64,000 nucleotides of DNA from Leucobacter luti. GTDB lineage: Bacteria > Actinomycetota > Actinomycetes > Actinomycetales > Microbacteriaceae. Where the stretch lies: the NCBI RefSeq assembly GCF_019464495.1, contig NZ_CP080492.1, forward strand, positions 2,046,001 to 2,110,000. The letters are read 5' to 3'. Position numbers and translations under genes: made by a program. The notes under the pieces were generated by a model. That model was given only the letters and a program-made list of their open reading frames with translations. It did not search any database and had not been told where the DNA came from. Positions 1-64,000 of the stretch are shown here, in pieces (position 1 is the stretch's first letter; each line of letters starts with the position of its first letter).

Positions 1-420
1 CACCAGCTCGTGGTGATCCTGCCCAATGGCGCAGAGGTGGCGACCGCGCTGACTGTGACCCCCGCGGTTGACGGCGGCACTGACGGTGGCACCGATGGCG
101 GCTCGACCGACGGCAGCACCGACGGCGGCACTGACGGCGGCACTGACGGCGGCACTGATGGTGGCACTGATGGTGGCACCGATGGCAGCACTGATGGTGG
201 CTCGACTGACGGTGGCACCGATGGCGGCTCGACCGATGGGGATGCCGGCACCGGCACGCCAAGCGCGCCAGGTGGCCCGAATGGCACCGGCGCGAAGGAC
301 GGAACGCTCGCGACCACGGGTGGCGTCGTACTGCCGCTGGTGCTCGGGGGTGCGTGCCTGCTGATCGCCGGTGCGGCCATCGTGCTGGCACGCCGACGTG
401 AGGTGAGCCGCGAGAGCTAA
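1..420 (+). CDS. C-terminal part of a repeat-rich, sortase-type wall-anchored surface protein (5' partial)
   Basis: The reading frame is open to the left window edge, so only the last 139 codons are seen. About 50 residues are a low-complexity linker of Thr-Asp-Gly-Gly units (TDGG, with STDG and GSTDG variants). This is followed by a Pro/Gly-rich stretch, the sorting-like motif LATTG, a hydrophobic segment of about 20 residues (VVLPLVLGGACLLIAGAAIV) and the basic tail ARRREVSRES. Known family logic: an LPXTG-like motif, a membrane helix and a positive tail mark a sortase substrate, and an acidic repeat linker usually spans the wall. The N-terminal functional domain lies outside the window, so the role cannot be named. 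A strong hairpin follows the stop. Confidence 0.8.
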   Translation, partial: HQLVVILPNGAEVATALTVTPAVDGGTDGGTDGGSTDGSTDGGTDGGTDGGTDGGTDGGTDGSTDGGSTDGGTDGGSTDGDAGTGTPSAPGGPNGTGAKDGTLATTGGVVLPLVLGGACLLIAGAAIVLARRREVSRES

Positions 421-447
421 TCCGCACTCCTGCGCGCCACGGCTCAG

Positions 448-500
448 CGCAGCAGCAGGCCCCCACACGGATCCCATCCGGGTGGGGGCCTGCTGCTGCG
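448..500 (+). terminator. Strong hairpin terminator after the wall-anchored protein
   Basis: A perfect 19-bp inverted repeat: CGCAGCAGCAGGCCCCCAC at 448-466 pairs with 482-500 around a 15-base loop. There is no T-run, which is common for actinobacterial intrinsic terminators. It lies 28 bases after the stop codon at 418-420. Confidence 0.75.
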
Positions 501-676
501 TCCTGCCTGCCCCGCACCCCACCCGGAGCGGGCAGGTGCTTTCGCCGCCTGGAAGTTCTCCGAAGTGCGCAACGCCGCCATGCATTCCATCGTTCAGAGT
601 GCGAGAAGGTGAGCGGGAGGGCGGGCTGAGGTCGGGCTGCGGGGGACTGCGGGCGGCATCGCAAGGCAGACATGTG

Positions 677-694
677 AATTACAGCGGTGTAATT
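677..694. promoter_or_regulatory. Palindrome AATTACA-N4-TGTAATT, putative operator
   Basis: A perfect 7-bp inverted repeat with a 4-bp spacer (GCGG) in the intergenic region upstream of the aminotransferase-dehydrogenase operon. Its size and symmetry suit a dimeric regulator. The cognate protein cannot be named from sequence. Confidence 0.45.
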
Positions 695-711
695 TCGGAG
701 AAAAGTTCGAG

Positions 712-720
712 TTATCCACA
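712..720 (+). promoter_or_regulatory. DnaA box (perfect TTATCCACA)
   Basis: Exact match to the consensus DnaA box. A second exact copy lies at 777-785. Near matches in the reverse orientation are TGTGCACAA at 736-744 and TGTGGAGAA at 810-818. No dnaA or dnaN is adjacent, so this is not called an origin. Confidence 0.55.
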
Positions 721-776
721 CATCTCTCCCCAGACTGTGCACAATGTTCGGCACGTGTGTTCTAAATAACGAGAAG

Positions 777-785
777 TTATCCACA
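777..785 (+). promoter_or_regulatory. DnaA box (perfect TTATCCACA), second copy
   Basis: Second exact TTATCCACA in the same intergenic region, 65 bp after the first and in the same orientation. It is 134 bp upstream of the aminotransferase start. Confidence 0.55.
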
Positions 786-918
786 GAATCGGGCACGCCT
801 GGGGAAAACTGTGGAGAACTCGCGCTCGCCTGCGTGCGCCCCGGCCGGCGCGCACGCACAGGGACTCCACACGCGTGTATCCCCGCTCGGAGATACCCCC
901 TCAGTACACTGGGACCCT

Positions 919-2049
919 ATGAGCGACAACGCATTGCCGCCGGTGCGGCTCCGCGCCGATGTGCTCGCTGTACCCGCCTACCGGCAGGGTGCGGCGCCGT
1001 CGGCAGCCGGATTCAAACTCTCCAGCAACGAGAATCCGTTCGCCCCGCTCCCAGGAGTGGCAGACGCCATCGCCTCCCGCGGCGACGTGAACCGCTACGC
1101 CGCGGCCGCAATGCCTGAGCTGCGCGCAGCAATCGGCGCTGAGTTTGGGGCCTCAGGCGAATACGTGCACCTCGCGGCGGGCTCCGTTGCGATCCTCTAC
1201 CAGCTCGTGCACGCCGCGGCAGGCCACGGCGACAGCTATATGTATGCCTGGCCGAGCTTCGAGGCGTACCCGTCACTCGGACTCGCCTCCGGCGCGACAC
1301 CCGCAGGTATTGCCCTCACGGCCACCGCGGAACACGATCTGGACGCGATGGCCGACGCCATCACGGAGCGCACCCGCGTCATCCTGCTGTGCACTCCCAA
1401 CAACCCCACCGGCCCCGCCCTGCGCCGTGCCGACTTCGATCGCTTCATGGCGCGTGTCCCCAGCGACACGCTCGTCGTGCTCGACGAGGCCTACCGCGAG
1501 TTCGTCACGGATCCGGCAGCGGTGCGCGGCGAAGATGTGCTGAGCGCGCACCCCAACCTCGTCGTGCTGCGCACCTTCTCGAAGGCATACGGCCTTGCCG
1601 GCCTCCGGATTGGCTACGGCGTCGGCGATCCGGCCATCTTCCGCGCGGCAGCGAGTGTCGCGATCCCGCTCTCCGTGACCGGGATCGCCGAGAGTGCCGC
1701 CCTGGCCTCACTCACTCCCGAGGCCCGCGAGGTGCACACGGAGCGAGTAGCCGCCATCGTGGATCGCCGCGACCGGCTCGTCGCAGGCCTGCGCGAGCTC
1801 GGGATCACGGTGCCAGATGCCCAGGGCAACTTCGTCTGGATCCCGGAGGCCGCGGACCTCGGCACTCCCGACGCCGCAGCCGGTGTCCCAGACGCCCTCG
1901 CGCTCGCCGCAGCGTTCGCTGCAGTCGGCACCCTCGTGCGGCCATTCGCGGGCAAGGGTGTTCGAATTTCAGTCGGCGAGGAAGACAGCCTCGCCCTCAT
2001 TATTGACACGGTGCGCGAGTTTCTCGCGCAGCTGGGAGGAGCCGCGTGA
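919..2049 (+). CDS. hisC: Histidinol-phosphate / aromatic aminotransferase family (fold type I PLP enzyme)
   Basis: The 376-residue product matches the usual length of HisC/Pat enzymes, which move an amino group between histidinol phosphate (or an aromatic 2-oxo acid) and glutamate in the cytoplasm. Visible motifs are SSNENPF near the N-terminus, the PLP-binding stretch LCTPNNPTGP, LDEAYREF, and the Schiff-base lysine at about residue 222 in TFSKAYGLAGLRIGYG. The start at 919 (MSDNALPP) is preferred over longer in-frame readings because residues before it are not family-like. The stop overlaps the GTG start of the E1 alpha gene, so the two are probably translationally coupled. That context favours a Pat-like role in branched-chain or aromatic 2-oxo acid metabolism rather than histidine synthesis. 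The symbol is a family label only. Confidence 0.85.
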   Translation: MSDNALPPVRLRADVLAVPAYRQGAAPSAAGFKLSSNENPFAPLPGVADAIASRGDVNRYAAAAMPELRAAIGAEFGASGEYVHLAAGSVAILYQLVHAAAGHGDSYMYAWPSFEAYPSLGLASGATPAGIALTATAEHDLDAMADAITERTRVILLCTPNNPTGPALRRADFDRFMARVPSDTLVVLDEAYREFVTDPAAVRGEDVLSAHPNLVVLRTFSKAYGLAGLRIGYGVGDPAIFRAAASVAIPLSVTGIAESAALASLTPEAREVHTERVAAIVDRRDRLVAGLRELGITVPDAQGNFVWIPEAADLGTPDAAAGVPDALALAAAFAAVGTLVRPFAGKGVRISVGEEDSLALIIDTVREFLAQLGGAA

Positions 2050-3230
2050 CTCAATCCGCACTCACGATTGACCTGCAGGATCCGGACCCCATCCGGTTCC
2101 TCGACGACGAGGGGAACTACGCGCCCTCCGCGACCGCTGCGGAGTACGCGGATGAACTGGCGGAGGTCGGCGTCGCCGAGTTCCAGCAGTGGTACCGCGA
2201 CATGGTGTCCACGCGCGCCTTCGATGTGGAGTGCACGCACCTGCAGCGCCAGGGGCAGCTCGCCCTTTGGGTTCCGAGCATCGGCCAGGAAGGCTGCCAG
2301 GCCGGCATCGGCCGCGCGGCTGAGCCGCAGGATCACATCTTCCCCGCGTACCGGGAACACACGGTTGCGCATATCCGCGGCGTGCCGCGCGTGCAGCTCG
2401 CCGCGCAGTTCCGCGGCCTGACGCACGGCGGCTGGGACATCACGGATCCGGCCAACGGGAATTTCCACCTGTACACACTCGTGCTCGGTGCGCAGACGCA
2501 GCACGCAACGGGCTACGCCCTCGGCCAGTTGCTCGATGCCAAGCGTGCGGCGGCGGATACGACGCTCGACGCCGGTGAGGCAGGAACCGCCACTGGTGAG
2601 GCGACGATTGTGTTCTACGGTGATGGCACGAGCAGTCAGGGGGACGCGAACGAGTCAATGATCTTCGCCGCGAGCTACCAGACGCCCGAGGTCTTCGTGG
2701 TGCAGAACAACCGCTGGGCGATCTCCGTGCCGGTGGCACGACAGTCGCGCACCCCGCTCTACCGCCGCGCACTCGGGTTCGGGATCCGTGCCGTGCAGAT
2801 CGATGGCAACGACCCGCTTGCTGCCTACGCAGTGGCGCGCCGCTTCTTGAAACTTGCCCGCACCGGTGCCGGCCCAGGCTACATTGAAGCCCTGACCTAC
2901 CGGATTGGCGCGCACACCACGAGCGATGATCCCACTCGCTACCGCGAGGCCGAAGAGTTGGCCCACTGGGAGGCGCGCGATCCCGTCGCCCGCCTTGAGC
3001 ATCACCTCCGTGCACTCGGAGTGGGGGACGATTTCTTCGCCGAAGTCCAGGAGACCGCGGACCGCGAGGCGAAGGTCGCTCGCGATGCGATCCTGCAGCT
3101 GCCGAAGCCGACTGCCGACTCGATGTTCGCGCACGTGTACTCAGCAGCACACCCGCGAATTGAGGAGCAGCGCGCCTGGCAGGCGCGGTATGAGGCCTCG
3201 TTTGAACACCAGGAAGGGGTGGGCGCATGA
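2046..3230 (+). CDS. bkdA: 2-oxoacid (branched-chain) dehydrogenase E1 component, alpha subunit
   Basis: The 394-residue product is the thiamin diphosphate-dependent E1 alpha subunit, which decarboxylates 2-oxo acids and passes the acyl group to the E2 lipoyl arm. The TPP motif begins at YGDGTSSQGDANESMIFA and ends in VVQNN. RIGAHTTSDDPTRYR is the phosphorylation-loop region typical of E1 alpha, and the N-terminal part carries SIGQEGCQAG and FPAYREH. The GTG start overlaps the aminotransferase stop (GTGA), and the stop overlaps the ATG of E1 beta (ATGA), giving a tight operon. The separate alpha and beta subunits and sequence style suggest branched-chain rather than pyruvate specificity, but pyruvate cannot be excluded. 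Confidence 0.9.
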   Translation: MTQSALTIDLQDPDPIRFLDDEGNYAPSATAAEYADELAEVGVAEFQQWYRDMVSTRAFDVECTHLQRQGQLALWVPSIGQEGCQAGIGRAAEPQDHIFPAYREHTVAHIRGVPRVQLAAQFRGLTHGGWDITDPANGNFHLYTLVLGAQTQHATGYALGQLLDAKRAAADTTLDAGEAGTATGEATIVFYGDGTSSQGDANESMIFAASYQTPEVFVVQNNRWAISVPVARQSRTPLYRRALGFGIRAVQIDGNDPLAAYAVARRFLKLARTGAGPGYIEALTYRIGAHTTSDDPTRYREAEELAHWEARDPVARLEHHLRALGVGDDFFAEVQETADREAKVARDAILQLPKPTADSMFAHVYSAAHPRIEEQRAWQARYEASFEHQEGVGA

Positions 3231-4228
3231 GCCAGGTGACCACACTGAACGAGCCCGGTACGCTGCCGATCGCGCGCGCCATCAATGAGGGGCTGCGCGC
3301 AGCCATGGCCGCGGATGAGCGAGTCATCCTGATGGGCGAAGATATCGGCCCGCTCGGCGGGGTGTTCCGCGTGACGGACAAGCTGCAGGCCGAGTTCGGC
3401 TCAGCGCGCGTCCTCGACACGCCGCTCGCGGAGGCCGGCATCATCGGGAGTGCGATTGGGCTCGCGATGCGCGGCTACCGCCCCGTGTGCGAGATCCAGT
3501 TCGACGGGTTCATTTTCCCCGCGTTCAACCAGATCGTGACGCAGTTGGCGAAGATCACGAACCGTCACGACGGCGCCGTGTCGATGCCGATCGTGATCCG
3601 CGTGCCCTACGGCGGGCACATTGGTGCGGTCGAGCACCACCAGGAGAGCCCTGAGGCGTACTTCGCACACACCCCAGGATTGCGGGTGGTCGCGCCCTCG
3701 ACACCAAATGATGCGTACTGGATGATTCAGCAGGCGATTCAGTCGCCGGATCCAGTGCTGTTCTTCGAGCCGAAGGCGAAGTACTGGCAGAAGGGTGAAG
3801 TCGATCCGAGCGCGCCAGCAGCCGAACTGCACCAGACCCGGGTCGCGCGCACTGGCACCGACTGCACCGTCGTCGGCCACGGCGCAATGGTGACCACGCT
3901 CCTGCAAGCCGCTGAGGTTGCGCAATCAGAAGGCACGAGCCTCGAGGTTGTCGATCTGCGCAGCCTCTCACCGATCGACTACGCGCCACTGATCGCGTCC
4001 GTTCGGAAGACGGGACGGCTCGTCGTTGCGCAGGAGGCACAGGGCGGCCTGAGCCTCGGCAGCGAAGTCGCCGCGACGGTCACTGAACACGCGTTCACTG
4101 CGCTGCTGGCGCCCGTGCTGCGCGTCTCCGGCTACGACGTGCCGTTCCCACCGGCCCACCTCGAGGGGCTGTACCTCCCCGACGCGGATCGCGTGCTCGA
4201 GGCCGTTGACCGTACACTGCAGTATTAA
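3227..4228 (+). CDS. bkdB: 2-oxoacid (branched-chain) dehydrogenase E1 component, beta subunit
   Basis: The 333-residue product is the transketolase-type beta subunit that pairs with the preceding alpha subunit to form the E1 active site. Typical motifs are MGEDIGPLGGVFRVTDKL with the catalytic glutamate, DTPLAEAGIIGSAIG, EIQFDGFIFPAFNQI, RVPYGGHIGAVEHHQESPEA, and the C-terminal transketolase domain with VDLRSLSPID. Length is normal. Its start overlaps the alpha stop by 4 bases, and E2 follows after 18 bp with the ribosome binding site CGGAGGA. Confidence 0.92.
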   Translation: MSQVTTLNEPGTLPIARAINEGLRAAMAADERVILMGEDIGPLGGVFRVTDKLQAEFGSARVLDTPLAEAGIIGSAIGLAMRGYRPVCEIQFDGFIFPAFNQIVTQLAKITNRHDGAVSMPIVIRVPYGGHIGAVEHHQESPEAYFAHTPGLRVVAPSTPNDAYWMIQQAIQSPDPVLFFEPKAKYWQKGEVDPSAPAAELHQTRVARTGTDCTVVGHGAMVTTLLQAAEVAQSEGTSLEVVDLRSLSPIDYAPLIASVRKTGRLVVAQEAQGGLSLGSEVAATVTEHAFTALLAPVLRVSGYDVPFPPAHLEGLYLPDADRVLEAVDRTLQY

Positions 4229-4246
4229 CCCGACGGAGGAACCACT

Positions 4247-5623
4247 ATGAGTGAAATGTCGTTTCCCCTGCCCGACGTCGGTGAGGGATTGACCGAAGCC
4301 GAAATCGTCACGTGGCACGTGGCTCCCGGCGATGCCGTCGCCCTCAACCAGGTGATCTGCGAGATTGAGACCGCGAAGTCGGTCGTCGAGCTTCCCTCCC
4401 CGTTCGTCGGCACCGTCACCGAGCTGCTCGCCGAACCCGGCCAAACCGTGCCAGTGGGCGACCCCATCATGCGGGTATCAACCGATGTGGCAGCTGCGGC
4501 TGGAGCGGCTGACGCGGCACCGAGCCACGGCGATGCAGGGGGATCGGGTGCCATCGATTCCGCTGCCTCAGTCTCAGCTGAAGCCCGAGACATTGAGGCA
4601 GATACCGCCGCGAGCGTCGAGCACGAGGAACCGGCAGGGGCTGTGCTCGTCGGGTACGGCACGACCGGAGCACCCAAGTCACGTCGCCGCCGCGGTGGCG
4701 AACCTGTGCTGCCTCGCGCGGACGGCCTGCCTGCAGCGGTTGCCGCTGCCGGGACGGCACCGGGGGCGGTGCTTGCAAAGCCTCCGATCCGGAAACTCGC
4801 AAAGGATCTGGGTGTCTCACTGGCTGAGGTCGAGGGAACGGGGCCCGCAGGCGAGATCCTCCGCGCCGACATCGAGCGCCAGGTGACGCAGGCGCGGGTG
4901 TTCCGCAATCGCGAGACGCCAGAACCCTCCGAGCTCCGCGAAGAGCGGATTCCGCTCAAGGGGATGCGGAAGCAGATCGCGAAAGCGATGGTCGCGAGCT
5001 CTTCGGAGGCACCGCACGTTGGCGTGTTCACCGACGTCGATGCGACCCGAACCATGGAGTTCGTGAAGCGACTGAAGACCTCCTCGGATTTCGCTGGCGT
5101 CAAGGTATCGCCGCTGCTGATCTTTGCGAAGGCGATGCTGTGGGCGATCCGACGCAACCCGGAGGTGAACTCGACCTTCACAGAAACCGAGATCATCCGG
5201 CACAACTTCGTGAACCTCGGAATCGCGGCGGCCACGCCCCGCGGCCTCGTCGTGCCGAACATCAAAGAAGCGCAGGATCTCAGCCTGCTCGAACTCGCGA
5301 AGGCGATCGAGCAGCTGACGTTCACCGCTCGCGACGGCCGCACGCAGCCCGCGGAGATGGCACACGGGACCATCACGATCACGAACATTGGTGTGTTCGG
5401 CATGGACTTCGGCACCCCCATCCTCAATCCGGGGGAGTGCGCGATCATGGCGATGGGCACGATTCGCGAGAAGCCGTGGGTGGTTGACGGTGAGGTGCGC
5501 CCGCGCATGGTCACGACCGTTGGCGGATCGTTCGATCACCGCATCGTTGATGGTGATGTGATCTCCCGCTTCGTGGCCGACGTCGCTTCCGTGCTTGAGG
5601 AGCCGGCACTGCTGCTCGATTGA
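4247..5623 (+). CDS. bkdC: 2-oxoacid dehydrogenase E2 component (dihydrolipoamide acyltransferase)
   Basis: The 458-residue product has the standard E2 layout. An N-terminal lipoyl domain carries the lipoylated Lys44 in [12 protein letters not shown]. An Ala/Ser-rich linker runs from about residue 80 to 170. The peripheral subunit-binding domain contains [14 protein letters not shown]. The catalytic acyltransferase domain ends in [10 protein letters not shown], where His431 and Asp435 are the catalytic pair. It accepts the acyl group from E1 and transfers it to CoA. It is the last gene of the operon. No E3 (dihydrolipoamide dehydrogenase) gene is present here, so E3 must be supplied from elsewhere. 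The linker is unusually rich in Ala and Glu. Confidence 0.92.
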
Positions 5624-5657
5624 GTGGCACCACGGGGCTCGGTCGAGCGGAGATGCA

Positions 5658-6032
5658 ATGATTCCAGCACCCGAACGGGCACCGGGAGATGACGCCGGTG
5701 GCGCCGCAGAACGGTCAGAGACTTCCGGCGCCCGCGCGGGCTCGACGAATAGGCGACGGACGCTCGCTGCCTGGTTCGTCGCGAGTGCGTTCCTGGGACT
5801 CGCGGTGTGCTGGATCGGGCTGGGTGCCACGCAACACTCCCCTGGCTATTCCTGGCTCATGTGGCTATATGGGATGTGGCTCGCCTGTCTGCTGTTTGCG
5901 CCGTTGGCTGGCGTGGGCGCTGCGATCGGGCACTCGGTGGGATCGCGCGCGATCCGGACCTGGGGCATTGTCGGCCTCGTCGCCTGCCTCCCAGGGTGCT
6001 TCCTCTCCTTCACGCTACTTGGCAACTTGTAG
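5658..6032 (+). CDS. Small hypothetical membrane protein
   Basis: Not recognised. The 124-residue product has a hydrophilic N-terminus of about 45 residues rich in Ala, Gly, Glu and Arg, then three predicted membrane segments: AAWFVASAFLGLAVCWIGL, LMWLYGMWLACLLFAPLAGV, and IVGLVACLPGCFLSFTLL. The ATG at 5658 is chosen because GAGCGGAGA lies just upstream; a longer reading from 5595 adds unlikely residues. It begins 34 bp after the E2 stop and may be the distal gene of that operon. No catalytic motif is visible. Confidence 0.6.
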   Translation: MIPAPERAPGDDAGGAAERSETSGARAGSTNRRRTLAAWFVASAFLGLAVCWIGLGATQHSPGYSWLMWLYGMWLACLLFAPLAGVGAAIGHSVGSRAIRTWGIVGLVACLPGCFLSFTLLGNL

Positions 6033-6222
6033 GGTCCACCCTTACGGCGCCCCGAGACCTGGGGCCACCCTGGGGCCGCACTCGGGGCGGGTGCCGGGCC
6101 GGGGGAGCTGGCAACATTCTCAGCTCACTCGCCCGGCCAGCAAACCCCAAGCGTCGCTTCGGTAGTGTCCTCATGGGGGCGCACGAGGAGCGTCCTCTGC
6201 GCCCGTACGGGTGGAGGACCAG

Positions 6223-7740
6223 ATGAGCGAAGTGCACGCACCACGAGTGAGCGTCATCATGCCGGTGTACAACGCGATGCCGTACCTCACGAGCACGCTG
6301 CAGTCGGTGCTCGCACAGGATCTGGGCGACATCGAGATCATCGCGATCAACGATGGTTCGACGGACCACTCCGGAGCAGAACTCGATCGCTTCGCGCTGG
6401 GAGACGATCGCGTGGTCGTGCTGCACCAACCCAATAGCGGGTGGCCGGGCAGTCCACGCAACCGGGGGATCGAACGCGCACGAGGCGAGTACCTGTTTTT
6501 CATGGACGCTGACGACACGATGGCCCCAAGCGCGCTGCGCGACATGGTGGAGATGGCTGATGGGCGTGGCGCCGACATCGTGATCCCGCGCTTTGCGGGC
6601 ACCGGAGGGAGGCGGGTGCAATCGCTGTTTCAGCGGCATCCGGCGGGGCGGATCTCGGTCGCGCGGGCCATGGAGACGCTCTCACCGCAGAAGCTCTTCC
6701 GGCGCGAGCTCATTGAGCGGGCGGCACTCAGGTTTCCGGAGGAGCGGGTGCGGCTCGAAGACGGCATCTTTGTCGCCAGGGCGTACACGAGTGCGCGCCA
6801 CATCATGCTCTGCGGAGAGCACCCGCTGTACTTCATTGCGCTGCGTGATGACGGGCAGAACATCTCCTCGCGTGCGATAGAGCCCGAGAACTACGTGGCG
6901 TCGTGCCGGCGCATTGCCCAGATCCTGATCGATGGCACACCAGATCAGGCCGCAGGTCTCCGCCTCGTGCTGCAGTTCTTCCAGCGTAAGGGGCTGCGCT
7001 TTTACGCACAGCAGCGCTGGGATCGCATGGCACCGGCGACTCGAGCGACCTGGGTCGCGCTGCATCGAGCACTCCTGCAAGAGTTCCTCCCACCTGCGTG
7101 TGATGCTTGGGTGGCGCACCCCACGGATCGCCGCAAGATTGCGCTCATTCGGGCCGGGGATCTTCCTGGGCTTGACGCAATCATCGCCGCTGAATCGCAG
7201 TGCGCGCATCAGGCTCAGGCCATGGCTGTACGTGAAACGGATCGCGGCACTGAGCTCACGCTCGCGGCGGTGCCCGCTGCTGCCGGATCGCAGCTCCGGC
7301 GTGGGATACCGAGAGCGCCGCGGTTGGGCGCGGTGCGCCGTATTGATCGGGCCATGCGGCTGTTCGGAGGAAGCCGTGCCGCCCGGGGCCTGAACCGGCG
7401 CATCGCGGCCGGGCTGACCCGCGGAGCGCCGCGGGTGTGGCTCGTCCTCGGGAGCCGACGGCGCGATCGCACGGTCGCGCTGGCTGGCCGACTCGTTGGA
7501 CACGAGCCGGGCACCGGGGCGCTCACCTACGCGTTCGTGCTCTCGCCGCAGCTCCTGCAGAGCTTCGGGCCGGATCGCGTGGACATGTGGACGGTCGCAG
7601 GCACCACCGACGGACTGTCTGGTGCACGATCACGAGTCCGGAGCGATGAACGGGTGGTGGTCGAAAATGCGGCAGACCGGTTCTACACCACCGCGTTGGG
7701 TAACGCGTCGCTACGGGTGTTGCCCGGCGTCTCCGTGTGA
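6223..7740 (+). CDS. Family 2 glycosyltransferase
   Basis: The 505-residue product has an N-terminal GT-A domain. It starts with VSVIMPVYNAMPYL and has the nucleotide-binding INDGSTD, then RNRGIERARGEY and the metal-binding DxD-like MDADDT (about residue 95). GT2 enzymes use nucleotide sugars to build cell-surface polysaccharide, teichoic acid-like polymer or glycolipid. The C-terminal 250 residues are basic and not recognised, and have no clear membrane helix. The ATG at 6223 is preceded by GTGGAGGA. Its 3' end overlaps the convergent cation efflux gene by 30 bp. Acceptor and sugar cannot be inferred. Confidence 0.82.
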   Translation: MSEVHAPRVSVIMPVYNAMPYLTSTLQSVLAQDLGDIEIIAINDGSTDHSGAELDRFALGDDRVVVLHQPNSGWPGSPRNRGIERARGEYLFFMDADDTMAPSALRDMVEMADGRGADIVIPRFAGTGGRRVQSLFQRHPAGRISVARAMETLSPQKLFRRELIERAALRFPEERVRLEDGIFVARAYTSARHIMLCGEHPLYFIALRDDGQNISSRAIEPENYVASCRRIAQILIDGTPDQAAGLRLVLQFFQRKGLRFYAQQRWDRMAPATRATWVALHRALLQEFLPPACDAWVAHPTDRRKIALIRAGDLPGLDAIIAAESQCAHQAQAMAVRETDRGTELTLAAVPAAAGSQLRRGIPRAPRLGAVRRIDRAMRLFGGSRAARGLNRRIAAGLTRGAPRVWLVLGSRRRDRTVALAGRLVGHEPGTGALTYAFVLSPQLLQSFGPDRVDMWTVAGTTDGLSGARSRVRSDERVVVENAADRFYTTALGNASLRVLPGVSV

Positions 7741-8715
7741 CACTGGTTCGAGCTGGATCGTCGTGTGATCGGTGTCGAAATGCTCGTGGAGACAGGCCCG
7801 CAGTTCGTCAAGGATCGCGTGGTAGCCGCGCTCGTCCCACGCGGCATCTGTGACCGTGACGTGTGCGGAGAACGCAGGGACACCCGAGGTGATCGTCCAC
7901 GCGTGCACGTCGTGCACCTCTGAGACGCCCGGCACGGCGAGCATGTGCTCGCGCGCCACGTCGACGTCGATGTTCTGGGGTGCGCCCTCGAGCAGCACGG
8001 CCACGACATCGCGGAGCAGGCTGATCGCACGCGGGAAGATCAGAAGAGCGATGGCGATCGATGCGATCTGGTCAATGGTGGTCCAGCCCGTGATCATGAT
8101 CACGAGGGCAGCGACGACGACGGCGGCGGAGCCGAGAAGATCGCCGAGCACCTCCAGGTACGCGCCGCGCACGTTGAGGCTTTCTTTCTGACCGGATCGC
8201 AGTATCAGGAGCGACACGAGATTTGCGATCCCGCCGAAGACCGCAGCCCAGAGCATGATCCCGGACTCGATCTCGACCTCGGCGCCGAAACGGGCGATCG
8301 CCTGCACGAAGATCACGACAGCGATCACGCCGAGCACAATGCCGTTGACGAGCGCGGCGAGCACTTCGACGCGCAGATAGCCGTAGGTGCGCTTGGAGTT
8401 CGTTGGGAGGGTCGCGATGAGGCTGGCGATGAGCGCGATCGCGACGCCGGTCGCATCGGTGAGCATGTGCCCGGAGTCGGCCAGCAGGGCGAGTGAATTC
8501 GAGATCAGCGCGCCGATCACCTGGACGAGGAAGACGCTCAGCGTGATCGAAAGGACAATGATGAGTCGCTTGCGGTGCTTTCCCGTCGCCGTGGTGGCGC
8601 CCTGCAAGCCGTGATCGTGCGCGTGGCCGCTGCCCTCGGGAGTCGCTGGCCGCTCGGGGTGGCCGGCACTGAAATCGGGATCACAGGCCGGTTCGCGTTC
8701 CTCACCGCTGTTCAT
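7711..8715 (-). CDS. Cation diffusion facilitator (CDF) heavy-metal efflux protein
   Basis: The 334-residue product is a CzcD/ZitB-like CDF transporter exporting Zn, Co or Cd in exchange for protons. It has six membrane segments, starting after GKHRKRLIIVLSITL. The metal-site motif HMLTD is in helix 2. LEVLGD in helix 5 has Glu where many relatives carry His. The C-terminal cytoplasmic domain contains VHDVHAWTITSG. The N-terminal loop has HAHDH, a likely metal-collecting segment. The start is set at 8715 (MNSGEERE); the in-frame extension upstream to 8874 is not conserved in character. It lies next to, and on the same strand as, the copper chaperone gene, giving a small metal-homeostasis locus. 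Confidence 0.88.
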   Translation of the reverse strand: MNSGEEREPACDPDFSAGHPERPATPEGSGHAHDHGLQGATTATGKHRKRLIIVLSITLSVFLVQVIGALISNSLALLADSGHMLTDATGVAIALIASLIATLPTNSKRTYGYLRVEVLAALVNGIVLGVIAVVIFVQAIARFGAEVEIESGIMLWAAVFGGIANLVSLLILRSGQKESLNVRGAYLEVLGDLLGSAAVVVAALVIMITGWTTIDQIASIAIALLIFPRAISLLRDVVAVLLEGAPQNIDVDVAREHMLAVPGVSEVHDVHAWTITSGVPAFSAHVTVTDAAWDERGYHAILDELRACLHEHFDTDHTTIQLEPVSHGDAGQHP

Positions 8716-8879
8716 GCTGCGACCATACCAAGCCCGTTGATGGGGTGCACGGCGAGTGTCCACGAGGATCCGCGCTGGGCTCGCGCTGCGAACCGCGCAG
8801 CGTCGAGTCGCCGGGGAATGGGTGTGGTCTGCGATGACGGGCCACACCCGTTTCTCTCGGAGGGCGCCGTGCACACGTG

Positions 8880-9101
8880 CTAGGCGCGGGTCGCGGAGTA
8901 ACCGGCCTCGGTGACCGCGGCGGCGATTGCGGCGTCGTCTACTGTGCCGTCAGTTTCGACGCGGAGCTTGCCGGTCTGGGCGCTCACTTCGACGTTTGCG
9001 ACGCCGGGGACTGCGCCGACTTCTTCGCGGACGGACATCTCGCAGTGGCCGCAAGTCATCCCGGTAACGAGGAAATCAGTGGTGGCGGATGCGATGCTCA
9101 T
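8880..9101 (-). CDS. copZ: Copper chaperone / heavy-metal-associated (HMA) domain protein, CopZ-like
   Basis: The 73-residue product is a single HMA domain. GMTCGHCEMSV holds the two Cu(I)-binding cysteines near residues 15-18, and the family pattern of alternating strands continues to TEAGYSATRA. Such proteins carry Cu(I) to a P-type ATPase. The start is set at 9101 (MSIASATTDF); the in-frame extension to 9242 would run across the operator. A CsoR-type operator at 9136-9152 lies 34 bp upstream, so copper-induced expression is likely. No CopA or CsoR gene is adjacent. Confidence 0.9.
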   Translation of the reverse strand: MSIASATTDFLVTGMTCGHCEMSVREEVGAVPGVANVEVSAQTGKLRVETDGTVDDAAIAAAVTEAGYSATRA

Positions 9102-9135
9102 GGTGCTCCATTCGTGGGGGTGTGACACTGAGGCT

Positions 9136-9152
9136 ATACCCCTGAGGGGTAT
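9136..9152 (-). promoter_or_regulatory. CsoR-type copper operator upstream of copZ
   Basis: ATACCCCTGAGGGGTAT is a perfect 7-bp inverted repeat with a 3-bp centre. It matches the known CsoR operator pattern (ATACCCC to GGGGTAT). Its position just ahead of copZ on the minus strand fits repression in the absence of copper. Confidence 0.8.
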
Positions 9153-9220
9153 CGTGCAACGCAACGCAACCTCATGGTCGCCTATTCCCGTTGCGGTGAT
9201 TTTCGGACTACGCTCGATGG

Positions 9221-10467
9221 ATGACCGTCTCCTGGGAGTCACCGCGCCTGCGGGTTGGCTTCGTCATGCTGCACACCTCCCCGCTCGACGTGCCTGGCAC
9301 GAAAGATGCGGGCGGCATGAACGTTGTGGTGCGCGCACAGGCCGAAGCGCTCGCGCGATCGGGCCATACAGTGCGAATCTTCACGCGTCGCGCGGATCAG
9401 GAATCCGCACCGCGGGTCACACTGGCTCCGGGGCTCCAGGTCGTGCACCTTGATGCTGGGCCTGCACGGCTGCTCGCGAAAGCGGAGCACGAGCCAGTGA
9501 TGGTCGCGTTCGGAGCGCAGCTGGCGGCCGAACTTGAGCGCGATCCCGTTGACGTATTGCACGCGGAGCACTGGTTCTCGGGGATTGCAGCGCTCCCAGT
9601 TGCGCGGCAACAGCAGATCCCGCTTGTCCAGAGCTTCCACTCGATTGCGGTGGCCGAGGAGTCAGAGCAGCCGGGTGAGCGACCCGAATCACCGGGCCGT
9701 CTCGCCGGCGAGCGCCGTCTTGCCCGAGAAGCCGATCTGCTCATTGCAGTGAGCGCCGCGGAGCGCGACACCATCATTGCGGACCTGGGCGGCGATCCTG
9801 AGCGTGTGCGCGTCGTCCCGCTTGGGGTGGATACTGAGCTGTTTCGTCCCTGTGCCAAGCGCGAGTGCGCCGAGCGTCAGGATTGGTTCGCGCACGGCGG
9901 CCGCGCTGAGGTGCTCGCCGTTGGCCGCTTGCACCCGCTGAAGGGCTTTGATCTCGCCCTCGACGCAGTCGCGCAGATTCCGGCCGAGCAGCGCCCGGCG
10001 TTGCGCATCGTCGGCGCTCCGCCCCCTGACGGGGATGAGTACGCGCGTGAGCTCCATGAGCAGGCCGCCCGGCTCGGGATTCTCGCGACCACCGCGTTCG
10101 AGGGAGCGCTGCGCCGCACCGATCTCGCCGAGCGTATTCGCCGGGCGACGCTCGTGCTCGTGCCATCGCACACTGAGACGTTCGGGCTTGTCGCGCTCGA
10201 GGCCGCGGCCTCGGGGATTCCCGTGATTGCTCGTGCAGCTGGGGGCTGCGCGAGGCCGTGCTTGACGAGGTGACCGGGCTGCTCGTTACTGAGGAGGATC
10301 CTGCAGCCTGGGCCGCGGCGATCACAGAGCTGCTCGGAGATCCGGAGCGCATGGCCGCGATGGGGGCCGCCGCCCGGGCGCACGCGCTCACCAGAAGCTG
10401 GAGCGCGTCGGCCGAGGAGCTGCTCACGGCGTACGCTGGCCTCCTGGGTGCGCACTCCGCCGCATAG
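9221..10467 (+). CDS. GT4 glycosyltransferase, MshA-like (frameshift near 10241)
   Basis: Restored length is about 415 residues. N-terminal GT-B features include KDAGGMNVVVRAQAEALARS (very like the MshA substrate loop) and VLHAEHWFSG. The C-terminal domain has VGRLHPLKGFD and the nucleotide-sugar motif PSHTETFGLVALEAAASGIP. MshA makes GlcNAc-inositol phosphate, the first step of mycothiol synthesis; that assignment here is likely but not proven. The frame breaks in the run GGGGG at 10241-10245. Adding one G restores AGGLREAVLDEVTGLLV and reads on to 10467. The start at 9221 (MTVSWESP) follows a short gap after the copZ promoter. The divergent arrangement with copZ probably reflects separate regulation. 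Confidence 0.78.
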
Positions 10468-10518
10468 GTGGGGTGGGGCTGCTTCTGGGCGCGCAGCTCG
10501 GCGGCGCGCTCACCGCTG

Positions 10519-10605
10519 TCGAGCTCGCGCAGGAGATTCGAGCTCGTGCGGAGTGGATTCGGCGTTTTCTTCCTGCGTGAGTGAGGAATTCCTGCGTGAA
10601 CTCGA
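10519..10605. repeat. Dispersed palindromic repeat, copy 1 (REPIN-like)
   Basis: The left arm has GAGCTCGCGCAGGAGATTC and the right arm has GAATTCCTGCGTGAACTC, facing each other across about 45 bp. The same GCAGGA-n-TTCGAG-type unit recurs at 25075, 29780 and 52051. It lies between the convergent GT4 and GntR genes and may also act as a bidirectional terminator. Confidence 0.6.
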
Positions 10606-10661
10606 CGGGCGGGTTCGCGGATTCGCGGATCCGGTGCCGGTACCGGTGCCGGGGGCCTGGG

Positions 10662-11420
10662 CTACCGCGAGACGAGCGTGGTTTCGAAGGAGTAGAGATC
10701 GGGTCGATAGCAGTGGTGGCCGGCTTCAACCACTCGGCCGCCCTGGTCGAATGCGACGCGGTCCATCGTGAGCAGCGGCCCGCCCTTCGGCACGTCGAGG
10801 AGTTCGTGCTCGTCACCGTGTGCGCGCCTGGCACCGATCGTCTGGTTCGCTACCTTGATCGTGGTGCCTCGTGCGCGCAAGATCTCATAGAGGCCGTGCG
10901 TAGTGAGCGCCTCCTCGGTGATGTCTGCGAATTCGGGCGGGAGGAAGTTCTCGAGGATCGCTACGGGCGTGCCATCCGTGCCGCGCAGGCGTCGGATCTT
11001 GGTGATTTCGGTGCCCGGATCGACGCGCAGCAGCAGCGCTGTGGCTTCGTCGGCCGGCACGCGCTCGAGTGACAGCACACGTGTCGTCGGGGATTGACCC
11101 ACTCGCGCGAGATCTTCGTGGAGGCTGGTGAGTTCAACCGGGCGAGAGACGCGCGCCTGCACCACCTGGGTGCCGATCCCGCGCCGCCGCACCAGGAGAC
11201 CCTTGTCGACGAGCTCTTGGATCGCGCGCCGGACGGTGGGCCGGGAGAGGGAGAGCCGCTCACCGATGGCGATCTCGTTTTCGAGCCGCGCGCCTGCAGG
11301 GATCGTGCCCTCGCGGATCGCGCGCTCAAGCCGCGTGGAGATCTGGAAGTAGAGGGGCACCGGGCCCGAGCGGTCGAGGTCGGCGAAAACCTCATCGGGC
11401 CAAACGGCGTCGGTGCTCAT
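10662..11420 (-). CDS. iolR: GntR/HutC-family transcriptional regulator, probable inositol regulator
   Basis: The 252-residue product has an N-terminal winged helix (residues 15-85; PLYFQISTRLERAIREG and the recognition region RLSLSRPTVRRAIQELVDKG). A C-terminal UTRA effector domain begins near VGQSPTTRVLSL and runs to SFETTLVSR. It is divergent from iolC with a 169-bp intergenic region that carries IolR-type sites. Known: Corynebacterium uses a GntR-family IolR with motif KGWCHTRACA to repress iol genes. The role here is inferred from position and from matching sites. UTRA regulators usually respond to a pathway intermediate or phosphorylated sugar. Confidence 0.75.
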   Translation of the reverse strand: MSTDAVWPDEVFADLDRSGPVPLYFQISTRLERAIREGTIPAGARLENEIAIGERLSLSRPTVRRAIQELVDKGLLVRRRGIGTQVVQARVSRPVELTSLHEDLARVGQSPTTRVLSLERVPADEATALLLRVDPGTEITKIRRLRGTDGTPVAILENFLPPEFADITEEALTTHGLYEILRARGTTIKVANQTIGARRAHGDEHELLDVPKGGPLLTMDRVAFDQGGRVVEAGHHCYRPDLYSFETTLVSR

Positions 11421-11452
11421 GTGCTCTCCTTGCAGGTGACTGTGACATATCC

Positions 11453-11464
11453 GACATCGATGTC
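11453..11464. promoter_or_regulatory. 12-bp perfect palindrome GACATCGATGTC between iolR and iolC
   Basis: A perfect palindrome 33 bp upstream of the iolR start on the minus strand. It may be an autoregulatory site or part of an extended operator. It is flanked by TGTGACATAT and TGTACGGACA. Confidence 0.4.
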
Positions 11465-11468
11465 GTTA

Positions 11469-11478
11469 TGTACGGACA
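11469..11478 (-). promoter_or_regulatory. Degenerate IolR-type site
   Basis: TGTACGGACA (reverse complement TGTCCGTACA) matches 8 of 10 positions of the corynebacterial IolR motif KGWCHTRACA. It lies 60 bp upstream of the perfect site at 11529. Confidence 0.4.
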
Positions 11479-11528
11479 ATGTTACCGGCATCGCAGCTCC
11501 GCCTGGTGGATTACGGCATTCGTGCTAT

Positions 11529-11538
11529 TGTTAGGACA
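11529..11538 (-). promoter_or_regulatory. IolR-type operator at the iolC promoter
   Basis: TGTTAGGACA reads TGTCCTAACA on the minus strand, an exact match to KGWCHTRACA. It begins 61 bp ahead of the iolC ATG and overlaps a possible extended -10 (TGCTATTGT at 11523-11531). Confidence 0.6.
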
Positions 11539-11589
11539 AATGCAGCGACGCTTTCGATGTCGCTCTCGTGCGGGGAAAGGCGGTATCGA

Positions 11590-12546
11590 ATGTCGGAGGC
11601 TCGACGTCCGGATGACGTGCTGGTGATGGGGCGACTCGGAGTCGATATTTACCCGCTCCAGAGCGGCGTAACGCTCGACACAGTCGACACGTTCGGGAAG
11701 TATCTCGGCGGGAGCGCGGCAAACGTCGCAGTCGCCGCTGCGCGATACGGCCACTCGAGTGCGCTCGTCTCCCGAGTCGGCAATGATCCCTTCGGCCGCT
11801 ACCTGCTCGCAGAGCTTGATCGGCTCGGCGTCGACCCCCGTGAGGTGCGCGTCGACCCGCAGTATCTGACGCCGATCACCTTCTGCGAGATCTTTCCGCC
11901 TGACGACTTCCCGCTCTACTTCTACCGCGAACCGAAGGCGCCAGACCTGGAGATCGCGGTGGAGGATCTGGACGAGCAGGCCATCCAGGCCGCTCAAATC
12001 CTGTGGCTCACCGTCACCGGCTTCAGCCAGGAGCCGAGCCGAGCGGCGCACCACGCGGCGCTCGCTGCACGTGGCCGCCGCACGCACACGATCCTTGATC
12101 TCGACTACCGGCCCATGTTCTGGGAAGACCCCGCCGAGGCAAGCGCCCAGGTGGGCCGCGCGCTCGACCACGTCTCCGTTGCGGTTGGCAACCGCGAGGA
12201 GTGCGAGATCGCCGTGGGCGAGACAGACCCGGACCGGGCAGCTGACGCGCTACTTGAGCGCGGCGTTGAGCTCGCCGTCGTGAAGCAGGGCCCCAAGGGC
12301 GTGCTCGCGAAGACCCGCGCTGAGCGGGTCGAGGTGGCGCCGCACTTCGTCGACGTCGTCAACGGCCTCGGCTCCGGTGATGCGTTCGGCGGCGCCCTCT
12401 GCCACGGGCTCCTTGAGGGCTGGGACCTCGAACAGATTTTCCGCTTCGCCAACGTCGCTGGTGCCATCGTTGCCACTCGTCTCGAGTGCTCGACGGCGAT
12501 GCCAGACGCGGCCGAGGTCAACACCATCCTCGCTCAGGGAGCCTGA
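11590..12546 (+). CDS. iolC: 5-dehydro-2-deoxygluconokinase (IolC), PfkB sugar kinase
   Basis: The 318-residue product is a ribokinase/PfkB-fold kinase. IolC phosphorylates 5-dehydro-2-deoxy-D-gluconate in myo-inositol breakdown. The N-terminal GGSAANVAVAAARYG and the C-terminal NGLGSGDAFGGAL (catalytic Asp) are the PfkB signatures. VMGRLGVDIYPLQSGV and LDLDYRPMFW are typical of IolC. The ATG at 11590 is chosen because GGGGAAAGGCGG precedes it. First gene of the core iol operon; the aldolase gene follows after 1 bp, matching the IolC-aldolase pairing expected for sequential steps. Confidence 0.9.
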   Translation: MSEARRPDDVLVMGRLGVDIYPLQSGVTLDTVDTFGKYLGGSAANVAVAAARYGHSSALVSRVGNDPFGRYLLAELDRLGVDPREVRVDPQYLTPITFCEIFPPDDFPLYFYREPKAPDLEIAVEDLDEQAIQAAQILWLTVTGFSQEPSRAAHHAALAARGRRTHTILDLDYRPMFWEDPAEASAQVGRALDHVSVAVGNREECEIAVGETDPDRAADALLERGVELAVVKQGPKGVLAKTRAERVEVAPHFVDVVNGLGSGDAFGGALCHGLLEGWDLEQIFRFANVAGAIVATRLECSTAMPDAAEVNTILAQGA

Positions 12547-12547
12547 T

Positions 12548-13432
12548 ATGACACTGGATTTTGATCGCCTGCGCGAACTCCGCGCCGCCGACCCCACCGG
12601 GATCTCCCGCGCGCTCGCGGAACGCCGCCGCCGCGATGTGATCCAAGGCGACGGGCGACTGTTCATCGTCGCCGCGGATCACCCGGCACGTGGCGCGATC
12701 GCCGTTGGTCAGAATCCGACCGCAATGGCGAACCGCTACGACCTGCTCGAGCGGATGGCGCTCGCGCTGTCCCGGCCCGGCGTTGACGGTGTGCTCGGCA
12801 CCCCCGACATTATTGACGACCTCGCAGCGCTCGGGCTGCTTGACGACAAGATCATTGTCGGCTCGATGAACCGCGGCGGCCTCCGCGGCGCCTCCTTCGA
12901 GCTCGATGATCGCTACACGGCGTACGACGTGCCAGCGATGGTGCGGCAGGGGATTGACTTTGCGAAGACTCTGATCCGAGTCGATCTGCAGGACGAGGGC
13001 ACGGCAGCAACGCTCGCGGCGACTGCGCGGGCGGTGGACGCCGCTGCTGCCGCCGGACTCCCAATCATGCTGGAGCCGTTCATGAGCAGCCGAGTCGACG
13101 GCAAAGTCATCAATGATCTGACGGCGAACGCCGTGATCCTCTCCACCGCAATCGCCTCGGGCCTCGGGAACTCGAGTGCCCACACCTGGATGAAGCTGCC
13201 AGTCGTGCCCGAGATGGAGCGCGTCATGGAAGCAACGACGATGCCGACGCTGCTGTTGGGCGGCGACAACGGCGACGCCCCCGACATCATGTACTCCGCG
13301 TGGGAGCGCGCGCTCGCGCTGCCAGGCGTGCGCGGCCTGACGGTCGGCCGCACGCTGCTGTACCCGAGCGATGGCGATGTTGCCGGCGCCGTCGACACTG
13401 CCGCGCGTCTCGTGCACCGCAACCTGCCGTAG
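12548..13432 (+). CDS. Cgl0159-family (beta/alpha)8 protein, probable DKGP aldolase
   Basis: The 294-residue product resembles the Cgl0159 family found next to iolC in actinobacteria. It is a class I aldolase-like barrel (VAADHPARGAIAVG near residue 40; DLQDEGTAATL and IMLEPFMSSR mid-protein; LLLGGD and TVGRTLLYP near the end). By position it should replace IolJ, splitting phosphorylated 5-dehydro-2-deoxygluconate into dihydroxyacetone phosphate and malonate semialdehyde. Function is inferred from context. It starts 1 bp after iolC, and about 70 bp separate it from iolA. Confidence 0.78.
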   Translation: MTLDFDRLRELRAADPTGISRALAERRRRDVIQGDGRLFIVAADHPARGAIAVGQNPTAMANRYDLLERMALALSRPGVDGVLGTPDIIDDLAALGLLDDKIIVGSMNRGGLRGASFELDDRYTAYDVPAMVRQGIDFAKTLIRVDLQDEGTAATLAATARAVDAAAAAGLPIMLEPFMSSRVDGKVINDLTANAVILSTAIASGLGNSSAHTWMKLPVVPEMERVMEATTMPTLLLGGDNGDAPDIMYSAWERALALPGVRGLTVGRTLLYPSDGDVAGAVDTAARLVHRNLP

Positions 13433-13500
13433 CACGGCCGGATCCCGCGCACCGCATCCACACTTCCGACTCACACCGACTTCCCCGAAGAGGACCCACT

Positions 13501-15015
13501 ATGAGCACCGACACTCTCCCCGTTATCCCGCACTGGATCGACGGCGCACGCTTCGAGTCGACGAGCGGCCGCACGGCCCCCGTCTACAACCCGGCCACCG
13601 GCGAACTGCAGGCGCACGTTGCGCTCGCGAGCGAAGCAGAGATCTCCGCGGCGATCCAATCGGCCCAGCGCGGCTTCGAGACCTGGAGCGCGTTCTCCAT
13701 GGCAAAGCGCCAGACCATCATCTTCGCGTTCCGCGAGTTGCTGAACGCGCGCAAGGGCGAACTCGCCGACATCATCACCGCCGAGCACGGCAAAGTGCGC
13801 TCGGACGCGATGGGCGAGATCCTGCGCGGCCAGGAAGTCGTAGAGCTCGCGACGGGGTTCCCGCACCTGATCAAGGGCGCGTTCTCGGAAAACGCTTCGA
13901 CCGGGATCGACGTCTACTCGATCAAGCAGCCGATCGGCGTCGCCGGTATCATCTCGCCGTTCAACTTCCCAGCGATGGTGCCGATGTGGTTCTTCCCCGT
14001 TGCGATCGCCGCGGGGAACGCCGTCATCGTGAAGCCGTCGGAGAAAGACCCGTCGGCAGCGCTCTGGCTCGCAGAGCTGTGGGCGGAGGCTGGCCTTCCT
14101 GCCGGCGTGTTCACCGTGCTCAATGGGGACAAGCTCGCAGTTGACGGGCTGCTCACCGATCCGATCGTGCAGTCGATCTCATTCGTCGGCTCGACACCGA
14201 TCGCGCAATACATCTACGAGACCGCGTCGAAGCACGGCAAGCGCGTGCAGGCACTCGGCGGTGCGAAGAACCACATGCTCGTGCTGCCGGATGCAGATCT
14301 CGATCTCGTTGCTGATCAAGCGATCAATGCCGGCTACGGCGCGGCAGGCGAGCGCTGCATGGCGATTTCCGTGGTGCTGGCGGTGGAGCCGGTCGCCGAT
14401 GAGCTGATCGTCAAGATCCAGGAGCGTATCGCGCAGCTCACAATCGGCAACGGCGCGACGACCCCCGAACCCGACATGGGGCCGCTGATCACCGCGGCAC
14501 ACCGCGAGAAGGTGTCGTCCTACGTCGACATCGCCGAACAGGATGGCGCGACGATCGTCGTCGACGGCCGTGACTTCCGCGTCGACGGCGCCGAAGACGG
14601 TTTCTTCTTCGGCCCGACGTTGATCGACCGGATCCCCACCACCTCCCGCGCCTACACCGAGGAGATCTTCGGCCCGGTGCTGGAGATTGTCCGGGTCGCC
14701 ACGTTCGATGAGGGTGTTGCGCTGATCAACTCGGGTGAGTTCGGCAACGGCACCGCGATCTTCACGAACGATGGGGGAGCGGCACGCCGATTCCAGCACG
14801 AGATCCAGGTCGGCATGATCGGGATCAATGTCCCGATCCCGGTCCCCGTTGCGTACCACTCCTTCGGCGGGTGGAAGGCCTCGCTGTTTGGTGATGCGAA
14901 AGCGTACGGCGTGCACGGCTTCGACTTCTTCACACGCGAGAAAGCGATCACGAGCCGCTGGCTTGATCCGGCGAAGCACGGCGGGATCAACCTCGGTTTC
15001 CCGCAGAACGACTAG
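13501..15015 (+). CDS. iolA: Methylmalonate-/malonate-semialdehyde dehydrogenase, CoA-acylating (IolA/MmsA)
   Basis: The 504-residue product is an aldehyde dehydrogenase of the CoA-acylating MmsA branch. It turns malonate semialdehyde, the final iol intermediate, into acetyl-CoA and CO2 with NAD+. Motifs are ISPFNFPAMVPMWFFPVA (typical of MmsA), FVGSTPIAQYIYE, ALGGAKNHMLVLPDAD, the catalytic Cys286 in AAGERCMAIS, and the C-terminal FFTREKAITSRW. Length matches the family. The ATG at 13501 follows GAAGAGGA. It sits between the aldolase and iolB, as expected. Confidence 0.93.
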   Translation: MSTDTLPVIPHWIDGARFESTSGRTAPVYNPATGELQAHVALASEAEISAAIQSAQRGFETWSAFSMAKRQTIIFAFRELLNARKGELADIITAEHGKVRSDAMGEILRGQEVVELATGFPHLIKGAFSENASTGIDVYSIKQPIGVAGIISPFNFPAMVPMWFFPVAIAAGNAVIVKPSEKDPSAALWLAELWAEAGLPAGVFTVLNGDKLAVDGLLTDPIVQSISFVGSTPIAQYIYETASKHGKRVQALGGAKNHMLVLPDADLDLVADQAINAGYGAAGERCMAISVVLAVEPVADELIVKIQERIAQLTIGNGATTPEPDMGPLITAAHREKVSSYVDIAEQDGATIVVDGRDFRVDGAEDGFFFGPTLIDRIPTTSRAYTEEIFGPVLEIVRVATFDEGVALINSGEFGNGTAIFTNDGGAARRFQHEIQVGMIGINVPIPVPVAYHSFGGWKASLFGDAKAYGVHGFDFFTREKAITSRWLDPAKHGGINLGFPQND

Positions 15016-15083
15016 CTGGCGATCCTCGCAACGCGCGGACACCGCACGCGCACACCGCGACACTGAAAGTGGAGACTGAAGAC

Positions 15084-16121
15084 ATGACGCAGCAGGCTGA
15101 ACGCTGGTTCCATCGCCGTGGCGATCTCGCCGCAGCAGGGTGGGAAACCGTTGTTGACGAGCACACTCCGGGCTGGGCACACACTGGACTGCGTGTGGGG
15201 CGACTCAGCGCTGGTGACACCCTCGCGCTCGACGGCACTGGTGTGGAGCGGCTGGTTGTGCCGCTCTCTGGCTCGTTCTCCGTGCGGTACCGAAGCGCTG
15301 GTGCGGGATCGGGCGCCGGTGCCGACACCGTCGCAGACACGGTCACCGAGCTTGCGGGTCGCGCCTCCGTGTTCGACGGTCCAACCGACGTGCTGTACCT
15401 CGGCGCGAATGCGACAGGCACCGTCACTGCGACCGGGCCGGGCGAGAGCCGCTTTCTCGTCGCGACTTCACCGACGGACATCGTGCGGCCGAGCCACTAC
15501 ATGCCTGTCGCAGACGTGCCCGTTGAGCTGCGCGGGGCCGGCGCGTCCAGTCGCCAGGTGCACAACTTCGGTCGCAAGGAGTCGCTCGACGCGGCCCGCT
15601 TCATCGTCGTGGAAGTGATCACTCCGGCCGAGAACTGGTCCTCCTACCCGCCCCACAAACACGATGAGCACGTGCCGGGCCACGAGTCGGAGCTCGAGGA
15701 GATCTACTACTTCGAGGTCGCGCCGACACAGGACGCCCCGGCGGGGGTCAGCGCAGAACACGCATTTGGCATGTTCAGCACGTACTCCTCCCCAGCGGGT
15801 CCCATCGAGATCGACGCACGGGTGTATACCGGAGACGTCGCACTCGTGCCGCACGGCTACCACGGCCCAGCCGTCGCCGCCCCCGGGTACGACATGTACT
15901 ACCTGAACGTGATGGCAGGCCCGGATCCGGAGCGCAGCTGGCTGATCAGCGACGACCCGGCGCACGGCTGGGTCCGCGAAACCTGGGAGGGGCAGGAGCT
16001 GGATCCGCGCCTGCCGTTTGCATCCGCGACGTCTGGAATCCAAGCCGTCCCGGCTGCCGCTGATCCGTCTGCCAGCACCACCACCACTGTTCCCGCACCA
16101 GAAACGGAGGATCCTCGATGA
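15084..16121 (+). CDS. iolB: 5-deoxy-glucuronate isomerase (IolB)
   Basis: The 345-residue product is a bicupin isomerase converting 5-deoxy-glucuronate to 5-dehydro-2-deoxygluconate. The metal-binding cluster YPPHKHDEHVPGHESELEE (about residue 190) and the later VPHGYHGP are the IolB signatures. It is longer than Bacillus IolB (about 270 residues), mostly through an N-terminal Gly/Ala-rich insertion and a Pro/Thr/Ala tail. The ATG at 15084 is preceded by GTGGAG. The stop overlaps the iolD start by 4 bases (ATGA). Confidence 0.92.
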   Translation: MTQQAERWFHRRGDLAAAGWETVVDEHTPGWAHTGLRVGRLSAGDTLALDGTGVERLVVPLSGSFSVRYRSAGAGSGAGADTVADTVTELAGRASVFDGPTDVLYLGANATGTVTATGPGESRFLVATSPTDIVRPSHYMPVADVPVELRGAGASSRQVHNFGRKESLDAARFIVVEVITPAENWSSYPPHKHDEHVPGHESELEEIYYFEVAPTQDAPAGVSAEHAFGMFSTYSSPAGPIEIDARVYTGDVALVPHGYHGPAVAAPGYDMYYLNVMAGPDPERSWLISDDPAHGWVRETWEGQELDPRLPFASATSGIQAVPAAADPSASTTTTVPAPETEDPR

Positions 16122-18041
16122 CCACCAGCCGCATGACGGTCAGCCAGGCGCTGATCGAGTTCCTCGCAAATCAGTGGACGCTGGACCGTGATGGTGCGGG
16201 TGCTGAGATCCGTGAACGGACCATCCCGGGCACGTTTGGGATCTTCGGGCACGGAAACGTGGCCGGGATCGGGCAGGCGCTGAAACAGCTCAACACGCAC
16301 GATCCCGAGTTGATGCCCTATTACCAGGCACGGAACGAACAGGCGATGGTGCACCAGGCCGTCGGCTACGCCCGGATGCACCGCAGGCGCGGCACCTACG
16401 CTGCCGCGGCGTCGGTCGGCCCGGGAGCAGCGAACCTGCTCACGGGCGCGGCGCTCGCCACCACGAACCGGCTGCCGGCCCTGCTATTGCCGAGCGACAC
16501 GTTTGCGACTCGCGTTGCGGATCCCGTGCTGCAGCAGTTGGAGCAGCCGCACGACATCGGGCTCACAGTGAACGACGCGTTCCGCCCGGTGTCCAGGTTC
16601 TTCGATCGCGTGCAGCGCCCCGAGCAGCTGTTCGCGATCGCGCTCGCCGCAATGCGCGTCCTCACCGATCCGGCCGAGACCGGTGCCGTGACTATCGCGT
16701 TGCCCGAGGATGTGCAGGCCGAGGCGATTGACGTGCCTGCCGAGTTCCTGCAGCCGCGCGAGTGGCGCATCCGGCGCCCGCGGCCCGAGCGCGACGCGTT
16801 CGCCGCGGCGCTGCGAGCGATCAGGAAGCCAAACGCCCGCTGATCGTTGCGGGTGGCGGGGTGCTCTACTCTGAGGCCGAGACTCAGCTGCGCGCGTTCG
16901 TCGAAGCGACCGGGATTCCTGTGGGGAGCTCGCAGGCCGGCGGCGGCGTGCTCGATTGGGATCACCCGCAGAACCTCGGGGGATCGGGGCGACCGGAACA
17001 CTGGCGGCGAACCGCCTGGCAGCGGAGGCCGATCTGATCATCGGGATCGGCACGCGCTACAGCGACTTCACGACCGCCTCGCGCACCGCGTTCCAGCACC
17101 CCGATGTGCGGTTCGTGAACATCAACGTCGCGGCCTTCGACGCGTACAAACACGGCTCGCAGCTGCCCGTCGTTGCTGATGCGCGTGAGACGCTGCTCGA
17201 GCTGCTTGAGGTCGCAGGCGAGCTGCGGATCGACGCCGACTACGCCGAGCGGATCGTGCGGGAGAAGCGCGAGTGGGATGCGCTGGCCGATGCGGCGCTC
17301 GCGCCGACCGGCTTGGCGCTACCCGGCCAGAGCGAGATCATCGGCGCCGTGCAGCGCTCCTCCGATCCCGCAGACGTCGTGGTGCAGGCAGCAGGATCGC
17401 TGCCAGGCGACCTGCACAAGCTGTGGCGGGTGCGCGATCCGCTCGGCTACCACGTTGAATACGCATTCTCGTGCATGGGCTACGAGATCGCAGGTGGGCT
17501 CGGCGCAAAACGTGGGCTGCTCGCAGCTGGCGACGACCGCGATGTGATCGTGATGGTCGGTGACGGGTCCTACCTGATGCTCAACACGGAGCTCGTGACG
17601 GCGGTGGCCGAGGGGATCAAGCTCATTGTTGTCCTGATCCAGAACCACGGCTACGCCTCGATCGGGCACCTTTCTGAAACCGTCGGGTCCGAGCGCTTCG
17701 GCACCTGGTATCGCGAGTACGATCCCGCGGCCCGCAATTTCCAGGGGGAACAGGTGTTGCCAGTGGATCTCGCAATGAACGCGCGCAGCTATGGGATGGA
17801 CGTGATCGAGGTGGAGCCGGGGCCCGATGCGATCGCTGATCTCGAGGCCGCGATGGCGACTGCGAAGGCGTCTGAGCGGGCAACGTTCATCCACATCAAC
17901 AGCGATCCGCTACGGTACGCGCCGGACGGCGCCGGCTGGTGGGATGTCCCCGTCGCCGAGGTGTCGACGATCGAGTCGACGCAGCGCGCCCGCACCGAGT
18001 ACGAAGCTCAGCAGCAGGCCCAGCGGCCCCTGCTCGGGTAG
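16118..18041 (+). CDS. iolD: Trihydroxycyclohexane-1,2-dione hydrolase IolD, copy 1 (two frame breaks)
   Basis: This thiamin diphosphate enzyme opens the inositol-derived ring (3D-trihydroxycyclohexane-1,2-dione to 5-deoxy-glucuronate). The first part (16118 to about 16820) has FGIFGHGNVAGIGQAL and the catalytic Glu in ARNEQAMVHQ. The middle (about 16826-16978) reads EAKRPLIVAGGGVLYSEAE. The rest (about 16980-18041) has IGATGTLAANRL, the TPP-metal motif VGDGSYLMLNTELV and IQNHGYAS. Restoring one base near 16811-16826 and one in the GGGGG run at 16978-16982 gives about 641 residues, normal for IolD. All domains and catalytic residues are preserved, so a sequencing error is likelier than decay. 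A second, intact iolD lies at 35858. Confidence 0.88.
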
Positions 18042-18194
18042 CGCTGGGCGCCCCATCCGGCGCAGCGCCAGCCTGATCCGCGACGCATGAATTCAGCTTC
18101 AGCGTCGCACCTTTTCCCGAAGACCCAGACGCCGAAAATCACGCACAGCAGCGAGGATGCGTGAACGTTGAGTGCAGCACGAGGAGTGAACGCC

Positions 18195-19121
18195 GTGAAC
18201 GAACTGTCAGCTGAGAACCCCGGACTCCGCATTGGGACAGCGCCCGACTCGTGGGGCGTGTGGTTCCCGGACGACCCGGCGCAGGTCCCGTGGCAGCGCT
18301 TCCTCGACGAGGCAGTGCAGGCCGGCTACGAGTGGATCGAGCTCGGTCCCTACGGCTACCTTCCGACTGACCCGCATCAGCTGGAAGACGAGCTCGGATC
18401 CCGCGGGCTGAAGCTCTCCGCCGGCACCGTCTTCACCGGGTTTCACAAGGGTGAGGACGAGTGGACCCGGGCCTGGGATCAGGCGCTCGACGTTGCCGGC
18501 CTCGCCTCGAAGCTTGGTGCCGAGCACCTGGTCGTAATCCCGGACCTCTGGCGCAGCGACGCGACGAGTGAAGTGCTCGAGTCGCGCACGCTAGACGATG
18601 CGCAGTGGCAGAAGCTTGCCGCGGGCCACGACCGGCTCGGCAAAGCGCTGCTCGAAGAGTTCGGTATGCGCCAGCAGTTCCACTCCCACGCCGACAGTCA
18701 CATCGGCACAACGCGGGAGGTGCTGCGGTTCCTCGACGAGACCGACCCGCGCTACACGAACCTCTGCCTCGACACCGGGCACTTCGCGTACTACGGCGGC
18801 GACAACGTCAAGCTGATCGAGGATCGCCCAGAGCGCATTGGCTACCTGCACCTCAAGCAGGTTGATCCGACGCTGCTGTTCGATGTGCTGAAGAATGACC
18901 AGCCGTTCGCGTCTGCCGTCGCCGACGGGATCATGATCGAACCGCCGCACGGGATCCCGGATCTGGCCCCGATCATTGAGGCTGTTGCGCAGATCGACTC
19001 GGACATCTTCGCGATCGTCGAGCAGGACATGTACGGCTGCGATGTCGACGCGCCGTTCCCGATTGCGCAGCGCACTCGCGAGCACATTTTTGGCTGCACG
19101 CATCTGGCGCGAACCTCCTAG
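18195..19121 (+). CDS. iolE: Inosose dehydratase-like TIM barrel (IolE family)
   Basis: The 308-residue product is an AP-endonuclease-fold sugar isomerase/dehydratase. IGTAPDSWGVWFPDDP at the N-terminus, FHSHADSHIGT, LCLDTGHFAYYGGDN and EQDMYG carry the metal-binding Glu, His and Asp expected in IolE, which dehydrates 2-keto-myo-inositol. The GTG at 18195 is chosen since ACGAGGAG lies about 9 bases upstream; TTG at 18168 is possible. It is placed between iolD and iolG, consistent with the pathway. Another IolE-like gene lies at 45399, and which is the main inosose dehydratase is uncertain. Confidence 0.8.
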   Translation: MNELSAENPGLRIGTAPDSWGVWFPDDPAQVPWQRFLDEAVQAGYEWIELGPYGYLPTDPHQLEDELGSRGLKLSAGTVFTGFHKGEDEWTRAWDQALDVAGLASKLGAEHLVVIPDLWRSDATSEVLESRTLDDAQWQKLAAGHDRLGKALLEEFGMRQQFHSHADSHIGTTREVLRFLDETDPRYTNLCLDTGHFAYYGGDNVKLIEDRPERIGYLHLKQVDPTLLFDVLKNDQPFASAVADGIMIEPPHGIPDLAPIIEAVAQIDSDIFAIVEQDMYGCDVDAPFPIAQRTREHIFGCTHLARTS

Positions 19122-19243
19122 GCACGAACGCGCCAGCGGTTTCGCGAGAATCTTGCCGGCATCACCCTCGCCAGATGCTCGGACCGAGCATCGCGCCAGC
19201 ACCGTCGCTGACACCCACACCACACACGCAAAGGAACACAGAT

Positions 19244-20259
19244 ATGACCGCAGAACTCCGCGTAGCCGTCGTCGGCGCAGGCATGATGGGCGCCGATCAC
19301 ATCCGGCGCATCACCGACCGAATCAGCGGCGCACGCGTCGCGGCGATCGTTGAACCCGATGCCGGACGCGCAGCCGCCGCCGCGGAACACGCGCCGGGGG
19401 CACTCGCCTTCGCCAGCCTGGGAGAGGCGATCGCGGCCGACGCCGTCGACGCCGTGCTGATCGCGACCCCGGGCAGTTCCACGCCCCGGTGCTGCGGCCC
19501 GCGCTTGAAGCACGCCTCCCGATCCTGTGCGAGAAGCCGTTGACCCAGGACTCGGCCTCATCGCTCGAGATCCTCGAACTCGAGCAGCAACTCGACCGGC
19601 CCCACATTCAGGTCGGATTCATGCGCCGCTTTGATGCTGAGTACCAGCAGTTGCGCGAGCTGATCGCCTCCGGCGACTCCGGAGAACTGCTCATGGTCCG
19701 CGCAGTGCACCGCAACCCGTCCGTGCCCGGGTCGTACACGCAGCAGATGCTTATCACCGACTCGGTGGTGCATGAGTTTGATGTGGTGCCCTGGCTCGCC
19801 GGATCCCGCGTCGTGAGCGTCGAGGTGAAGTTCCCGCGCCGCAACGCGCTCGCGCCCGAGCGCCTGCGTGAGCCGATCCTGGTGATTATGGAACTCGAAA
19901 ACGGGGTGCTCGTCGATGTCGAGATGAACGTCAGCGTGCAGTTCGGCTACCAGGTGAGCACCGAGGCCGTGCTGGAGCGCGGCGTCGCCCGCATCGGGCA
20001 GCCCTCCGGCATGCAGCGCTGGGAAGCCGGCCAGTTCATCGTCAAGGAGCACGAATCATTCACCACGCGCTTCGCCGCCGCCTATGACGCACAGATCCAG
20101 CGCTGGGTCGACGCGGTGCGCCGCGGCGATTTCGTCGACGGCCCGAATGCGTTCGACGGCTACCTGGTCGCCCTCTCCTGCGAGGCAGGCGTGCGCGCGC
20201 TCACCGAGCCCGGCGCACAGCGCGTCGCAGCGGTCGATCGACCGGCGTTCTACGCGTAA
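19244..20259 (+). CDS. iolG: myo-Inositol 2-dehydrogenase, Gfo/Idh/MocA family (frameshift near 19470)
   Basis: Restored length is about 338 residues. The Rossmann motif VAVVGAGMMGADHIRR begins at residue 7, followed by AVLIATPG. After the break the product continues with LPILCEKPLTQD (conserved EKP), VGFMRRFDAEYQQL and HEFDVVPWLAG. IolG oxidises myo-inositol to 2-keto-myo-inositol with NAD+. The frame shifts at ACCCCGGGC (19466-19474); one added base joins TPG to FHAPVLRPALEAR. It lies in the core iol operon between iolE and iolH, so this is the best candidate for the main inositol dehydrogenase. Confidence 0.85.
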
Positions 20260-20340
20260 CCTCACGCAAATCCGACGCCCCGCTGGAAGCTGATCCGGCC
20301 CCCGCTCACGACTCTGACCCACTGACCGCGAAGGAGCACC

Positions 20341-21213
20341 ATGGTCCGCATTGCCCTCGACCCAACGCCGTACAACGACACCGTTGCGCTTGTCGACTTC
20401 CCGGAGCTCGCCGCGCGGCTCGGGTATGAGTACCTGCAACTCACCCCGAACCCTGACTTCGGTCGCCACTTCCACTTTCCGAAGTTGGATGACGAGCTCG
20501 TGAGCACTCTGAAGCGGAGGGCGCGTGATGCCGGGGTGACGATCACCTCGCTGCTCCCGGTGCAGCGATTCTCGTGGCCGGAGGAGCCGCAGCGCATCGC
20601 GGCGGTGCGGAATATGACGCGCTATATCGAGCTCGCGGCTGAGCTCGGCGTGCCGATCGTGAACACGGAGTTTTCGGGGCGTCCCGAACGTGAAGAAGAC
20701 TCCGAGGCTGGGTTCTACCGCTCGATGGAGGAGCTGATTCCCGTGCTTGAGCGCGAGGGGGTCACACTCAACATCGATCCGCACCCCGATGACTTTGTCG
20801 AGGACGGGCTCGAAGCGTGGCGCATCATTCGTGGTCTCAACACGAGCCAGGTGGGCTTCGTCTACGTCGCAGCGCATAGTTTTCATATGGGAAATCGGGC
20901 CGCGACGCTGATTCCGGAACTCGGCGGGCGCCTCGGCGCCGTCTACGCCTCAGACACGTTCGACCACACCCGTTCGAACGCACTGCGCTACATCACCAAC
21001 CCCCCGGGCAACGCTGTGCGCGTGCACCAGCACCTCGCGATCGGTGACGGCGATGTTGACTGGACGGAGCTGTTTGGTGTGTTGCGCGCAGCCGGGTACT
21101 TCGAGCGCCCAGACGCGCTGATCGTATCGAACGTCTTTGCCGAGGACGAGCGCGCGGATGAGATCTCGCGGTTCCAGCTGGCGAAGATCCGGGAGTTGAT
21201 CAGCGCGGCATAG
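20341..21213 (+). CDS. iolH: Sugar phosphate isomerase/epimerase, IolH-like
   Basis: The 290-residue TIM-barrel protein begins MVRIALDPTPYNDT, characteristic of IolH. It also has YEYLQLTPNPDF, NTEFSGRPE, LNIDPHPDDFVEDG and YASDTFDHTRSN, which place acidic and His metal ligands in the barrel. IolH is a widespread iol-operon member whose exact reaction is still not settled; an isomerase role on an inositol intermediate is assumed. GAAGGAG lies just before the ATG. Last gene of the core operon. Confidence 0.82.
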   Translation: MVRIALDPTPYNDTVALVDFPELAARLGYEYLQLTPNPDFGRHFHFPKLDDELVSTLKRRARDAGVTITSLLPVQRFSWPEEPQRIAAVRNMTRYIELAAELGVPIVNTEFSGRPEREEDSEAGFYRSMEELIPVLEREGVTLNIDPHPDDFVEDGLEAWRIIRGLNTSQVGFVYVAAHSFHMGNRAATLIPELGGRLGAVYASDTFDHTRSNALRYITNPPGNAVRVHQHLAIGDGDVDWTELFGVLRAAGYFERPDALIVSNVFAEDERADEISRFQLAKIRELISAA

Positions 21214-21329
21214 GGGTCGCGGGGGCACGTACCCGAGCACAGGCGCATCTCGCAGCGCGCCAGGCACATTCGCCACGTACTCAGCGGGCCTCGGGTAGGC
21301 TCAGCTCGGGGCCACAGAATGGGAACACC

Positions 21330-22600
21330 GTGAAGTATTACCGCGCCATTGCGATCATCCTCGGCAGTATCACTGCCGCCGCGCTCGTGATCCCGTTTGC
21401 GCTTCCGTCCGCCGGAGACGGACTCGCCTCAGCCCTGTTTGGCTGGCTGATCGTCGCGCCAGTTGGTGCGTTCCTCACAGTGCTCTTCACGCTGTTTGCC
21501 TCAGTTGCCCAGGTCAATAATCCGCTGACCTCCCGGAAAGTTGCGGGCGTGGTCTGCGGGCTGTGGACACTGTGCCTCGTGATCGTCGCGGCCGCCGCCA
21601 TCATCCTGTTCCAAATGCCGGGGCGAGTCCCACTCCTCGCCGAAGGGGTCGGAGTATTTGCGATCACGCTGTTGCTCGCGACGGTCACGGTGTTCGGCTA
21701 CGCGATGACCACGCGCCGGATGGATCGCGCTGAGCTCGCCGAGGATCCTGCTGCGCGTGCGGCTGCCGCGCCGCGTCGTCGCCGACGCACGAAGACGATC
21801 GTGGCCGTCTCCGTTGTCGCCCTCGTGCTGGCGGGTGGAGCGGTGTGGGGCGCCGCGCAGCTGCGGCTCGCTGAGAGCACCGCACCACCGTCGAGGCTAT
21901 TGACTACTGGACGCCTAAGGAGTTCGCGCTGGACTCTGAGAACGAGGCGAAGCTCGCCGTTGCGTGCCTGGGGCACCCGGACGCGCTCGCCGAGCTGGAT
22001 CGCTTCGAGACCGTCGCGACCGCCTCGCCGATCGCGCTCCCGAGCGAACTCACCGAGAACCTTGCGGCGGGGATTGACCCGGCGCGTGCGGGCCTCGCGG
22101 CCATGGACACCACCGCGTGTGAGGAAGTCGCCGCCGAGGTCGCGGCGGAGCTCAGCGCGAATGACGTGGATCCGGCAGCGATCCCGTGGCGCAGCGCGGA
22201 CCCGATCGCGCAGCTCACTGAACTGCGGGCGCAGCCCGAGCCGAGGCCGTACGCGCAGGTCGCCGACTTTTTGGTCACCGGATCCCAAGCGAAGCAGGCT
22301 GCCCGACAACTCGCTGACACGCGCCATGGTTTTGTCACCGCGCGCGACAACGGCCCTGCGAGCGATGCACTTGCGGCCCCTGTGGTGACCGCACTCGGGC
22401 TCGTGTCCGAGGAGCTCAGGGCGGCAGCGATTGATGGGAGCGAAGCGGTCATCATGCAGGCTGGGATGGACGGCACTGAGGCCGCAGAGGAGTTGCGTGC
22501 GCTCGCGGCTGCGGCGCAGGATCAGTCCGCCGGATCGGTGCAGGCCAACGGTGCCCTCGCTGACTACGTCGTGGCAGCCAACGCCATGCTCGGGGTGTAG
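21330..22600 (+). CDS. Hypothetical membrane-anchored protein (frameshift near 21880)
   Basis: Not recognised. The GTG start at 21330 opens four hydrophobic segments in the first 125 residues (AIAIILGSITAAALVIPFAL, LFGWLIVAPVGAFLTVLFTL, VAGVVCGLWTLCLVIVAA, GVFAITLLLATVTVFGYAM). A basic stretch PRRRRRTKTI and a fifth helix VVALVLAGGAVWGAA follow. After a one-base break near 21873-21887 the product continues as an Ala/Glu-rich extracytoplasmic helix-rich region (VEAIDYWTPKEFALDSENEA onward) to 22600. Restored length is about 423 residues. It follows the iol operon, but no link to inositol is visible. Confidence 0.55.
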
Positions 22601-22630
22601 CCAGCGCAGCTTCTGCACTCCCGCGGTGAG

Positions 22631-23407
22631 CTACGCGATGAGGAGGTAGCAGGCGCCGAGGATCGTGCACACCGTGACGGCCCAATCGAATGCGCGCTGT
22701 TTGATCCGCGCGGCGATCCATCGCCCCAGGATTGCGCCGAGGATGACTCCGGGCGCGAGCAGCAGATCGAGCGAGAGAAGCTCGGGCGTGATGAGGCCGA
22801 GGCCGATGGAGATCGGCAGTTTCGCGAGATTGATCACGGCGAAGAACCAGGCCGCGGTGCCGAGGAACGCGTGCACAGGGAAGCGCGCGGCGAGGAAATA
22901 CATCGACATCACGGGTCCGCCGGCGTTCGCAACCATGGTGGTGAAGCCGCCGAGTGTGCCGTATCCACCCGCCGCGAGGCGGCCGCTCTGGGGAACCGCT
23001 CCGTCGCCCACGGACAACTGGGGTGGGCTGGCCGCCCTGCGCGCACGCTGCCACAGGGTGAATGCCACGACGAATAGCAGGATGACCCCAATGATGCGGC
23101 GCACCCACGTGTCATCCGCCAGGGCGAGGAAGAGCGCCCCGAGCGCGAGTCCGGTAACCACGGCTGGAATCAGGCGGAGGAGCGTGGGCCAGTGCGCGTA
23201 TTTGCGATAGCTGAGCAGTGCGAACGCGTCTCCGAGCAGCAACAGAATGAGCAGTGCGCCAGTCGAAGAGCGGGCCGGGAGGACAGCGGCGAACGCGGCG
23301 ATGGAGAGTGTGTTGATCCCCGGAATTGCCGTTTTTGAGACCCCGACCAAGATCGCAGCGACGGCGAGCAAGAGCCAGGCGGCTGGCGCGAGATCCGGCA
23401 GAGTCAT
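22631..23407 (-). CDS. Sulfite exporter TauE/SafE (TSUP) family permease
   Basis: The 258-residue product has about eight membrane segments and the typical TSUP start, LAVAAILVGVSKTAIPGINT, a repeat signature of this family. The second half has GGFTTMVANAGGPVMSMYF, the second family repeat. TSUP proteins move anions such as sulfite, sulfonates or other organic acids. It is divergent from the IolT-like porter with a 103-bp shared intergenic region, but its substrate is not evident. The ATG at 23407 is the first in-frame methionine. Confidence 0.85.
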   Translation of the reverse strand: MTLPDLAPAAWLLLAVAAILVGVSKTAIPGINTLSIAAFAAVLPARSSTGALLILLLLGDAFALLSYRKYAHWPTLLRLIPAVVTGLALGALFLALADDTWVRRIIGVILLFVVAFTLWQRARRAASPPQLSVGDGAVPQSGRLAAGGYGTLGGFTTMVANAGGPVMSMYFLAARFPVHAFLGTAAWFFAVINLAKLPISIGLGLITPELLSLDLLLAPGVILGAILGRWIAARIKQRAFDWAVTVCTILGACYLLIA

Positions 23408-23442
23408 GGAGTCACCCTAGCGGACAGCCGAATTTGTGCAAA

Positions 23443-23452
23443 TGTCAGAACA
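23443..23452 (+). promoter_or_regulatory. IolR-type site (9/10) upstream of the MFS porter
   Basis: TGTCAGAACA differs from KGWCHTRACA at one position. It sits 13 bp before the LacI-type operator at 23465, so the porter may be under both inositol and LacI control. Confidence 0.4.
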
Positions 23453-23464
23453 TAGTAGAGTCGA

Positions 23465-23478
23465 TTGGAGCGCTCCGC
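23465..23478. promoter_or_regulatory. LacI-type operator upstream of the MFS porter
   Basis: TTGGAGCGCTCCGC holds the perfect core GGAGCGCTCC and matches the palindrome at 28584. It lies 33 bp before the ATG of the porter, placing it near the transcription start. Likely ligand: the LacI protein encoded at 25269 or 28685. Confidence 0.65.
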
Positions 23479-23510
23479 AATCGCGGGGCTTGCATGACGA
23501 AGGAGTCGAA

Positions 23511-24947
23511 ATGCCCGCAGGTACAGCCCGACCCGGACGAGTGGCGTTGCCTCCGCTGACGGAGGGGCCGCACCGGAGAAGGCTGGGTCTCGTTGCGCTG
23601 ATCGCCACGTTTGGCGGCCTGCTCTTCGGCTACGACACCGGAGTGATCAACGGCGCTCTGCGACCGATGGCCGCAGAGCTGGGCCTCACCCCGTTCACCG
23701 AGGGCGTCGCCACGAGCTCTCTCGTGTTTGCCGCGGCAATCGGTGCCATGATCGGTGGCCGACTCTCCGATGGCTGGGGGCGCCGCAAGACCATCATCGC
23801 CCTCGCAGTGCTATTTTTTGTCGGCACACTCGCGGTCGTGGTGGCCCCGAACCTTGCCGTGCTCGTGCTGGGCAGAATCCTGCTCGGCCTCGCGGTCGGC
23901 GGCGCTTCGACGGTCGTACCGGTCTTCCTTGCCGAACTCGCACCGTATGAGATCCGAGGGTCCCTCGCCGGCCGCAACGAGCTCATGATCGTCGTCGGGC
24001 AACTCGCTGCGTTCGTCGTGAACGCGATCATCGGCAACACCCTCGGCCACCTCGACGGCGTGTGGCGCATCATGTTTGCCATCTCCGCGATCCCCGCCAT
24101 CGTGTTGTTCTTCGGCATGCTCCGGATGCCGGAGTCACCGCGATGGCTCGTGCAGCGCGGCAACGTTGCTGAAGCGCGCGCGGTGCTCGCAACTGTCCGC
24201 AGCGCCGAGCGTGCCGAGGCTGAACTCGAAGAACTCGCTGCGCTCGCAGAGGCGGAAAGCCACCAGCGCGTGCTGGGATGGCGCGCGGTGCTCACGAACA
24301 AGAACCTGGTGCGCATCCTGCTCATCGGCATCGGCGTTGGCATTGCCCAGCAGCTCACCGGCATCAACTCGATCATGTACTTCGGGCAGACCGTGCTCAT
24401 CGAATCGGGCTTCGATGAGAGTGCCGCGCTCATCGCCAACATCGCGCCGGGCATCATCGCCGTCATCGGCGCCATCATCGCTTTGGCCATGATGGATCGC
24501 TTGGATCGCCGCAAAACCTTCATTATCGGATTCACGCTGACCACACTGAGCCACCTGCTGATCGGACTCGCTTCGATGCTCCTGCCGGTGGGCTCCGCTG
24601 CACGGCCCTGGGTGATTCTGCTCCTCGTGGTCGTGTTCGTCGGCTCGATGCAGACGTTCCTGAACGTTGCAGTGTGGGTGTATCTGTCCGAAATCTTCCC
24701 GCTCCACATGCGCGGCTTCGGCATGGGGATCTCCGTGTTCATGCTCTGGGTCACGAACGGGTTCCTGTCGCTGTACTTCCTCTCGCTCGTTGACACCGTA
24801 GGGATTACCGGGACGTTCTTCCTCTTCGCTGTGGTGGGCGCGATTGCGCTGCTGTTCATGTGGCGATGGGTGCCTGAAACGCGGGGGCGCACGCTTGAAT
24901 CGCTCGAAGAGGACGTCACCACCGGCGCGATCTACACGCAGCGGTAG
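23511..24947 (+). CDS. iolT: MFS sugar porter, probable myo-inositol transporter (IolT-like)
   Basis: The 478-residue product has 12 membrane helices and the sugar-porter signatures GGLLFGYDTGVINGAL (helix 1), GRLSDGWGRRKT, PESPRWLV (after helix 6), QQLTGINSIMYFGQ (helix 7) and PETRGRTLE at the end. These are the hallmarks of proton symporters for inositol and hexoses. The ATG at 23511 follows AAGGAGTCGA. Inositol specificity is inferred from the neighbouring iol operon and the IolR-like site at 23443. A strong terminator follows the stop. Confidence 0.88.
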   Translation: MPAGTARPGRVALPPLTEGPHRRRLGLVALIATFGGLLFGYDTGVINGALRPMAAELGLTPFTEGVATSSLVFAAAIGAMIGGRLSDGWGRRKTIIALAVLFFVGTLAVVVAPNLAVLVLGRILLGLAVGGASTVVPVFLAELAPYEIRGSLAGRNELMIVVGQLAAFVVNAIIGNTLGHLDGVWRIMFAISAIPAIVLFFGMLRMPESPRWLVQRGNVAEARAVLATVRSAERAEAELEELAALAEAESHQRVLGWRAVLTNKNLVRILLIGIGVGIAQQLTGINSIMYFGQTVLIESGFDESAALIANIAPGIIAVIGAIIALAMMDRLDRRKTFIIGFTLTTLSHLLIGLASMLLPVGSAARPWVILLLVVVFVGSMQTFLNVAVWVYLSEIFPLHMRGFGMGISVFMLWVTNGFLSLYFLSLVDTVGITGTFFLFAVVGAIALLFMWRWVPETRGRTLESLEEDVTTGAIYTQR

Positions 24948-24958
24948 CGCGCTGCTCT

Positions 24959-24993
24959 GCACTGGCGCGGCACCTGTGGTGCCGCGCCAGTGC
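24959..24993 (+). terminator. Terminator after the IolT-like porter
   Basis: A perfect 15-bp stem: GCACTGGCGCGGCAC at 24959-24973 pairs with 24979-24993 around a 5-base loop. It is followed by T-rich sequence. Confidence 0.75.
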
Positions 24994-25019
24994 TGTTTGT
25001 GCTGTTTGTGCTGTTTGTT
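24991..25019. repeat. 9-bp T-rich tandem repeat
   Basis: Three copies of TGCTGTTTG follow the terminator stem in tandem. They may serve as the U-rich tract or may be a simple slippage repeat. Confidence 0.55.
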
Positions 25020-25074
25020 CTGGGTGTGCTGCCTGTTCCGGGTATTTTGCCTGTTCTGCGGGGCATGGTGGCTG

Positions 25075-25157
25075 TCGAGCTCACGCAGGAGATCCGAGCT
25101 CAGGAGGATGGTTTCTGCCGCCTGCTTCCTGCGTGAGCTCGGATCTCCTGCGTGAGT
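25075..25157. repeat. Dispersed palindromic repeat, copy 2 (REPIN-like)
   Basis: A perfect 23-bp inverted repeat, 25080-25102 against 25134-25156, with key units CTCACGCAGGAGATCC and GGATCTCCTGCGTGAG separated by 31 bp. This is the best-preserved copy of the family. Confidence 0.7.
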
Positions 25158-25268
25158 GCAGGGGCGCCTCGATGTTCGCTCTCGGAATTCTCCTGAAAAC
25201 AGTCCCGACACACTCGCCTGCGACGATGGCACGGTAGTGCCCTGAACGGGGCTGGGTGGAGGAACGAC

Positions 25269-26260
25269 ATGGGGAAACGACCAACAATCTATGACGTGGC
25301 GGCGCGAGCTGGAGTGTCGAAATCGCTCGTATCGCTCGTGCTGCAGGAGTCACCGAGCGTGAGCACCGGGCGTCGCGAAGCAGTGCACGCCGCAGTTGAG
25401 GCGCTGGGATACACACCGAGTCGGCTGGCAGCCGGGCTGGCCGGATCGCGCACGCGCAGCATCGGAGTCGTCATCGACGAGTTCGAGCGGCTGTGGTTCG
25501 CGCCGGCACTCGCCGGGCTCCGCGATGTGCTGGCGGCTGAGCGCTATACGCTGAGCATCTCAGATGCGGCCCTGAACTCTCACCTCGATCTCGATCCGCT
25601 TGAGGCGTTCCGGGCCCTGCGCGTGGACGGCGTCGTGCTTGCTGGGGAAGCCTCGCCGGAGTCGCTTGCCCGGCTCGGAGTGCCCGTCGTGGTACTCGGA
25701 ACCAGAGGGGTTGAGGCCACCGGGATCACGGTGGTCGCCGGAGACGAAGTGGCCGGTGGCCGGCTCGCCGTCGCCCACCTTGTCGAGCTCGGGCACACCG
25801 ACATCGCCTGCGTCTCCGCGCCCGGAGCGCTCGCCGCAGCGCGTGAAGCAGGATACGTTGCCGGAATGCGGGATCGTGGGCTACCGGTTCGGATTGTGCA
25901 CGCGGCGGAGTCGAGCGAGGCTGCGGCTGACGCCGCGGTTGCCGAACTGCTGGATGGTGCAGCGAGCGATCCTCGCCCCACCGCTGTGTTCGCGGTGTCT
26001 GATCCGATGGCCCTCGGCGTGATGGGCGCCGCAGCCGCGCGCAACCTCGCTGTGCCGGGCGAGCTCTCCGTGCTCGGATACGGCGATTCCCCGCTCGCGG
26101 CCTATGGACTGGTCTCCTGACCTCGGTGAGTGGTGACGCGCGGCGGCTGGGCCAGGCGGCTGGACGCGAGCTGCTCGCTCTGCTCGACGGTGCGCACGCT
26201 CCCACGAAGACGCTGCTGCCGCCACGGCTCAGACCGCGTCGCTCAACCGCGCACTGCTGA
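25269..26260 (+). CDS. LacI-family regulator 1 (frameshift near 26115)
   Basis: Restored length is about 330 residues. The N-terminal helix-turn-helix reads TIYDVAARAGVSKSLVSLVL, followed by the hinge SRLAAGLAGSRTRS and a periplasmic-binding-like effector domain (GVVIDEFERLWFAPALAGL, SDPMALGVMGA, LSVLGYGDSPLAAYGLVS). The frame ends early at 26118. One added C in TCTCCTGACC gives SLTSVSGDARRLGQAAGREL and a stop at 26258-26260, as in intact relatives. It lies downstream of the porter and close in sequence to the regulator at 28685. It probably recognises TTGGAGCGCTCCAA sites. Confidence 0.85.
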
Positions 26261-26319
26261 ACGTGCGCTCTTGAACGGGCGGCCTGCGGCAGGTGGCTCG
26301 TCCCCGTGCGCGCCTCAGC

Positions 26320-27327
26320 TCACGCGTCACCGCCGAGCCGGGCGTGCGCGTCGAGCAGCACACCCGCCGCGACCTCGAGGCCTTCGATCCGCCCCAGAGA
26401 CACGTCTTCGTGTTCGATATTGACCCACATTCCCGGATCCACCTCGCGCAGTGCGCGCAGGAACTCGGTCCAGAAGATCGTGTCGTGTCCGCGCCCGAGG
26501 GCAACAAAATCCCAGGCGGCCTGCTTCGGCCACTCGTTCGCCCACTCATCACCGCCCAGGTTCGTGCGTTCCTCGTCTGCGGAGAGGCGGCGGAACGAGT
26601 TATCGAGCACGCCGTTGATGCTGGCCCACTCCGGGTTGACGCGCACATCCTTTGCCGCGGCGTGAAAGACCAATTCCCCGAGGTGGCGCACGACGGCTAC
26701 CGGGTCCATCTGCTGCCAGAACAGGTGCGAGGCGTCGAGCTCAACACCGACGTGAGTTGCGCCGGTCAGCTCGATCAGCTTGTGGACGTCCGCGGAGTTG
26801 AATACGAGGTTCTGCGGGTGCAGTTCAAGCGCCACCTTTACGCCGTGCTCGGCAGCGAAGCGGTCGATCTCGCGCCAGAACGGTGCCGCGATATCCCACT
26901 GATAGTCGAGCATGTCGAGTGCCGCGGAGTTCCAAGCATTGACGGCCCAGTTCACGCGGGTGGCCCCCGGCTCGCCGCCTGGCAGGCCGGACATGGTGAC
27001 GACGCGATCATGCCCGAGCCGCGCGGCCAGCTGGATCGAGCGGCGAACATCTGCGGCGTGCGCGTCCCCGATCACGGGCTGCGGATGCAGCGGGTTGCCG
27101 TTGCAGTTGAGGCCGGCGATTTCCACGCCCGTCCCCTCGAAGAGGCCGAGGAAGTCGTCGCGCGCGGCGTCTGACTCCAGGATTTCGGCGAGCGTTGGAA
27201 TGTGCGTGGCGGGGAGGAAGCCTCCTGAGTTCAGTTCGAGTCCGGTGAGGCCGAGCTCCGCGACGACCGCGATCGCCTCGGGGAGTGGGCGATCGTGCAG
27301 GATCGCGTTGTAGACGCCAAGTTTCAT
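26320..27327 (-). CDS. Sugar phosphate isomerase/epimerase TIM barrel
   Basis: The 335-residue AP-endonuclease-2-like barrel starts MKLGVYNAILHDRPL and has GLTGLELNSGGFLP, CNGNPLHPQP, ALELHPQNLVFNS, VGVELDASHLFWQQ and NIEHEDVSLGR. These carry the expected metal-binding Glu, His and Asp residues. Relatives act on keto-inositols or 3-keto sugars. The start at 27327 has CGGAGCATT before it. It is downstream of, and co-directional with, the Gfo/Idh gene at 27362, forming a dehydrogenase-isomerase pair under the LacI operator at 28584. Confidence 0.82.
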   Translation of the reverse strand: MKLGVYNAILHDRPLPEAIAVVAELGLTGLELNSGGFLPATHIPTLAEILESDAARDDFLGLFEGTGVEIAGLNCNGNPLHPQPVIGDAHAADVRRSIQLAARLGHDRVVTMSGLPGGEPGATRVNWAVNAWNSAALDMLDYQWDIAAPFWREIDRFAAEHGVKVALELHPQNLVFNSADVHKLIELTGATHVGVELDASHLFWQQMDPVAVVRHLGELVFHAAAKDVRVNPEWASINGVLDNSFRRLSADEERTNLGGDEWANEWPKQAAWDFVALGRGHDTIFWTEFLRALREVDPGMWVNIEHEDVSLGRIEGLEVAAGVLLDAHARLGGDA

Positions 27328-27361
27328 ATTCAATGCTCCGATTCTGAGGTGCGTGTCGTGG

Positions 27362-28551
27362 CTATGCGACCGTGACGGTGGATCCGCCTGCCGCCGCTGA
27401 TTCGGTGACCGCGGCGAGGAACTCCATGTTGTGCACGCCGTCCGCGAAGCTGCGGCAGCGCGGCAGCGACTGGCCTTCGGCGATGCCGGCGACCTCCTCG
27501 AGGAATGCGCGTGCCTGGTGCACGAACAAGTCGTTCTGGCCGATCCCGACCCCGGGGCGTCCATGGCCCAGCCGCCGGAGTAGTAGGGGTGCGCCGGACC
27601 AAGCGGCACGGTGCGGTACCCGACGAGATCGCTCAGTTCATCGTGCAGCATGACCTCGACCTGGGCCGGATTCGTCTGCGACCAGCGTGCGGCACCCCGC
27701 GAGCCGAAGATCTCGAGGAACAGGTCGTTGGGGTGGCCGGCGGCCACGCGGGAGACCTCGAGCGTTCCCACGCAGCGCTCGAAGCTCGCATTGAATGTCG
27801 CGTAGTCGTCGTTGGTGACGGGCGAGCGCTCCTCGCTGACGTTGCCGCGAGTGTGACCGACCACCTGTCCGAGGGGCTTGGGGCGCTCGGTGATCGCAGT
27901 GTGGAATCGGCCACCTGACACCTCACTGACCGGGCCGCACAGGTACTCCGCGAGGTAGCTCAGATGGCTCCCTACGTCGCCGAGCGCCCCTGATCCGGCC
28001 GGTCCCTGGTACCGCCAGCTGATGGGGGCGTCCGGCCGGCAGCCGTAGTCGGTCCAGTAGCGGCCTGAGAAGTGCTGCAGGTCGCCGAGCCGGCCATCGT
28101 CGATGAGCTGGCGGAGGAACGCGATCCCGGGTGAGCGGAGGTAGCTGAAGCCGATCCGGGCGACGAGGCCGCGCGATTGTGCTGCCGCGGCGAACTCAGC
28201 CATGGCGCGTGCGTCCTCGATCGTGTCGCTGAGCGGCTTCTCGCAGAGCACGTGCTTGCCAGCTGTGAGCAGACCCTCGACGATCTCGCGGTGCAGCGAG
28301 TTGGCGACGACGACGCTGACGACGTCGATGTCGTCTGCCGCTGCGATCGCGCGCCAGTCGCTGTCCGCGCGGGAGAAGCCATAGCGCGCTGCGGTCTCCT
28401 GGGCCAGGGGCTCGTAAACGTCGGCGATCGACACGAGCCGGATCTCGGGCAGCACAGGGCTGTAGACGGTGGTAGCTGCGCGGTAGGCGGCGGCGTGAGC
28501 CTTGCCCGCCATTCCTGCGCCGATAACGGCGACGCCGAGCGATGATGACAC
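27362..28551 (-). CDS. Gfo/Idh/MocA-family dehydrogenase (frameshift near 27553)
   Basis: Restored length is about 396 residues. The Rossmann motif VAVIGAGMAGKAHAAAYRA is at the N-terminus, VLCEKPLSDT carries the conserved EKP, and GDVGSHLSYLAEYLCG is typical of the C-terminal domain. The frame shifts in CCCCGGGG (27551-27556 region). After one added base the tail reads VGIGQNDLFVHQARAFLEEV, then ADGVHNMEFLAAVTESAAA, with a stop at 27362-27364. Without the correction the frame runs into the next gene and gives a spurious 771-residue fusion. The GTG at 28551 follows AGGGAGCAT. Substrate unknown; likely an inositol isomer or related keto sugar. Confidence 0.82.
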
Positions 28552-28583
28552 GATGCTCCCTTGCGATGGATGAGCGCGATAGG

Positions 28584-28599
28584 ATTGGAGCGCTCCAAT
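28584..28599. promoter_or_regulatory. LacI-type operator (perfect palindrome)
   Basis: ATTGGAGCGCTCCAAT is a perfect 16-bp palindrome. It lies directly downstream of the minus-strand promoter at 28607-28635 and 33 bp ahead of the Gfo/Idh start. It also lies upstream of the divergent LacI gene at 28685. Repression of both directions is plausible. Confidence 0.75.
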
Positions 28600-28606
28600 T
28601 TCGTCA

Positions 28607-28635
28607 AAGCTAATGTCCTGACATACTTCTGTCAA
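28607..28635 (-). promoter_or_regulatory. Promoter for the dehydrogenase-isomerase pair
   Basis: On the minus strand, TTGACA (28630-28635) and TAGCTT (28607-28612) are separated by exactly 17 bp. This is a good housekeeping sigma promoter with the LacI operator placed at the predicted start site. Confidence 0.65.
28614..28623 (+). promoter_or_regulatory. IolR-type operator inside the divergent promoter region
   Basis: TGTCCTGACA is an exact match to KGWCHTRACA. It falls between the -35 and -10 elements of the minus-strand promoter, an effective position for repression. Confidence 0.55.
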
Positions 28636-28684
28636 GGGGGAAAGCAGCGTGTTGCCGCCGGCGACGGGAGCGAACGGAGAAGCT

Positions 28685-29673
28685 ATGGGGAATCGGCCAA
28701 CGATCTACGATGTCGCAGCTCGGGCAGGCGTCTCGAAGTCGCTCGTCTCCCTCGTGCTCCAGGGCTCACCGCGCGTGCGCCCAGACAAGCGCGCGGCGGT
28801 GCTCGAAGCGGTGGCTGCACTCGGGTACTCGCCGAGTCGCCTCGCCGCAGGGCTTGCCGGCTCCCAGACCCGCAGCATTGGTGTGGTGATCGATGAATTT
28901 GAGAACCTGTGGTTCGCGCCGGTGCTGGAGGGAATCCGGGCGGCGCTTGCCGATGCACGGTACAGCCTGAGCGTTACGGATGCCCGCCTCAACGCACACC
29001 TCGGCCTCGACTCACTTGAAGCGTTCCGGGCGCTCCGCGTTGACGGAGTGATCCTTGCGGGCGAGGCATCGGAGGAGGCGCTCACGCAACTCGGCGTGCC
29101 CGTAGTGGTGCTGGGAACGCGTGCGGTGAGCGTGCCGGGGTGCCCGTTGTGGCAAGCGACGAGTTCGCCGGTGGCCGGCTCGCTGCAGCGCACCTCGCGA
29201 AGCTGGGGCACCGCGATGTGCTCTGTGTCTCTGCGCCCGGCGCCTCGGCCGCCGCGCGTGAGGCGGGCTGTGTGGCCGAACTGCGGGAGCGGGGGCTCTC
29301 GGTCCGTGTAGTGCGTGCCGCGCAGACGAGTGGCGCCGCCGCCGGTGCCGCGGTAGCGGAGCTTCTGGAGGAGCCCGAGGCGCGGCGGCCGACGGCGGTC
29401 TTCGCGGTGAATGATCCGATGGCGCTGGGGGTCATGGGGGTCGCCGCGCGGCTCGGGCTGAGCGTGCCGAGGGATCTCTCGGTGCTGGGGTACGACGACT
29501 CACCGCTCGCAGAGTACGAGCTCATCTCCCTCACCTCGATCAGTGGCGACCCGCGAGAGCTGGGAGAGGCTGCGGGCAGCGAACTGCTCGCCGTCCTGGG
29601 TGGCGGACACGCGCCGGCTGAGACGCTCCTCCAGCCGCGCCTGGTGCAGCGGGGTTCAACCGCCCCGAGATGA
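28685..29673 (+). CDS. LacI-family regulator 2 (frameshift near 29138)
   Basis: Restored length is about 329 residues. The helix-turn-helix TIYDVAARAGVSKSLVSLVL and hinge SRLAAGLAGSQTRS are nearly identical to those of the regulator at 25269. Its effector domain has FENLWFAPVLEG, DDSPLAEYEL and SLTSISGDPRELGEAAG. The break lies in CCGGGGTG (29135-29142); one added base joins SVPG to PVVASDEFAGGRL. The ATG at 28685 follows CGGAGAAGCT. It is divergent from the Gfo/Idh gene with the shared palindrome at 28584, which is probably its own operator. Confidence 0.85.
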
Positions 29674-29675
29674 AT

Positions 29676-29760
29676 TGGGCCGGGCTGGGCTGGCCTGATT
29701 TGGGCTGGGCTGGATTGGGTTGGGCTGGATTGGGTTGGGTTGGGTTGGGCTGGGCTGGGC
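29676..29760 (+). repeat. G-triplet tract with quadruplex-forming potential
   Basis: About 85 bases containing at least 13 GGG runs separated mostly by two to four bases, built from units such as GGGTTGGG and GGGCTGGG. It lies immediately after the stop codon of LacI regulator 2. The pattern on the plus strand fits the four-G-tract rule for quadruplexes. Confidence 0.65.
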
Positions 29761-29779
29761 GCCGATCATCGCGCGCAGC

Positions 29780-29861
29780 CGAGTTCGCGCAGGAAGTTCG
29801 AGTTCGCGCAGGAAGGAATTACGCAATGCATCCTGCGCGAACTCGAACTTCCTGCGTGAGC
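29780..29861. repeat. Dispersed palindromic repeat, copy 3 (REPIN-like)
   Basis: A perfect 25-bp inverted repeat, 29789-29813 against 29831-29855, with a 17-bp loop. Each arm contains GCAGGAAGTTCGAGTTC, the copy-3 version of the family unit. Confidence 0.7.
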
Positions 29862-29950
29862 GCGAATGGGCAGAACGAAAAGCCCCCAAGTTCACCCAGA
29901 TCCCTACAGCAGGCAGCAATACGCAGCCGTAAGCAGGGACCCGGCCCGCT

Positions 29951-30010
29951 TGCAGCGCACCAATGCAAGGTAGTGACCGCCTGCAGCGCGCCAATGCAAG
30001 GTGGTGCCCG
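29951..30010. repeat. 31-bp direct repeat, two copies
   Basis: Two near-identical units beginning TGCAGCGCRCCAATGCAAGG, at 29951-29981 and 29982-30010. They lie just upstream of the LacI-type operator and could be regulatory or a simple duplication. Confidence 0.55.
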
Positions 30011-30040
30011 TGTGCGCAGCGATCCCCGCGAGCACAGGTC

Positions 30041-30054
30041 TTGTACCGGTCCAA
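30041..30054. promoter_or_regulatory. LacI-type operator, CCGG class
   Basis: TTGTACCGGTCCAA differs at one base from the perfect palindrome TTGGACCGGTCCAA found at 34346. It lies about 270 bp upstream of the Gfo/Idh ATG at 30322. Confidence 0.55.
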
Positions 30055-30107
30055 CAAAATTCAGAAACCGCTCGGTTTCGGCGCGCAATTCGTGTACGTT
30101 ATGACTA

Positions 30108-30117
30108 TGTCCTGACA
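30108..30117 (+). promoter_or_regulatory. IolR-type operator upstream of the Gfo/Idh gene at 30322
   Basis: TGTCCTGACA is an exact match to KGWCHTRACA and is identical to the site at 28614. It follows a possible -10 (TATGAC). Confidence 0.5.
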
Positions 30118-30120
30118 ATC

Positions 30121-30290
30121 GCGCCGTACCCGGTGCCGTACCCGGTGCAGTGGTCGGCGCCAAACCCAGCGCTACACCCGGTGCCACTCCGGTGCAGTGC
30201 TCGGCGCCAAACCCGGCGCCAACCCAGCGCCAAACCCCGGCGCCACTCCGGCTCCACCCCGGTGCAGTGCCCAGCGCCGACACAGGCAGA
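30121..30290. repeat. GC-rich degenerate repeat leader
   Basis: Imperfect repeats of CCGGTGCAGTG and CGGCGCCAAACCC occur about every 25-45 bp between the IolR-type site and the gene. The frame has no ribosome binding site, so it is read as an untranslated leader of unknown role. Confidence 0.45.
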
Positions 30291-30321
30291 CCCGCTGAAA
30301 CAGAGATCACGAGGAACCGCA

Positions 30322-31329
30322 ATGACGCAGAACCCTGTCCGCTTCGGACTCATCGGAACCGGCCGTATCGGCCAGGTCCACGCCGCCAGTATCGCGGCCT
30401 CCCCTGACGCGGAGCTGGCCTGGGTGGCTGACCCGTTCATCGAGGGTGCGAACTCGGTGGCGCAGCGCTTTGGCGGCACGGCCACCGCCAGCCCCGAAGA
30501 GCTGATCGCATCCGGCGAGATTGATGCCGTGCTGATCGCGTCACCAACGCCCACGCACGTCGATCTCATTGAGGCGTCCATCTCAGCGGGCCTGCCCGTG
30601 CTCTGCGAAAAGCCGATCGACCTCGATATCGCCCGTGTTGACGCGCTTCGCCCGCTCGTCGCGTCGTCCGGTGTGCCCGTTGCCCTTGGCTTCAACCGTC
30701 GCTTCGACCCGAATCACGCGGCGGCGCAGGCGCGCGTGGCAGCCGGGGAGATCGGCGGGCTGGAGCAGCTGATCATCATCAGCCGCGATCCTGCAGCCCC
30801 GCCCGCGGAGTACATCTCCGTATCGGGCGGCATCTTCCGCGACATGACGATCCACGATTTCGACATGGCGAGGTTCTTCGTCTCTGACATTGTCTCGGTC
30901 ACTGCGACGGGCACGCGGGCCTTCGATCCGGGTGCCCGCGAGCACGGCGACTTCGACACTGCAACGGTCACCTTGACCACCTCCGCTGGCGCTGTCGTCA
31001 CGATCATCAACTCCCGCCATAGCGCTGTGGGGTACGACCAGCGGATCGAGGCGTTCGGCACCAAGGGCATGTTGCAGGTGGGCAACGTGCAGAGCAACAC
31101 GGTCACGCTCTCCACAGCCGACGCCGTTGAGGCGCGGCCGGCCTACCCAGAATTCTTCCTGGAGCGCTACGCTGCGGCGTACTCGAACGAGCTCACCGAG
31201 TTCGTGAAGCTTGTGCGGGGCGAAGCCTCCACGAGTCCCACGTTCGAAGACGGCCGCGCGGCACTGGTCCTCGCCGATGCGGCGCAGCGCTCTGCGACCG
31301 AGGGTGTCGCCGTCCAGGTTCAGCTCTGA
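30322..31329 (+). CDS. Gfo/Idh/MocA-family dehydrogenase, inositol 2-dehydrogenase-like
   Basis: The 335-residue product has the Rossmann motif FGLIGTGRIGQVHAASI, LCEKPIDLD with the EKP lysine, GFNRRFDPNH and MTIHDFDMARFF, which place the catalytic Asp and His as in IolG. This is the most IolG-like of the intact family members. The ATG at 30322 follows GAGGAACC. It is followed after 13 bp by a TIM-barrel isomerase gene and then a LacI gene. Both a LacI-type and an IolR-type site lie upstream. Confidence 0.87.
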   Translation: MTQNPVRFGLIGTGRIGQVHAASIAASPDAELAWVADPFIEGANSVAQRFGGTATASPEELIASGEIDAVLIASPTPTHVDLIEASISAGLPVLCEKPIDLDIARVDALRPLVASSGVPVALGFNRRFDPNHAAAQARVAAGEIGGLEQLIIISRDPAAPPAEYISVSGGIFRDMTIHDFDMARFFVSDIVSVTATGTRAFDPGAREHGDFDTATVTLTTSAGAVVTIINSRHSAVGYDQRIEAFGTKGMLQVGNVQSNTVTLSTADAVEARPAYPEFFLERYAAAYSNELTEFVKLVRGEASTSPTFEDGRAALVLADAAQRSATEGVAVQVQL

Positions 31330-31342
31330 GCACGGGGGACTC

Positions 31343-32116
31343 ATGAGCTATCGTCTCGCCGCCTGCGCGGAAATGCTGTTCCTTGACCTCCCCGTTGAGG
31401 AGCGTGTGCGCCGGATCCATGAGCGCGGGTATCTCGTGGAGATCTGGGACTGGAGCACGAAGGATCTCGCCGCGCTGGCGGCAACCGGGGCCGAGTTCTC
31501 GTCGATGACCGGATATCTGCGCGGCAACTTCACCACCGCGGAGGGCAGGGCGGCGCTCATTGCGACAGCGAAGGAGTCGCTCGTGGCCGCGGAGCTCATC
31601 GACTCGCCCCGCCTCAACCTGCACGGCACTGGCTTGGGCGATGGCGGGATCCCAGTCCTGCCAGGGGAAGCCGTCACCGGACAGGACTGGATCCAGGCCG
31701 CGGACACGCTGCGTGAGCTGGGCGAACTCGGCGCTGCGGCGGGGCGAACCTTCGTGCTGGAGAACCTCAATCTTGCCGTGGACCATCCCGGCACCCCGTT
31801 TGCGCGGGCTGCAGACACACTCGCCCTCGTGCGTGCTGTCGACCACCCACATGTGCGGCTCAACCTCGATTTGTACCACGCGCAGATCGGTGAGGGGAAC
31901 CTCGTCGAACTGGTGCGGGAGGCGCTGCCATGGATCGGGGAGATCCAGATCGCTGACGTTCCTGGTCGATGTGAGCCAGGCACGGGTGAGATCCGCTATG
32001 AGGCGGTCGCTGCCGCGCTGCGCGAGTTGGGCTACACCGGAGTGGTGGCGATGGAGGCCTGGGCGAGCGGGGATCCTGATGCTGCGCTCGATGCGTTCAC
32101 GGCGGCCTTTGCTTGA
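31343..32116 (+). CDS. Hydroxypyruvate isomerase-like TIM barrel
   Basis: The 257-residue product belongs to the Hyi/sugar isomerase group. It starts MSYRLAACAEMLFLDLP and has LENLNLAVDHPGTPF, RLNLDLYHAQIGEG, IGEIQIADVPGRCEPGTGEI and VAMEAW, which place two Glu, one Asp and one His around the metal site. Relatives isomerise hydroxypyruvate or tartronate semialdehyde, or keto-sugars. The substrate here is not known. It is co-transcribed with the Gfo/Idh gene upstream. Confidence 0.82.
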   Translation: MSYRLAACAEMLFLDLPVEERVRRIHERGYLVEIWDWSTKDLAALAATGAEFSSMTGYLRGNFTTAEGRAALIATAKESLVAAELIDSPRLNLHGTGLGDGGIPVLPGEAVTGQDWIQAADTLRELGELGAAAGRTFVLENLNLAVDHPGTPFARAADTLALVRAVDHPHVRLNLDLYHAQIGEGNLVELVREALPWIGEIQIADVPGRCEPGTGEIRYEAVAAALRELGYTGVVAMEAWASGDPDAALDAFTAAFA

Positions 32117-32161
32117 TGTTCCGAGCGGCACCGTAAGATGAGACGGGCGTAAGGAGGAGCA

Positions 32162-33244
32162 ATGTCGGATCAGGCTGATGCCGCCACGAGTGCTGCCTCT
32201 CGACCGCCCACGATCAGAGACGTCGCCCGCGTCGCCGGAGTGTCGAAGTCGCTCGTGTCGCTCGTGTTTAACGGGGGCGAGAACGTGAGCGAGGAGCGCA
32301 GGCTGCGTGTTGAGGCCGCCGCCGAGCAGCTCGGCTACCGCCCGAACCTCGTGGCGCAGTCCCTATCGGCTGGCCGACGCGATCTCGTTGCGATCTTCGT
32401 GTCGAACCTGCACAACCCGCTCTTCGCCGAGATTGTCGGTGCCGCAAAGGCCAGGCTCGCCGAGTCGGGCCAGCGCACGATGATCGTGAGCGCCCAAGTG
32501 GACGATGGCAGCGGTTCCACCGTGTTGGACCGGGACAATCTCGCGGTGCTGCAGGATCTGCGCCCGTCCGGGTTGATCACCGTCGGTACGATGCCCGGGT
32601 TCTCCGAGCTCGCGGATCTCACGGCGACCATTCCCACTGTCGTCGCCAGTGCCATTGACGCGACCGACGACGTGATCGCTACGGTGCGCAGCGACGATGA
32701 CGCCGGGATCAATCTCGTGGTGGCGCATCTCGCCGGGCAGGGGTTGCAGCGTATCGCCTTTATCGGCGGTGCCGGCGGTACCGTTTCTGCTTCGCGCGAG
32801 GCTGCGTTTCGTGCGGCCCTGGTGCGACACCAGCTCGGTGTGGGCTGGGTGGAGCGCGCTGACTTCACCGAGGCTGGCGCCCGCCGCGCGGTCGAGCGGA
32901 TGCTCACGGAGAACCGGATCCCGCAGGCCATTGTTGCGGTGAACGATCTCACGGCCGTTGGCGTGATCACCGCGCTCGAGGCCGCCGGTGTGCAAGTACC
33001 GCGCGACTGTCGTGTTACGGGCTACGACGACACGAGCCTCGCTGCGATCCCGCGGATTTCGCTCACGAGCATTGATCCGGACAACCGCAGGATCGGACGG
33101 GAAGCCGCTGAAGCGCTGCTGTCGGGCGGGGCAGGCGAAGTGCTGATCCCACCGCGTCTCGTGGTGCGCGCTTCGTCAGTTGCGCCCGCTCACCGGGCAA
33201 GTGCGGATGAGACCCACCGGGCCGCGGTGCGCATGGAAGAGTGA
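32162..33244 (+). CDS. LacI-family regulator 3
   Basis: The 360-residue product is intact. The helix-turn-helix reads TIRDVARVAGVSKSLVSLVF, with the same recognition helix as the other two LacI proteins but a different hinge (NLVAQSLSAGRRD). The effector domain has VSNLHNPLFAEIVGAAKARL, AVNDLTAVGVITALEAAG and GYDDTSLAAIPRISLTSID. An extra basic, Ala-rich tail ends at RMEE. GTAAGGAGGAGCA precedes the ATG. The different hinge suggests it reads the CCGG-centred operators at 30041, 34346 and 44001, while regulators 1 and 2 read the GCGC-centred ones. Confidence 0.9.
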   Translation: MSDQADAATSAASRPPTIRDVARVAGVSKSLVSLVFNGGENVSEERRLRVEAAAEQLGYRPNLVAQSLSAGRRDLVAIFVSNLHNPLFAEIVGAAKARLAESGQRTMIVSAQVDDGSGSTVLDRDNLAVLQDLRPSGLITVGTMPGFSELADLTATIPTVVASAIDATDDVIATVRSDDDAGINLVVAHLAGQGLQRIAFIGGAGGTVSASREAAFRAALVRHQLGVGWVERADFTEAGARRAVERMLTENRIPQAIVAVNDLTAVGVITALEAAGVQVPRDCRVTGYDDTSLAAIPRISLTSIDPDNRRIGREAAEALLSGGAGEVLIPPRLVVRASSVAPAHRASADETHRAAVRMEE

Positions 33245-33368
33245 GCCCCTGAGCTCATCGCCCCGGGGCGTCGCGCCGGGGAGCCGCGAGGTGGTGCCGC
33301 GAGGTGGTGCCGCGCCTCCACCTGGCCCGGCAGCCAGGCGAAGCAGGCCTCGCAGCCCCGGTCGCCTG

Positions 33369-34256
33369 CTATGCCGACGCAGTAAGCCGACGATCAGCCT
33401 CCGCGAAGCAGGCGAGGGTCGCTTCCCGCGCCTCGGCGAGGCCGCGCTCCAGCGGAAGCGAGCGGTGCCGATCGGAGAGCATCTCGACGCCCCACATCCC
33501 CGTGAACCCAGCCGCGCGGACCGCGTTGATGAACTCCGGCACGTCGAACGAGCCGGTGCCTGGCAGCAAACGCCTCTGCACGGTGTCCTCGAATAGCGTG
33601 CCGATCGGTGCGGCAGCGGCGTCATTGAGCTCAACAGAAAATAGGTACTCGCTCGGGAGTGACTCGGCGATCATGGTGTAGTCGGTTCCTGGGCGTGCGA
33701 CGTGCCAAATATCGACGCAGAGCCCGCCTGCGGGGTTCGCGACCTGGGTGACGAGGTCAATTCCGGCCTTGAGTGAGTCGCCGTAGCTCGCGAACGGCAA
33801 GAACTCGAAGGCAACGCGGGTCCCGTGCTCGGCCGCCTCAGTGGCGAGGGCATCGAAGCTTGCCGCGAAGCGGTCTGGATCCACTGCCCGCGAGCTCGTT
33901 TCAGGACCGATCTTGATGGTCTGTGCTCCGAGTGCCTCAGCTGCGGTGAGGAGTTCGCGGCGTATCCGGTCTGATTCAGGCCGGCGCTCGTCTTCGGTCC
34001 ACCAGTCCTCGATGAGCTCAAGTTCGAGCTGTGTGATCCCGTGATCTGCCAGTATGCCGCGGAGTTCGGTGAGTGTGCCCCGTTCAAGATACGCAGCGAG
34101 ATCGGAGTGTACGACGCCGAAGCCACGCCAGCCGCCGGCCGCGGCGGCCGCGATCCGGTCCTTGAGTCGGAGTGGGCTGCGACCAGTGCCTGGGCCAGGC
34201 ATTGCCGTGCCTGCGGAGGTCCAACAGGTAGCCATCAATTCGGGTGGCGTGGTCAT
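33369..34256 (-). CDS. Sugar phosphate isomerase/epimerase TIM barrel
   Basis: The 295-residue product starts MTTPPELMATCWTSAGTAMP and has GITQLELELIEDWW, TIKIGPETSSR, VAFEFLPFASYGD, LCVDIWHVARPGTDY and VELNDAAAAP, consistent with a metal-dependent barrel isomerase. It is divergent from the aldehyde dehydrogenase gene with the LacI-type operator at 34346 between them, so it may belong to the same regulon. Substrate unknown. Confidence 0.78.
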   Translation of the reverse strand: MTTPPELMATCWTSAGTAMPGPGTGRSPLRLKDRIAAAAAGGWRGFGVVHSDLAAYLERGTLTELRGILADHGITQLELELIEDWWTEDERRPESDRIRRELLTAAEALGAQTIKIGPETSSRAVDPDRFAASFDALATEAAEHGTRVAFEFLPFASYGDSLKAGIDLVTQVANPAGGLCVDIWHVARPGTDYTMIAESLPSEYLFSVELNDAAAAPIGTLFEDTVQRRLLPGTGSFDVPEFINAVRAAGFTGMWGVEMLSDRHRSLPLERGLAEAREATLACFAEADRRLTASA

Positions 34257-34315
34257 GCGGCTCCTTTGCGTCGCGGTGCATTCCGGCGGAATCTACACAC
34301 CATAGCGGCTCGGGG

Positions 34316-34345
34316 TTGACCTGGGTCAAGCCATGTGCTTATGAT
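34316..34345 (+). promoter_or_regulatory. Promoter of the aldehyde dehydrogenase-iolD2 operon
   Basis: TTGACC (34316-34321) and TATGAT (34340-34345) with an 18-bp spacer. The LacI-type operator starts at the very next base. Confidence 0.65.
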
Positions 34346-34359
34346 TTGGACCGGTCCAA
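34346..34359. promoter_or_regulatory. LacI-type operator, CCGG class (perfect palindrome)
   Basis: TTGGACCGGTCCAA is a perfect 14-bp palindrome, directly after the -10 box and 22 bp before the ATG. The layout is the same as at 44001. It is the clearest member of this operator class. Confidence 0.75.
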
Positions 34360-34381
34360 CCTGGAAACAAGGAGGCGTCGA

Positions 34382-35810
34382 ATGAAGAAGTTCGACCTGT
34401 TGATTGGCGGCGAGTGGCGCGAGAGCGCCGACCGAGCTCGCGGCCAGATCCGTTCACCATTCGACGGCAGCGCCGTCGGCGACATTGCGGTAGCGGGCGC
34501 GGCCGACGTCGAACTCGCCCTCTCCGCAGCCGAGCATGGCGCCGCGCTGTGGCGTCGCACCCCCGGCCACGAGCGGGCGGCAATTCTGAATCGCGCCGCG
34601 GTCCTCGCTGATGAGCGCGCGGACGAACTCGCAGCCATCATCTCGGCCGAGAACGGCAAACCGCTTGCTGAGGCGCTCGGCGAAGCGCGTCGCTCGGGCG
34701 CGATCATTCGCCTCTCGGCTCACGAGGGCACCCAGCTGTACGGCGAGCCTGCCGCTCGACGCAAACCCAGGTACGGGGCAGGACAAGGTGGGCTTTACGC
34801 TGCGCCAGCCTGTCGGGATCGTCGTCGCCATCACCCCGTTCAACTACCCCGCGTTGCTGGTGCTCCACAAGGTTGGCCCGGCCCTGGCGTCCGGCAACGC
34901 GGTCATTCTCAAACCCGCGAGTGCAACTCCGCTCACAGCGCTCGCCCTCGCCCAGATTTTCGTCGACGCCGGTGTGCCAGCTGGCGTGCTCTCGGTGCTC
35001 ACCGGATCCGGCGGCGTGCTCGGCGATGCGCTCGTGGCAGATCCGCGCGTGCGCAAGGTCTCATTCACCGGCTCGACGGGAGTCGGCGAGCGGATCTCCT
35101 CGCTCGCCGGCATCACGAAGCTCTCACTCGAGCTCGGTGCATCATCACCGACTCTCGTGCTGCCTGGCGCTGACCTCGAGCAGGCCGCGGCAGCCGTCGC
35201 GGCAGGCGGGTACGTCAACGGCGGACAGGTGTGCATCTCGGTGCAGCGCGTGATCCTGCACCGCGATATAGAGGCCGATTTCCTCGCCGCCCTGCAGCCA
35301 AAGGTCGAGGCGATTCGCATGGGTGATCCCTTCGCTGCGGGAACCACGCTCGGCCCACTCATCTCCGAGCGTGAAGCGGAGCGCGTCGCCACGAGTATCA
35401 CGCGCGCCGTGTCTGAGGGGGCCCAGCTGCTCACCGGAGGCGAGCGAGACGGAGCGTTCGTCTCACCCGCCATCGTCACCGGTGTCGACACGCGCCAGGC
35501 CTTCGCTCAGGAGGAGCTCTTCGGGCCAGCCGTCGCCGTCACCACCGTCGCCGATTTTGACGCCGCAATTGCCGCAGCAAACGGCACGCCGTATGGCCTC
35601 GCGGCGGGCGTATTTGGCGGCACGCTTGCGGAGGGCGTACGCGCCATGCGTGAGATCGATGCCGGCAGCATTCACCTCGGCTGGACCCCGCTGTGGCGTG
35701 CTGACCTGATGCCCTACGGGGGGTTCAAGGCCAGCGGCTACGGCAAAGAGGGTGTGCGCTCAACCGTTGCGGAGATGACGGAGGTCAAAACCGTCATCCT
35801 CCACGGCTGA
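34382..35810 (+). CDS. Aldehyde dehydrogenase family enzyme (frameshift near 34747)
   Basis: Restored length is about 476 residues. The first part (34382 to about 34746) reads MKKFDLLIGGEWRES through ISAENGKPLAEALGEARRS. After the break the product has LPLDANPGTGQDKVGFTLRQ, VVAITPFNYPALLVLHKVGP, SFTGSTGVGERISS, LELGASSPTLVLPGADL and the catalytic Cys in NGGQVCISVQR. The frame change is +1 relative (most simply two missing bases or one extra) at 34747-34750. It likely oxidises a semialdehyde made by the second iolD/aldolase module. AAGGAGG lies upstream of the ATG. Confidence 0.83.
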
Positions 35811-35857
35811 CGTCAGCCATCGATCACTTCACGAAGCAGCAAGGGAGCTCAAAGATC

Positions 35858-37813
35858 ATGGTTCTGGGAACCTCAGAGAAGACCGTCCGGCTCACCGTCG
35901 GGCAGGCAATCGTGCGCTACATTGCGGCGCAGCACTCGGTCGCCGACGGCGTGCGCGAGCGCTTTGTTCCGGCCGCGCTCGGTATCTTCGGCCACGGAAA
36001 CGTCGCCGGCCTGGGCCAAGCACTCGCCGAGCACACCGCGACGCTGCCGTTTGTGCAGGGCCGCAACGAGCAGGCGCTCGGGCACATGGCTACAGGGTTC
36101 GCGAAGGCCTCGCGTCGACGCAGGACGCTCGCCGTCACTGCGTCGGTCGGCCCCGGCGCGACGAACCTCGTCACGGCTGCAGCCCTCGCCACAGTGAACC
36201 GGCTCCCGCTGTTGCTGTTGCTCGGAGACACCTACGCGACCCGGCGCCAGGGCCCCGTGCTTCAGCAGCTCGATGTGCCGGGAACTCCCGACGTCACCGC
36301 GAACGATTCCTTCCGCCCGGTCTCGCGCTTCTTTGACCGGGTGACCAGGCCTGAGCAGCTGCTCACTGCGCTGCCGCAGGCCTTCCGTGTGCTCGCGAAT
36401 CCCGAGGAGACTGGCGCCGCCGTGCTGGCCCTCCCGCAAGACGTGCAGTCGCACGCCTATGACTTCCCCGTCGAGTTCTTCGCGGAGCGTGACTGGGTGA
36501 TCCGCCGCCGAGAGCCCGCTGCCAGCGAGGTCGCCGCGGTGGCAGATCTGATTCGTGCAGCTGAGCGGCCGCTCGTCATTGCTGGCGGCGGCGTGATGTA
36601 CTCCGACGCGCAGGCAGAGCTGACGGAACTGGGCAGGCAGACGCTGCTCCCGATCAGCGAGACCTTTGCGGGGAAGGGCGCGGTTACGGAGGATGGTCCG
36701 TGGAGCGTCTTCGGGGTGGGGCTGGAAGGGTCGCCGAGCACGAACCGGCTCGTCGAGCGTGCTGACCTCATCGTGCACGTGGGCACACGGCTCACCGACT
36801 TCGCGACGGCATCGCAGTCGATCTTCGCGAACCCCCGTGTGCGCTTCGCTTCGATCAACGTGGTCGAGCACGACGCGGTGAAACAGGGCGCCACCGCGGT
36901 GATCTCCGACGCACAGCTCGCGCTCACAGCACTCGCCGCAGCGCTGGGCGACTACCGAGTGCCAGCGGGCTGGGGCGAGGATGTGGTCGCTGCCCGCGCG
37001 GCATGGGTGCCCGTGCGCGACGCCGCGCTGGATCCGGATGTCCGGTTCCCTCGCGAAGATTTCCCGGAGCTTCCCGTGACCGACGCCGTGCTCACACAAG
37101 GTCAGCTCATCGGGCTGCTGCAGGAGCACGCACGCGCTGGCGACACGATCGTCGCGGCGGCTGGCGGGCCCCCCGGTGACCTGCAGAAGGTGTGGGATGC
37201 GACTGGCGGCCGCGCCGCCCACCTCGAATTCGGCTTCTCCTGCATGGGCTACGAGCTGCCGGCTGCGATGGGGACGCGGCTCGCGGATCCGGATCCCCAC
37301 CATCGCGTCACCGCATTCATCGGCGATGGCACCTTCATCATGATGCCGACCGAAATCGTGACTGCGGCGCAGGAGGGCATCCCGTTCACGGTGGTGATCT
37401 CGGAAAACCACGGCTACCAGGTGATCCGGCGGCTGCAGATGTGGCGCACCGGCGAGCAGTTCGGGAACGAGTTCCGCTACCGCGAGGGGGAAGTGCCGGC
37501 CGGGCTTGCGAATTCGCGGGCTGAGGGTCTGGCAGGAGACTACCTCCGGATCGATCTCGTGCAGATTGCCGCAGGTCTCGGCGCTGAGGTGCGCAGGCCG
37601 ATGACCGCGGATGAGGTGCGCGGTGCGTTGAATGAAACGCGCGATATCCGTGGCCCGGTCGTGATTGTCGTACCGACGATTCCCCACGCCGATCTGCCAT
37701 CCTCTGACGTGTGGTGGGATGTCTCACCGGCCGAAGTGTACGAGCGCGTTGACACCTCTGAGAAGCTCGCCGAGTACGGTCTCGGTCTCGCCCAGCAGCG
37801 GTGGCACGGATGA
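35858..37813 (+). CDS. Second IolD-like TPP-dependent acylhydrolase
   Basis: The 651-residue product is intact. It has FGHGNVAGLGQALAEH, the catalytic Glu71 in GRNEQALGHMATG, SVGPGATNLVTAAALATVNR, ERPLVIAGGGVMYSD, and the TPP-metal motif GDGTFIMMPTEIV with SENHGYQV. It is the same family as the frameshifted copy at 16118. Its product may open a different cyclitol ring (for example a deoxy- or isomeric inositol). The stop overlaps the HpcH aldolase start (ATGA), so the two are coupled. The ATG at 35858 has AAGGGAG upstream. Confidence 0.9.
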   Translation: MVLGTSEKTVRLTVGQAIVRYIAAQHSVADGVRERFVPAALGIFGHGNVAGLGQALAEHTATLPFVQGRNEQALGHMATGFAKASRRRRTLAVTASVGPGATNLVTAAALATVNRLPLLLLLGDTYATRRQGPVLQQLDVPGTPDVTANDSFRPVSRFFDRVTRPEQLLTALPQAFRVLANPEETGAAVLALPQDVQSHAYDFPVEFFAERDWVIRRREPAASEVAAVADLIRAAERPLVIAGGGVMYSDAQAELTELGRQTLLPISETFAGKGAVTEDGPWSVFGVGLEGSPSTNRLVERADLIVHVGTRLTDFATASQSIFANPRVRFASINVVEHDAVKQGATAVISDAQLALTALAAALGDYRVPAGWGEDVVAARAAWVPVRDAALDPDVRFPREDFPELPVTDAVLTQGQLIGLLQEHARAGDTIVAAAGGPPGDLQKVWDATGGRAAHLEFGFSCMGYELPAAMGTRLADPDPHHRVTAFIGDGTFIMMPTEIVTAAQEGIPFTVVISENHGYQVIRRLQMWRTGEQFGNEFRYREGEVPAGLANSRAEGLAGDYLRIDLVQIAAGLGAEVRRPMTADEVRGALNETRDIRGPVVIVVPTIPHADLPSSDVWWDVSPAEVYERVDTSEKLAEYGLGLAQQRWHG

Positions 37814-38619
37814 GCGGGCGGGAGACGCGGCAGAGTCAGCCGGGCCCGCTTATCCCGGGCAGGTCGCTGCGACAGCGGTTCCTCGCAGGCGAGCCGACGA
37901 TCGGCACCTTCCTGGGGCTCGGCTCGGTGGCGGCCGCGGAAGTGTGCGCGGCGGCCGGTCTCGACTGGGTGCTCGTGGATCTCGAACACGGTGGCGGCGC
38001 TGAGGGCCAGATCGGTGAGATCGTGGCCGCCGCTGGCGCATACGGTGCGGCGACGCTTGTTCGTGTAGAGCAGCCGGAGCGGATCCGGATCGGTCGTGCG
38101 CTTGATGCCGGGGCTGCTGGGATCATGTTTCCGCGTATTTCGAGTGCTGCGGAAGCCGTCGCGGCGCGCACGCACCAGCTCTACCCGCCCGAGGGCGACC
38201 GTGGGGTGGCGAGCTACAACCGAGCGGCTCGCTGGGCACTCGACACGCAGGCGTTGGACCACTCGAACGAGCAGACGATCGGGATCGTGCAGATCGAAAC
38301 CCGCGGTGCCATGGCCGAGCTCGATGCGATCGCAGCGACCCCGGGCGCCGATGTCCTGTTCATCGGGCCGCAGGATCTGAGCTACGCGCTCGGCGTCCCG
38401 CGTCAGTTTGATCACCCTGTATTCCAGGCGGCGCTCGATCACGTGCTCGCGGCCTGCCGCACACACGGCAAGGTCGCTGGGATCTTGGCGAACGATCGCG
38501 CCGCCATTGAGCGCTACCGCGAGCGCGGTTTTGGCTTCCTCGCTGTGGGCTCAGATGCCACACTGCTCGCGGCCGCAGTGCGTGGCGCGATCCCCGAAGG
38601 GCTCGGGGTCCCGTGGTGA
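37810..38619 (+). CDS. HpcH/HpaI-family class II aldolase
   Basis: The 269-residue product is a metal-dependent aldolase related to 2-keto-3-deoxy-sugar acid and HpaI aldolases. GTFLGLGSVAAAEVCAAAGL, the catalytic-His region VDLEHGG, AGAAGIMFPRISSA, and the metal-binding Glu and Asp in QIETRGAMAEL and FIGPQDLSYALG are all present. Such enzymes cleave 2-oxo acids into pyruvate and an aldehyde. It overlaps iolD2 by 4 bases and the following dehydrogenase gene by 4 bases (GTGA), so the three are translationally linked. Confidence 0.87.
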   Translation: MSGRETRQSQPGPLIPGRSLRQRFLAGEPTIGTFLGLGSVAAAEVCAAAGLDWVLVDLEHGGGAEGQIGEIVAAAGAYGAATLVRVEQPERIRIGRALDAGAAGIMFPRISSAAEAVAARTHQLYPPEGDRGVASYNRAARWALDTQALDHSNEQTIGIVQIETRGAMAELDAIAATPGADVLFIGPQDLSYALGVPRQFDHPVFQAALDHVLAACRTHGKVAGILANDRAAIERYRERGFGFLAVGSDATLLAAAVRGAIPEGLGVPW

Positions 38620-39563
38620 GCGCAGGCACGGGAGCTACGACGCCAGGCAGCGCTGCGCGCATCGTTGTGGGGCTTGGCCCCGTCGATGCGGCGCTTGTGC
38701 AGCCGCACCTCGGCCCCGATGTGGTGTTCGTGGAGCACCCAACTGCGTCGGACCTCGCCGCCGCAGAGGGGGCCATCGTGCGCGCGGCCGTTGCTGTTGA
38801 CCGAGACGTGCTCGGCCGTATGCCCGCCCTGCGCGTGATCGCGCGCACCGGTGTCGGCGTTGAGCGCGTGGATCTCGAGGCTGCGCAGGAGCGCGGGATC
38901 CTGGTGGCGACGACTCCCGGGAGCAATAGCCGAGCCGTTGCCGAGGGGGCGTTCGCGATGATTGCAGCGCTGGTGAAGCGGGTGCCTGAGTCCAACGCGT
39001 TTGTCTCGGACGGGGAGTGGGGTAGCGCTGCGCCGCCCACTCCGGGTGATCTCGGCGGCCTGACGCTCGCGGTGTTGGGCTACGGCAGGATTGGTAGGAT
39101 CCTGGCCGGCTTTGGCCGCGCATTCGGGATGCGCATCTTGGTGCACGATCCATTCGTGGCCGCAGAAGACGCTGAAAACGTGAGCCTCGTCGAGGCCGTT
39201 GCGCGTGCGGACGTCATCAGTCTGCACCTTCCCGGAGGTGGGGGTGAGCTGCTGTCGATCGAGCTCTTGAAGACGGCGCGGCCTGGTCTCGTGCTGGTCA
39301 ACTGCGCCCGCGCCGATCTCGTGGCGACCGCCACGATCGAGCGCGCACTTGATGCCGGCATTCTTGGCGGGGTTGGGCTTGACGTGTTTGATGAAGAACC
39401 CATCACAAGCCATCCCCTGGCGGGTCGGCCTCACGTGCTCCTGAGCCCCCACACCAGCGGACTGTCGGCCGGGGCAACGCGGGAGACGTTCAGAATGGCG
39501 GCAGTGGCGATTGCGGAGGCCTTCGGCGGTCGTTATCCAACTTTTACCAGAAACGGTGACTGA
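38616..39563 (+). CDS. D-isomer-specific 2-hydroxyacid dehydrogenase
   Basis: The 315-residue product has the family layout: RTGVGVERVDLEAAQERGI, the NAD-binding AVLGYGRIGRILAGFGRAFG with downstream acidic residue, VNCARADLVATATIERAL and the catalytic His in SPHTSG near the C-terminus. It resembles phosphoglycerate dehydrogenase but lacks an ACT domain. It probably oxidises or reduces a D-2-hydroxy acid formed with the HpcH aldolase. GTG at 38616 overlaps the aldolase stop. It is the last gene before the ABC importer. Confidence 0.85.
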   Translation: MSAGTGATTPGSAARIVVGLGPVDAALVQPHLGPDVVFVEHPTASDLAAAEGAIVRAAVAVDRDVLGRMPALRVIARTGVGVERVDLEAAQERGILVATTPGSNSRAVAEGAFAMIAALVKRVPESNAFVSDGEWGSAAPPTPGDLGGLTLAVLGYGRIGRILAGFGRAFGMRILVHDPFVAAEDAENVSLVEAVARADVISLHLPGGGGELLSIELLKTARPGLVLVNCARADLVATATIERALDAGILGGVGLDVFDEEPITSHPLAGRPHVLLSPHTSGLSAGATRETFRMAAVAIAEAFGGRYPTFTRNGD

Positions 39564-39643
39564 CGCTCAGAGTTGCGGTACTGTTACACCAAGCGAACAG
39601 CTTTGTAACGACATTAGTTCAATTAACACGATGGAGTGAAACT

Positions 39644-40636
39644 ATGTTGAAGTCTCGAATCACACGGTGGAGTCGCGTCGGCGTTGCCGGCTTGGCGGCA
39701 ACCGGTGCGCTGCTACTGGCAGCCTGCGGAAGTCCTGCCGGTGCTGGCGGCGCAGCGGGCGGCGGCGACGCTGAAGCGCCGCAGACCGAGAAACTGAAGG
39801 TCGCGTTGGTCACCCACGCGGCACCGGGCGACACCTTCTGGGACACGATCCGTGCCGGGGCCGAGAACGCGGCCGACCTGAACAATATTGATTTGCTCTA
39901 CACCTCTGACCCCGATGGAGCGCGCCAGGCGCAGCTCGTGCAGCAGGCGGTTGACCAGGGCGTCGATGGCATTGTCGTCACGCTGGCCAAGGCAGACGCC
40001 ATGTCCGGCGAAGTCAAGAAGGCCGCCGAGGCCGGGATCCCCGTCTTCAGCATCAACGCTGGCGAGAACGACTTCAAATCGATGGGCGTCCTCGCGCACT
40101 TCGGGCAGAACGAGTTCATCGCTGGCCAGGCCGCGGGTGAGCAGCTGAACGAGGCAGGCAAGACGAAGGCTATCTGCGTGATTCAGGAGCAGGGTCACGT
40201 GGGCCTGGAAGCCCGTTGCGAGGGTCTCGCTGACACCTTCGAAGGAACTTCTGAGGTGCTGTACGTGCAGGGCACGGACATGACCAACGTTGCGTCGACG
40301 ATCACGTCGAAGCTGCAGACCAACAAGGACATCGACGCCGTGCTGACGCTCGGCGCTCCCTTCGCCATGACCGCAGTCGACGCGATCAAGGACGCTGGCA
40401 GCAGCGCCGCGCTCGCCACAACCGATCTGAACCCGGATGTGTACGCGGCAATCAAGGATGGCACGATGCTGTTCGGCATCGACCAGCAGCCGTTCATGCA
40501 GGGCTACCAGTCCGTCGAGGCCGTGCGTCTGTTCAACGAGGGCGGATATGTCCTCGGCGGTGGCCAGGCAGTGCTCACCGGACCCGCAGTAGTGAACGCC
40601 GCCAACGCCGAGAGCGTTGCCGCGCAGTTCAAGTAA
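39644..40636 (+). CDS. Sugar ABC importer, substrate-binding lipoprotein
   Basis: The 330-residue product has a signal peptide with lipobox LLAAC and lipidated Cys28, then a Gly/Ala linker. A periplasmic-binding fold of the ribose/xylose/inositol (CUT2) type follows (VALVTHAAPGDTFWDTIRAG, VDGIVVTLAKADAM, VFSINAGENDFKSMG, DLNPDVYAAIKDGTML). It captures the sugar or cyclitol outside the membrane. GGAGTGAAACT precedes the ATG. The permease gene follows after 22 bp, and it probably forms one operon with the two genes downstream. The ligand is not identifiable. Confidence 0.9.
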   Translation: MLKSRITRWSRVGVAGLAATGALLLAACGSPAGAGGAAGGGDAEAPQTEKLKVALVTHAAPGDTFWDTIRAGAENAADLNNIDLLYTSDPDGARQAQLVQQAVDQGVDGIVVTLAKADAMSGEVKKAAEAGIPVFSINAGENDFKSMGVLAHFGQNEFIAGQAAGEQLNEAGKTKAICVIQEQGHVGLEARCEGLADTFEGTSEVLYVQGTDMTNVASTITSKLQTNKDIDAVLTLGAPFAMTAVDAIKDAGSSAALATTDLNPDVYAAIKDGTMLFGIDQQPFMQGYQSVEAVRLFNEGGYVLGGGQAVLTGPAVVNAANAESVAAQFK

Positions 40637-40658
40637 CCCTGCGAGAGAGTTGAAATCA

Positions 40659-41705
40659 ATGTCTACAGTCACAGCGCCGAAGTTCGACGAGCGCGTTGCC
40701 ACTGGCAACCTCTTCACGCGCTTCTTCTCGAAGCCTGAAGCGGGAGCGAGCACCGCAGCCCTCGTCCTGGCAATCATGTTCGCGGTGGTCGCGCCGCAGT
40801 TCACTCAGCCCGATTCGATCGCCACGATCCTCTACGGTGCTTCCACCGTCGGAATCATGGCGGTGGGTGTATCTCTCCTGATGATCGGCGGTGAGGTCGA
40901 CCTGTCGGCCGGTGTTGGCGTCATCTCGGCAGCGCTGTCCTCGTCACTGTTCATGTACTGGTTCGGCGGCAACGTCTGGGTTGGTGCCACGATCGGCCTG
41001 GTGTTCTCACTGCTCGTTGGCTTGCTCAACGGCTGGCTGTTGACGAAAACGAAACTCTCAAGCTTCATCATCACCCTGGCGACGTTCTTCATGTTGACGG
41101 GCCTCAACCTGGGTGTGACGCGATTGATCACGGGCGGGGTCGCAGCCCCGTCGATTGCAAACTGGCCCGGCTTCGAATCAGCCGCAGCCGTGTTCGCATC
41201 GGACATCCCGGTGTTCGGAGTGAAGGTCAAGATCACGGTCTTTTACTGGATCCTGCTCGTGGCAATCGCGACCTGGGTGCTGAAGCGCACCCGGGTGGGG
41301 AACTGGATCTTCGCGAGCGGCGGTGCCCCGGATGCCGCTCGTGCAGTCGGCGTACCAGTGGTGCGCACCAAGATCGGCCTGTACATGGGTGTGAGCTTTT
41401 GCGCCTGGCTGCTCGGTATGCACCAGCTGTTCGCCTTCAAGACGGTGCAGTCGGGTGAGGGCATCGGCAACGAGTTCCTCTACATCATCGCGGCCGTTGT
41501 CGGCGGCTGCCTCATGACCGGCGGCTACGGCTCAGCCATTGGCGGCGCAATCGGTGCGCTGATCTACGGCATGGCGCTCAAGGGTGTTGTCTACGCTGAG
41601 TGGAATCCGGACTGGCTGAAGTTCTTCCTGGGAGCCATGCTCCTCGGCGCAACCGTGCTCAACTTCACGCTGCAGCGACGTGCAGCGCAGGGAGGGAAAA
41701 AGTGA
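40659..41705 (+). CDS. Sugar ABC importer, permease (RbsC-like)
   Basis: The 348-residue product has about ten membrane helices and typical RbsC features: [19 protein letters not shown] (early helix pair), [19 protein letters not shown] (coupling region), [20 protein letters not shown] and a basic tail [10 protein letters not shown]. It forms the translocation channel with the ATPase that follows. The stop overlaps the ATPase GTG by 4 bases. No second permease is present, so it likely acts as a homodimer. Confidence 0.9.
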
Positions 41706-42619
41706 ACGCCTCAACGGCAATTGCAACGCCGCTCGTAGAGCTGCGTGACGCTGAAAAGCGCTACGGCAACATCATCGCGCTACGAGACGTAAGCCTGAAG
41801 GTGAGTTCAGGCGAGGTCATGTGTGTGCTCGGCGACAACGGCGCAGGGAAGTCAACGCTGATCAAGATCATTGCGGGCCTGCACCAGCACACCGGTGGTG
41901 AGTTTCTCATCGAGGGTGAAGAGGTGAAGCTGGGATCGCCGCGCGAGGCGCTGAACCGGGGCATCGCGACGGTGTACCAGGATCTCGCGGTCGCTCCGCT
42001 GATGCCGGTGTGGCGCAACTTCTTCCTCGGCTCTGAGCAGACGAAGGGCTGGGGGCCGTTCAAGCGCCTGGACATCGATTTCATGCGGAAGACCGCGAAA
42101 AAGGAACTGCTCGACATGGGCATTGATCTGCGCGATGTTGATCAGCCGATCGGAACGCTCTCGGGCGGCGAGCGACAGTGCGTCGCGATTGCTCGCGCAG
42201 TGTATTTCGGGGCGAAAGTGCTCATCCTGGACGAACCGACAGCGGCGCTCGGTGTGAAGCAGTCGGGTGTGGTGCTGCGCTACATCATCCAGGCGCGGGA
42301 TCGCGGCCTCGGTGTGGTCTTCATCACGCACAACCCGCACCACGCGTACCCGGTTGGCGATCGATTCTTGCTGCTCAAACGCGGTCAGAGTATTGGCTAC
42401 CACGAGAAGGCCGACATCACGCTCGAGGAGCTGACCGGTCTGATGGCGGGTGGCGCAGAGCTTGAGCAACTGGTGCATGAGCTGCGTCAGGTGGGTACGA
42501 GCACGGACACTGTGCGCACCATCCGCGACGAAATCGAGGACGATGCTGCCGCAGGAGTCGGTCGCGTCACCGTGACCGAGGTGGTCAGCGTCGTGCTTCC
42601 TGAGGACGACGAGCGCTAG
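41702..42619 (+). CDS. Sugar ABC importer, single-domain ATPase
   Basis: The 305-residue product has Walker [11 protein letters not shown], signature LSGGERQ, Walker B VLILDEP and the switch His in [13 protein letters not shown]. Most CUT2 ATPases such as RbsA carry two fused ATPase domains (about 500 residues); this one has one, like FrcA-type proteins, plus an acidic 55-residue tail ([15 protein letters not shown] to PEDDER). The GTG at 41702 overlaps the permease stop. A hairpin terminator follows. Confidence 0.9.
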
Positions 42620-42635
42620 CGCTTCTCGCAGTATG

Positions 42636-42673
42636 CAGAGGGGCGCTCTCCAGGCAGGGAGAGCGCCCCTCTG
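42636..42673 (+). terminator. Terminator of the sugar ABC operon
   Basis: A perfect 16-bp stem: CAGAGGGGCGCTCTCC at 42636-42651 pairs with 42658-42673 around a 6-base loop, 17 bases after the ATPase stop. Confidence 0.75.
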
Positions 42674-42783
42674 TGTGTCCAGGGCGATGCGCACGAGCGG
42701 TGAGCGCGGCGGACAGCAACGGGGGCCATCCCACTGCCAGGCACACGCAGGCAGTGCCTGAAATACATACAAGGGGGAACCGG

Positions 42784-43968
42784 ATGAGCGTCTCGCGCTG
42801 GATCCTGATCGCAGCACTCGCGTGCGGCGGGTTCGGTATCGGGGTGAGTGAGTTCCTGGTGATGGGACTCCTCCCGCAGATCGCCGAGGATCTGTTGCCT
42901 GAGTTGGTGCGGAGCCACCGCGATGCCGCGCTCGCCGCAACGGGCGGTATGGCTTCCGCATACGCAGCCGGTGTCGCCGTTGGCATCTTCACGACACCGC
43001 TGCTGGTCCGCAGGCTCTCGGAGCGCCACGCGCTTCTGGTGTGCGCCGGGAGCATGGTGCTCTGGACGGTGCTCACCGCCCTCGCGCCGACGCTTCCCAT
43101 CGCACTCGCCCTGCGCTTTCTCTCGGCACTGACCCACGCGAGCTTCATCGGTCTGGGGGCGATGGCGATCGCGCATGTGCTGGGCTCGCGCAGCTACGGC
43201 AGGGGCTCCGCGATCGTGCACGGCGGGCTCGCGCTCGCCAATCTTGCCGGAGTACCAGCGCTCACCGCGTTGGGAGCCGTCGTTGACTGGCGCGTGATTC
43301 TCGGATCCTGCGCGCTGCTCTTCGCCGCTCCGCTCCTGGCGTTGGTGCTCGTCGATGTGCCAGATGCGGCGCACGGCACGAGCGCGCCGAGCACGGCGCG
43401 CGTGCGCACGAAGAATCTGGTCCTGTTGTTTGGTTCCGCGATCGTGGGGGCCGCTGGTGGCTTCACGATTCTCACGTACGTCGCTCCGGTCACGCTCTGG
43501 ACACGCGGGGACGATACCTGGGTCACCGCGGCGATCGCCATGCTGGCGTTCGGGATCGGAATGAATCTCGGCAATTTGGTGTCGGGGATGCTCGCGGATC
43601 GCGCAGCAGGGCTCGCGTTCGGGGGAGCGATCTGCGCAGGTGTGTTCGGTGCCGCGTTGCTGCTCATTCCGGGTGCTGGTGGGGTCATGACGGTCGCCGG
43701 GGTGCTCCTCATCGGGGTGCTGCTGGGTGGGCAGGGGCCTGCCGGGCAGGTGCTATATCTCCGAGAGCTCAGCCGGTTCCCTCGGCTTGCGGCGTCGTTG
43801 CCCTCTGGCACTGGGAATCTCGGCAGTTTTGCTGGCGCGCTTTTCGGGGCAGGGCTGTTGGCGGGCTTCGGCCCGGGGGTGATTCCGATCGGTGCTGGTG
43901 CGTTGCTCATCATCGCGTTGGTCGCGTTTTTTGGCTACACCAGACTGCTGCGATCTCGCGCTCCATGA
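42784..43968 (+). CDS. MFS transporter, DHA1/AraJ-like
   Basis: The 394-residue product has about 12 helices and the DHA1 style start GGFGIGVSEFLVMGLLPQIA, GIFTTPLLVRRLSERHAL with the loop 2-3 motif and a second half beginning NLVLLFGSAIVGAAGG. Relatives export sugars, drugs or amino acids. Its position inside the cyclitol region may mean sugar export or overflow control, but this is not shown by sequence. AGGGGGAACC lies just upstream of the ATG. Confidence 0.83.
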   Translation: MSVSRWILIAALACGGFGIGVSEFLVMGLLPQIAEDLLPELVRSHRDAALAATGGMASAYAAGVAVGIFTTPLLVRRLSERHALLVCAGSMVLWTVLTALAPTLPIALALRFLSALTHASFIGLGAMAIAHVLGSRSYGRGSAIVHGGLALANLAGVPALTALGAVVDWRVILGSCALLFAAPLLALVLVDVPDAAHGTSAPSTARVRTKNLVLLFGSAIVGAAGGFTILTYVAPVTLWTRGDDTWVTAAIAMLAFGIGMNLGNLVSGMLADRAAGLAFGGAICAGVFGAALLLIPGAGGVMTVAGVLLIGVLLGGQGPAGQVLYLRELSRFPRLAASLPSGTGNLGSFAGALFGAGLLAGFGPGVIPIGAGALLIIALVAFFGYTRLLRSRAP

Positions 43969-43970
43969 GC

Positions 43971-44000
43971 TTGACACTTAAGTCAGTATGTACTTACAAT
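43971..44000 (+). promoter_or_regulatory. Promoter of the Gfo/Idh-IolE operon
   Basis: TTGACA (43971-43976) and TACAAT (43995-44000) with an 18-bp spacer, right after the MFS stop codon. The LacI-type operator follows at once. Confidence 0.7.
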
Positions 44001-44014
44001 TTGGACCGGTCCAT
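44001..44014. promoter_or_regulatory. LacI-type operator, CCGG class
   Basis: TTGGACCGGTCCAT differs from the perfect palindrome at 34346 only in the last base. It is placed immediately downstream of the -10 box, as at 34346. Confidence 0.72.
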
Positions 44015-44087
44015 TTCTTGACGGTGGGCTCCGCAACGACGCACCCGGTGCTCGAACGGCCCGACACCTCGACGGAAAGAACTCCTC

Positions 44088-45329
44088 ATGCAGACGAACG
44101 AAGACGGCAGCATCACGATCGGCGTAGGCCTCATCAGCGTCGGATGGATGGGGCAGCTCCACAGCCGGGCGTACTCGAATCTGCGCTACGCATATCCGGA
44201 TCTGAAGCTTCGCCCTCGCCTCGTGCACGCGGCTGATCCAGCCCCCGCGCGCGCCACTGAAGCTCGCGAGGTGCTCGGCTACGAACGCGCGTCGGCGGAC
44301 TACCAGGACGTGCTCAACGACCCGGAAGTCGACGTTGTCTCGATTTGCGCACCGAACTTCCTCCATGCCGAGATCGGAATCGCGGCGGCGAAGGCGGGCA
44401 AGCATTTCTGGATTGAGAAGCCAGTGGGCCGCGGCGAGGCTGAGACCCGCGCCGTCGCCGAGGCAGCTGCCGAGTCGGGAGTCGTCTCGTCGATCGGGTT
44501 CAACTACCGGCATGCGCCTGCAATCGAGTACCTGCGAGAGCTCGTAGCGGAGGGCAAGCTCGGTCGAATCACCAACGTGCGCGGCCAAATGTTCGCTGAC
44601 TACTCAGCGGATCCGCGGGGTGCCCTGTCCTGGCGCTTCGTCCGCGGTCTCGCCGGCACCGGCGTGCTGGGTGATCTCATGGGCCACCTCGTCGACCTCG
44701 TGCAGTACACGCTGGGGCCGATTGCAGAGGTCACCGCGGTCACATCGACGGTCTACTCCGAGCGGCCCGAGCTGCCCATGGGAACCGGCACACACTTCGC
44801 CGTGATTGAAGACGGAGTGATGAAGCCGGTCGAGAACGAGGACTATGCGGGCATGCTCGTGCGCCTCGCAGATGATGCAGCGGCCGCCGGCGCGGTCGGC
44901 ACGCTCGAGGCCTCCCGTGTCGCAGTGGGTCCCCGGGCGAGCTACGGCATCGAGGTCTACGGCACCGCAGGATCGGCGCACTGGGACTTCGAACGGCTCA
45001 ACGAGCTGCACGTCTCGGGCGGACTCGGGGCCGAGTATCCGGGCTACGCCCGCGTCATGGCGCACGCCGGCATGGGGGACTTCAGCCGTTTCCAGCCGGG
45101 AGCTGGCACCTCCATGGGCTATGACGATCTCAAGGTGATCGAGGCCAAGAAGTTCTTGCAAGCCGTGCTCGGCCGAGAACAGCTGAACTCGAACATCCAG
45201 GACGCGCTCTCTGCCGCCCAGGTAATCACCGCAGCAGAGCGCTCGGCAGAAGGGCGCACCTGGGAAGCCAGCACGGCGGTCGCGGGAACGACCGCCGCTA
45301 CACGCCACGAGTCGCACACGGAATCCTGA
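44088..45329 (+). CDS. Gfo/Idh/MocA-family dehydrogenase (longer form)
   Basis: The 413-residue product has the Rossmann motif VGLISVGWMGQLHSRAY, the EKP equivalent WIEKPVGRGEAETR, and the C-terminal GDLMGHLVDLVQYTLG. It is longer than IolG (about 340) and closer to the subgroup that acts on glycosides or keto-sugars, where a large C-terminal domain carries the substrate loop. The ATG at 44088 heads a run of five co-directional genes with an IolE-like protein, another Gfo/Idh, an SDR and a fourth dehydrogenase. Confidence 0.85.
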   Translation: MQTNEDGSITIGVGLISVGWMGQLHSRAYSNLRYAYPDLKLRPRLVHAADPAPARATEAREVLGYERASADYQDVLNDPEVDVVSICAPNFLHAEIGIAAAKAGKHFWIEKPVGRGEAETRAVAEAAAESGVVSSIGFNYRHAPAIEYLRELVAEGKLGRITNVRGQMFADYSADPRGALSWRFVRGLAGTGVLGDLMGHLVDLVQYTLGPIAEVTAVTSTVYSERPELPMGTGTHFAVIEDGVMKPVENEDYAGMLVRLADDAAAAGAVGTLEASRVAVGPRASYGIEVYGTAGSAHWDFERLNELHVSGGLGAEYPGYARVMAHAGMGDFSRFQPGAGTSMGYDDLKVIEAKKFLQAVLGREQLNSNIQDALSAAQVITAAERSAEGRTWEASTAVAGTTAATRHESHTES

Positions 45330-45398
45330 TCGGGTCAGCCTGATCGTTCCGAAATCGGTTCCACACCCGCACCCACGCACACGTCCAAAGGAGTCACC

Positions 45399-46268
45399 AT
45401 GAACGCACGAATTGCCGCCGCACCCATCAGCTGGGGCGTTATCGAGGTTCCGAACTGGGGGGTGCAGCTGGACCGCGAGCGAGTGCTCGCCGAGATGACC
45501 AGCCTGGGCGTGAGCGCGACTGAGTTCGGGCCGGAAGGATTCTTGCCCGATGCTCCTGCCGAGCGCGCGCAGGTGCTCGCCGAGGCCGGACTCACCGCGG
45601 TGGGCGGCTTCTTCCCGATCGTGCTGCACGACGCGGACCAGGATCCGCTGCCCGCCATCGAGCGTGAGCTTCAGGCGTATGTCGCCGCAGGGGCTGACAC
45701 GCTCGTGCTCTCCGCAGTGACCGGCCGCGAAGGCTATGACGGTGTGAGTGAGCTCAGCGAGACCGAGTGGGGCACGCTCGTGAGCAATCTCGATCGGGCA
45801 CTCGACGCGGCTGCGGCGGTCGGTGTGGTTGCGACGCTGCACCCGCACCTGGGGACCGTTGTCGAGTCGCCTGCCGCTGTCGAACGTGTGCTGAGCGGGT
45901 CCCGGATCGGGCTCTGCCTCGACGCCGGGCATTTCACCCTTGGCGGCGGTGATCCAGTGCAACTGGTGCGGGATCACGCCGATCGCATCGTGCACGCGCA
46001 CCTCAAAGACGTGAGCCGGGATGTCGCTGGGCGCGTTCGTGCCGGAGAGATCAGCTATCGCGACGGCGTGCAGCAGGGCATGTACTGCGCCCTCGGGGAA
46101 GGAGATGCGCGCATTCCGGAGATCGTCGCTGCCCTGCGCGATGCCGGGTATGCCGGCTGGTACGTCATCGAGCAGGACACCGTGGTGGAATCCGAAGCAG
46201 ACGCCGAGCGCGCGCTTGAGAATGCGCGCCGCAGTATCGCGTTCATCCGCGCAGAGGTTGGGGCATGA
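45399..46268 (+). CDS. Inosose dehydratase-like TIM barrel (second IolE)
   Basis: The 289-residue product starts MNARIAAAPISWGVIEVPNW, the hallmark of bacterial IolE/MocC enzymes. It continues with TEFGPEGFLPD, VVATLHPHLGTVVES, LCLDAGHFTLGGGDP, HAHLKDV and VIEQDT, giving the metal-binding Glu, Asp and His set. It fits inosose dehydratase better than the gene at 18195. AAAGGAGTCACC precedes the ATG. The stop overlaps the start of the next Gfo/Idh gene (ATGA). Confidence 0.87.
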   Translation: MNARIAAAPISWGVIEVPNWGVQLDRERVLAEMTSLGVSATEFGPEGFLPDAPAERAQVLAEAGLTAVGGFFPIVLHDADQDPLPAIERELQAYVAAGADTLVLSAVTGREGYDGVSELSETEWGTLVSNLDRALDAAAAVGVVATLHPHLGTVVESPAAVERVLSGSRIGLCLDAGHFTLGGGDPVQLVRDHADRIVHAHLKDVSRDVAGRVRAGEISYRDGVQQGMYCALGEGDARIPEIVAALRDAGYAGWYVIEQDTVVESEADAERALENARRSIAFIRAEVGA

Positions 46269-47287
46269 GTGCCCCACTGCGAATCGGGCTGCTTGGCGCC
46301 TCGCGGATCGCTGAGCTCGCGATCATCGAGGCGAGCCGAGACACCGGTGACGTGCGCGCCGCAGTTGCCGCGCGCGATCCTGAGCGCGCCCGGGTCTTCG
46401 CCTCCAAGCATGACTTCGAGAGCAGTCACGCCGACTACGAAGCACTGATCGCCGACGAGTCGCTCGATCTGCTCTACATTGGCCTCCCGAACGGGCTGCA
46501 CGCCGAGTGGACGGTCAAGGCGCTCCGCGCCGGGCGCTCTGTGCTTGTGGAGAAGCCGTTTGCCGCGAACCTCGGTGAGTTCGACGTGGTCGCGGCCGAG
46601 CTGGAGCGCGCGAGGGGCTGGGCGTGGGAGGCGTTCCACTACGCTGACCACCCGCTCATGAGCCGTCTCCTCGACGTTGTGCGATCCGGCGAGATCGGGG
46701 AGTTGCGCGAGGTGCAGGTGGCGATGCTGATGCCGTCACCGCCAGCGACCGATCCGCGCTGGAACTTCGAGCTCGCGGGCGGCACGATGATGGATCTGGG
46801 CTGCTACGCCGTCAACGCGCTGCTGGTGCTCGCTGACGCGCTGGCACTGCCGGTCTCGCTCGCCACCGCGACCGGGGTGCCGCACGAACCAGATGCGCGG
46901 CTCGACGCCTCGATCGCGGCAGAGCTGCGTCTGGGCGACGTACCAGCCACACTGCGCGCGAGCATGGTCAGCGCGGAGTGGGAATTCAGCTACCGCGTGA
47001 TCGGGGAGCGCGGCGAGGTGCGCTCCCCGAACTTCGTGAAGCCGCAAGAGGACGACCGTCTGCTGGTGACGGTCGGCAGCGAGACGCGCGAGGAACGCAC
47101 TGGCACGATCTCCTCGTATGCGTACCAGCTCCGCCGGATCCGGGAGGCGCTGCACGCTGGTGAGCGCTCAGCAGCGGAACTCGATCGTTCACGCCGCACG
47201 ATGGAACTCATCGACGCCATCTACACGCTGAGCGGCTTCCCCCTCCGCCCTGGTTCGAAGGAGCTCCACGATGCAGCCACTGCTTGA
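46265..47287 (+). CDS. Gfo/Idh/MocA-family dehydrogenase
   Basis: The 340-residue product has the Rossmann motif IGLLGASRIAELAIIEAS, LLYIGLPNGLHAEW, VLVEKPFAANLGEFD and GGTMMDLGCYAVNALLVLA, which resemble the xylose/glucose-fructose oxidoreductase-like branch more than IolG. Its start overlaps the IolE-like stop. Its end overlaps the SDR start by 17 bases, so the genes are tightly linked. Confidence 0.85.
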   Translation: MSAPLRIGLLGASRIAELAIIEASRDTGDVRAAVAARDPERARVFASKHDFESSHADYEALIADESLDLLYIGLPNGLHAEWTVKALRAGRSVLVEKPFAANLGEFDVVAAELERARGWAWEAFHYADHPLMSRLLDVVRSGEIGELREVQVAMLMPSPPATDPRWNFELAGGTMMDLGCYAVNALLVLADALALPVSLATATGVPHEPDARLDASIAAELRLGDVPATLRASMVSAEWEFSYRVIGERGEVRSPNFVKPQEDDRLLVTVGSETREERTGTISSYAYQLRRIREALHAGERSAAELDRSRRTMELIDAIYTLSGFPLRPGSKELHDAATA

Positions 47288-48122
47288 TCAGAAGGTCCTC
47301 CTCGTCACCGGTGGCACACAGGGGCTCGGCCGAGCGATCGCTGAGGCGGCGGCCCGCGAGGGTGCCGCCGGCGTCGCCATCGTGGGCCGGACCGCTGAAA
47401 AGGCAGAGGTGGCGCTCGTCGCGATCCGTGCTGCCGCGCGCGCTGCTGCCGGTGCTCCCAGTGCTCCTGGTGCTGCCGCGAGTGCTGCGGACGAGACCCC
47501 GGCTTTCGAAGCGGTGGCGATCATCGCGGATCTCGCGGTGCCTGGTGAGGCGGAGCGTGTCGTCGCAGAGACCGGCGCGCGCTTCGGCCGCGTCGATAGC
47601 CTCGTGAACGCTGCGGGTGCAACCTCTCGCGGCACGCTGCTCGATACGAGCCGCGAGCTGCTGCAGGAGCACCTGAACCTCAACCTCGTCGTGCCGTTCA
47701 TGACGATGCAGGGTGCGGTCGCGGACATGCGAGAGCGCGGCTCATCAGGCACCATCGTGAACATCATCAGCATGGCGATGCACGGCGGTCAGCCCTACCT
47801 CGCGCCATACACTGCCTCGAAGGCAGGCCTTGCCGGGCTCACGAAGAACGTGGCGTTCGCGCATCGCTTCGACCGGATCCGGATCAACGGTCTCAACATC
47901 GGTTGGACCGCGACCCCCGGTGAGGCTGCAACGCAGAAGAACTTCCACGGCGCGGCTGACGACTGGCTCGCATCGGCCGAGGCGGCCCAACCCATGGGCA
48001 AGCTTGGGCGACCGGATGAGATTGCCGATGCGGTCGTCTTCTTGCTCAGCGAGCGCAGCGGCGTCGTTACCGGCTCCATTATCGACTGGGATCAGAACGT
48101 TCCCGGCGCCTACGACCAGTAG
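47271..48122 (+). CDS. Short-chain dehydrogenase/reductase (SDR)
   Basis: The 283-residue classical SDR has the cofactor motif TGGTQGLG, NAAGATSRG, the catalytic Tyr-Lys in YTASKAGLAG and NGLNIGWTATPGEAA. An Ala/Pro-rich insertion of about 20 residues lies after VALVAIRAAAR and is not part of the usual fold, suggesting a recent repeat expansion. It likely oxidises or reduces a cyclitol intermediate made by the neighbouring enzymes. A 17-bp overlap with the upstream gene suggests coupling. Confidence 0.85.
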   Translation: MQPLLDQKVLLVTGGTQGLGRAIAEAAAREGAAGVAIVGRTAEKAEVALVAIRAAARAAAGAPSAPGAAASAADETPAFEAVAIIADLAVPGEAERVVAETGARFGRVDSLVNAAGATSRGTLLDTSRELLQEHLNLNLVVPFMTMQGAVADMRERGSSGTIVNIISMAMHGGQPYLAPYTASKAGLAGLTKNVAFAHRFDRIRINGLNIGWTATPGEAATQKNFHGAADDWLASAEAAQPMGKLGRPDEIADAVVFLLSERSGVVTGSIIDWDQNVPGAYDQ

Positions 48123-48392
48123 ATCATCCCCCGAACGCGGGCTTCCCGCACTCACTGAGAGAGCAGCGCATGCGCATTGGCAGTATCGGCACCGACGCCG
48201 GCCGCGCCCCGACGCTCGCGACTGTCAATGACGGCGCACAGGCGACCCGTGTCGCTGCCGCTGCAGTGGCGTCGAAGCGGGCCGGAGGCGGTTTCGTGCG
48301 TGTGGCGGAAGCGCGATGAGCGGGATCGAGCGCACTGGATCGGTTCCTGCCGCGGTTCCTGCCGCGGTCCCTGCAGCGCTCCCCACCCCGAG

Positions 48393-49382
48393 GTGCCCGA
48401 TCCGCGCGCGGTTCCTGCGAAGCGCTGGGGGATCCTCGGGACGGGGTGGATCGCGGCCCGTTTTGTTGAAGCACTCCAGGCGAATACCGTGCAGCAAGTC
48501 GTGGCAGTGGGATCGCGCACGCGTGAGCGCGCGACGGAGTTCGCGGCGGAGCACGGGATCGCGCGGGCATACGGCAGCTACGAGGAGCTGGTCGCGGCGG
48601 AGGACGTCGACGTGGTCTACGTCGCCACCGGGCACCTCGATCACCTCGCACACGCCACGCTCGCGATCGAGGCTGGCAAAGCAGTGCTCGTGGAGAAGCC
48701 GATGACGCCGCGACTGGAGGACACGCAGCGCCTCGTCACGCTCGCCAGATCCCGCGGGGTGTTCGCGATGGAGGCCGTGTGGACGCTTGCGCTGCCCAGA
48801 TACTCAGTCGTGCGGCAGATTCTTGCGAGCGGGATGCTGGGCGACGTGGTCTCCGTCTCCGCGAACCTCGGTGAGCGGCTCGTCGATCACCACCGGGCGA
48901 TGGATCCGGCGCAGGGCGGTGGCGTGATGAACGACATCGGCAGCTACACGCTGATGTTCGCCAACGAGGTATTGCCCGGGCTCCGCGTCGTGGCCGCCCA
49001 CGGGCAGCGGCACCCGGAGCACGGCGCGATCGGGCAGTTCCATGCGTTGCTGGCGGATCCCGCTGACCGTCTCGCGACGGTGAGCGCGTCGATGCTCGCC
49101 GAGACTCCGACCACTGCGTTCATTGCTGGCACAGAAGCGACGCTGGAACTCGCGGCCCCGTTCTACCAGCCGGGCCCGGTCGTCGTGCGGTTCCACGACG
49201 GCACGGTGTTGCGGCACGACGAAGCTGCGCTCGCGCATACGCAGTTGTTCTGGGAGGCGCTTGAGGTGGCGCGCTGCCTTGAAGCGGGGCTGACCGAATC
49301 GCCGCTGCGTCCGCTCGCACAGACGCTGGCGACGGTCGCATTGATCGGGGAAGCCAGGGCGTTGATGGCGGACCCGGCGTAG
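48393..49382 (+). CDS. Gfo/Idh/MocA-family dehydrogenase (start uncertain)
   Basis: The GTG at 48393 gives 329 residues: RWGILGTGWIAARFVEALQA (Rossmann), VLVEKPMTPRLEDT, MEAVWTLALPRYS and NDIGSYTLMFANEVLPG. The last two motifs are typical of the trans-dihydrodiol dehydrogenase-like branch. The upstream 48170-48392 is odd. An ATG at 48316 gives GSVPAAVPAAVPAALPT in another frame, and a one-base gain near 48385 would fuse it to this gene. A 49-codon frame from 48170 (MRIGSIGTDAGRAP) is also open. The true start cannot be fixed by eye. Confidence 0.78.
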   Translation: MPDPRAVPAKRWGILGTGWIAARFVEALQANTVQQVVAVGSRTRERATEFAAEHGIARAYGSYEELVAAEDVDVVYVATGHLDHLAHATLAIEAGKAVLVEKPMTPRLEDTQRLVTLARSRGVFAMEAVWTLALPRYSVVRQILASGMLGDVVSVSANLGERLVDHHRAMDPAQGGGVMNDIGSYTLMFANEVLPGLRVVAAHGQRHPEHGAIGQFHALLADPADRLATVSASMLAETPTTAFIAGTEATLELAAPFYQPGPVVVRFHDGTVLRHDEAALAHTQLFWEALEVARCLEAGLTESPLRPLAQTLATVALIGEARALMADPA

Positions 49383-49417
49383 CTCGGCGAGCAGTAGGGT
49401 GCCGGGGAGATCGCGAG

Positions 49418-50838
49418 CTAAGCCGCGGTGAGCTGCGCCGCGAGCTGCAGCAGCGTCTCCTCGGCGCCGTAGCGACCGATTAACTGGACGCCGAAGGACT
49501 GGCCGGCCGGGGTCGTGAGGATCGGGACGACAATCGCTGGGAGCCCTGCGACGTTGACCATCGATGTGTAGGGCGCCCACTCGCACTGCAACTGGTAATC
49601 CTCGTCAGGGGTGAGCGAGGTGAACGCGCCGATCCGGGGCGGGAGCATCGCAAGCCCGGGCGTGAGCACGACGTCGGTGCGGCCCCACTGGGCGCGCGCC
49701 TCGGTCGCGAAATCGCGCAGCTGTGAGGCGGCGGTGACGTGTGCGTTGCGTGGGCGAGCGAGCGCGCGCTCGCGAAACAGTCTCGTGAGCGGAGTCAGTT
49801 GTTCCTCCGCGCCTTCCGGGAGCTCGAGCAGCGAGAGGCCGGCCGTCCACGCCGTGGTGAAGGCGTGTGGGTAGACGGGATCGTAGCTGAAGTCCGCCGC
49901 CTCGATCCGGTGCCCACGATCTGCGAGCAGCGTGGCGGCCCGTTCGTGCGCGGCCCTGGCCTCGGGGAGAGCGGAACCGGGTGCGCCGCCTCGAACGGGG
50001 AAGTCGCAGAGACGCCGATCCGCAGCCCGGTGAGGGCGTCCGCGCGCTGCACGGCTGCGACGGCTGGCTCGGCGGGATCGCCTGGCTCAGCGCGCATCGC
50101 GTCGAAGAGCAGAGCTGCGTCGGCCGCCGATCGCGCGAGCGGCCCAGTCACCGTGAGGCGCGGTGCCCCGAACTCGTCGTGCGGGCCGCGCTGCATGTCT
50201 GCGGGGATCGCGCCGAGCCCCGGCTTGAGTCCGATCAGGCCGCACGCGAGTGCTGGGATCCGGATCGAGCCGCCCCCGTCGCTCGCTGGTGCCAGTGCCA
50301 GCATTCCCGCCGCGACCGCCGCCGCACTGCCGCCAGAGGATCCGCCAGCGGTGCGTTCGGGATCGAGTGGATTGCGTGCCGGTGGGGCAATCAGGTTTTC
50401 GGAGTAGCCGGTGAGCCCGAACTCTGGCACCTGGGTCTTGCCGAGTGAGATCGCGCCCGCCGCGCGCAGCACTCTGGCACTCAGGCCGTCACTGCTCGCC
50501 GGGGGTGTGGGAACGCAGCGCTGCCGTGCGTGGTGGGTACACCAGCGACGTCGGTGAGGTCCTTGTGCGCGATGGGGATCCCGTGCAGTGCCGGGAGTTG
50601 CGCGTTCGGAGCGCGGCGTGGCCGCATAGTGCTCGTCACGCGCTGCGGCCTCGGTGAGGGACAGGTCCGCTGTCACGGTGACAAAGGCGCCGAGGTCGGC
50701 GCGATCTGCGATCCGAGCGAGTGAGCACGCCACCGCTTCTCGGGCCGAGAGCTCGCCCGCTTGGATCGCGCTGCGAAGCTCGTGTGCGGTCGCGGGGAAA
50801 TCTGCGTTCGCGGTCGTGCCGCCAAAAATGTCGATCAC
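49418..50838 (-). CDS. Amidase signature-family enzyme, disrupted by three frame breaks
   Basis: Starting at 50838, IDIFGGTTANADFPATAHEL opens the gene. After a break near 50605-50625 another frame reads LPALHGIPIAHKDLTD with the conserved Lys. The original frame returns near 50500 with SSDGLSARVLRAAGAISLGK and the Gly/Ser-rich core RTAGGSSGGSAAAVAAGM that holds the cis-Ser. A third break lies at CTCGGGG (49961-49967). Beyond it the product reads to LIGRYGAEETLLQLAAQ and stops at 49418. All catalytic Ser-Ser-Lys elements survive, so sequence errors or a young pseudogene are both possible. Its natural amide substrate is unknown. Confidence 0.7.
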
Positions 50839-50869
50839 GCCCCCAGCCTATGCCTGCGTCGGGAACGGG

Positions 50870-51382
50870 CTACTCCGCGGAGTTCTCGTGATCAGCGAAG
50901 GAGGCGTCGAGTTCTGCCTGAGTGGCGAAACTGCGCAGGTGGTGGCGGTACCCAGTGGGGGATGCCGGGGCGAGCTCGACCCAGGCAGCACCGAAGTAGT
51001 CCGGGTCGCTGAAGCCCCAGCCGCACTCGGCCACGCTGAACTCGGGTTCTTCCTCCGGGGTTCCCTCAGCAGCCCCGCAGGTGACGCCGCCGGTTTCGTT
51101 CACGAAGCCGAACATGACACTGCCGGCCTGGGACACCGCGCCGTAGAGGAAGTACCCCTCCGCGGTCTGCTCCAGCGGCTCGATCGAGTCGGGGATCGGC
51201 GCCATGCCGGGCTCCGCGTGGAGCGAGTTCGTCATGATCCACTCCTGCGTTGCCTCCCACGGGTCAGTTGGCGTATTCCACTCGCCGACTGCGTTGGCGG
51301 GGAACATGGCGGCGAGCACCAGTGCGCCGGCGACCCCCGCGGTCATGGCGAAGGCTGGGCCGACGCGGCGCTGCGAGTTCAT
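50870..51382 (-). CDS. Small exported protein, paralogue A
   Basis: Not recognised. The 170-residue product has one N-terminal membrane or signal segment (AMTAGVAGALVLAAMFPANA) followed by EWNTPTDPWEATQ and a secreted domain with two cysteines near the middle. The first 45 residues align by eye with the protein at 51412 (FPAxAxGxWNxPxDPWE). The two genes sit in tandem with 29 bp between them. No function can be assigned. Confidence 0.65.
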   Translation of the reverse strand: MNSQRRVGPAFAMTAGVAGALVLAAMFPANAVGEWNTPTDPWEATQEWIMTNSLHAEPGMAPIPDSIEPLEQTAEGYFLYGAVSQAGSVMFGFVNETGGVTCGAAEGTPEEEPEFSVAECGWGFSDPDYFGAAWVELAPASPTGYRHHLRSFATQAELDASFADHENSAE

Positions 51383-51411
51383 AGACTCACCATAGCTGAG
51401 CAGTGTGCGTC

Positions 51412-51885
51412 CTAGCTGCCTCGTGGCCCGTAGGTGATGTCGTACCGGAAGCCGTTCGGTGCGGAGTCGGAGCGCTGCACCCAGAACCCGTATGCGCGCT
51501 CGCCGTCAGACGCCCAGGTCTCGCACGTGACCTGCGCGCTCGGTCCCGTGTCAGCAGAGGAGCAGAGCGACTGCCACTGACCTGTGGTGTCCGCGACCCC
51601 GGCGACGACGGCGCCCTGAGTAGTGAGGGCGGCGAACAGCATCCCGCCGTCACCAGTGTCTTCGAGCAGCGTGAAAGTGTCCGGGTCAATGGGGGCGCCG
51701 AGTGCGCTGCTCGCGTTGGAGTCGTTGATCTCGAGCAGCTGCACGCGCGCCGTCTCCCACGGGTCAACCGGTCGGTTCCAGTCGCCCAGCGCGTAGGCGG
51801 GGAACAGGGCGAGCAGCGCCAGTGCCCCGATGATCCCCACTGCCATCGCGAGTGCCGGAGCGATCCGGCGCCTGGTGCCGTTCAT
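51412..51885 (-). CDS. Small exported protein, paralogue B
   Basis: Not recognised. The 157-residue product shares the N-terminal pattern of paralogue A (AMAVGIIGALALLALFPAYA, then GDWNRPVDPWETAR), has cysteines in SLCSSADTG and VTCETW, and ends NGFRYDITYGPRGS. A tandem duplication followed by divergence is the likely origin. Both genes face away from the zinc operon. Confidence 0.65.
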   Translation of the reverse strand: MNGTRRRIAPALAMAVGIIGALALLALFPAYALGDWNRPVDPWETARVQLLEINDSNASSALGAPIDPDTFTLLEDTGDGGMLFAALTTQGAVVAGVADTTGQWQSLCSSADTGPSAQVTCETWASDGERAYGFWVQRSDSAPNGFRYDITYGPRGS

Positions 51886-51976
51886 GCGTCAAGCCTATGC
51901 GCGCCCGCTGTCTTTCCCAAGAGGCGAGCGGGCTGAAGGAGGCGAGCGGGCTGAACAGGCCGCGCGGGGCGCCGGG

Positions 51977-52048
51977 TTCACGCAGGCTGAAGGGGTCGAG
52001 CGGGGCGTCGAGTTCACGCGGGCTGAAGGGGTCGAGCGGGGAGTCGGG
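51977..52048. repeat. 36-bp tandem repeat, two copies plus fragments
   Basis: Two units starting TTCACGCRGGCTGAAGGGGT at 51977 and 52013. A partial unit continues at 52049, and a degenerate upstream version begins near 51930. Confidence 0.6.
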
Positions 52049-52050
52049 TT

Positions 52051-52142
52051 CACACAGGAGATTCGAGCTCGTGCAGGAGGGTTCTGCCTGTTCTGTCCTG
52101 CATGAGTTCGAATCTCCTGCATGAGCTCGAATCCCCTGTGTG
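52051..52142. repeat. Dispersed palindromic repeat, copy 4 (REPIN-like)
   Basis: The left arm CACACAGGAGATTCGAGCTC faces the right arm GAGCTCGAATCCCCTGTGTG, with one mismatch, and an extra inner unit TCCTGCATGAGTTCGAATC is present. Same GCAGGA-n-TTCGAG unit as the other copies. Confidence 0.65.
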
Positions 52143-52185
52143 GCGTCGAGCTGGGCGAGCGCTGCGAAGCTGCACCCCGCCCCTG

Positions 52186-52215
52186 TTGCGAACCGTTCTC
52201 ATGAGCGAGTAGAGT
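52186..52215 (+). promoter_or_regulatory. Promoter of the zinc uptake operon
   Basis: TTGCGA (52186-52191) and TAGAGT (52210-52215) with an 18-bp spacer. A candidate Zur site overlaps the -35 box. Confidence 0.5.
52187..52201. promoter_or_regulatory. Candidate Zur box
   Basis: TGCGAACCGTTCTCA is an inverted repeat (TGnGAAC-C-GTTCnCA) close to the actinobacterial Zur pattern. A weaker second site, TGATAGTGGTTCTCA, lies at 52215-52229. The Zur-like gene at 55965 is in the same operon. Confidence 0.5.
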
Positions 52216-52244
52216 GATAGTGGTTCTCATTTAGAAAGATCACT

Positions 52245-53444
52245 ATGACACTCTCCCTCCACGGCACTCGCCGCTTCCCCCAGTCCGCGCTCCTTGGCGG
52301 CATTGCGCTCGCCGCAGCCGCGGCCCTGACTCTGACTGGCTGCTCTGCCGACACCGCCGGCGCTTCCGGCGCGGACGGTTCGCTCAAGGTGGTCGCCACG
52401 ACCACGCAGCTCACGGACTTCGCGCGGGAAATTGGTGGGGACGACATCGAACTGCGCGGCCTGCTCGTGCCGGGTGGCTCAGCGCACCACTTTGACCCCA
52501 CACCCGCTGACCTGCTTGCGTTGAGCGAAGCCGATGTGCTCATCGTCAACGGAGCTGGTCTTGAGAGCTTCATCGACGACGCGATCGACGCATCCGGATT
52601 CGACGGTGAGGTCATCACCGCGAGCGATGGGATTGATCTCGCGGAGGCCACGGAGATCACCGCAGAGGGTGAGGCGGGTGGTGCCGCGGAGCATGACCAC
52701 GCGGATCACGACCACGAGGACCAGGACCACGCGGCCGAGGGCGCCGAGACCGCTGAAGCTACCGAGACAGCAGAGGCTGGTACGGATCACTCGGACCACG
52801 AGCACGACCACGGCACAGAAACCGCGGAAGCTGCCGAGGGTGCCCACACTGACCACGACGGCCACGATCACGGTGCCACGAACCCGCACCTGTGGACCTC
52901 CCCGCGCTACGCGGAGGGCATGGCTGCACACATCGGCGAGGAGTTCGCGCGGATCGACACAGCGAACGCTGCCGATTACGACGCACGCACCGCGGCATAC
53001 GTGCAGCAGTTGCAGGCTCTCGACACCTGGGTGAGCGAGCAATTCGCAGCGGTCCCCGAGGCCAAGCGCGTGCTCGTGAGCGGACACGATTCGCTCCGCT
53101 ACTTCCTGCACGACTACGACATCGACTTCGCCGGCGCGATCCTGCCAAGCTTCGAGGACAACGCTGAACCGAGCGCCGCCGATATCGATGCCCTTGTGGC
53201 TGCCATCAAGGACCGCGGCGTGACGGCAGTGTTCGTCGAGTCCTCGATGAGCCCGAAGCTTGCTCGGACGATCGCGGCTGAGGCCGGAGTCCGCGTGATC
53301 GACGCCGAGTCGCTCTACGCAGACTCGCTCGGCGTCGCCGATAGCGGCGCAGACACCTACATCAGCGCGACGGTCCACAACACGCGCACCATCCTGGAGG
53401 CGTGGGGCGAAACTGCTGCTCCGCTCCCCGATACGCTGCAGTGA
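52245..53444 (+). CDS. znuA: Zinc ABC importer, substrate-binding lipoprotein (ZnuA/AztC-like)
   Basis: The 399-residue product has a signal peptide with lipobox LTGC (Cys33) and a cluster A-I binding fold. Metal ligands are visible in GGSAHHFDPTPADL, NPHLWTSPR and SGHDSLRYF, with an Asp-containing site near the end. Between them is a long acidic, His-rich loop (repeated HDH, DHD and ATE units over about 70 residues) typical of zinc-binding proteins and thought to buffer zinc. It delivers Zn(II) to the two permeases. The stop overlaps the ATPase start by one base. Candidate Zur sites lie upstream. Confidence 0.92.
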   Translation: MTLSLHGTRRFPQSALLGGIALAAAAALTLTGCSADTAGASGADGSLKVVATTTQLTDFAREIGGDDIELRGLLVPGGSAHHFDPTPADLLALSEADVLIVNGAGLESFIDDAIDASGFDGEVITASDGIDLAEATEITAEGEAGGAAEHDHADHDHEDQDHAAEGAETAEATETAEAGTDHSDHEHDHGTETAEAAEGAHTDHDGHDHGATNPHLWTSPRYAEGMAAHIGEEFARIDTANAADYDARTAAYVQQLQALDTWVSEQFAAVPEAKRVLVSGHDSLRYFLHDYDIDFAGAILPSFEDNAEPSAADIDALVAAIKDRGVTAVFVESSMSPKLARTIAAEAGVRVIDAESLYADSLGVADSGADTYISATVHNTRTILEAWGETAAPLPDTLQ

Positions 53445-54228
53445 TGACTGCTGCACTCGCCCTTGACCACGCCGCCTTCGGCTACGCGGGGGTCACCAGA
53501 GTAGAGGACCTCACGTTTCAGCTGCCGACGGGCGCTGCCCTCGCGCTCATCGGGCCCAACGGCTCGGGTAAGTCCACACTGTTGCGGGGCATCCTGGGGC
53601 TCGCGGATCGCACCGCTGGCAGTATCAGGGTGCTGGACATGGCGCCGGATCGCGCCCGCCGTGCGGTCGGTTCGCTGCCGCAGGCGGATACGCGGGACAC
53701 AACGCTGCCGATTACGCTGCGCCAGGTCGTCACCATGGGGCTGTACCGCTCACGGGGGCGCTGGGCCCGATTGGTGGTGCCGGGCGAGCAGCGGTGGCCG
53801 CCGCACTTGAACGGGTAGGGCTCGCGGCGTTTGCTGGCCGCCGTTTCGGCGAGCTCTCCGGTGGTCAGCAGCAGCGCGGGATCCTCGCGCGGGCGCTCGT
53901 GTCGGATCCAAAGCTCCTCCTCCTGGACGAGCCTTTCAATGGACTTGATCGTGAGAATCGCGAGGTTCTGCTGCAACTCGTCGCTGAGTTGCGGGACGAG
54001 GGGCGGACGATCGTGGTGTCGACACACGATCTGGAGATTGCTCGCGAGGCGTGCTCGCATGTGCTGCTACTCGCGAGCGGTCATGAGCCGAACCAGCCGG
54101 GCCACCCGGCGGGCTTTGGCCCACTCGATGAAGCGCTCACACTCGCCGCGGTGCAGCACGCGTTCCACGACGCGACGGTGGAGCTGGATCATCACACGGT
54201 GACCACGACTCGGGAGACTGAGGAGTGA
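53444..54228 (+). CDS. znuC: Zinc ABC importer, ATPase (frameshift near 53785)
   Basis: Restored length is about 261 residues. Walker A IGPNGSGKST is near residue 43. The Q-loop SLPQADTRD follows, and after the break the signature LSGGQQQRG, Walker B LLLLDEP and the switch His in VVSTHDLEI are in place. The first frame ends at 53818. One added base near 53780-53792 (GGGCGAGCAGCGG) joins it to AAVAAALERVGLAAF. All catalytic motifs are preserved. It overlaps the permease gene by 4 bases. Confidence 0.85.
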
Positions 54229-55103
54229 CTGAGCTCGCCAGTATCGTGGCGGCGCACGGCCCACTTGAGGTGTTTGCGCTGCCGTTCATGTGGCGCGCGC
54301 TCGGAACCGTCGTGATTCTCGCGATTGCCGCAGGCGTCGTCGGGCTATTCATTAGCTTCCGCGAGCTTGAATTTGTGAGCGACGGGCTCGTGCATGCCGT
54401 GTTCCCCGGACTGGTGATCGGGGCGGCCATCGGCGGATCTGGCGGGGTGCTGCCGGGCGCTGTGCTCGCCGCAATCGTCGCTGCCGTCCTGTTCACGGTG
54501 CTGGAGCACCGGGGCGGGGTGGGCGCTGACGCAGCGATTGCGGTCGTGTTGACCGGGCTGTTCAGCCTCGGCATTGTGCTTGTCTCTCGGCAAGAGGGCT
54601 ACGTCTCCCAACTGCAAGAGCTGCTCTTCGGCAGGCTCCTGACCGTCACGGAAGCGCAGCTGTGGCAGATCCTTGTCGTGGCGATCGCCGCCATTGCCGT
54701 GGTCGGGGTCACCTGGCGTGCACAGCTCTTTCGCGCGTTCGATGCAGCTGGCGCAGAGGCGGCGGGATTCAAACCCCTTGCTGCAGACCTCGCGCTCGGG
54801 ATCGCGGTCGCGTTGCTCGTGGTCGCCGGGGTGCAGGCGCTCGGCGTGCTGATGGTGCTTGCGTTGCTCACCGTGCCGATGGCTGCGGCCAGACTGCTGT
54901 CACCGCGGTTTGCCCTGCTGATCCCGATCGCGATCCTGCTGCCGCTCGTGGCTGGTATCTTCGGCCTGTGGCTCTCATTCGAGTGGTCAGTTGGCGCAGG
55001 GGCAACGGTCTCGCCCGGCGCGATCGTGGTGCTGTTGCTTGTTGCCTGTTATGGCATTGCCGCGCTTGCGCGAGTGCTCACACGGCGGGAGGTGCGCGCA
55101 TGA
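54225..55103 (+). CDS. znuB: Zinc ABC importer, permease 1 (ZnuB family)
   Basis: The 292-residue product has about eight to nine membrane helices and the family pattern ELEFVSDGLVHAVFPGLVIG near the start. It is highly hydrophobic to LTRREVRA. It moves zinc through the membrane using the preceding ATPase. Start and stop both overlap neighbours by 4 bases, so the operon is very compact. Confidence 0.9.
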   Translation: MTELASIVAAHGPLEVFALPFMWRALGTVVILAIAAGVVGLFISFRELEFVSDGLVHAVFPGLVIGAAIGGSGGVLPGAVLAAIVAAVLFTVLEHRGGVGADAAIAVVLTGLFSLGIVLVSRQEGYVSQLQELLFGRLLTVTEAQLWQILVVAIAAIAVVGVTWRAQLFRAFDAAGAEAAGFKPLAADLALGIAVALLVVAGVQALGVLMVLALLTVPMAAARLLSPRFALLIPIAILLPLVAGIFGLWLSFEWSVGAGATVSPGAIVVLLLVACYGIAALARVLTRREVRA

Positions 55104-55963
55104 GCTACTTTGCACTTGCGGCGCTGGAGCTCACGCTGCTCGGACTCCTCGCTGGGCTCGCTGGCACGCTCATCGTGCTGCGCAAGCGTTCGTTCTTCGC
55201 AGTGGCGCTGAGCCACGCGACCTTCCCAGGCGGCGTCGTATTTGCGATCGTCGGCTGGAACTTGCTGCTCGGTCAGGCCCTATTCGCGCTCGTGCTCGTC
55301 TTGCTGATGACGCTCCTCGGCAGGATTCCCGGGCAGGGGCGCCAAGTCACAAGTGGCGTGGTGCTGTCGTTCGGCTTCGCGCTCGGCACACTGCTGGCGA
55401 GCCTGAACCCTGGCCTCGGTATTCCCGTCGAAGCGCTGCTCGTCGGCTCTCCGCTCAGCGTGTCGACGGCTGACGTTGCGGCAACCGGCGCGGTCCTCGT
55501 CGTGGTGTTCCTCGTGCTCGCAGTGAGCTGGCGGCGGATCCTGTTCCACTCCTTTGACCCGGTTGGCTTTGCTGCAGCCGGATTCCGGAGCTGGCCAGTT
55601 GAGCTCATTGTCACGGGTGTCATCGCGGCCGCCGTGGTCGTCGCGATGCCGGCGGTCGGTGCCATTCTCGGCGTCGCGGTGATCATCGGTCCAGCAGCGA
55701 CAGCGCGCGCGCTGACGTCGCGCTTGGAATGGATCCCGCCGCTCGCCGCCGGTATCGGTATCGGCGGAGGCCTGCTTGGGCTCTGGATTTCCCGCGAGTT
55801 CGGGATCGCTGCGGGCGGCGCTGTTGGCCTCGTCATTGCAGCAATTTTCTTACTCGCTGTTGCTGCCAAGGCTCTCGTGCAGCGCAGCCGTGCTGGCCAA
55901 CGTGGGCGGGGCGACGCCGAGTTCGCTACGGTGGGGAGCAGAACACCAGCCCAGGAGGGGTGA
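55100..55963 (+). CDS. Zinc ABC importer, permease 2 (ZnuB family)
   Basis: The 287-residue product is a second ABC-3 type permease with KRSFFAVALSHATFPGGVVF near the start, matching permease 1 in the same region. Two non-identical permeases in one operon suggest a heterodimeric channel. The ATG at 55100 overlaps the previous stop, and the Zur gene follows after 1 bp. Confidence 0.88.
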   Translation: MSYFALAALELTLLGLLAGLAGTLIVLRKRSFFAVALSHATFPGGVVFAIVGWNLLLGQALFALVLVLLMTLLGRIPGQGRQVTSGVVLSFGFALGTLLASLNPGLGIPVEALLVGSPLSVSTADVAATGAVLVVVFLVLAVSWRRILFHSFDPVGFAAAGFRSWPVELIVTGVIAAAVVVAMPAVGAILGVAVIIGPAATARALTSRLEWIPPLAAGIGIGGGLLGLWISREFGIAAGGAVGLVIAAIFLLAVAAKALVQRSRAGQRGRGDAEFATVGSRTPAQEG

Positions 55964-55964
55964 G

Positions 55965-56363
55965 ATGCAGCCAAGACGGAACACCTGGCAACGCGAAGCG
56001 GTGCGCGCGTCGCTCGCTGAGGCGCACGGTTTTGTGAGCGCACAGCAACTGCACCAGGTGCTGCGCGACGCCGGATCAACGATCGGTCTCGCGACCGTGT
56101 ATCGCAACCTGGCGAGCCTCGTTGAGAGTGACGAGGCCGACTCGCTGCAGTCCCCTGAGGGCGAAAACCTGTTCCGATCCTGCGCAACCCAGGGACACCA
56201 CCACCATCTGATCTGCCGCAGTTGCGGTGACACGAGAGAGCTTTCCGCGACAGTGGTTGAGGAGTGGACGAAACGTGTGGGCGCCGAGCACGGTTTCACG
56301 GAGATCGAGCACATCGTGGATCTCTTCGGCCTGTGCGAACGGTGCCGCGCGGCGGGTCGCTAG
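55965..56363 (+). CDS. zur: Fur-family regulator, probable Zur
   Basis: The 132-residue product has a winged helix (RNTWQREAVRASLAEAHG, TIGLATVYRNLASL), the His cluster GHHHHLICRSCGD with the first structural CxxC, and the second CERC near the C-terminus. Its place at the end of a zinc importer operon makes Zur more likely than Fur. AGGAGGGG precedes the ATG. It would repress the operon when zinc is ample. A strong hairpin follows. Confidence 0.9.
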   Translation: MQPRRNTWQREAVRASLAEAHGFVSAQQLHQVLRDAGSTIGLATVYRNLASLVESDEADSLQSPEGENLFRSCATQGHHHHLICRSCGDTRELSATVVEEWTKRVGAEHGFTEIEHIVDLFGLCERCRAAGR

Positions 56364-56389
56364 CTCCTCTGAGTCAACGCTGCGGATTG

Positions 56390-56432
56390 CCAGAGGCCCC
56401 GCCCCAACAGAGAGTTGGGGCGGGGCCTCTGG
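56390..56432. terminator. Bidirectional terminator between zur and the RND exporter gene
   Basis: A perfect 19-bp stem: CCAGAGGCCCCGCCCCAAC at 56390-56408 pairs with 56414-56432 around a 5-base loop, between two convergent genes. Confidence 0.8.
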
Positions 56433-56462
56433 CTTGACACCCGCGGCTGCCGTGGCCGGGGG

Positions 56463-59400
56463 CTACGCGAGTTCGGTGAACTCGGTGGGCGGCTCAGGCT
56501 CGCCGCGCTTGGACTTTCGCTTCGGCTTCGGCTCACGCTTTGGCTTCGGCTCACGCGGTGGCTTGGGATCGCGCTTCGGCTTTGGCGTGCGCGCCTCCCC
56601 TTGCCTGCGAGCTGCCGTTGCGTTTCCCGGGTCTCTGCACGCTCGGCGCGCCGTTCCTCGCGCCGTTCCCTGCGTGTCGCCCGCTTCGCGAGCTTATTCT
56701 CGCGGCGCCGCTCAACGAGCGTGTAGAGGATCGGCACCAGGATCAGCGTCAGCAATGTCGAGGAGATCAAGCCACCAATGACGACGATCGCGAGTGGCTT
56801 CGAGATGAAGACACCGCCTCCGGTGAGACCGAGTGACATGGGGACGAGCGCGAAGATGGTGGCTGCCGCCGTCATCAGGATGGGGCGCAGGCGCAGGCGG
56901 GTGCCGTGCTCCACCGCCTCGTCGAGGTCGGCGCCAGCTGAGCGGAGTCGATTGACGAGGTCCATGAGGACGATCGCATTGGTCACTACGATGCCGATGA
57001 GCATCAGCAATCCGATGAGTGCGGGCAGCCCGAGTGGTGTGTTCGTGAGCAGCAGGCCGAGGATCGCCCCGGTCGCAGCGAAGGGAATTGACACCAGCAG
57101 CACGAACGGTCCGCGGAAGCTGCGGAACGTCGCCACCATGACTAGCAGCACGAGCGCAATCGCTGCCAGCATGGCGAGGCCGAGCTGTCCGAACGCGTCG
57201 TCCTGCTGGGCGCTTGCGCCGCCGAGTTCGAAGCTCACGCCGGCGGGGAGTTCTGTCGTGGCGATCGCGCGGTCGATGGCCGCGGTGGCAGCTTCGAGCT
57301 GACCCTTCTCCGGCGTAATGGTGAGTGCCACTTGGCGCTCGCCGTCAGCTCGGGTGATCACGGGGGCGGTGAGTTCCTGCTTCACCTCGGCGATGGCGCT
57401 GAGCGGGATCGCCGAGCCGGTAATCTCGGCGGCCGCCTTCTGCTCTGCCTCTGCCTCTGCAGCTTTGGCGCGCCCTTCGGCCGTCTGATTCTGCATATCG
57501 CGCAGCGAGGTGATCTGCTCGTCGATTCCCTCGACCCCGCCCTGGGCGCTCGCGATCGCACCCTGTAGGGCAGCGAGCTGCTCCATCCGTTCCTGCACGG
57601 CGCGCGCCATAGCGTCATCTTCCGGCGAGAGTGGCGGACCAGCGACGATCGGAGCAGCTGACAGCTGGGCGAGCTGCTCATTGAGCGGTCCCACCTGCGC
57701 CGCCATCTCGGCGCGCTGGGTAACGGCATCATTGATCTGCTGCGCGAGCTCAGCGTCCTGCTTCCGCTCGGCTTCCGCTGCTTCCTCTTCGCCCTTCGCT
57801 TTGAGCGCGTCGGCCGCGATCTTCTGCGCCTGTGCGGTCTGCACCGGGGTGACCGGGAGAAGGATCTCGCCGAGCTGCTCAGCCGTGCGCTCAGTGCCCG
57901 GAGTACGCACGATGATGTCGCGATCCCGGCCCTCGAGCATGATCCTGCCGACGTTCTTGCCCTCGAGTGCCTCCTGCACCGCTTGCGCCACGGTGGCCGG
58001 GCTGAAGCCAATGTTCGCGGCCTGCAATTCGTTCAACTTCACACGGACGATCGGCTGCTCGCCAGCGAGTTCACTCTTCACGGACTGGACGCCGGATTCA
58101 TCGGCGAGCTGTTTCTCGAGCAGATCGCTTGCTTCGCGCAGTGCTGCCGGATCGTTGCCGCGGATCTGCAACGCAATCCCGGAACCGCCGGCGTCGACGA
58201 ACGCATCCTGAGTCAGGATCTGAATTTCCTCGGCGTCTGTGAGTCCGTCGAGTGCCTTCTGCACCGCGGCGTTCACGGTCTCGACGTCAGCGTTTTCTTC
58301 GAGCTGAACGTCGTAGGAGATCGTGCTGGGCGCACCTGCAACGCTCACGGGGATGTTCGTGATGACGTCGCGGACGCCAGGCACCTTGCCGAGTGCCGCC
58401 TCGACGGGCTCAGCAACGGCTACCAGCTCGTCCGCCGTGGTTTCCTTGGGGGACTGGGTGAGTTGCAGACTCTCGTTTCCTGACGATCCGAGGAAGTCGG
58501 CCTGCAGCATGGAGGTCATGCCCAGCGTGCCGACCAGGATCAGCGCAGAGGTCACGAGTGTGATGACAGGGTGGCGCCGTGTCGCGTTCAGCGCTGGCAT
58601 GATCGCGCGTTGTAGGCGGTCAGGTGCGGTGTGGATTTCGTCGAGATCTGAGTGCTCGCCTCCGTCCTGAATCCTCACCGTGCCCGCTGCCGGGGTGGAC
58701 CCGGTTACGGGGCCGTCCGACACCGCTGATACGGCCGACGTTGCTGGCACAGGGCGCGCGAGCTCCACCGTGTCATCACCGGGGGTAGGTTGCGCGAGCT
58801 CGGAGGTGTGCACTGCGTCTGCGGTGTCCGCAGGGTGACTGGAGGCGAGCACAGCGGAGTCGCCCGGGGTTGCAGCAGCTTCGGCGTTCGGTGCGGAGGG
58901 AGCTCCGCGCCGCTCTTTGCCGCGGATGAACCAGTAGGCGAGCACCGGAACGATGGTGAGCGCGACGACGAGCGACGCGATGAGCGCGATCGACACGGTG
59001 ATCGCAAACGGGCGGAACAGCTGCCCGGCAATGCCGGAGACAAAGGCGATCGGCAAGAAGACGGCAACGGTGGTGAGCGTGGACGCAGTGATTGCGCCAG
59101 CGACCTGCTTCACTGAAGCCACGACGCCCTCGATGGTGAGGTGGCCGGCTCCCTTGCGGCGTGTGATGTTTTCGATCACCACAATCGAATCGTCCACTAC
59201 GCGACCGATGGCGATCGTGAGCGCGCCGAGAGTCAGGATATTCAGCGTGTTCCCGCTCCAGAGCAGGCCGGTGAGGGTGATGAGGAGTGAGAGGGGGATT
59301 GAGATCGCCGCGATGATCGTCGATCGCCAGGAGCCCAGGAACGCGAGGATCACGAGCACAGCGAATAGCAGGCCAAGCCCGCCCTCGACCGAGAGATCCT

Positions 59401-60376
59401 CGATGGACTGCTCAATGAACGGCGCCTGGTCGAAGATCGTAATGAACTCGGCGTTGATGGTGGGGGCGAGGCGATCCAGCTCTTCGTTTACCCCGTGCGA
59501 GATGTCGATGACGTTTGCGCCCTGGCCGGGTTTGACCTGAAGCGTGAGCGCCGGGTTGCCGTTGACGCGAGAGATGGACTCGGTCGGCTGCGCCTCGGTC
59601 TTCACATCTGCGAAGTCGGAAAGCTTGACCACCCCGTTTTCGACCGCGATCGGGAGCGCCGCGACTTCTTCAACGGAGGTCAACGCGCCACCAACCGTTA
59701 CCGCGAGGGCGCCTTCGGGGGCCTCAGCTTCGCCCGCCGGCAGTGCGGCGCCGTGGGCCTCGAGCACTCCGGGAATCTGAGTGGGATCAACCTTGAGTCG
59801 CGTCACGTCCGCCGGGCGGAGATCGATCATGATCCGCAGCTCTTCTCGCCCCTCGAGCGTGACTTTCTGCACGCCGGGCACGCCCTGGAGCGCGGGAATG
59901 ACGGTCTGGTTCAGAGCGTCACCGAGCGTGCCGGGGTCGTCCTCCGACGCTGCGCTGAGCATCATGGCGGGCATATCATCGGCGCCGCCAGAGAACACGG
60001 TGATCTCGGTGCCCTGCGGGAAGGTCGGCTTTAGCGCCTCGGCCGCGGAACGGAGTTTGGCGAGCGTCTCCTTGTCGCCGTCGAACGGCCACTCGACCAT
60101 GACTGTGGCGTCGCCCGCCGAAGTCGTCGATGAGACTTTCGTGATGCCGGGTACCGCGCCGACGGCCTGTTCGGTCGGCTCGGTGACGAGTCGCGAGAGT
60201 TCCTCGGGGGCCAGGCCAGGGGACTGCACGGACACCATGGCCATGGGCACCTGCATCGAAGGCATCAGCTCTTGCTTGAGCGAGTTCATCGAGAAGATCC
60301 CGAGCACCGCGATGGCGAGCGTGATGAGCCCCACGATGAGCCGATTCATCAGGCTGGTGCGGGTGAGGAAGGACAT
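56463..60376 (-). CDS. RND-family efflux transporter, AcrB/SwrC-like (frameshift near 56600)
   Basis: The restored product is about 1304 residues, longer than AcrB (about 1050). The start at 60376 gives MSFLTRTSLMNRLIVGLITLAI. Features in order are the first helix, a porter loop, the helix-4 relay VVDDSIVVIENITRR and a second porter half. A charged coiled-coil insertion (roughly residues 830-980; ALKAKGEEEAAEAERKQDAE to QTAEGRAKAAEAEAEQKAA) follows, then a second helix bundle (LLTNTPLGLPALIGLLMLI). The tail is rich in Lys, Pro, Arg and Glu (EPKPKREPKPKR). It is seen only after one base is added to the run CCCC at 56597-56600, with a stop at 56463-56465. No membrane fusion partner is adjacent. 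Confidence 0.87.
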
Positions 60377-60564
60377 AGCGCCTTTCGGATGGGGCCCCAG
60401 GGCGCACAGAGCTCGCTCAGCCGCGCCTCGTCCGGAGCAGCACGGTCGAGGATTCCAGTTTTTCGGATCTGCTGCCTGTGCACATCGTCCCCAGGTACGA
60501 TTCCTCTCCGCCCCAGGGATGAGACCGGGGGGTGAGCTGCGCCGCGGCCGAGGCCTCAGCGAGA

Positions 60565-60627
60565 GATATAAAGGATATAAAGGTCTATGAAGATATAAAG
60601 GATATAAAGTCATCTCATGGTATAAAG
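60565..60627 (+). repeat. Array of five TATAAAG direct repeats on a 9-bp grid
   Basis: TATAAAG begins at 60567, 60576, 60594, 60603 and 60621, with intervals of 9, 18, 9 and 18, and mostly preceded by GA (unit GATATAAAG). The block is much more AT-rich than its surroundings. It lies between the divergent RND and AAA ATPase genes, 30 bp before the AAA start. Confidence 0.75.
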
Positions 60628-60656
60628 GAACTCAAGAAGTTCGGATCGGAGACGCC

Positions 60657-61820
60657 GTGGACAGTCCATTCAGGCCGGGGTTTGGAAAGAACCCACCGTT
60701 TCTCGCTGGCAGATCCGGGGCAATCGAGCAACTTCGCTCTGGCCTGGAAATTGGGCAGTGGCCGCAGGAACGCGGGATCCTCATCACCGGGATGCGAGGT
60801 GTCGGAAAGACCGTCATGCTCAATCAGGCAGAGGACCTCGCGGCCGAATCAGGCTGGCGAGTGGTCTCCGAGACGGCATCAGCCGGGTTCACTGAGCGCA
60901 TCGTTGGCACCCACCTCCCTGCGCTGCTGAACGAACTCGCTCCTGAAGCGAACTTTCGAGTGACGCAGATTGCCGCGGCTGGGTTGGGGAGCATCACGGT
61001 CCAATACCCAGACGGGCGCGAAGAAACCCCGACATTTCGGGGCATGGTCGCTGAAATCTTGCGACTGCTTGACGGTCGTGGGGGCGTGCTGTTCAGCATC
61101 GACGAGGTCGGCGGAGCGTCCGCTGAGGAGTTCGCAGTCTTTGCGGGTGAGTACCAGCATCTCGTGCGCGAGGATCACGAAGTGGCGTTCATCGGCGCCG
61201 GAGTGCAGGGAGAAGTGCGGAGTTTCCTCGCGAGCACCACGGCGACGTTCCTGCGCAGGTGCGCAGAGGTGAAGATCGGGGTGCTGAACTATCCGGAGAC
61301 GCTCGAGGCCTTCCGCGAACCGATCGTCACGCGTGGACGGACGGTGTCAGACGAGACACTTGACTACTTAGCCCGCGCCGCGCAAGGGTACCCATTCCTC
61401 GTGCAGTCCATTGGCGACATCGCCTGGCGCAGCAACTCCGAAACGACGGAGATCAGGCTCCGAGACGCTCAGCACGGGCATCGACTTGCACTTCGCACGA
61501 TGGGCAGCTTTATCCACGAGCCGGCGCTCTCCGGACTGTCACAGGTGGACCGCAGTTATCTTGCGGCGATGGCGCACGATGACGGCCCAAGCACATCCGA
61601 GGACATCCGAGTTCGCATGGGTGGGGTCGCGCCCGGGTATGTATCGATGTACCGTGACCGTCTCCTCGGTACAGGCTTGATTGAGTCGGTGGGGTACGGC
61701 CTCGTCACGATCGCCTTCCCCTACCTCCGTGACTACCTTCGCAGCCACATAGTTGGGGAGGCCGCGAGCGACGGCACCCGCGAAAATGAGGGCTTCCCGC
61801 CGCCACCCCGACTCGACTAG
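60657..61820 (+). CDS. AAA/P-loop ATPase with winged-helix-like C-terminus
   Basis: The 387-residue product has Walker A ITGMRGVGKTVML near residue 45, Walker B LFSIDEVGG, a sensor-like GAGVQGEVRSFL and a C-terminal region with YLAAMAHDDGP and YRDRLLGTGLIESVGYG that fits a winged helix. It resembles Orc/Cdc6-like or STAND-type ATPases used by some mobile elements and stress systems. GTG at 60657 (MDSPFRPGFGKNPP) is used; no clear ribosome binding site is seen. The function is not known. Confidence 0.75.
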   Translation: MDSPFRPGFGKNPPFLAGRSGAIEQLRSGLEIGQWPQERGILITGMRGVGKTVMLNQAEDLAAESGWRVVSETASAGFTERIVGTHLPALLNELAPEANFRVTQIAAAGLGSITVQYPDGREETPTFRGMVAEILRLLDGRGGVLFSIDEVGGASAEEFAVFAGEYQHLVREDHEVAFIGAGVQGEVRSFLASTTATFLRRCAEVKIGVLNYPETLEAFREPIVTRGRTVSDETLDYLARAAQGYPFLVQSIGDIAWRSNSETTEIRLRDAQHGHRLALRTMGSFIHEPALSGLSQVDRSYLAAMAHDDGPSTSEDIRVRMGGVAPGYVSMYRDRLLGTGLIESVGYGLVTIAFPYLRDYLRSHIVGEAASDGTRENEGFPPPPRLD

Positions 61821-62718
61821 GTGTTCGCTCCTCGCGGCAGCACCCAGGTCCATTCGCCGTACTTCGCGGTGCGGCCGTCGCCGCTCGAACGACCAGTGAG
61901 TCTGCGCTGGATCCATGGGACGACGTGTTCTCTGGTGTAGCGCAGCTGTTCGCGAGTGGTGGGCGCCGGAGTAGCCGGAGCGTCCACGATCCAGTCAGCT
62001 GGTGCAGGCAGGTCGAGTGCGCGCAGCACGTTGGCTGCAACGCGGTGATGCCCGACGGGAGCGAGGTGCAGCCGGTCGTGCGACCAATACTGGCGGCCGG
62101 CGAGCTCTGCGTCGCTCCAGTTGTCGGCAAAGCGCACGTCGAGCCCGGCAGCGATTACCGCAGCGGCACGCGTGAGCTCGTCGCCCTTGGCGCGCACCCG
62201 GCCACCCCTGGGAGCCCGCCAGTGGGGTTCGCGCCCGCGAGCAACAGCGGCTCGGCGCCCGCCTCCCGGATCTGGCGCAGCGCGGATTCCGTTTCCGAGG
62301 CGATCCAGGCGAGATCGGTTCCGGGGCGCAGCATGTCGTTTCCGCCACCGTTAAAGCTCACGAGCGTTGGCGCGAGCGCGAGCGCCGGTCCGAGCTGCTC
62401 CGCGAGGATTGCGCGGAGCAGGCGGCCGCGGATCGCGAGGTTGGCGTACTGGATCGGCGCTCCGTGTGCGTCAGCGAGGCCCTGGGCCACGAGATCAGCC
62501 CAACCGCGCACCGAGCCGTCGGGTTGCTCATCGCCAACGCCCTCGGTAAAGCTGTCGCCGATCGCAACATATCGAATAGTCGCCGGTGCCTGCTCTGCTG
62601 CCACCTCCCCAGCATATGCCTGCGAGCTGGGGTGAGTGAGGACTGTCGTGGCGCAGCCGCGGGCATCCGACAGTCCGCTGGGGTAACCCGCCGACACGCC
62701 CGGCTTGCGCGCAGTCAC
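61817..62718 (-). CDS. SGNH/GDSL-family hydrolase (frameshift near 62200)
   Basis: Restored length is up to about 300 residues. The first part has the nucleophile block [23 protein letters not shown] and the block III GGGND. After one added base near 62197-62203 the tail reads [16 protein letters not shown] and ends with the catalytic Asp-His in [20 protein letters not shown] enzymes hydrolyse esters on lipids or wall polymers. The start is uncertain: GTG at 62718 is the longest, and GTG near 62610, just before [12 protein letters not shown], is also possible. No signal peptide is obvious. Confidence 0.75.
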
Positions 62719-62828
62719 GGAGCAACGTAAGCTTGCTCCTTGGCTGTGCGCCGTCCCAGTGCGCAGACCGTGGGAGCGTTTCCGCTCGTTCGTGGCTTCG
62801 GCCGAGATCGAGTAGTTGCCCTCGCAGA

Positions 62829-62860
62829 CAAGAAATCTTGGGTGAGGCCGTCCGGTCTCA
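62829..62860. promoter_or_regulatory. Two adjacent inverted repeats upstream of rpmB
   Basis: CAAGAAATCTTG (62829-62840) and TGAGGCCGTCCGGTCTCA (62843-62860; 14 of 18 positions symmetric) lie 20-50 bp before the rpmB ATG. They could bind a regulator or form leader structure. The match to a Zur box is poor. Confidence 0.35.
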
Positions 62861-62879
62861 CGGTATGAGAGGAAACATC

Positions 62880-63116
62880 ATGGCAGCAGTGTGCCAGGTG
62901 ACCGGAGCCGTCCCCGGCTTTGGACACAACATTTCGCACTCGCACCGTCGCACCAAGCGTCGGTTCGATCCGAACATCCAGAAGAAGACCTACTTCGTGC
63001 CCTCACTCGGCCGCAAGGTGACGCTCACCCTGTCGGCTAAGGGCATCAAGGTCATCGATGCCCGCGGCATCGAGTCCGTTGTTGCTGATCTGCAGAAGCG
63101 TGGGGTGAAGATCTAA
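62880..63116 (+). CDS. rpmB: 50S ribosomal protein L28, zinc-free form
   Basis: The 78-residue product reads [20 protein letters not shown] and then [15 protein letters not shown], as L28. The first zinc-binding CxxC of the C-plus form is reduced to a single Cys (CQVT) and the second is absent, so it should not bind zinc. GAGGAAA precedes the ATG. The stop overlaps the rpmG start by one base. Confidence 0.92.
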
Positions 63117-63283
63117 TGGCTAAGGATAAGGACGTACGTCCGATTATCAAGCTCCGCTCGACGGCTGGCACGGGTTACACGTATGTGACCAAGAAGAACC
63201 GTCGGAACACCCCGGACCGCCTCGTGCTCAAGAAGTACGACCCGGTAGTCCGTAAGCACGTTGACTTCCGAGAGGAGCGCTAA
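63116..63283 (+). CDS. rpmG: 50S ribosomal protein L33, zinc-free form
   Basis: The 55-residue product starts [18 protein letters not shown] and continues [20 protein letters not shown] to VDFREER. The two CxxC motifs of zinc-binding L33 are absent. It overlaps rpmB by one base and is followed by rpsN after 2 bp, forming a compact operon. Confidence 0.93.
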
Positions 63284-63285
63284 AC

Positions 63286-63591
63286 ATGGCTAAGAAGAGC
63301 ATGATCGCTAAGAACAAGCAGCGTCAGGTGATCGTTGAGCGCTACGCCGCGAAGCGCCTTGAGCTGAAGAAGGCCCTCGTTGACCCCAACGGGACCGACG
63401 AGAGCCGTGAGGCAGCTCGGAACGGCCTGCAGAAGCTGCCCCGCAACGCTTCGCCGGTGCGCGTGCGCAGCCGCGACGTCATCGATGGCCGCCCCCGTGG
63501 CGTGCTGTCGAAGTTCGGTGTTTCCCGTGTTCGCTTCCGCGACATGGCGCACCGTGGCGAGCTTCCCGGCATCACCAAGTCGAGCTGGTAA
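63286..63591 (+). CDS. rpsN: 30S ribosomal protein S14, long zinc-free form
   Basis: The 101-residue product starts [20 protein letters not shown] and has [20 protein letters not shown] and [19 protein letters not shown], the S14 core. It is the long type without the CxxC zinc site of the short S14. With L28 and L33 this gives the rpmB-rpmG-rpsN trio that in several actinobacteria replaces zinc-binding ribosomal proteins under zinc starvation. Whether zinc-binding paralogues exist elsewhere cannot be seen. Confidence 0.93.
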
Positions 63592-63633
63592 TCAGCTCGC
63601 ACGTGTGATTCGGTAGGTGCTGAACTACGCGAG

Positions 63634-63669
63634 ATGGGCGCGAATCCTTCGGGGTTCGCGCCCATTTTT
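63634..63669 (+). terminator. Rho-independent terminator after rpsN
   Basis: The stem ATGGGCGCGAA (63634-63644) pairs with TTCGCGCCCAT (63655-63665), extended by CC/GG pairs, with a 4-base loop and a run of T at 63665-63669. This is a textbook intrinsic terminator. Confidence 0.88.
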
Positions 63670-63841
63670 GTGTCTGTTTGCGACACGCCACGCCGAATTG
63701 CCGTGACGGGATCCGCATAAAACCGCCAAACTGGGGTAGATTCGTAGCGATCAACCGATCGGACCCTCCCAAACCGGTGGGGACACCTGAACCAGATCAG
63801 GGGCTCGGCCATTGAATGTCGTCGCCCTGGAAGGACACAAC

Positions 63842-64000
63842 ATGGCACTCAACAAGACCGAGCTTGTCGCTAAGATCGCCGCAGAGACCGGCCAGAGCCA
63901 GGCCGCAGTTTCCAACGTGATCGACGGGCTGTTCGCCGCTGTCTCTGAGACTGTCGCCGCAGGCGAGAAGGTTTCGATCCCCGGCTGGATCTCGTTCGAG
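63842..64000 (+). CDS. hup: HU-family DNA-binding protein (3' partial)
   Basis: The first 53 residues are in the window: MALNKTELVAKIAAETGQSQ then AAVSNVIDGLFAAVSETVAA and KVSIPGWISFE, matching the two N-terminal helices and first strand of HU. HU bends and packs DNA in the nucleoid. GGAAGGACAC precedes the ATG. The gene continues past the right edge. Confidence 0.92.
   Translation, partial: MALNKTELVAKIAAETGQSQAAVSNVIDGLFAAVSETVAAGEKVSIPGWISFE

Follow-up and report, generated by a model that had tools for sequence, protein, structure and literature searches.

A putative second cyclitol core beside the canonical iol operon of Leucobacter luti

Does a bacterial locus crowded with inositol-type dehydrogenases and barrel proteins feed many substrates into one pathway, or does it hold more than one pathway? 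The question is raised by a window of 64,000 nucleotides from Leucobacter luti (the whole stretch analysed; contig NZ_CP080492.1), for which a sequence-only reading had proposed several routes of entry, running in parallel, to a single core pathway. Pfam and NCBIfam profile searches bore out all of its gene counts: six Gfo/Idh dehydrogenases and six PF01261 barrels (18195, 20341, 26320, ~31361, 33369 and 45399), two IolD, two aldehyde dehydrogenases (ALDH), three LacI, one GntR/UTRA, two MFS proteins and one ABC importer. As six of the eight PF01408 matches in the 3.41-Mb genome lie within the region, the clustering of Gfo/Idh genes is not due to chance. The earlier interpretation was supported as regards cyclitol catabolism, the canonical iol operon, the additional dehydrogenase-barrel pairs and the presence of several regulators; its single common core was not supported as stated. 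In the right-hand part, a separate IolD (35858) has an aldolase, a 2-hydroxyacid dehydrogenase and an ALDH as neighbours and is accompanied by a separate IolE-like barrel (45399), so that this part resembles a second core. Four genes were absent from that reading: HpcH/HpaI (37810), D-2-hydroxyacid dehydrogenase (38613), SDR (47271) and TauE (22631). Moreover, the Gfo genes at 44088 and 46265 lie in one operon, whose upstream palindrome is common to the ALDH2-IolD2-HpcH operon, which argues against separately switched entry routes. Substrates are predictions here, as they were in that reading. We therefore give an even chance to a layout comprising a canonical iol operon on the GntR side (10.7-21.2 kb), a Gfo-barrel pair on the LacI2 side (26.3-29.7 kb) and a second cyclitol core on the LacI3 side (~30-49 kb; Table 1); that this core has its own dehydratase, ring-opener and aldolase, instead of six entry pairs feeding one core, we hold with equally divided confidence.

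Table 1 Features of the region, with positions in the window and supporting matches (bits, against model cut-offs where given)
Positions	Strand	Feature	Evidence
10662..11420	-	GntR/UTRA regulator, divergent from canonical iol operon	PF07702 134 bits, PF00392
11617..12546	+	IolC, 5-dehydro-2-deoxygluconokinase	TIGR04382 378 vs 300
12548..13432	+	Cgl0159-like protein at IolJ aldolase position	PF22649 411 vs 27
13501..15015	+	IolA, (methyl)malonate semialdehyde dehydrogenase	TIGR01722 655 vs 448.5
15084..16121	+	IolB, 5-deoxyglucuronate isomerase	TIGR04378 227 vs 205
16118..18041	+	IolD1, two apparent frameshifts	Family profile matches; comparison with relatives
18195..19121	+	IolE1-type barrel	TIGR04379 130, below 290
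19244..20259	+	IolG1, Gfo/Idh, one apparent frameshift	NF052679 half match
20341..21213	+	AP_endonuc_2 barrel at IolH position	PF01261 143 bits
22631		TauE	
23541..24947	+	MFS sugar porter	PF00083 331 bits; TIGR00879 316 vs 237.8
25269..26120	+	LacI1, LacI2 paralogue, frame shifted at 3' end	Profile matches; comparison with relatives
26320..27327	-	Barrel of LacI2-side pair	PF01261; a gene of its own in both G020 and G029
27353..28551	-	Levoglucosan/scyllo-inositol dehydrogenase-like Gfo/Idh, 3' end out of frame	NF052479 255, below 650
28584..28599	.	Palindrome ATTGGAGCGCTCCAAT, putative LacI2 operator	Same position in 9/9 fetched loci having both neighbours
28649..29673	+	LacI2, interrupted	PF00356 50 bits
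30040..30055	.	Weak palindrome before IolG2, with 3 mismatches	Not above genome-wide background
30322..31329	+	IolG2, inositol 2-dehydrogenase	TIGR04380 382 vs 355
31361..32116	+	Hydroxypyruvate-isomerase-like barrel	TIGR03234 106, below 353; PDB 3ngf, 1k77
32162..33244	+	LacI3, intact; putative module regulator	Family profile matches
33369..34256	-	Bar33, QuiC/IolI-like barrel	PF01261; PDB 5hmq, 2g0w, 1i60
34345..34360	.	Palindrome TTTGGACCGGTCCAAC, putative LacI3 operator	~20 bp before ALDH2
34382..35810	+	ALDH2, interrupted near 34747; module core	PF00171 399 bits
35858..37813	+	IolD2, ThDP ring-opening hydrolase; module core	TIGR04377 738 vs 715
37810..38619	+	HpcH/HpaI class II aldolase; module core	PF03328 116 bits; TIGR02311 176, below 369; PDB 7v8t, 4b5s
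38613..39563	+	D-isomer-specific 2-hydroxyacid dehydrogenase (2HADH); module core	PF02826 128 bits; TIGR01327 190, below 454; PDB 1wwk
39644..40636	+	ABC substrate-binding protein (SBP), rhizopine type	NF052284 192, below 420
40659..41705	+	ABC permease	PF02653
41702..42619	+	ABC ATP-binding protein	PF00005
42636..42673	.	Perfect 16-bp hairpin 3' of ABC genes, candidate terminator	Palindrome search
42784..43968	+	MFS protein	Best models efflux-type, scores below their cut-offs
44000..44015	.	Palindrome TTTGGACCGGTCCATT, putative LacI3 operator ahead of Gfo44	Palindrome search
44088..45329	+	Gfo44, scyllo-inositol/levoglucosan dehydrogenase-like	PDB 6a3f 231, 5ya8 224 bits; NF052479 278, below 650
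45399..46268	+	Bar45, IolE-like dehydratase	TIGR04379 156, below 290; PDB IolE 3cny, 9zmu
46265..47287	+	Gfo46	PF01408 63 bits
47271..48122	+	Short-chain dehydrogenase (SDR)	PF13561
48393..49382	+	Gfo48	PF01408 91 bits

The left-hand part is a canonical operon, with family matches to IolA, IolB, IolC and IolD in a single cluster, the first three above their curated cut-offs. IolD1 is matched as two pieces only, each below the cut-off because of frameshift breaks, and no IolE exceeded its curated cut-off in any of five Leucobacter genomes. From its gene position, the Cgl0159-like protein would be the aldolase of this operon.

Compared with the relatives G020 and G029, frameshifts affect IolD1 (two breaks), IolG1, ALDH2 and the LacI genes at 28649 and 25269, the latter close to its 3' end. 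The region might thus be decaying, its canonical ring-opening step and other genes inactivated, as the breaks in IolD1, IolG1, ALDH2, two LacI and one Gfo gene would suggest, together with a split IolD1 in another genome (G051). The genes are intact in relatives, however, and the breaks have a simple form: of 12 sites examined, 11 could be aligned to relatives, and nine of these are clean one-base deletions, seven of them in G/C runs. Of the other two, ALDH2 is two bases short and LacI2 shows a mixed pattern. A frameshift-allowing gene model called 13 frameshifts in the window. Ten control stretches of 20 kb from the same genome gave 22 (18 once calls at their ends are discounted): of the four nearest, three had 4-6 each, and the rest had 0-2. 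Nine stretches of three relatives gave four (one without ends). Since neighbouring stretches reach a comparable density and the signal also extends outside the region, assembly indels are likelier than decay, which we regard as improbable. Against assembly indels stands the observation that 16 of the best 17 of 26 ALDHs in the genome are full length; the other nine score lower and may include fragments.

The same breaks bear on the LacI2-side pair, where 26320 and 27362 read as one 771-aa Gfo-barrel ORF. A true fusion protein was ruled out, as G020 and G029 each carry a pair of separate genes and the junction is out of frame relative to both. A levoglucosan pathway was also ruled out, since the two Gfo proteins, at 255 and 278 bits, fall far below the levoglucosan dehydrogenase cut-off of 650 and their neighbours are IolE- and IolD-like.

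Turning to regulation, the palindrome TTTGGACCGGTCCAAA lies upstream of both the ALDH2 and the Gfo44 operons, and the 26.3-28.6 kb pair is preceded by a different one, of the pattern TTGGAGCGCTCCAA. The former was found before ALDH2 in 12 of 25 IolD2-clade loci (all ten from Leucobacter, plus Nesterenkonia and Geodermatophilus) and not in the other 13, all seven Streptomyces loci among them. It also precedes Gfo44 in six of the seven Leucobacter loci showing this gene; in the seventh, Gfo44 lies inside the ALDH2 operon. When up to three mismatches are allowed, genome-wide counts of the palindrome show no excess over those of the reversed pattern (7 versus 7 in G000, 2 versus 4 in G020 and 6 versus 9 in G026, for example). 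The case for an operator is based on sites with at most two mismatches, of which 16 of 17 across six genomes lie inside the cluster, the exception being G000:2885917. By this measure the IolG2 site is present in only two of the eight loci having IolG2. LacI3 is the putative regulator of the second core, and LacI2 that of the 26.3-28.6 kb pair.

Within the second core, IolD2 passes the curated IolD cut-off (TIGR04377), and HpcH belongs to fold family PF03328, at less than half the score required for the NCBIfam HpaI equivalog (176 versus 369 bits). Since HpcH, 2HADH, Gfo44, Bar45 and SBP all score below the cut-offs of their nearest NCBIfam models, their identities are given at family level. 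IolD2 retains the majority residue of IolD1 at 211 of 274 IolD1-invariant columns. Residues that we take to be catalytic are invariant in the module: H60, R85, E163 and D189 of HpcH, R233, E262 and H280 of 2HADH, and E115 and C149 of the ALDH2 piece.

Linkage within the module is conserved; gene order was taken from tblastn, as a simple gene caller made errors with antisense ORFs where loci were GC-rich. ALDH and HpcH flank IolD2 in all 25 IolD2-clade loci, from at least nine actinobacterial genera, and 2HADH does so in 24, the last being a partial match at a contig end; none of the three flanks IolD in any of 21 canonical IolD1-type loci, some loci of both sets being short. ALDH2, IolD2 and HpcH are adjacent in every one of the 18 Leucobacter genomes with IolD2. 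Gfo44 is present in 19 and Bar45 in 18 of the 25 loci; their distances correlate with those of IolD2 (r 0.73 and 0.98; ALDH2, HpcH and 2HADH 0.93-0.96), a pattern that shared species history would equally give. At 60% query coverage, no IolB, IolC or Cgl0159-like match was found in any of the 25 fetched loci; locus L017 carries a 107-aa IolC-like piece. A wider spread was not borne out: the IolD2 type occurs in two of 396 sampled genomes of the phylum (this one and one other, at 66% identity; other IolD reach at most 51%) and in five of 392 sampled Streptomyces, all five already in the locus set. A plasmid location was ruled out: 163 PLSDB records match IolD2 and 44 match HpcH, none at 60% identity or more for either.

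Based on family-level gene identities, conserved linkage and shared palindromes, we propose a model in which the substrate, the order of the last three steps, the products and the regulator are predicted, and to which we would assign about as much belief as doubt. A Gfo dehydrogenase (Gfo44, perhaps IolG2) would convert inositol to inosose, which Bar45 would dehydrate to a cyclic dione; IolD2 would open the ring of the dione, yielding 5-deoxyglucuronate. ALDH2 would then oxidise the aldehyde to 5-deoxyglucarate, and 2HADH would oxidise C2 of this product to 2-oxo-3,4-dihydroxyadipate. C2 of 5-deoxy-D-glucarate has the R configuration, which fits a D-2-hydroxyacid enzyme. Finally, HpcH would release hydroxypyruvate and malonate semialdehyde, the latter leading through IolA to acetyl-CoA. 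These reactions would take the place of isomerisation by IolB, phosphorylation by IolC and the aldol cleavage by IolJ that yields DHAP. That the second core degrades cyclitols in this way, by oxidation and non-phosphorylated aldol cleavage bypassing IolB-IolC-aldolase, may be as readily right as wrong; slightly less probable is the broader proposal that Actinobacteria possess a second, kinase-free lower half of inositol catabolism after IolD, with its own LacI regulator and 5-deoxyglucuronate as the branch point. Among the seven Streptomyces loci, a tartronate semialdehyde reductase lies beside the module in three and MMSDH/IolA in two, with a fragment in a third, the products having been postulated before the search; GlxR adjacency (3/25 IolD2-clade versus 0/21 IolD1-type loci) is not significant (p 0.24).

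Two other readings have to be weighed. The pairs might oxidise or epimerise various cyclitols, all carbon passing through IolB-IolC-aldolase, with the extra IolD a paralogue and ALDH, HpcH and 2HADH serving side products. IolC is present in all 33 module genomes and full IolB above cut-off in 32, as such a single core would predict, and one genome (G049) has lost IolD1 and IolE1 genome-wide yet keeps IolA, IolB, IolC and IolG1, its iolA being preceded by the module palindrome. This reading leaves unexplained why ALDH2, HpcH and 2HADH accompany IolD2 rather than IolD1, and we consider it rather unlikely. Somewhat less probable still is that the second core serves another cyclitol, be it a deoxy-, methyl- or amino-inositol or a different stereoisomer, whose ring-opened acid is no substrate for the canonical enzymes; HpcH would then release pyruvate or hydroxypyruvate together with another aldehyde. 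The rhizopine-type binding protein, the closeness of Gfo44 to scyllo-inositol/L-glucose and levoglucosan dehydrogenases, 26 group-specific IolD1/IolD2 positions and the constant co-occurrence with a canonical operon would all fit; IolD2 nevertheless passes the IolD cut-off, and in G049 the only IolD and IolE-like genes beside IolG1, IolB and IolC are those of the module. The retained IolB-IolC in G049 suggests that the IolD2 product can enter the canonical branch. As for the independence of the proposed oxidative route, ALDH, 2HADH and HpcH are linked to IolD2 and are predicted to act on 5-deoxyglucuronate and its products; against it, a self-sufficient pathway lacking IolB/IolC was sought in the 33 module genomes and not found.

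If the oxidative route is correct, inositol catabolism has an oxidative, ATP-independent alternative to its lower half, genome surveys that take IolB, IolC, IolD and IolE as the definition of inositol use misinterpret some of the IolD genes in their counts, and an HpcH aldolase and a 2HADH so far named at family level gain testable functions, along with a defined putative operator. If the substrate is another cyclitol, genes have been found for a compound with none assigned so far.

How does this compare with known systems? The canonical myo-inositol pathway (IolG-IolE-IolD-IolB-IolC-IolJ-IolA) is represented in full at 11.6-21.2 kb, whereas the second core retains the IolG/IolE/IolD-type first half, lacks IolB, IolC and any IolJ/DUF2090/Cgl0159-type aldolase, and has HpcH, 2HADH and ALDH instead. 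Cyclohexane-1,2-dione hydrolase, which IolD2 matches at 58 bits (PDB 2pgn), forms 6-oxohexanoate, which is then oxidised to adipate. Like IolD2, this enzyme uses ThDP to hydrolyse a cyclic 1,2-dione, giving an acid with an aldehyde group, in a route involving neither a polyol nor an aldolase in the accessible text of PMC13327070. Large Leucobacter iol clusters are already published; the IolD2-ALDH-HpcH-2HADH module was not found described in the open-access PMC literature. Weber and Fuchs (2022; PMC9430895) surveyed large IolCatGCs and, in the text available, named Leucobacter musarum and Nesterenkonia muleiensis, whose loci (L004, L007) carry the module; genes are counted there, the HpcH/2HADH/ALDH unit is not described and the word 'hydroxyacid' is absent from the main text. 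None of six terms sought occurs in PMC12482443. The multiple inositol dehydrogenases of Corynebacterium glutamicum are entry enzymes without a second ring-opening core, as far as the accessible part of PMC9603128 goes. The alternative DKGP aldolases IolJ and DUF2090 (PMC9007349, available portions) resemble the HpcH proposal in adding another aldolase to inositol catabolism, but their substrate, unlike that proposed for HpcH, is phosphorylated and made by IolC. The Weimberg and Dahms pathways, as presented in the accessible sections of PMC9795676, combine oxidation with subsequent kinase-free aldol cleavage, as proposed here, but for pentoses rather than cyclitols.

Family scans of the window, which lies in a single-contig genome of 3.41 Mb, agreed with the gene counts of the sequence-only reading and also revealed an HpcH/HpaI aldolase, a D-2-hydroxyacid dehydrogenase, an SDR and a TauE protein. 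The observation of a large cyclitol region holds, with corrections: in place of parallel entries into one core, we describe a canonical core accompanied by a LacI-side pair and by a second core, which includes ALDH2, IolD2, HpcH and 2HADH. Judged from sequence, this second core represents a new form of inositol catabolism, with a predicted chemistry.

With IolD2 alone as query, we fetched 46 loci, 25 with IolD2 at at least 63% identity (L001-L024, L045) and 21 with an IolD at no more than 50% identity (L025-L044, L046), several of them in both sets on short contigs. ALDH2 and HpcH were present in 25/25 loci of the first set and 2HADH in 24/25 (the L011 match being partial, at a contig end), together with Gfo44 in 19/25 and Bar45 in 18/25; none of these 25 had an IolB, IolC or Cgl0159-like match at 60% coverage or above. 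ALDH2, HpcH and 2HADH were found in 0/21 loci of the second set, where the usual neighbours were IolC, IolB and IolA. By IolD2, the closest named relatives are Leucobacter strains (76-88% identity). The 25 loci came from Leucobacter (n = 10), Streptomyces (n = 7) and, once each, Nesterenkonia, Gulosibacter (MAG), Pontimonas (MAG), a Microbacteriaceae MAG, Nonomuraea, Intrasporangium, Kineosporia and Geodermatophilus.

Within the genus, IolD2 occurred in 18/54 genomes, with ALDH2-IolD2-HpcH adjacent in all 18; IolD1 accompanied it in 17 of these, as against 10/36 of the others, and was split in the L. luti genome and in one other, G051. Of the 33 module genomes from this genus and beyond, 33 had IolC, 33 an IolB match (over the cut-off in 32) and 32 an IolD1-type gene, and this co-occurrence is the chief argument against an independent pathway. 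In one module-carrying genome, G049, the canonical operon comprises GntR, IolC, Cgl0159-like, IolA, IolB and IolG1; IolD1 was not found genome-wide, nor IolH within the 60 kb examined, and Bar45 was the only IolE-type match. In this genome iolA is immediately preceded by the module palindrome, which also stands before ALDH2, Gfo44, SBP, IolG2 and the MFS gene. These losses and palindromes indicate that IolD2 and Bar45 can probably serve canonical intermediates, and that IolA is probably wired to the module in G049. With IolD1 and IolE1 lost, this region (L070-L072, G049:C1:1925001-1985000) offers a natural test strain.

IolD2 scored over the IolD cut-off and kept 211/274 IolD1-invariant positions; Bar45 (156) and the operon IolE1 (130) both stayed under the IolE cut-off, with the higher score for Bar45. 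Among proteins of known structure, Gfo44 is close to scyllo-inositol and levoglucosan dehydrogenases. The IolD2 product would be 5-deoxyglucuronate, which the three other core enzymes may convert without a kinase: the aldehyde would be oxidised to the acid and the C2 hydroxyl to a ketone, before a retro-aldol step giving hydroxypyruvate and malonate semialdehyde. HpcH enzymes act on 2-oxo acids, which the proposed sequence would supply and the canonical intermediate does not. The presumed catalytic residues of HpcH, 2HADH and ALDH2 do not vary. After these products had been predicted, we found a tartronate semialdehyde reductase next to the module in three Streptomyces loci, L020 and L021 (TIGR01505 scores 400 and 410 vs 340.75) and L018 (by tblastn), and an MMSDH in L017 and L020. 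With the reductase in 3/25 IolD2-set vs 0/21 other loci (p 0.24), such neighbours are suggestive only. In the canonical operon, the Cgl0159-like family (PF22649) occupies the expected IolJ place (12548-13432) and may represent another kind of DKGP aldolase.

When up to 3 mismatches are allowed, the window holds three sites of the module palindrome, TTTGGACCGGTCCAAA (0.08 expected; 0/100 shuffles reach 3), before ALDH2 (1 mismatch), Gfo44 (2) and IolG2 (3). Over the 1.32 Mb of fetched sequence, which overlaps in part and is module-enriched, a limit of 2 mismatches gave 40 sites for this palindrome and 0 each for the reversed pattern and four other palindromes. Across six whole genomes, 16/17 sites at that threshold fell inside the cluster, the only two-mismatch site outside being G000:C1:2885917-2885932, and counts at 3 mismatches were not above the reversed control; the ALDH2 and Gfo44 sites are thus firm and the IolG2 site weak. 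The module palindrome preceded ALDH2 in 12/25 IolD2-set loci (10/10 Leucobacter, Nesterenkonia and Geodermatophilus); neither the Streptomyces loci nor the six remaining ones had it there. Another palindrome, TTGGAGCGCTCCAA, separates the 26.3-28.6 kb pair from its LacI gene, both in the window and in 9/9 fetched loci showing both genes (six Leucobacter, Nesterenkonia, two Arthrobacter). Adjacency suggests a putative assignment of LacI proteins to palindromes. The LacI genes at 25269-26120 and 28649-29673 each share 67-80% identity with the only LacI that two relatives, G020 and G029, have at this place, and one looks like a duplicate moved across the Gfo-barrel pair. A low-complexity repeat and then a 58-nt imperfect inverted repeat follow the latter gene (29673-29888).

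Relative to G020 and G029, reading frames are broken in IolD1, IolG1, ALDH2, the Gfo gene at 27.4-28.6 kb and two LacI genes; the Gfo break joins that gene with the barrel gene in a single 771-aa ORF. A frameshift-allowing gene model, some of whose calls are false (e.g. a 17-base overlap near 47.27 kb), placed 13 breaks in the window. Ten control stretches of the same genome had 22 (18 without stretch-end calls), and nine stretches from three relatives had 4 (1 when such calls are left out). One-base deletions made up 9/11 aligned break sites, and we read the breaks as assembly indels. Neighbouring 20-kb stretches of the same genome also carry this frameshift signal, and relatives much less.

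Positions of genes whose frame is broken in comparison with relatives (mainly one-base deletions) and of Streptomyces reductases
Feature	Sequence	Position
Out-of-frame gene	window	16118-18041
Out-of-frame gene	window	19244-20259
Out-of-frame gene	window	27353-28551
Out-of-frame gene	window	28649-29673
Out-of-frame gene	window	34382-35810
Out-of-frame gene	window	49421-50838
Out-of-frame gene	window	53444-54225
Out-of-frame gene	window	61832-62604
Tartronate semialdehyde reductase, lone, divergent from module	L020	7299-8243
Tartronate semialdehyde reductase, lone, divergent from module	L021	7362-8267

We found no description of the ALDH2-IolD2-HpcH-2HADH module in the open-access literature, subscription journals lying mostly outside this scope. 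Large iol clusters have been described, L. musarum and N. muleiensis being among the examples (Weber and Fuchs 2022, PMC9430895), and both multiple inositol dehydrogenases, in Corynebacterium glutamicum (PMC9603128), and alternative aldolases for phosphorylated substrates (PMC9007349) are already known.
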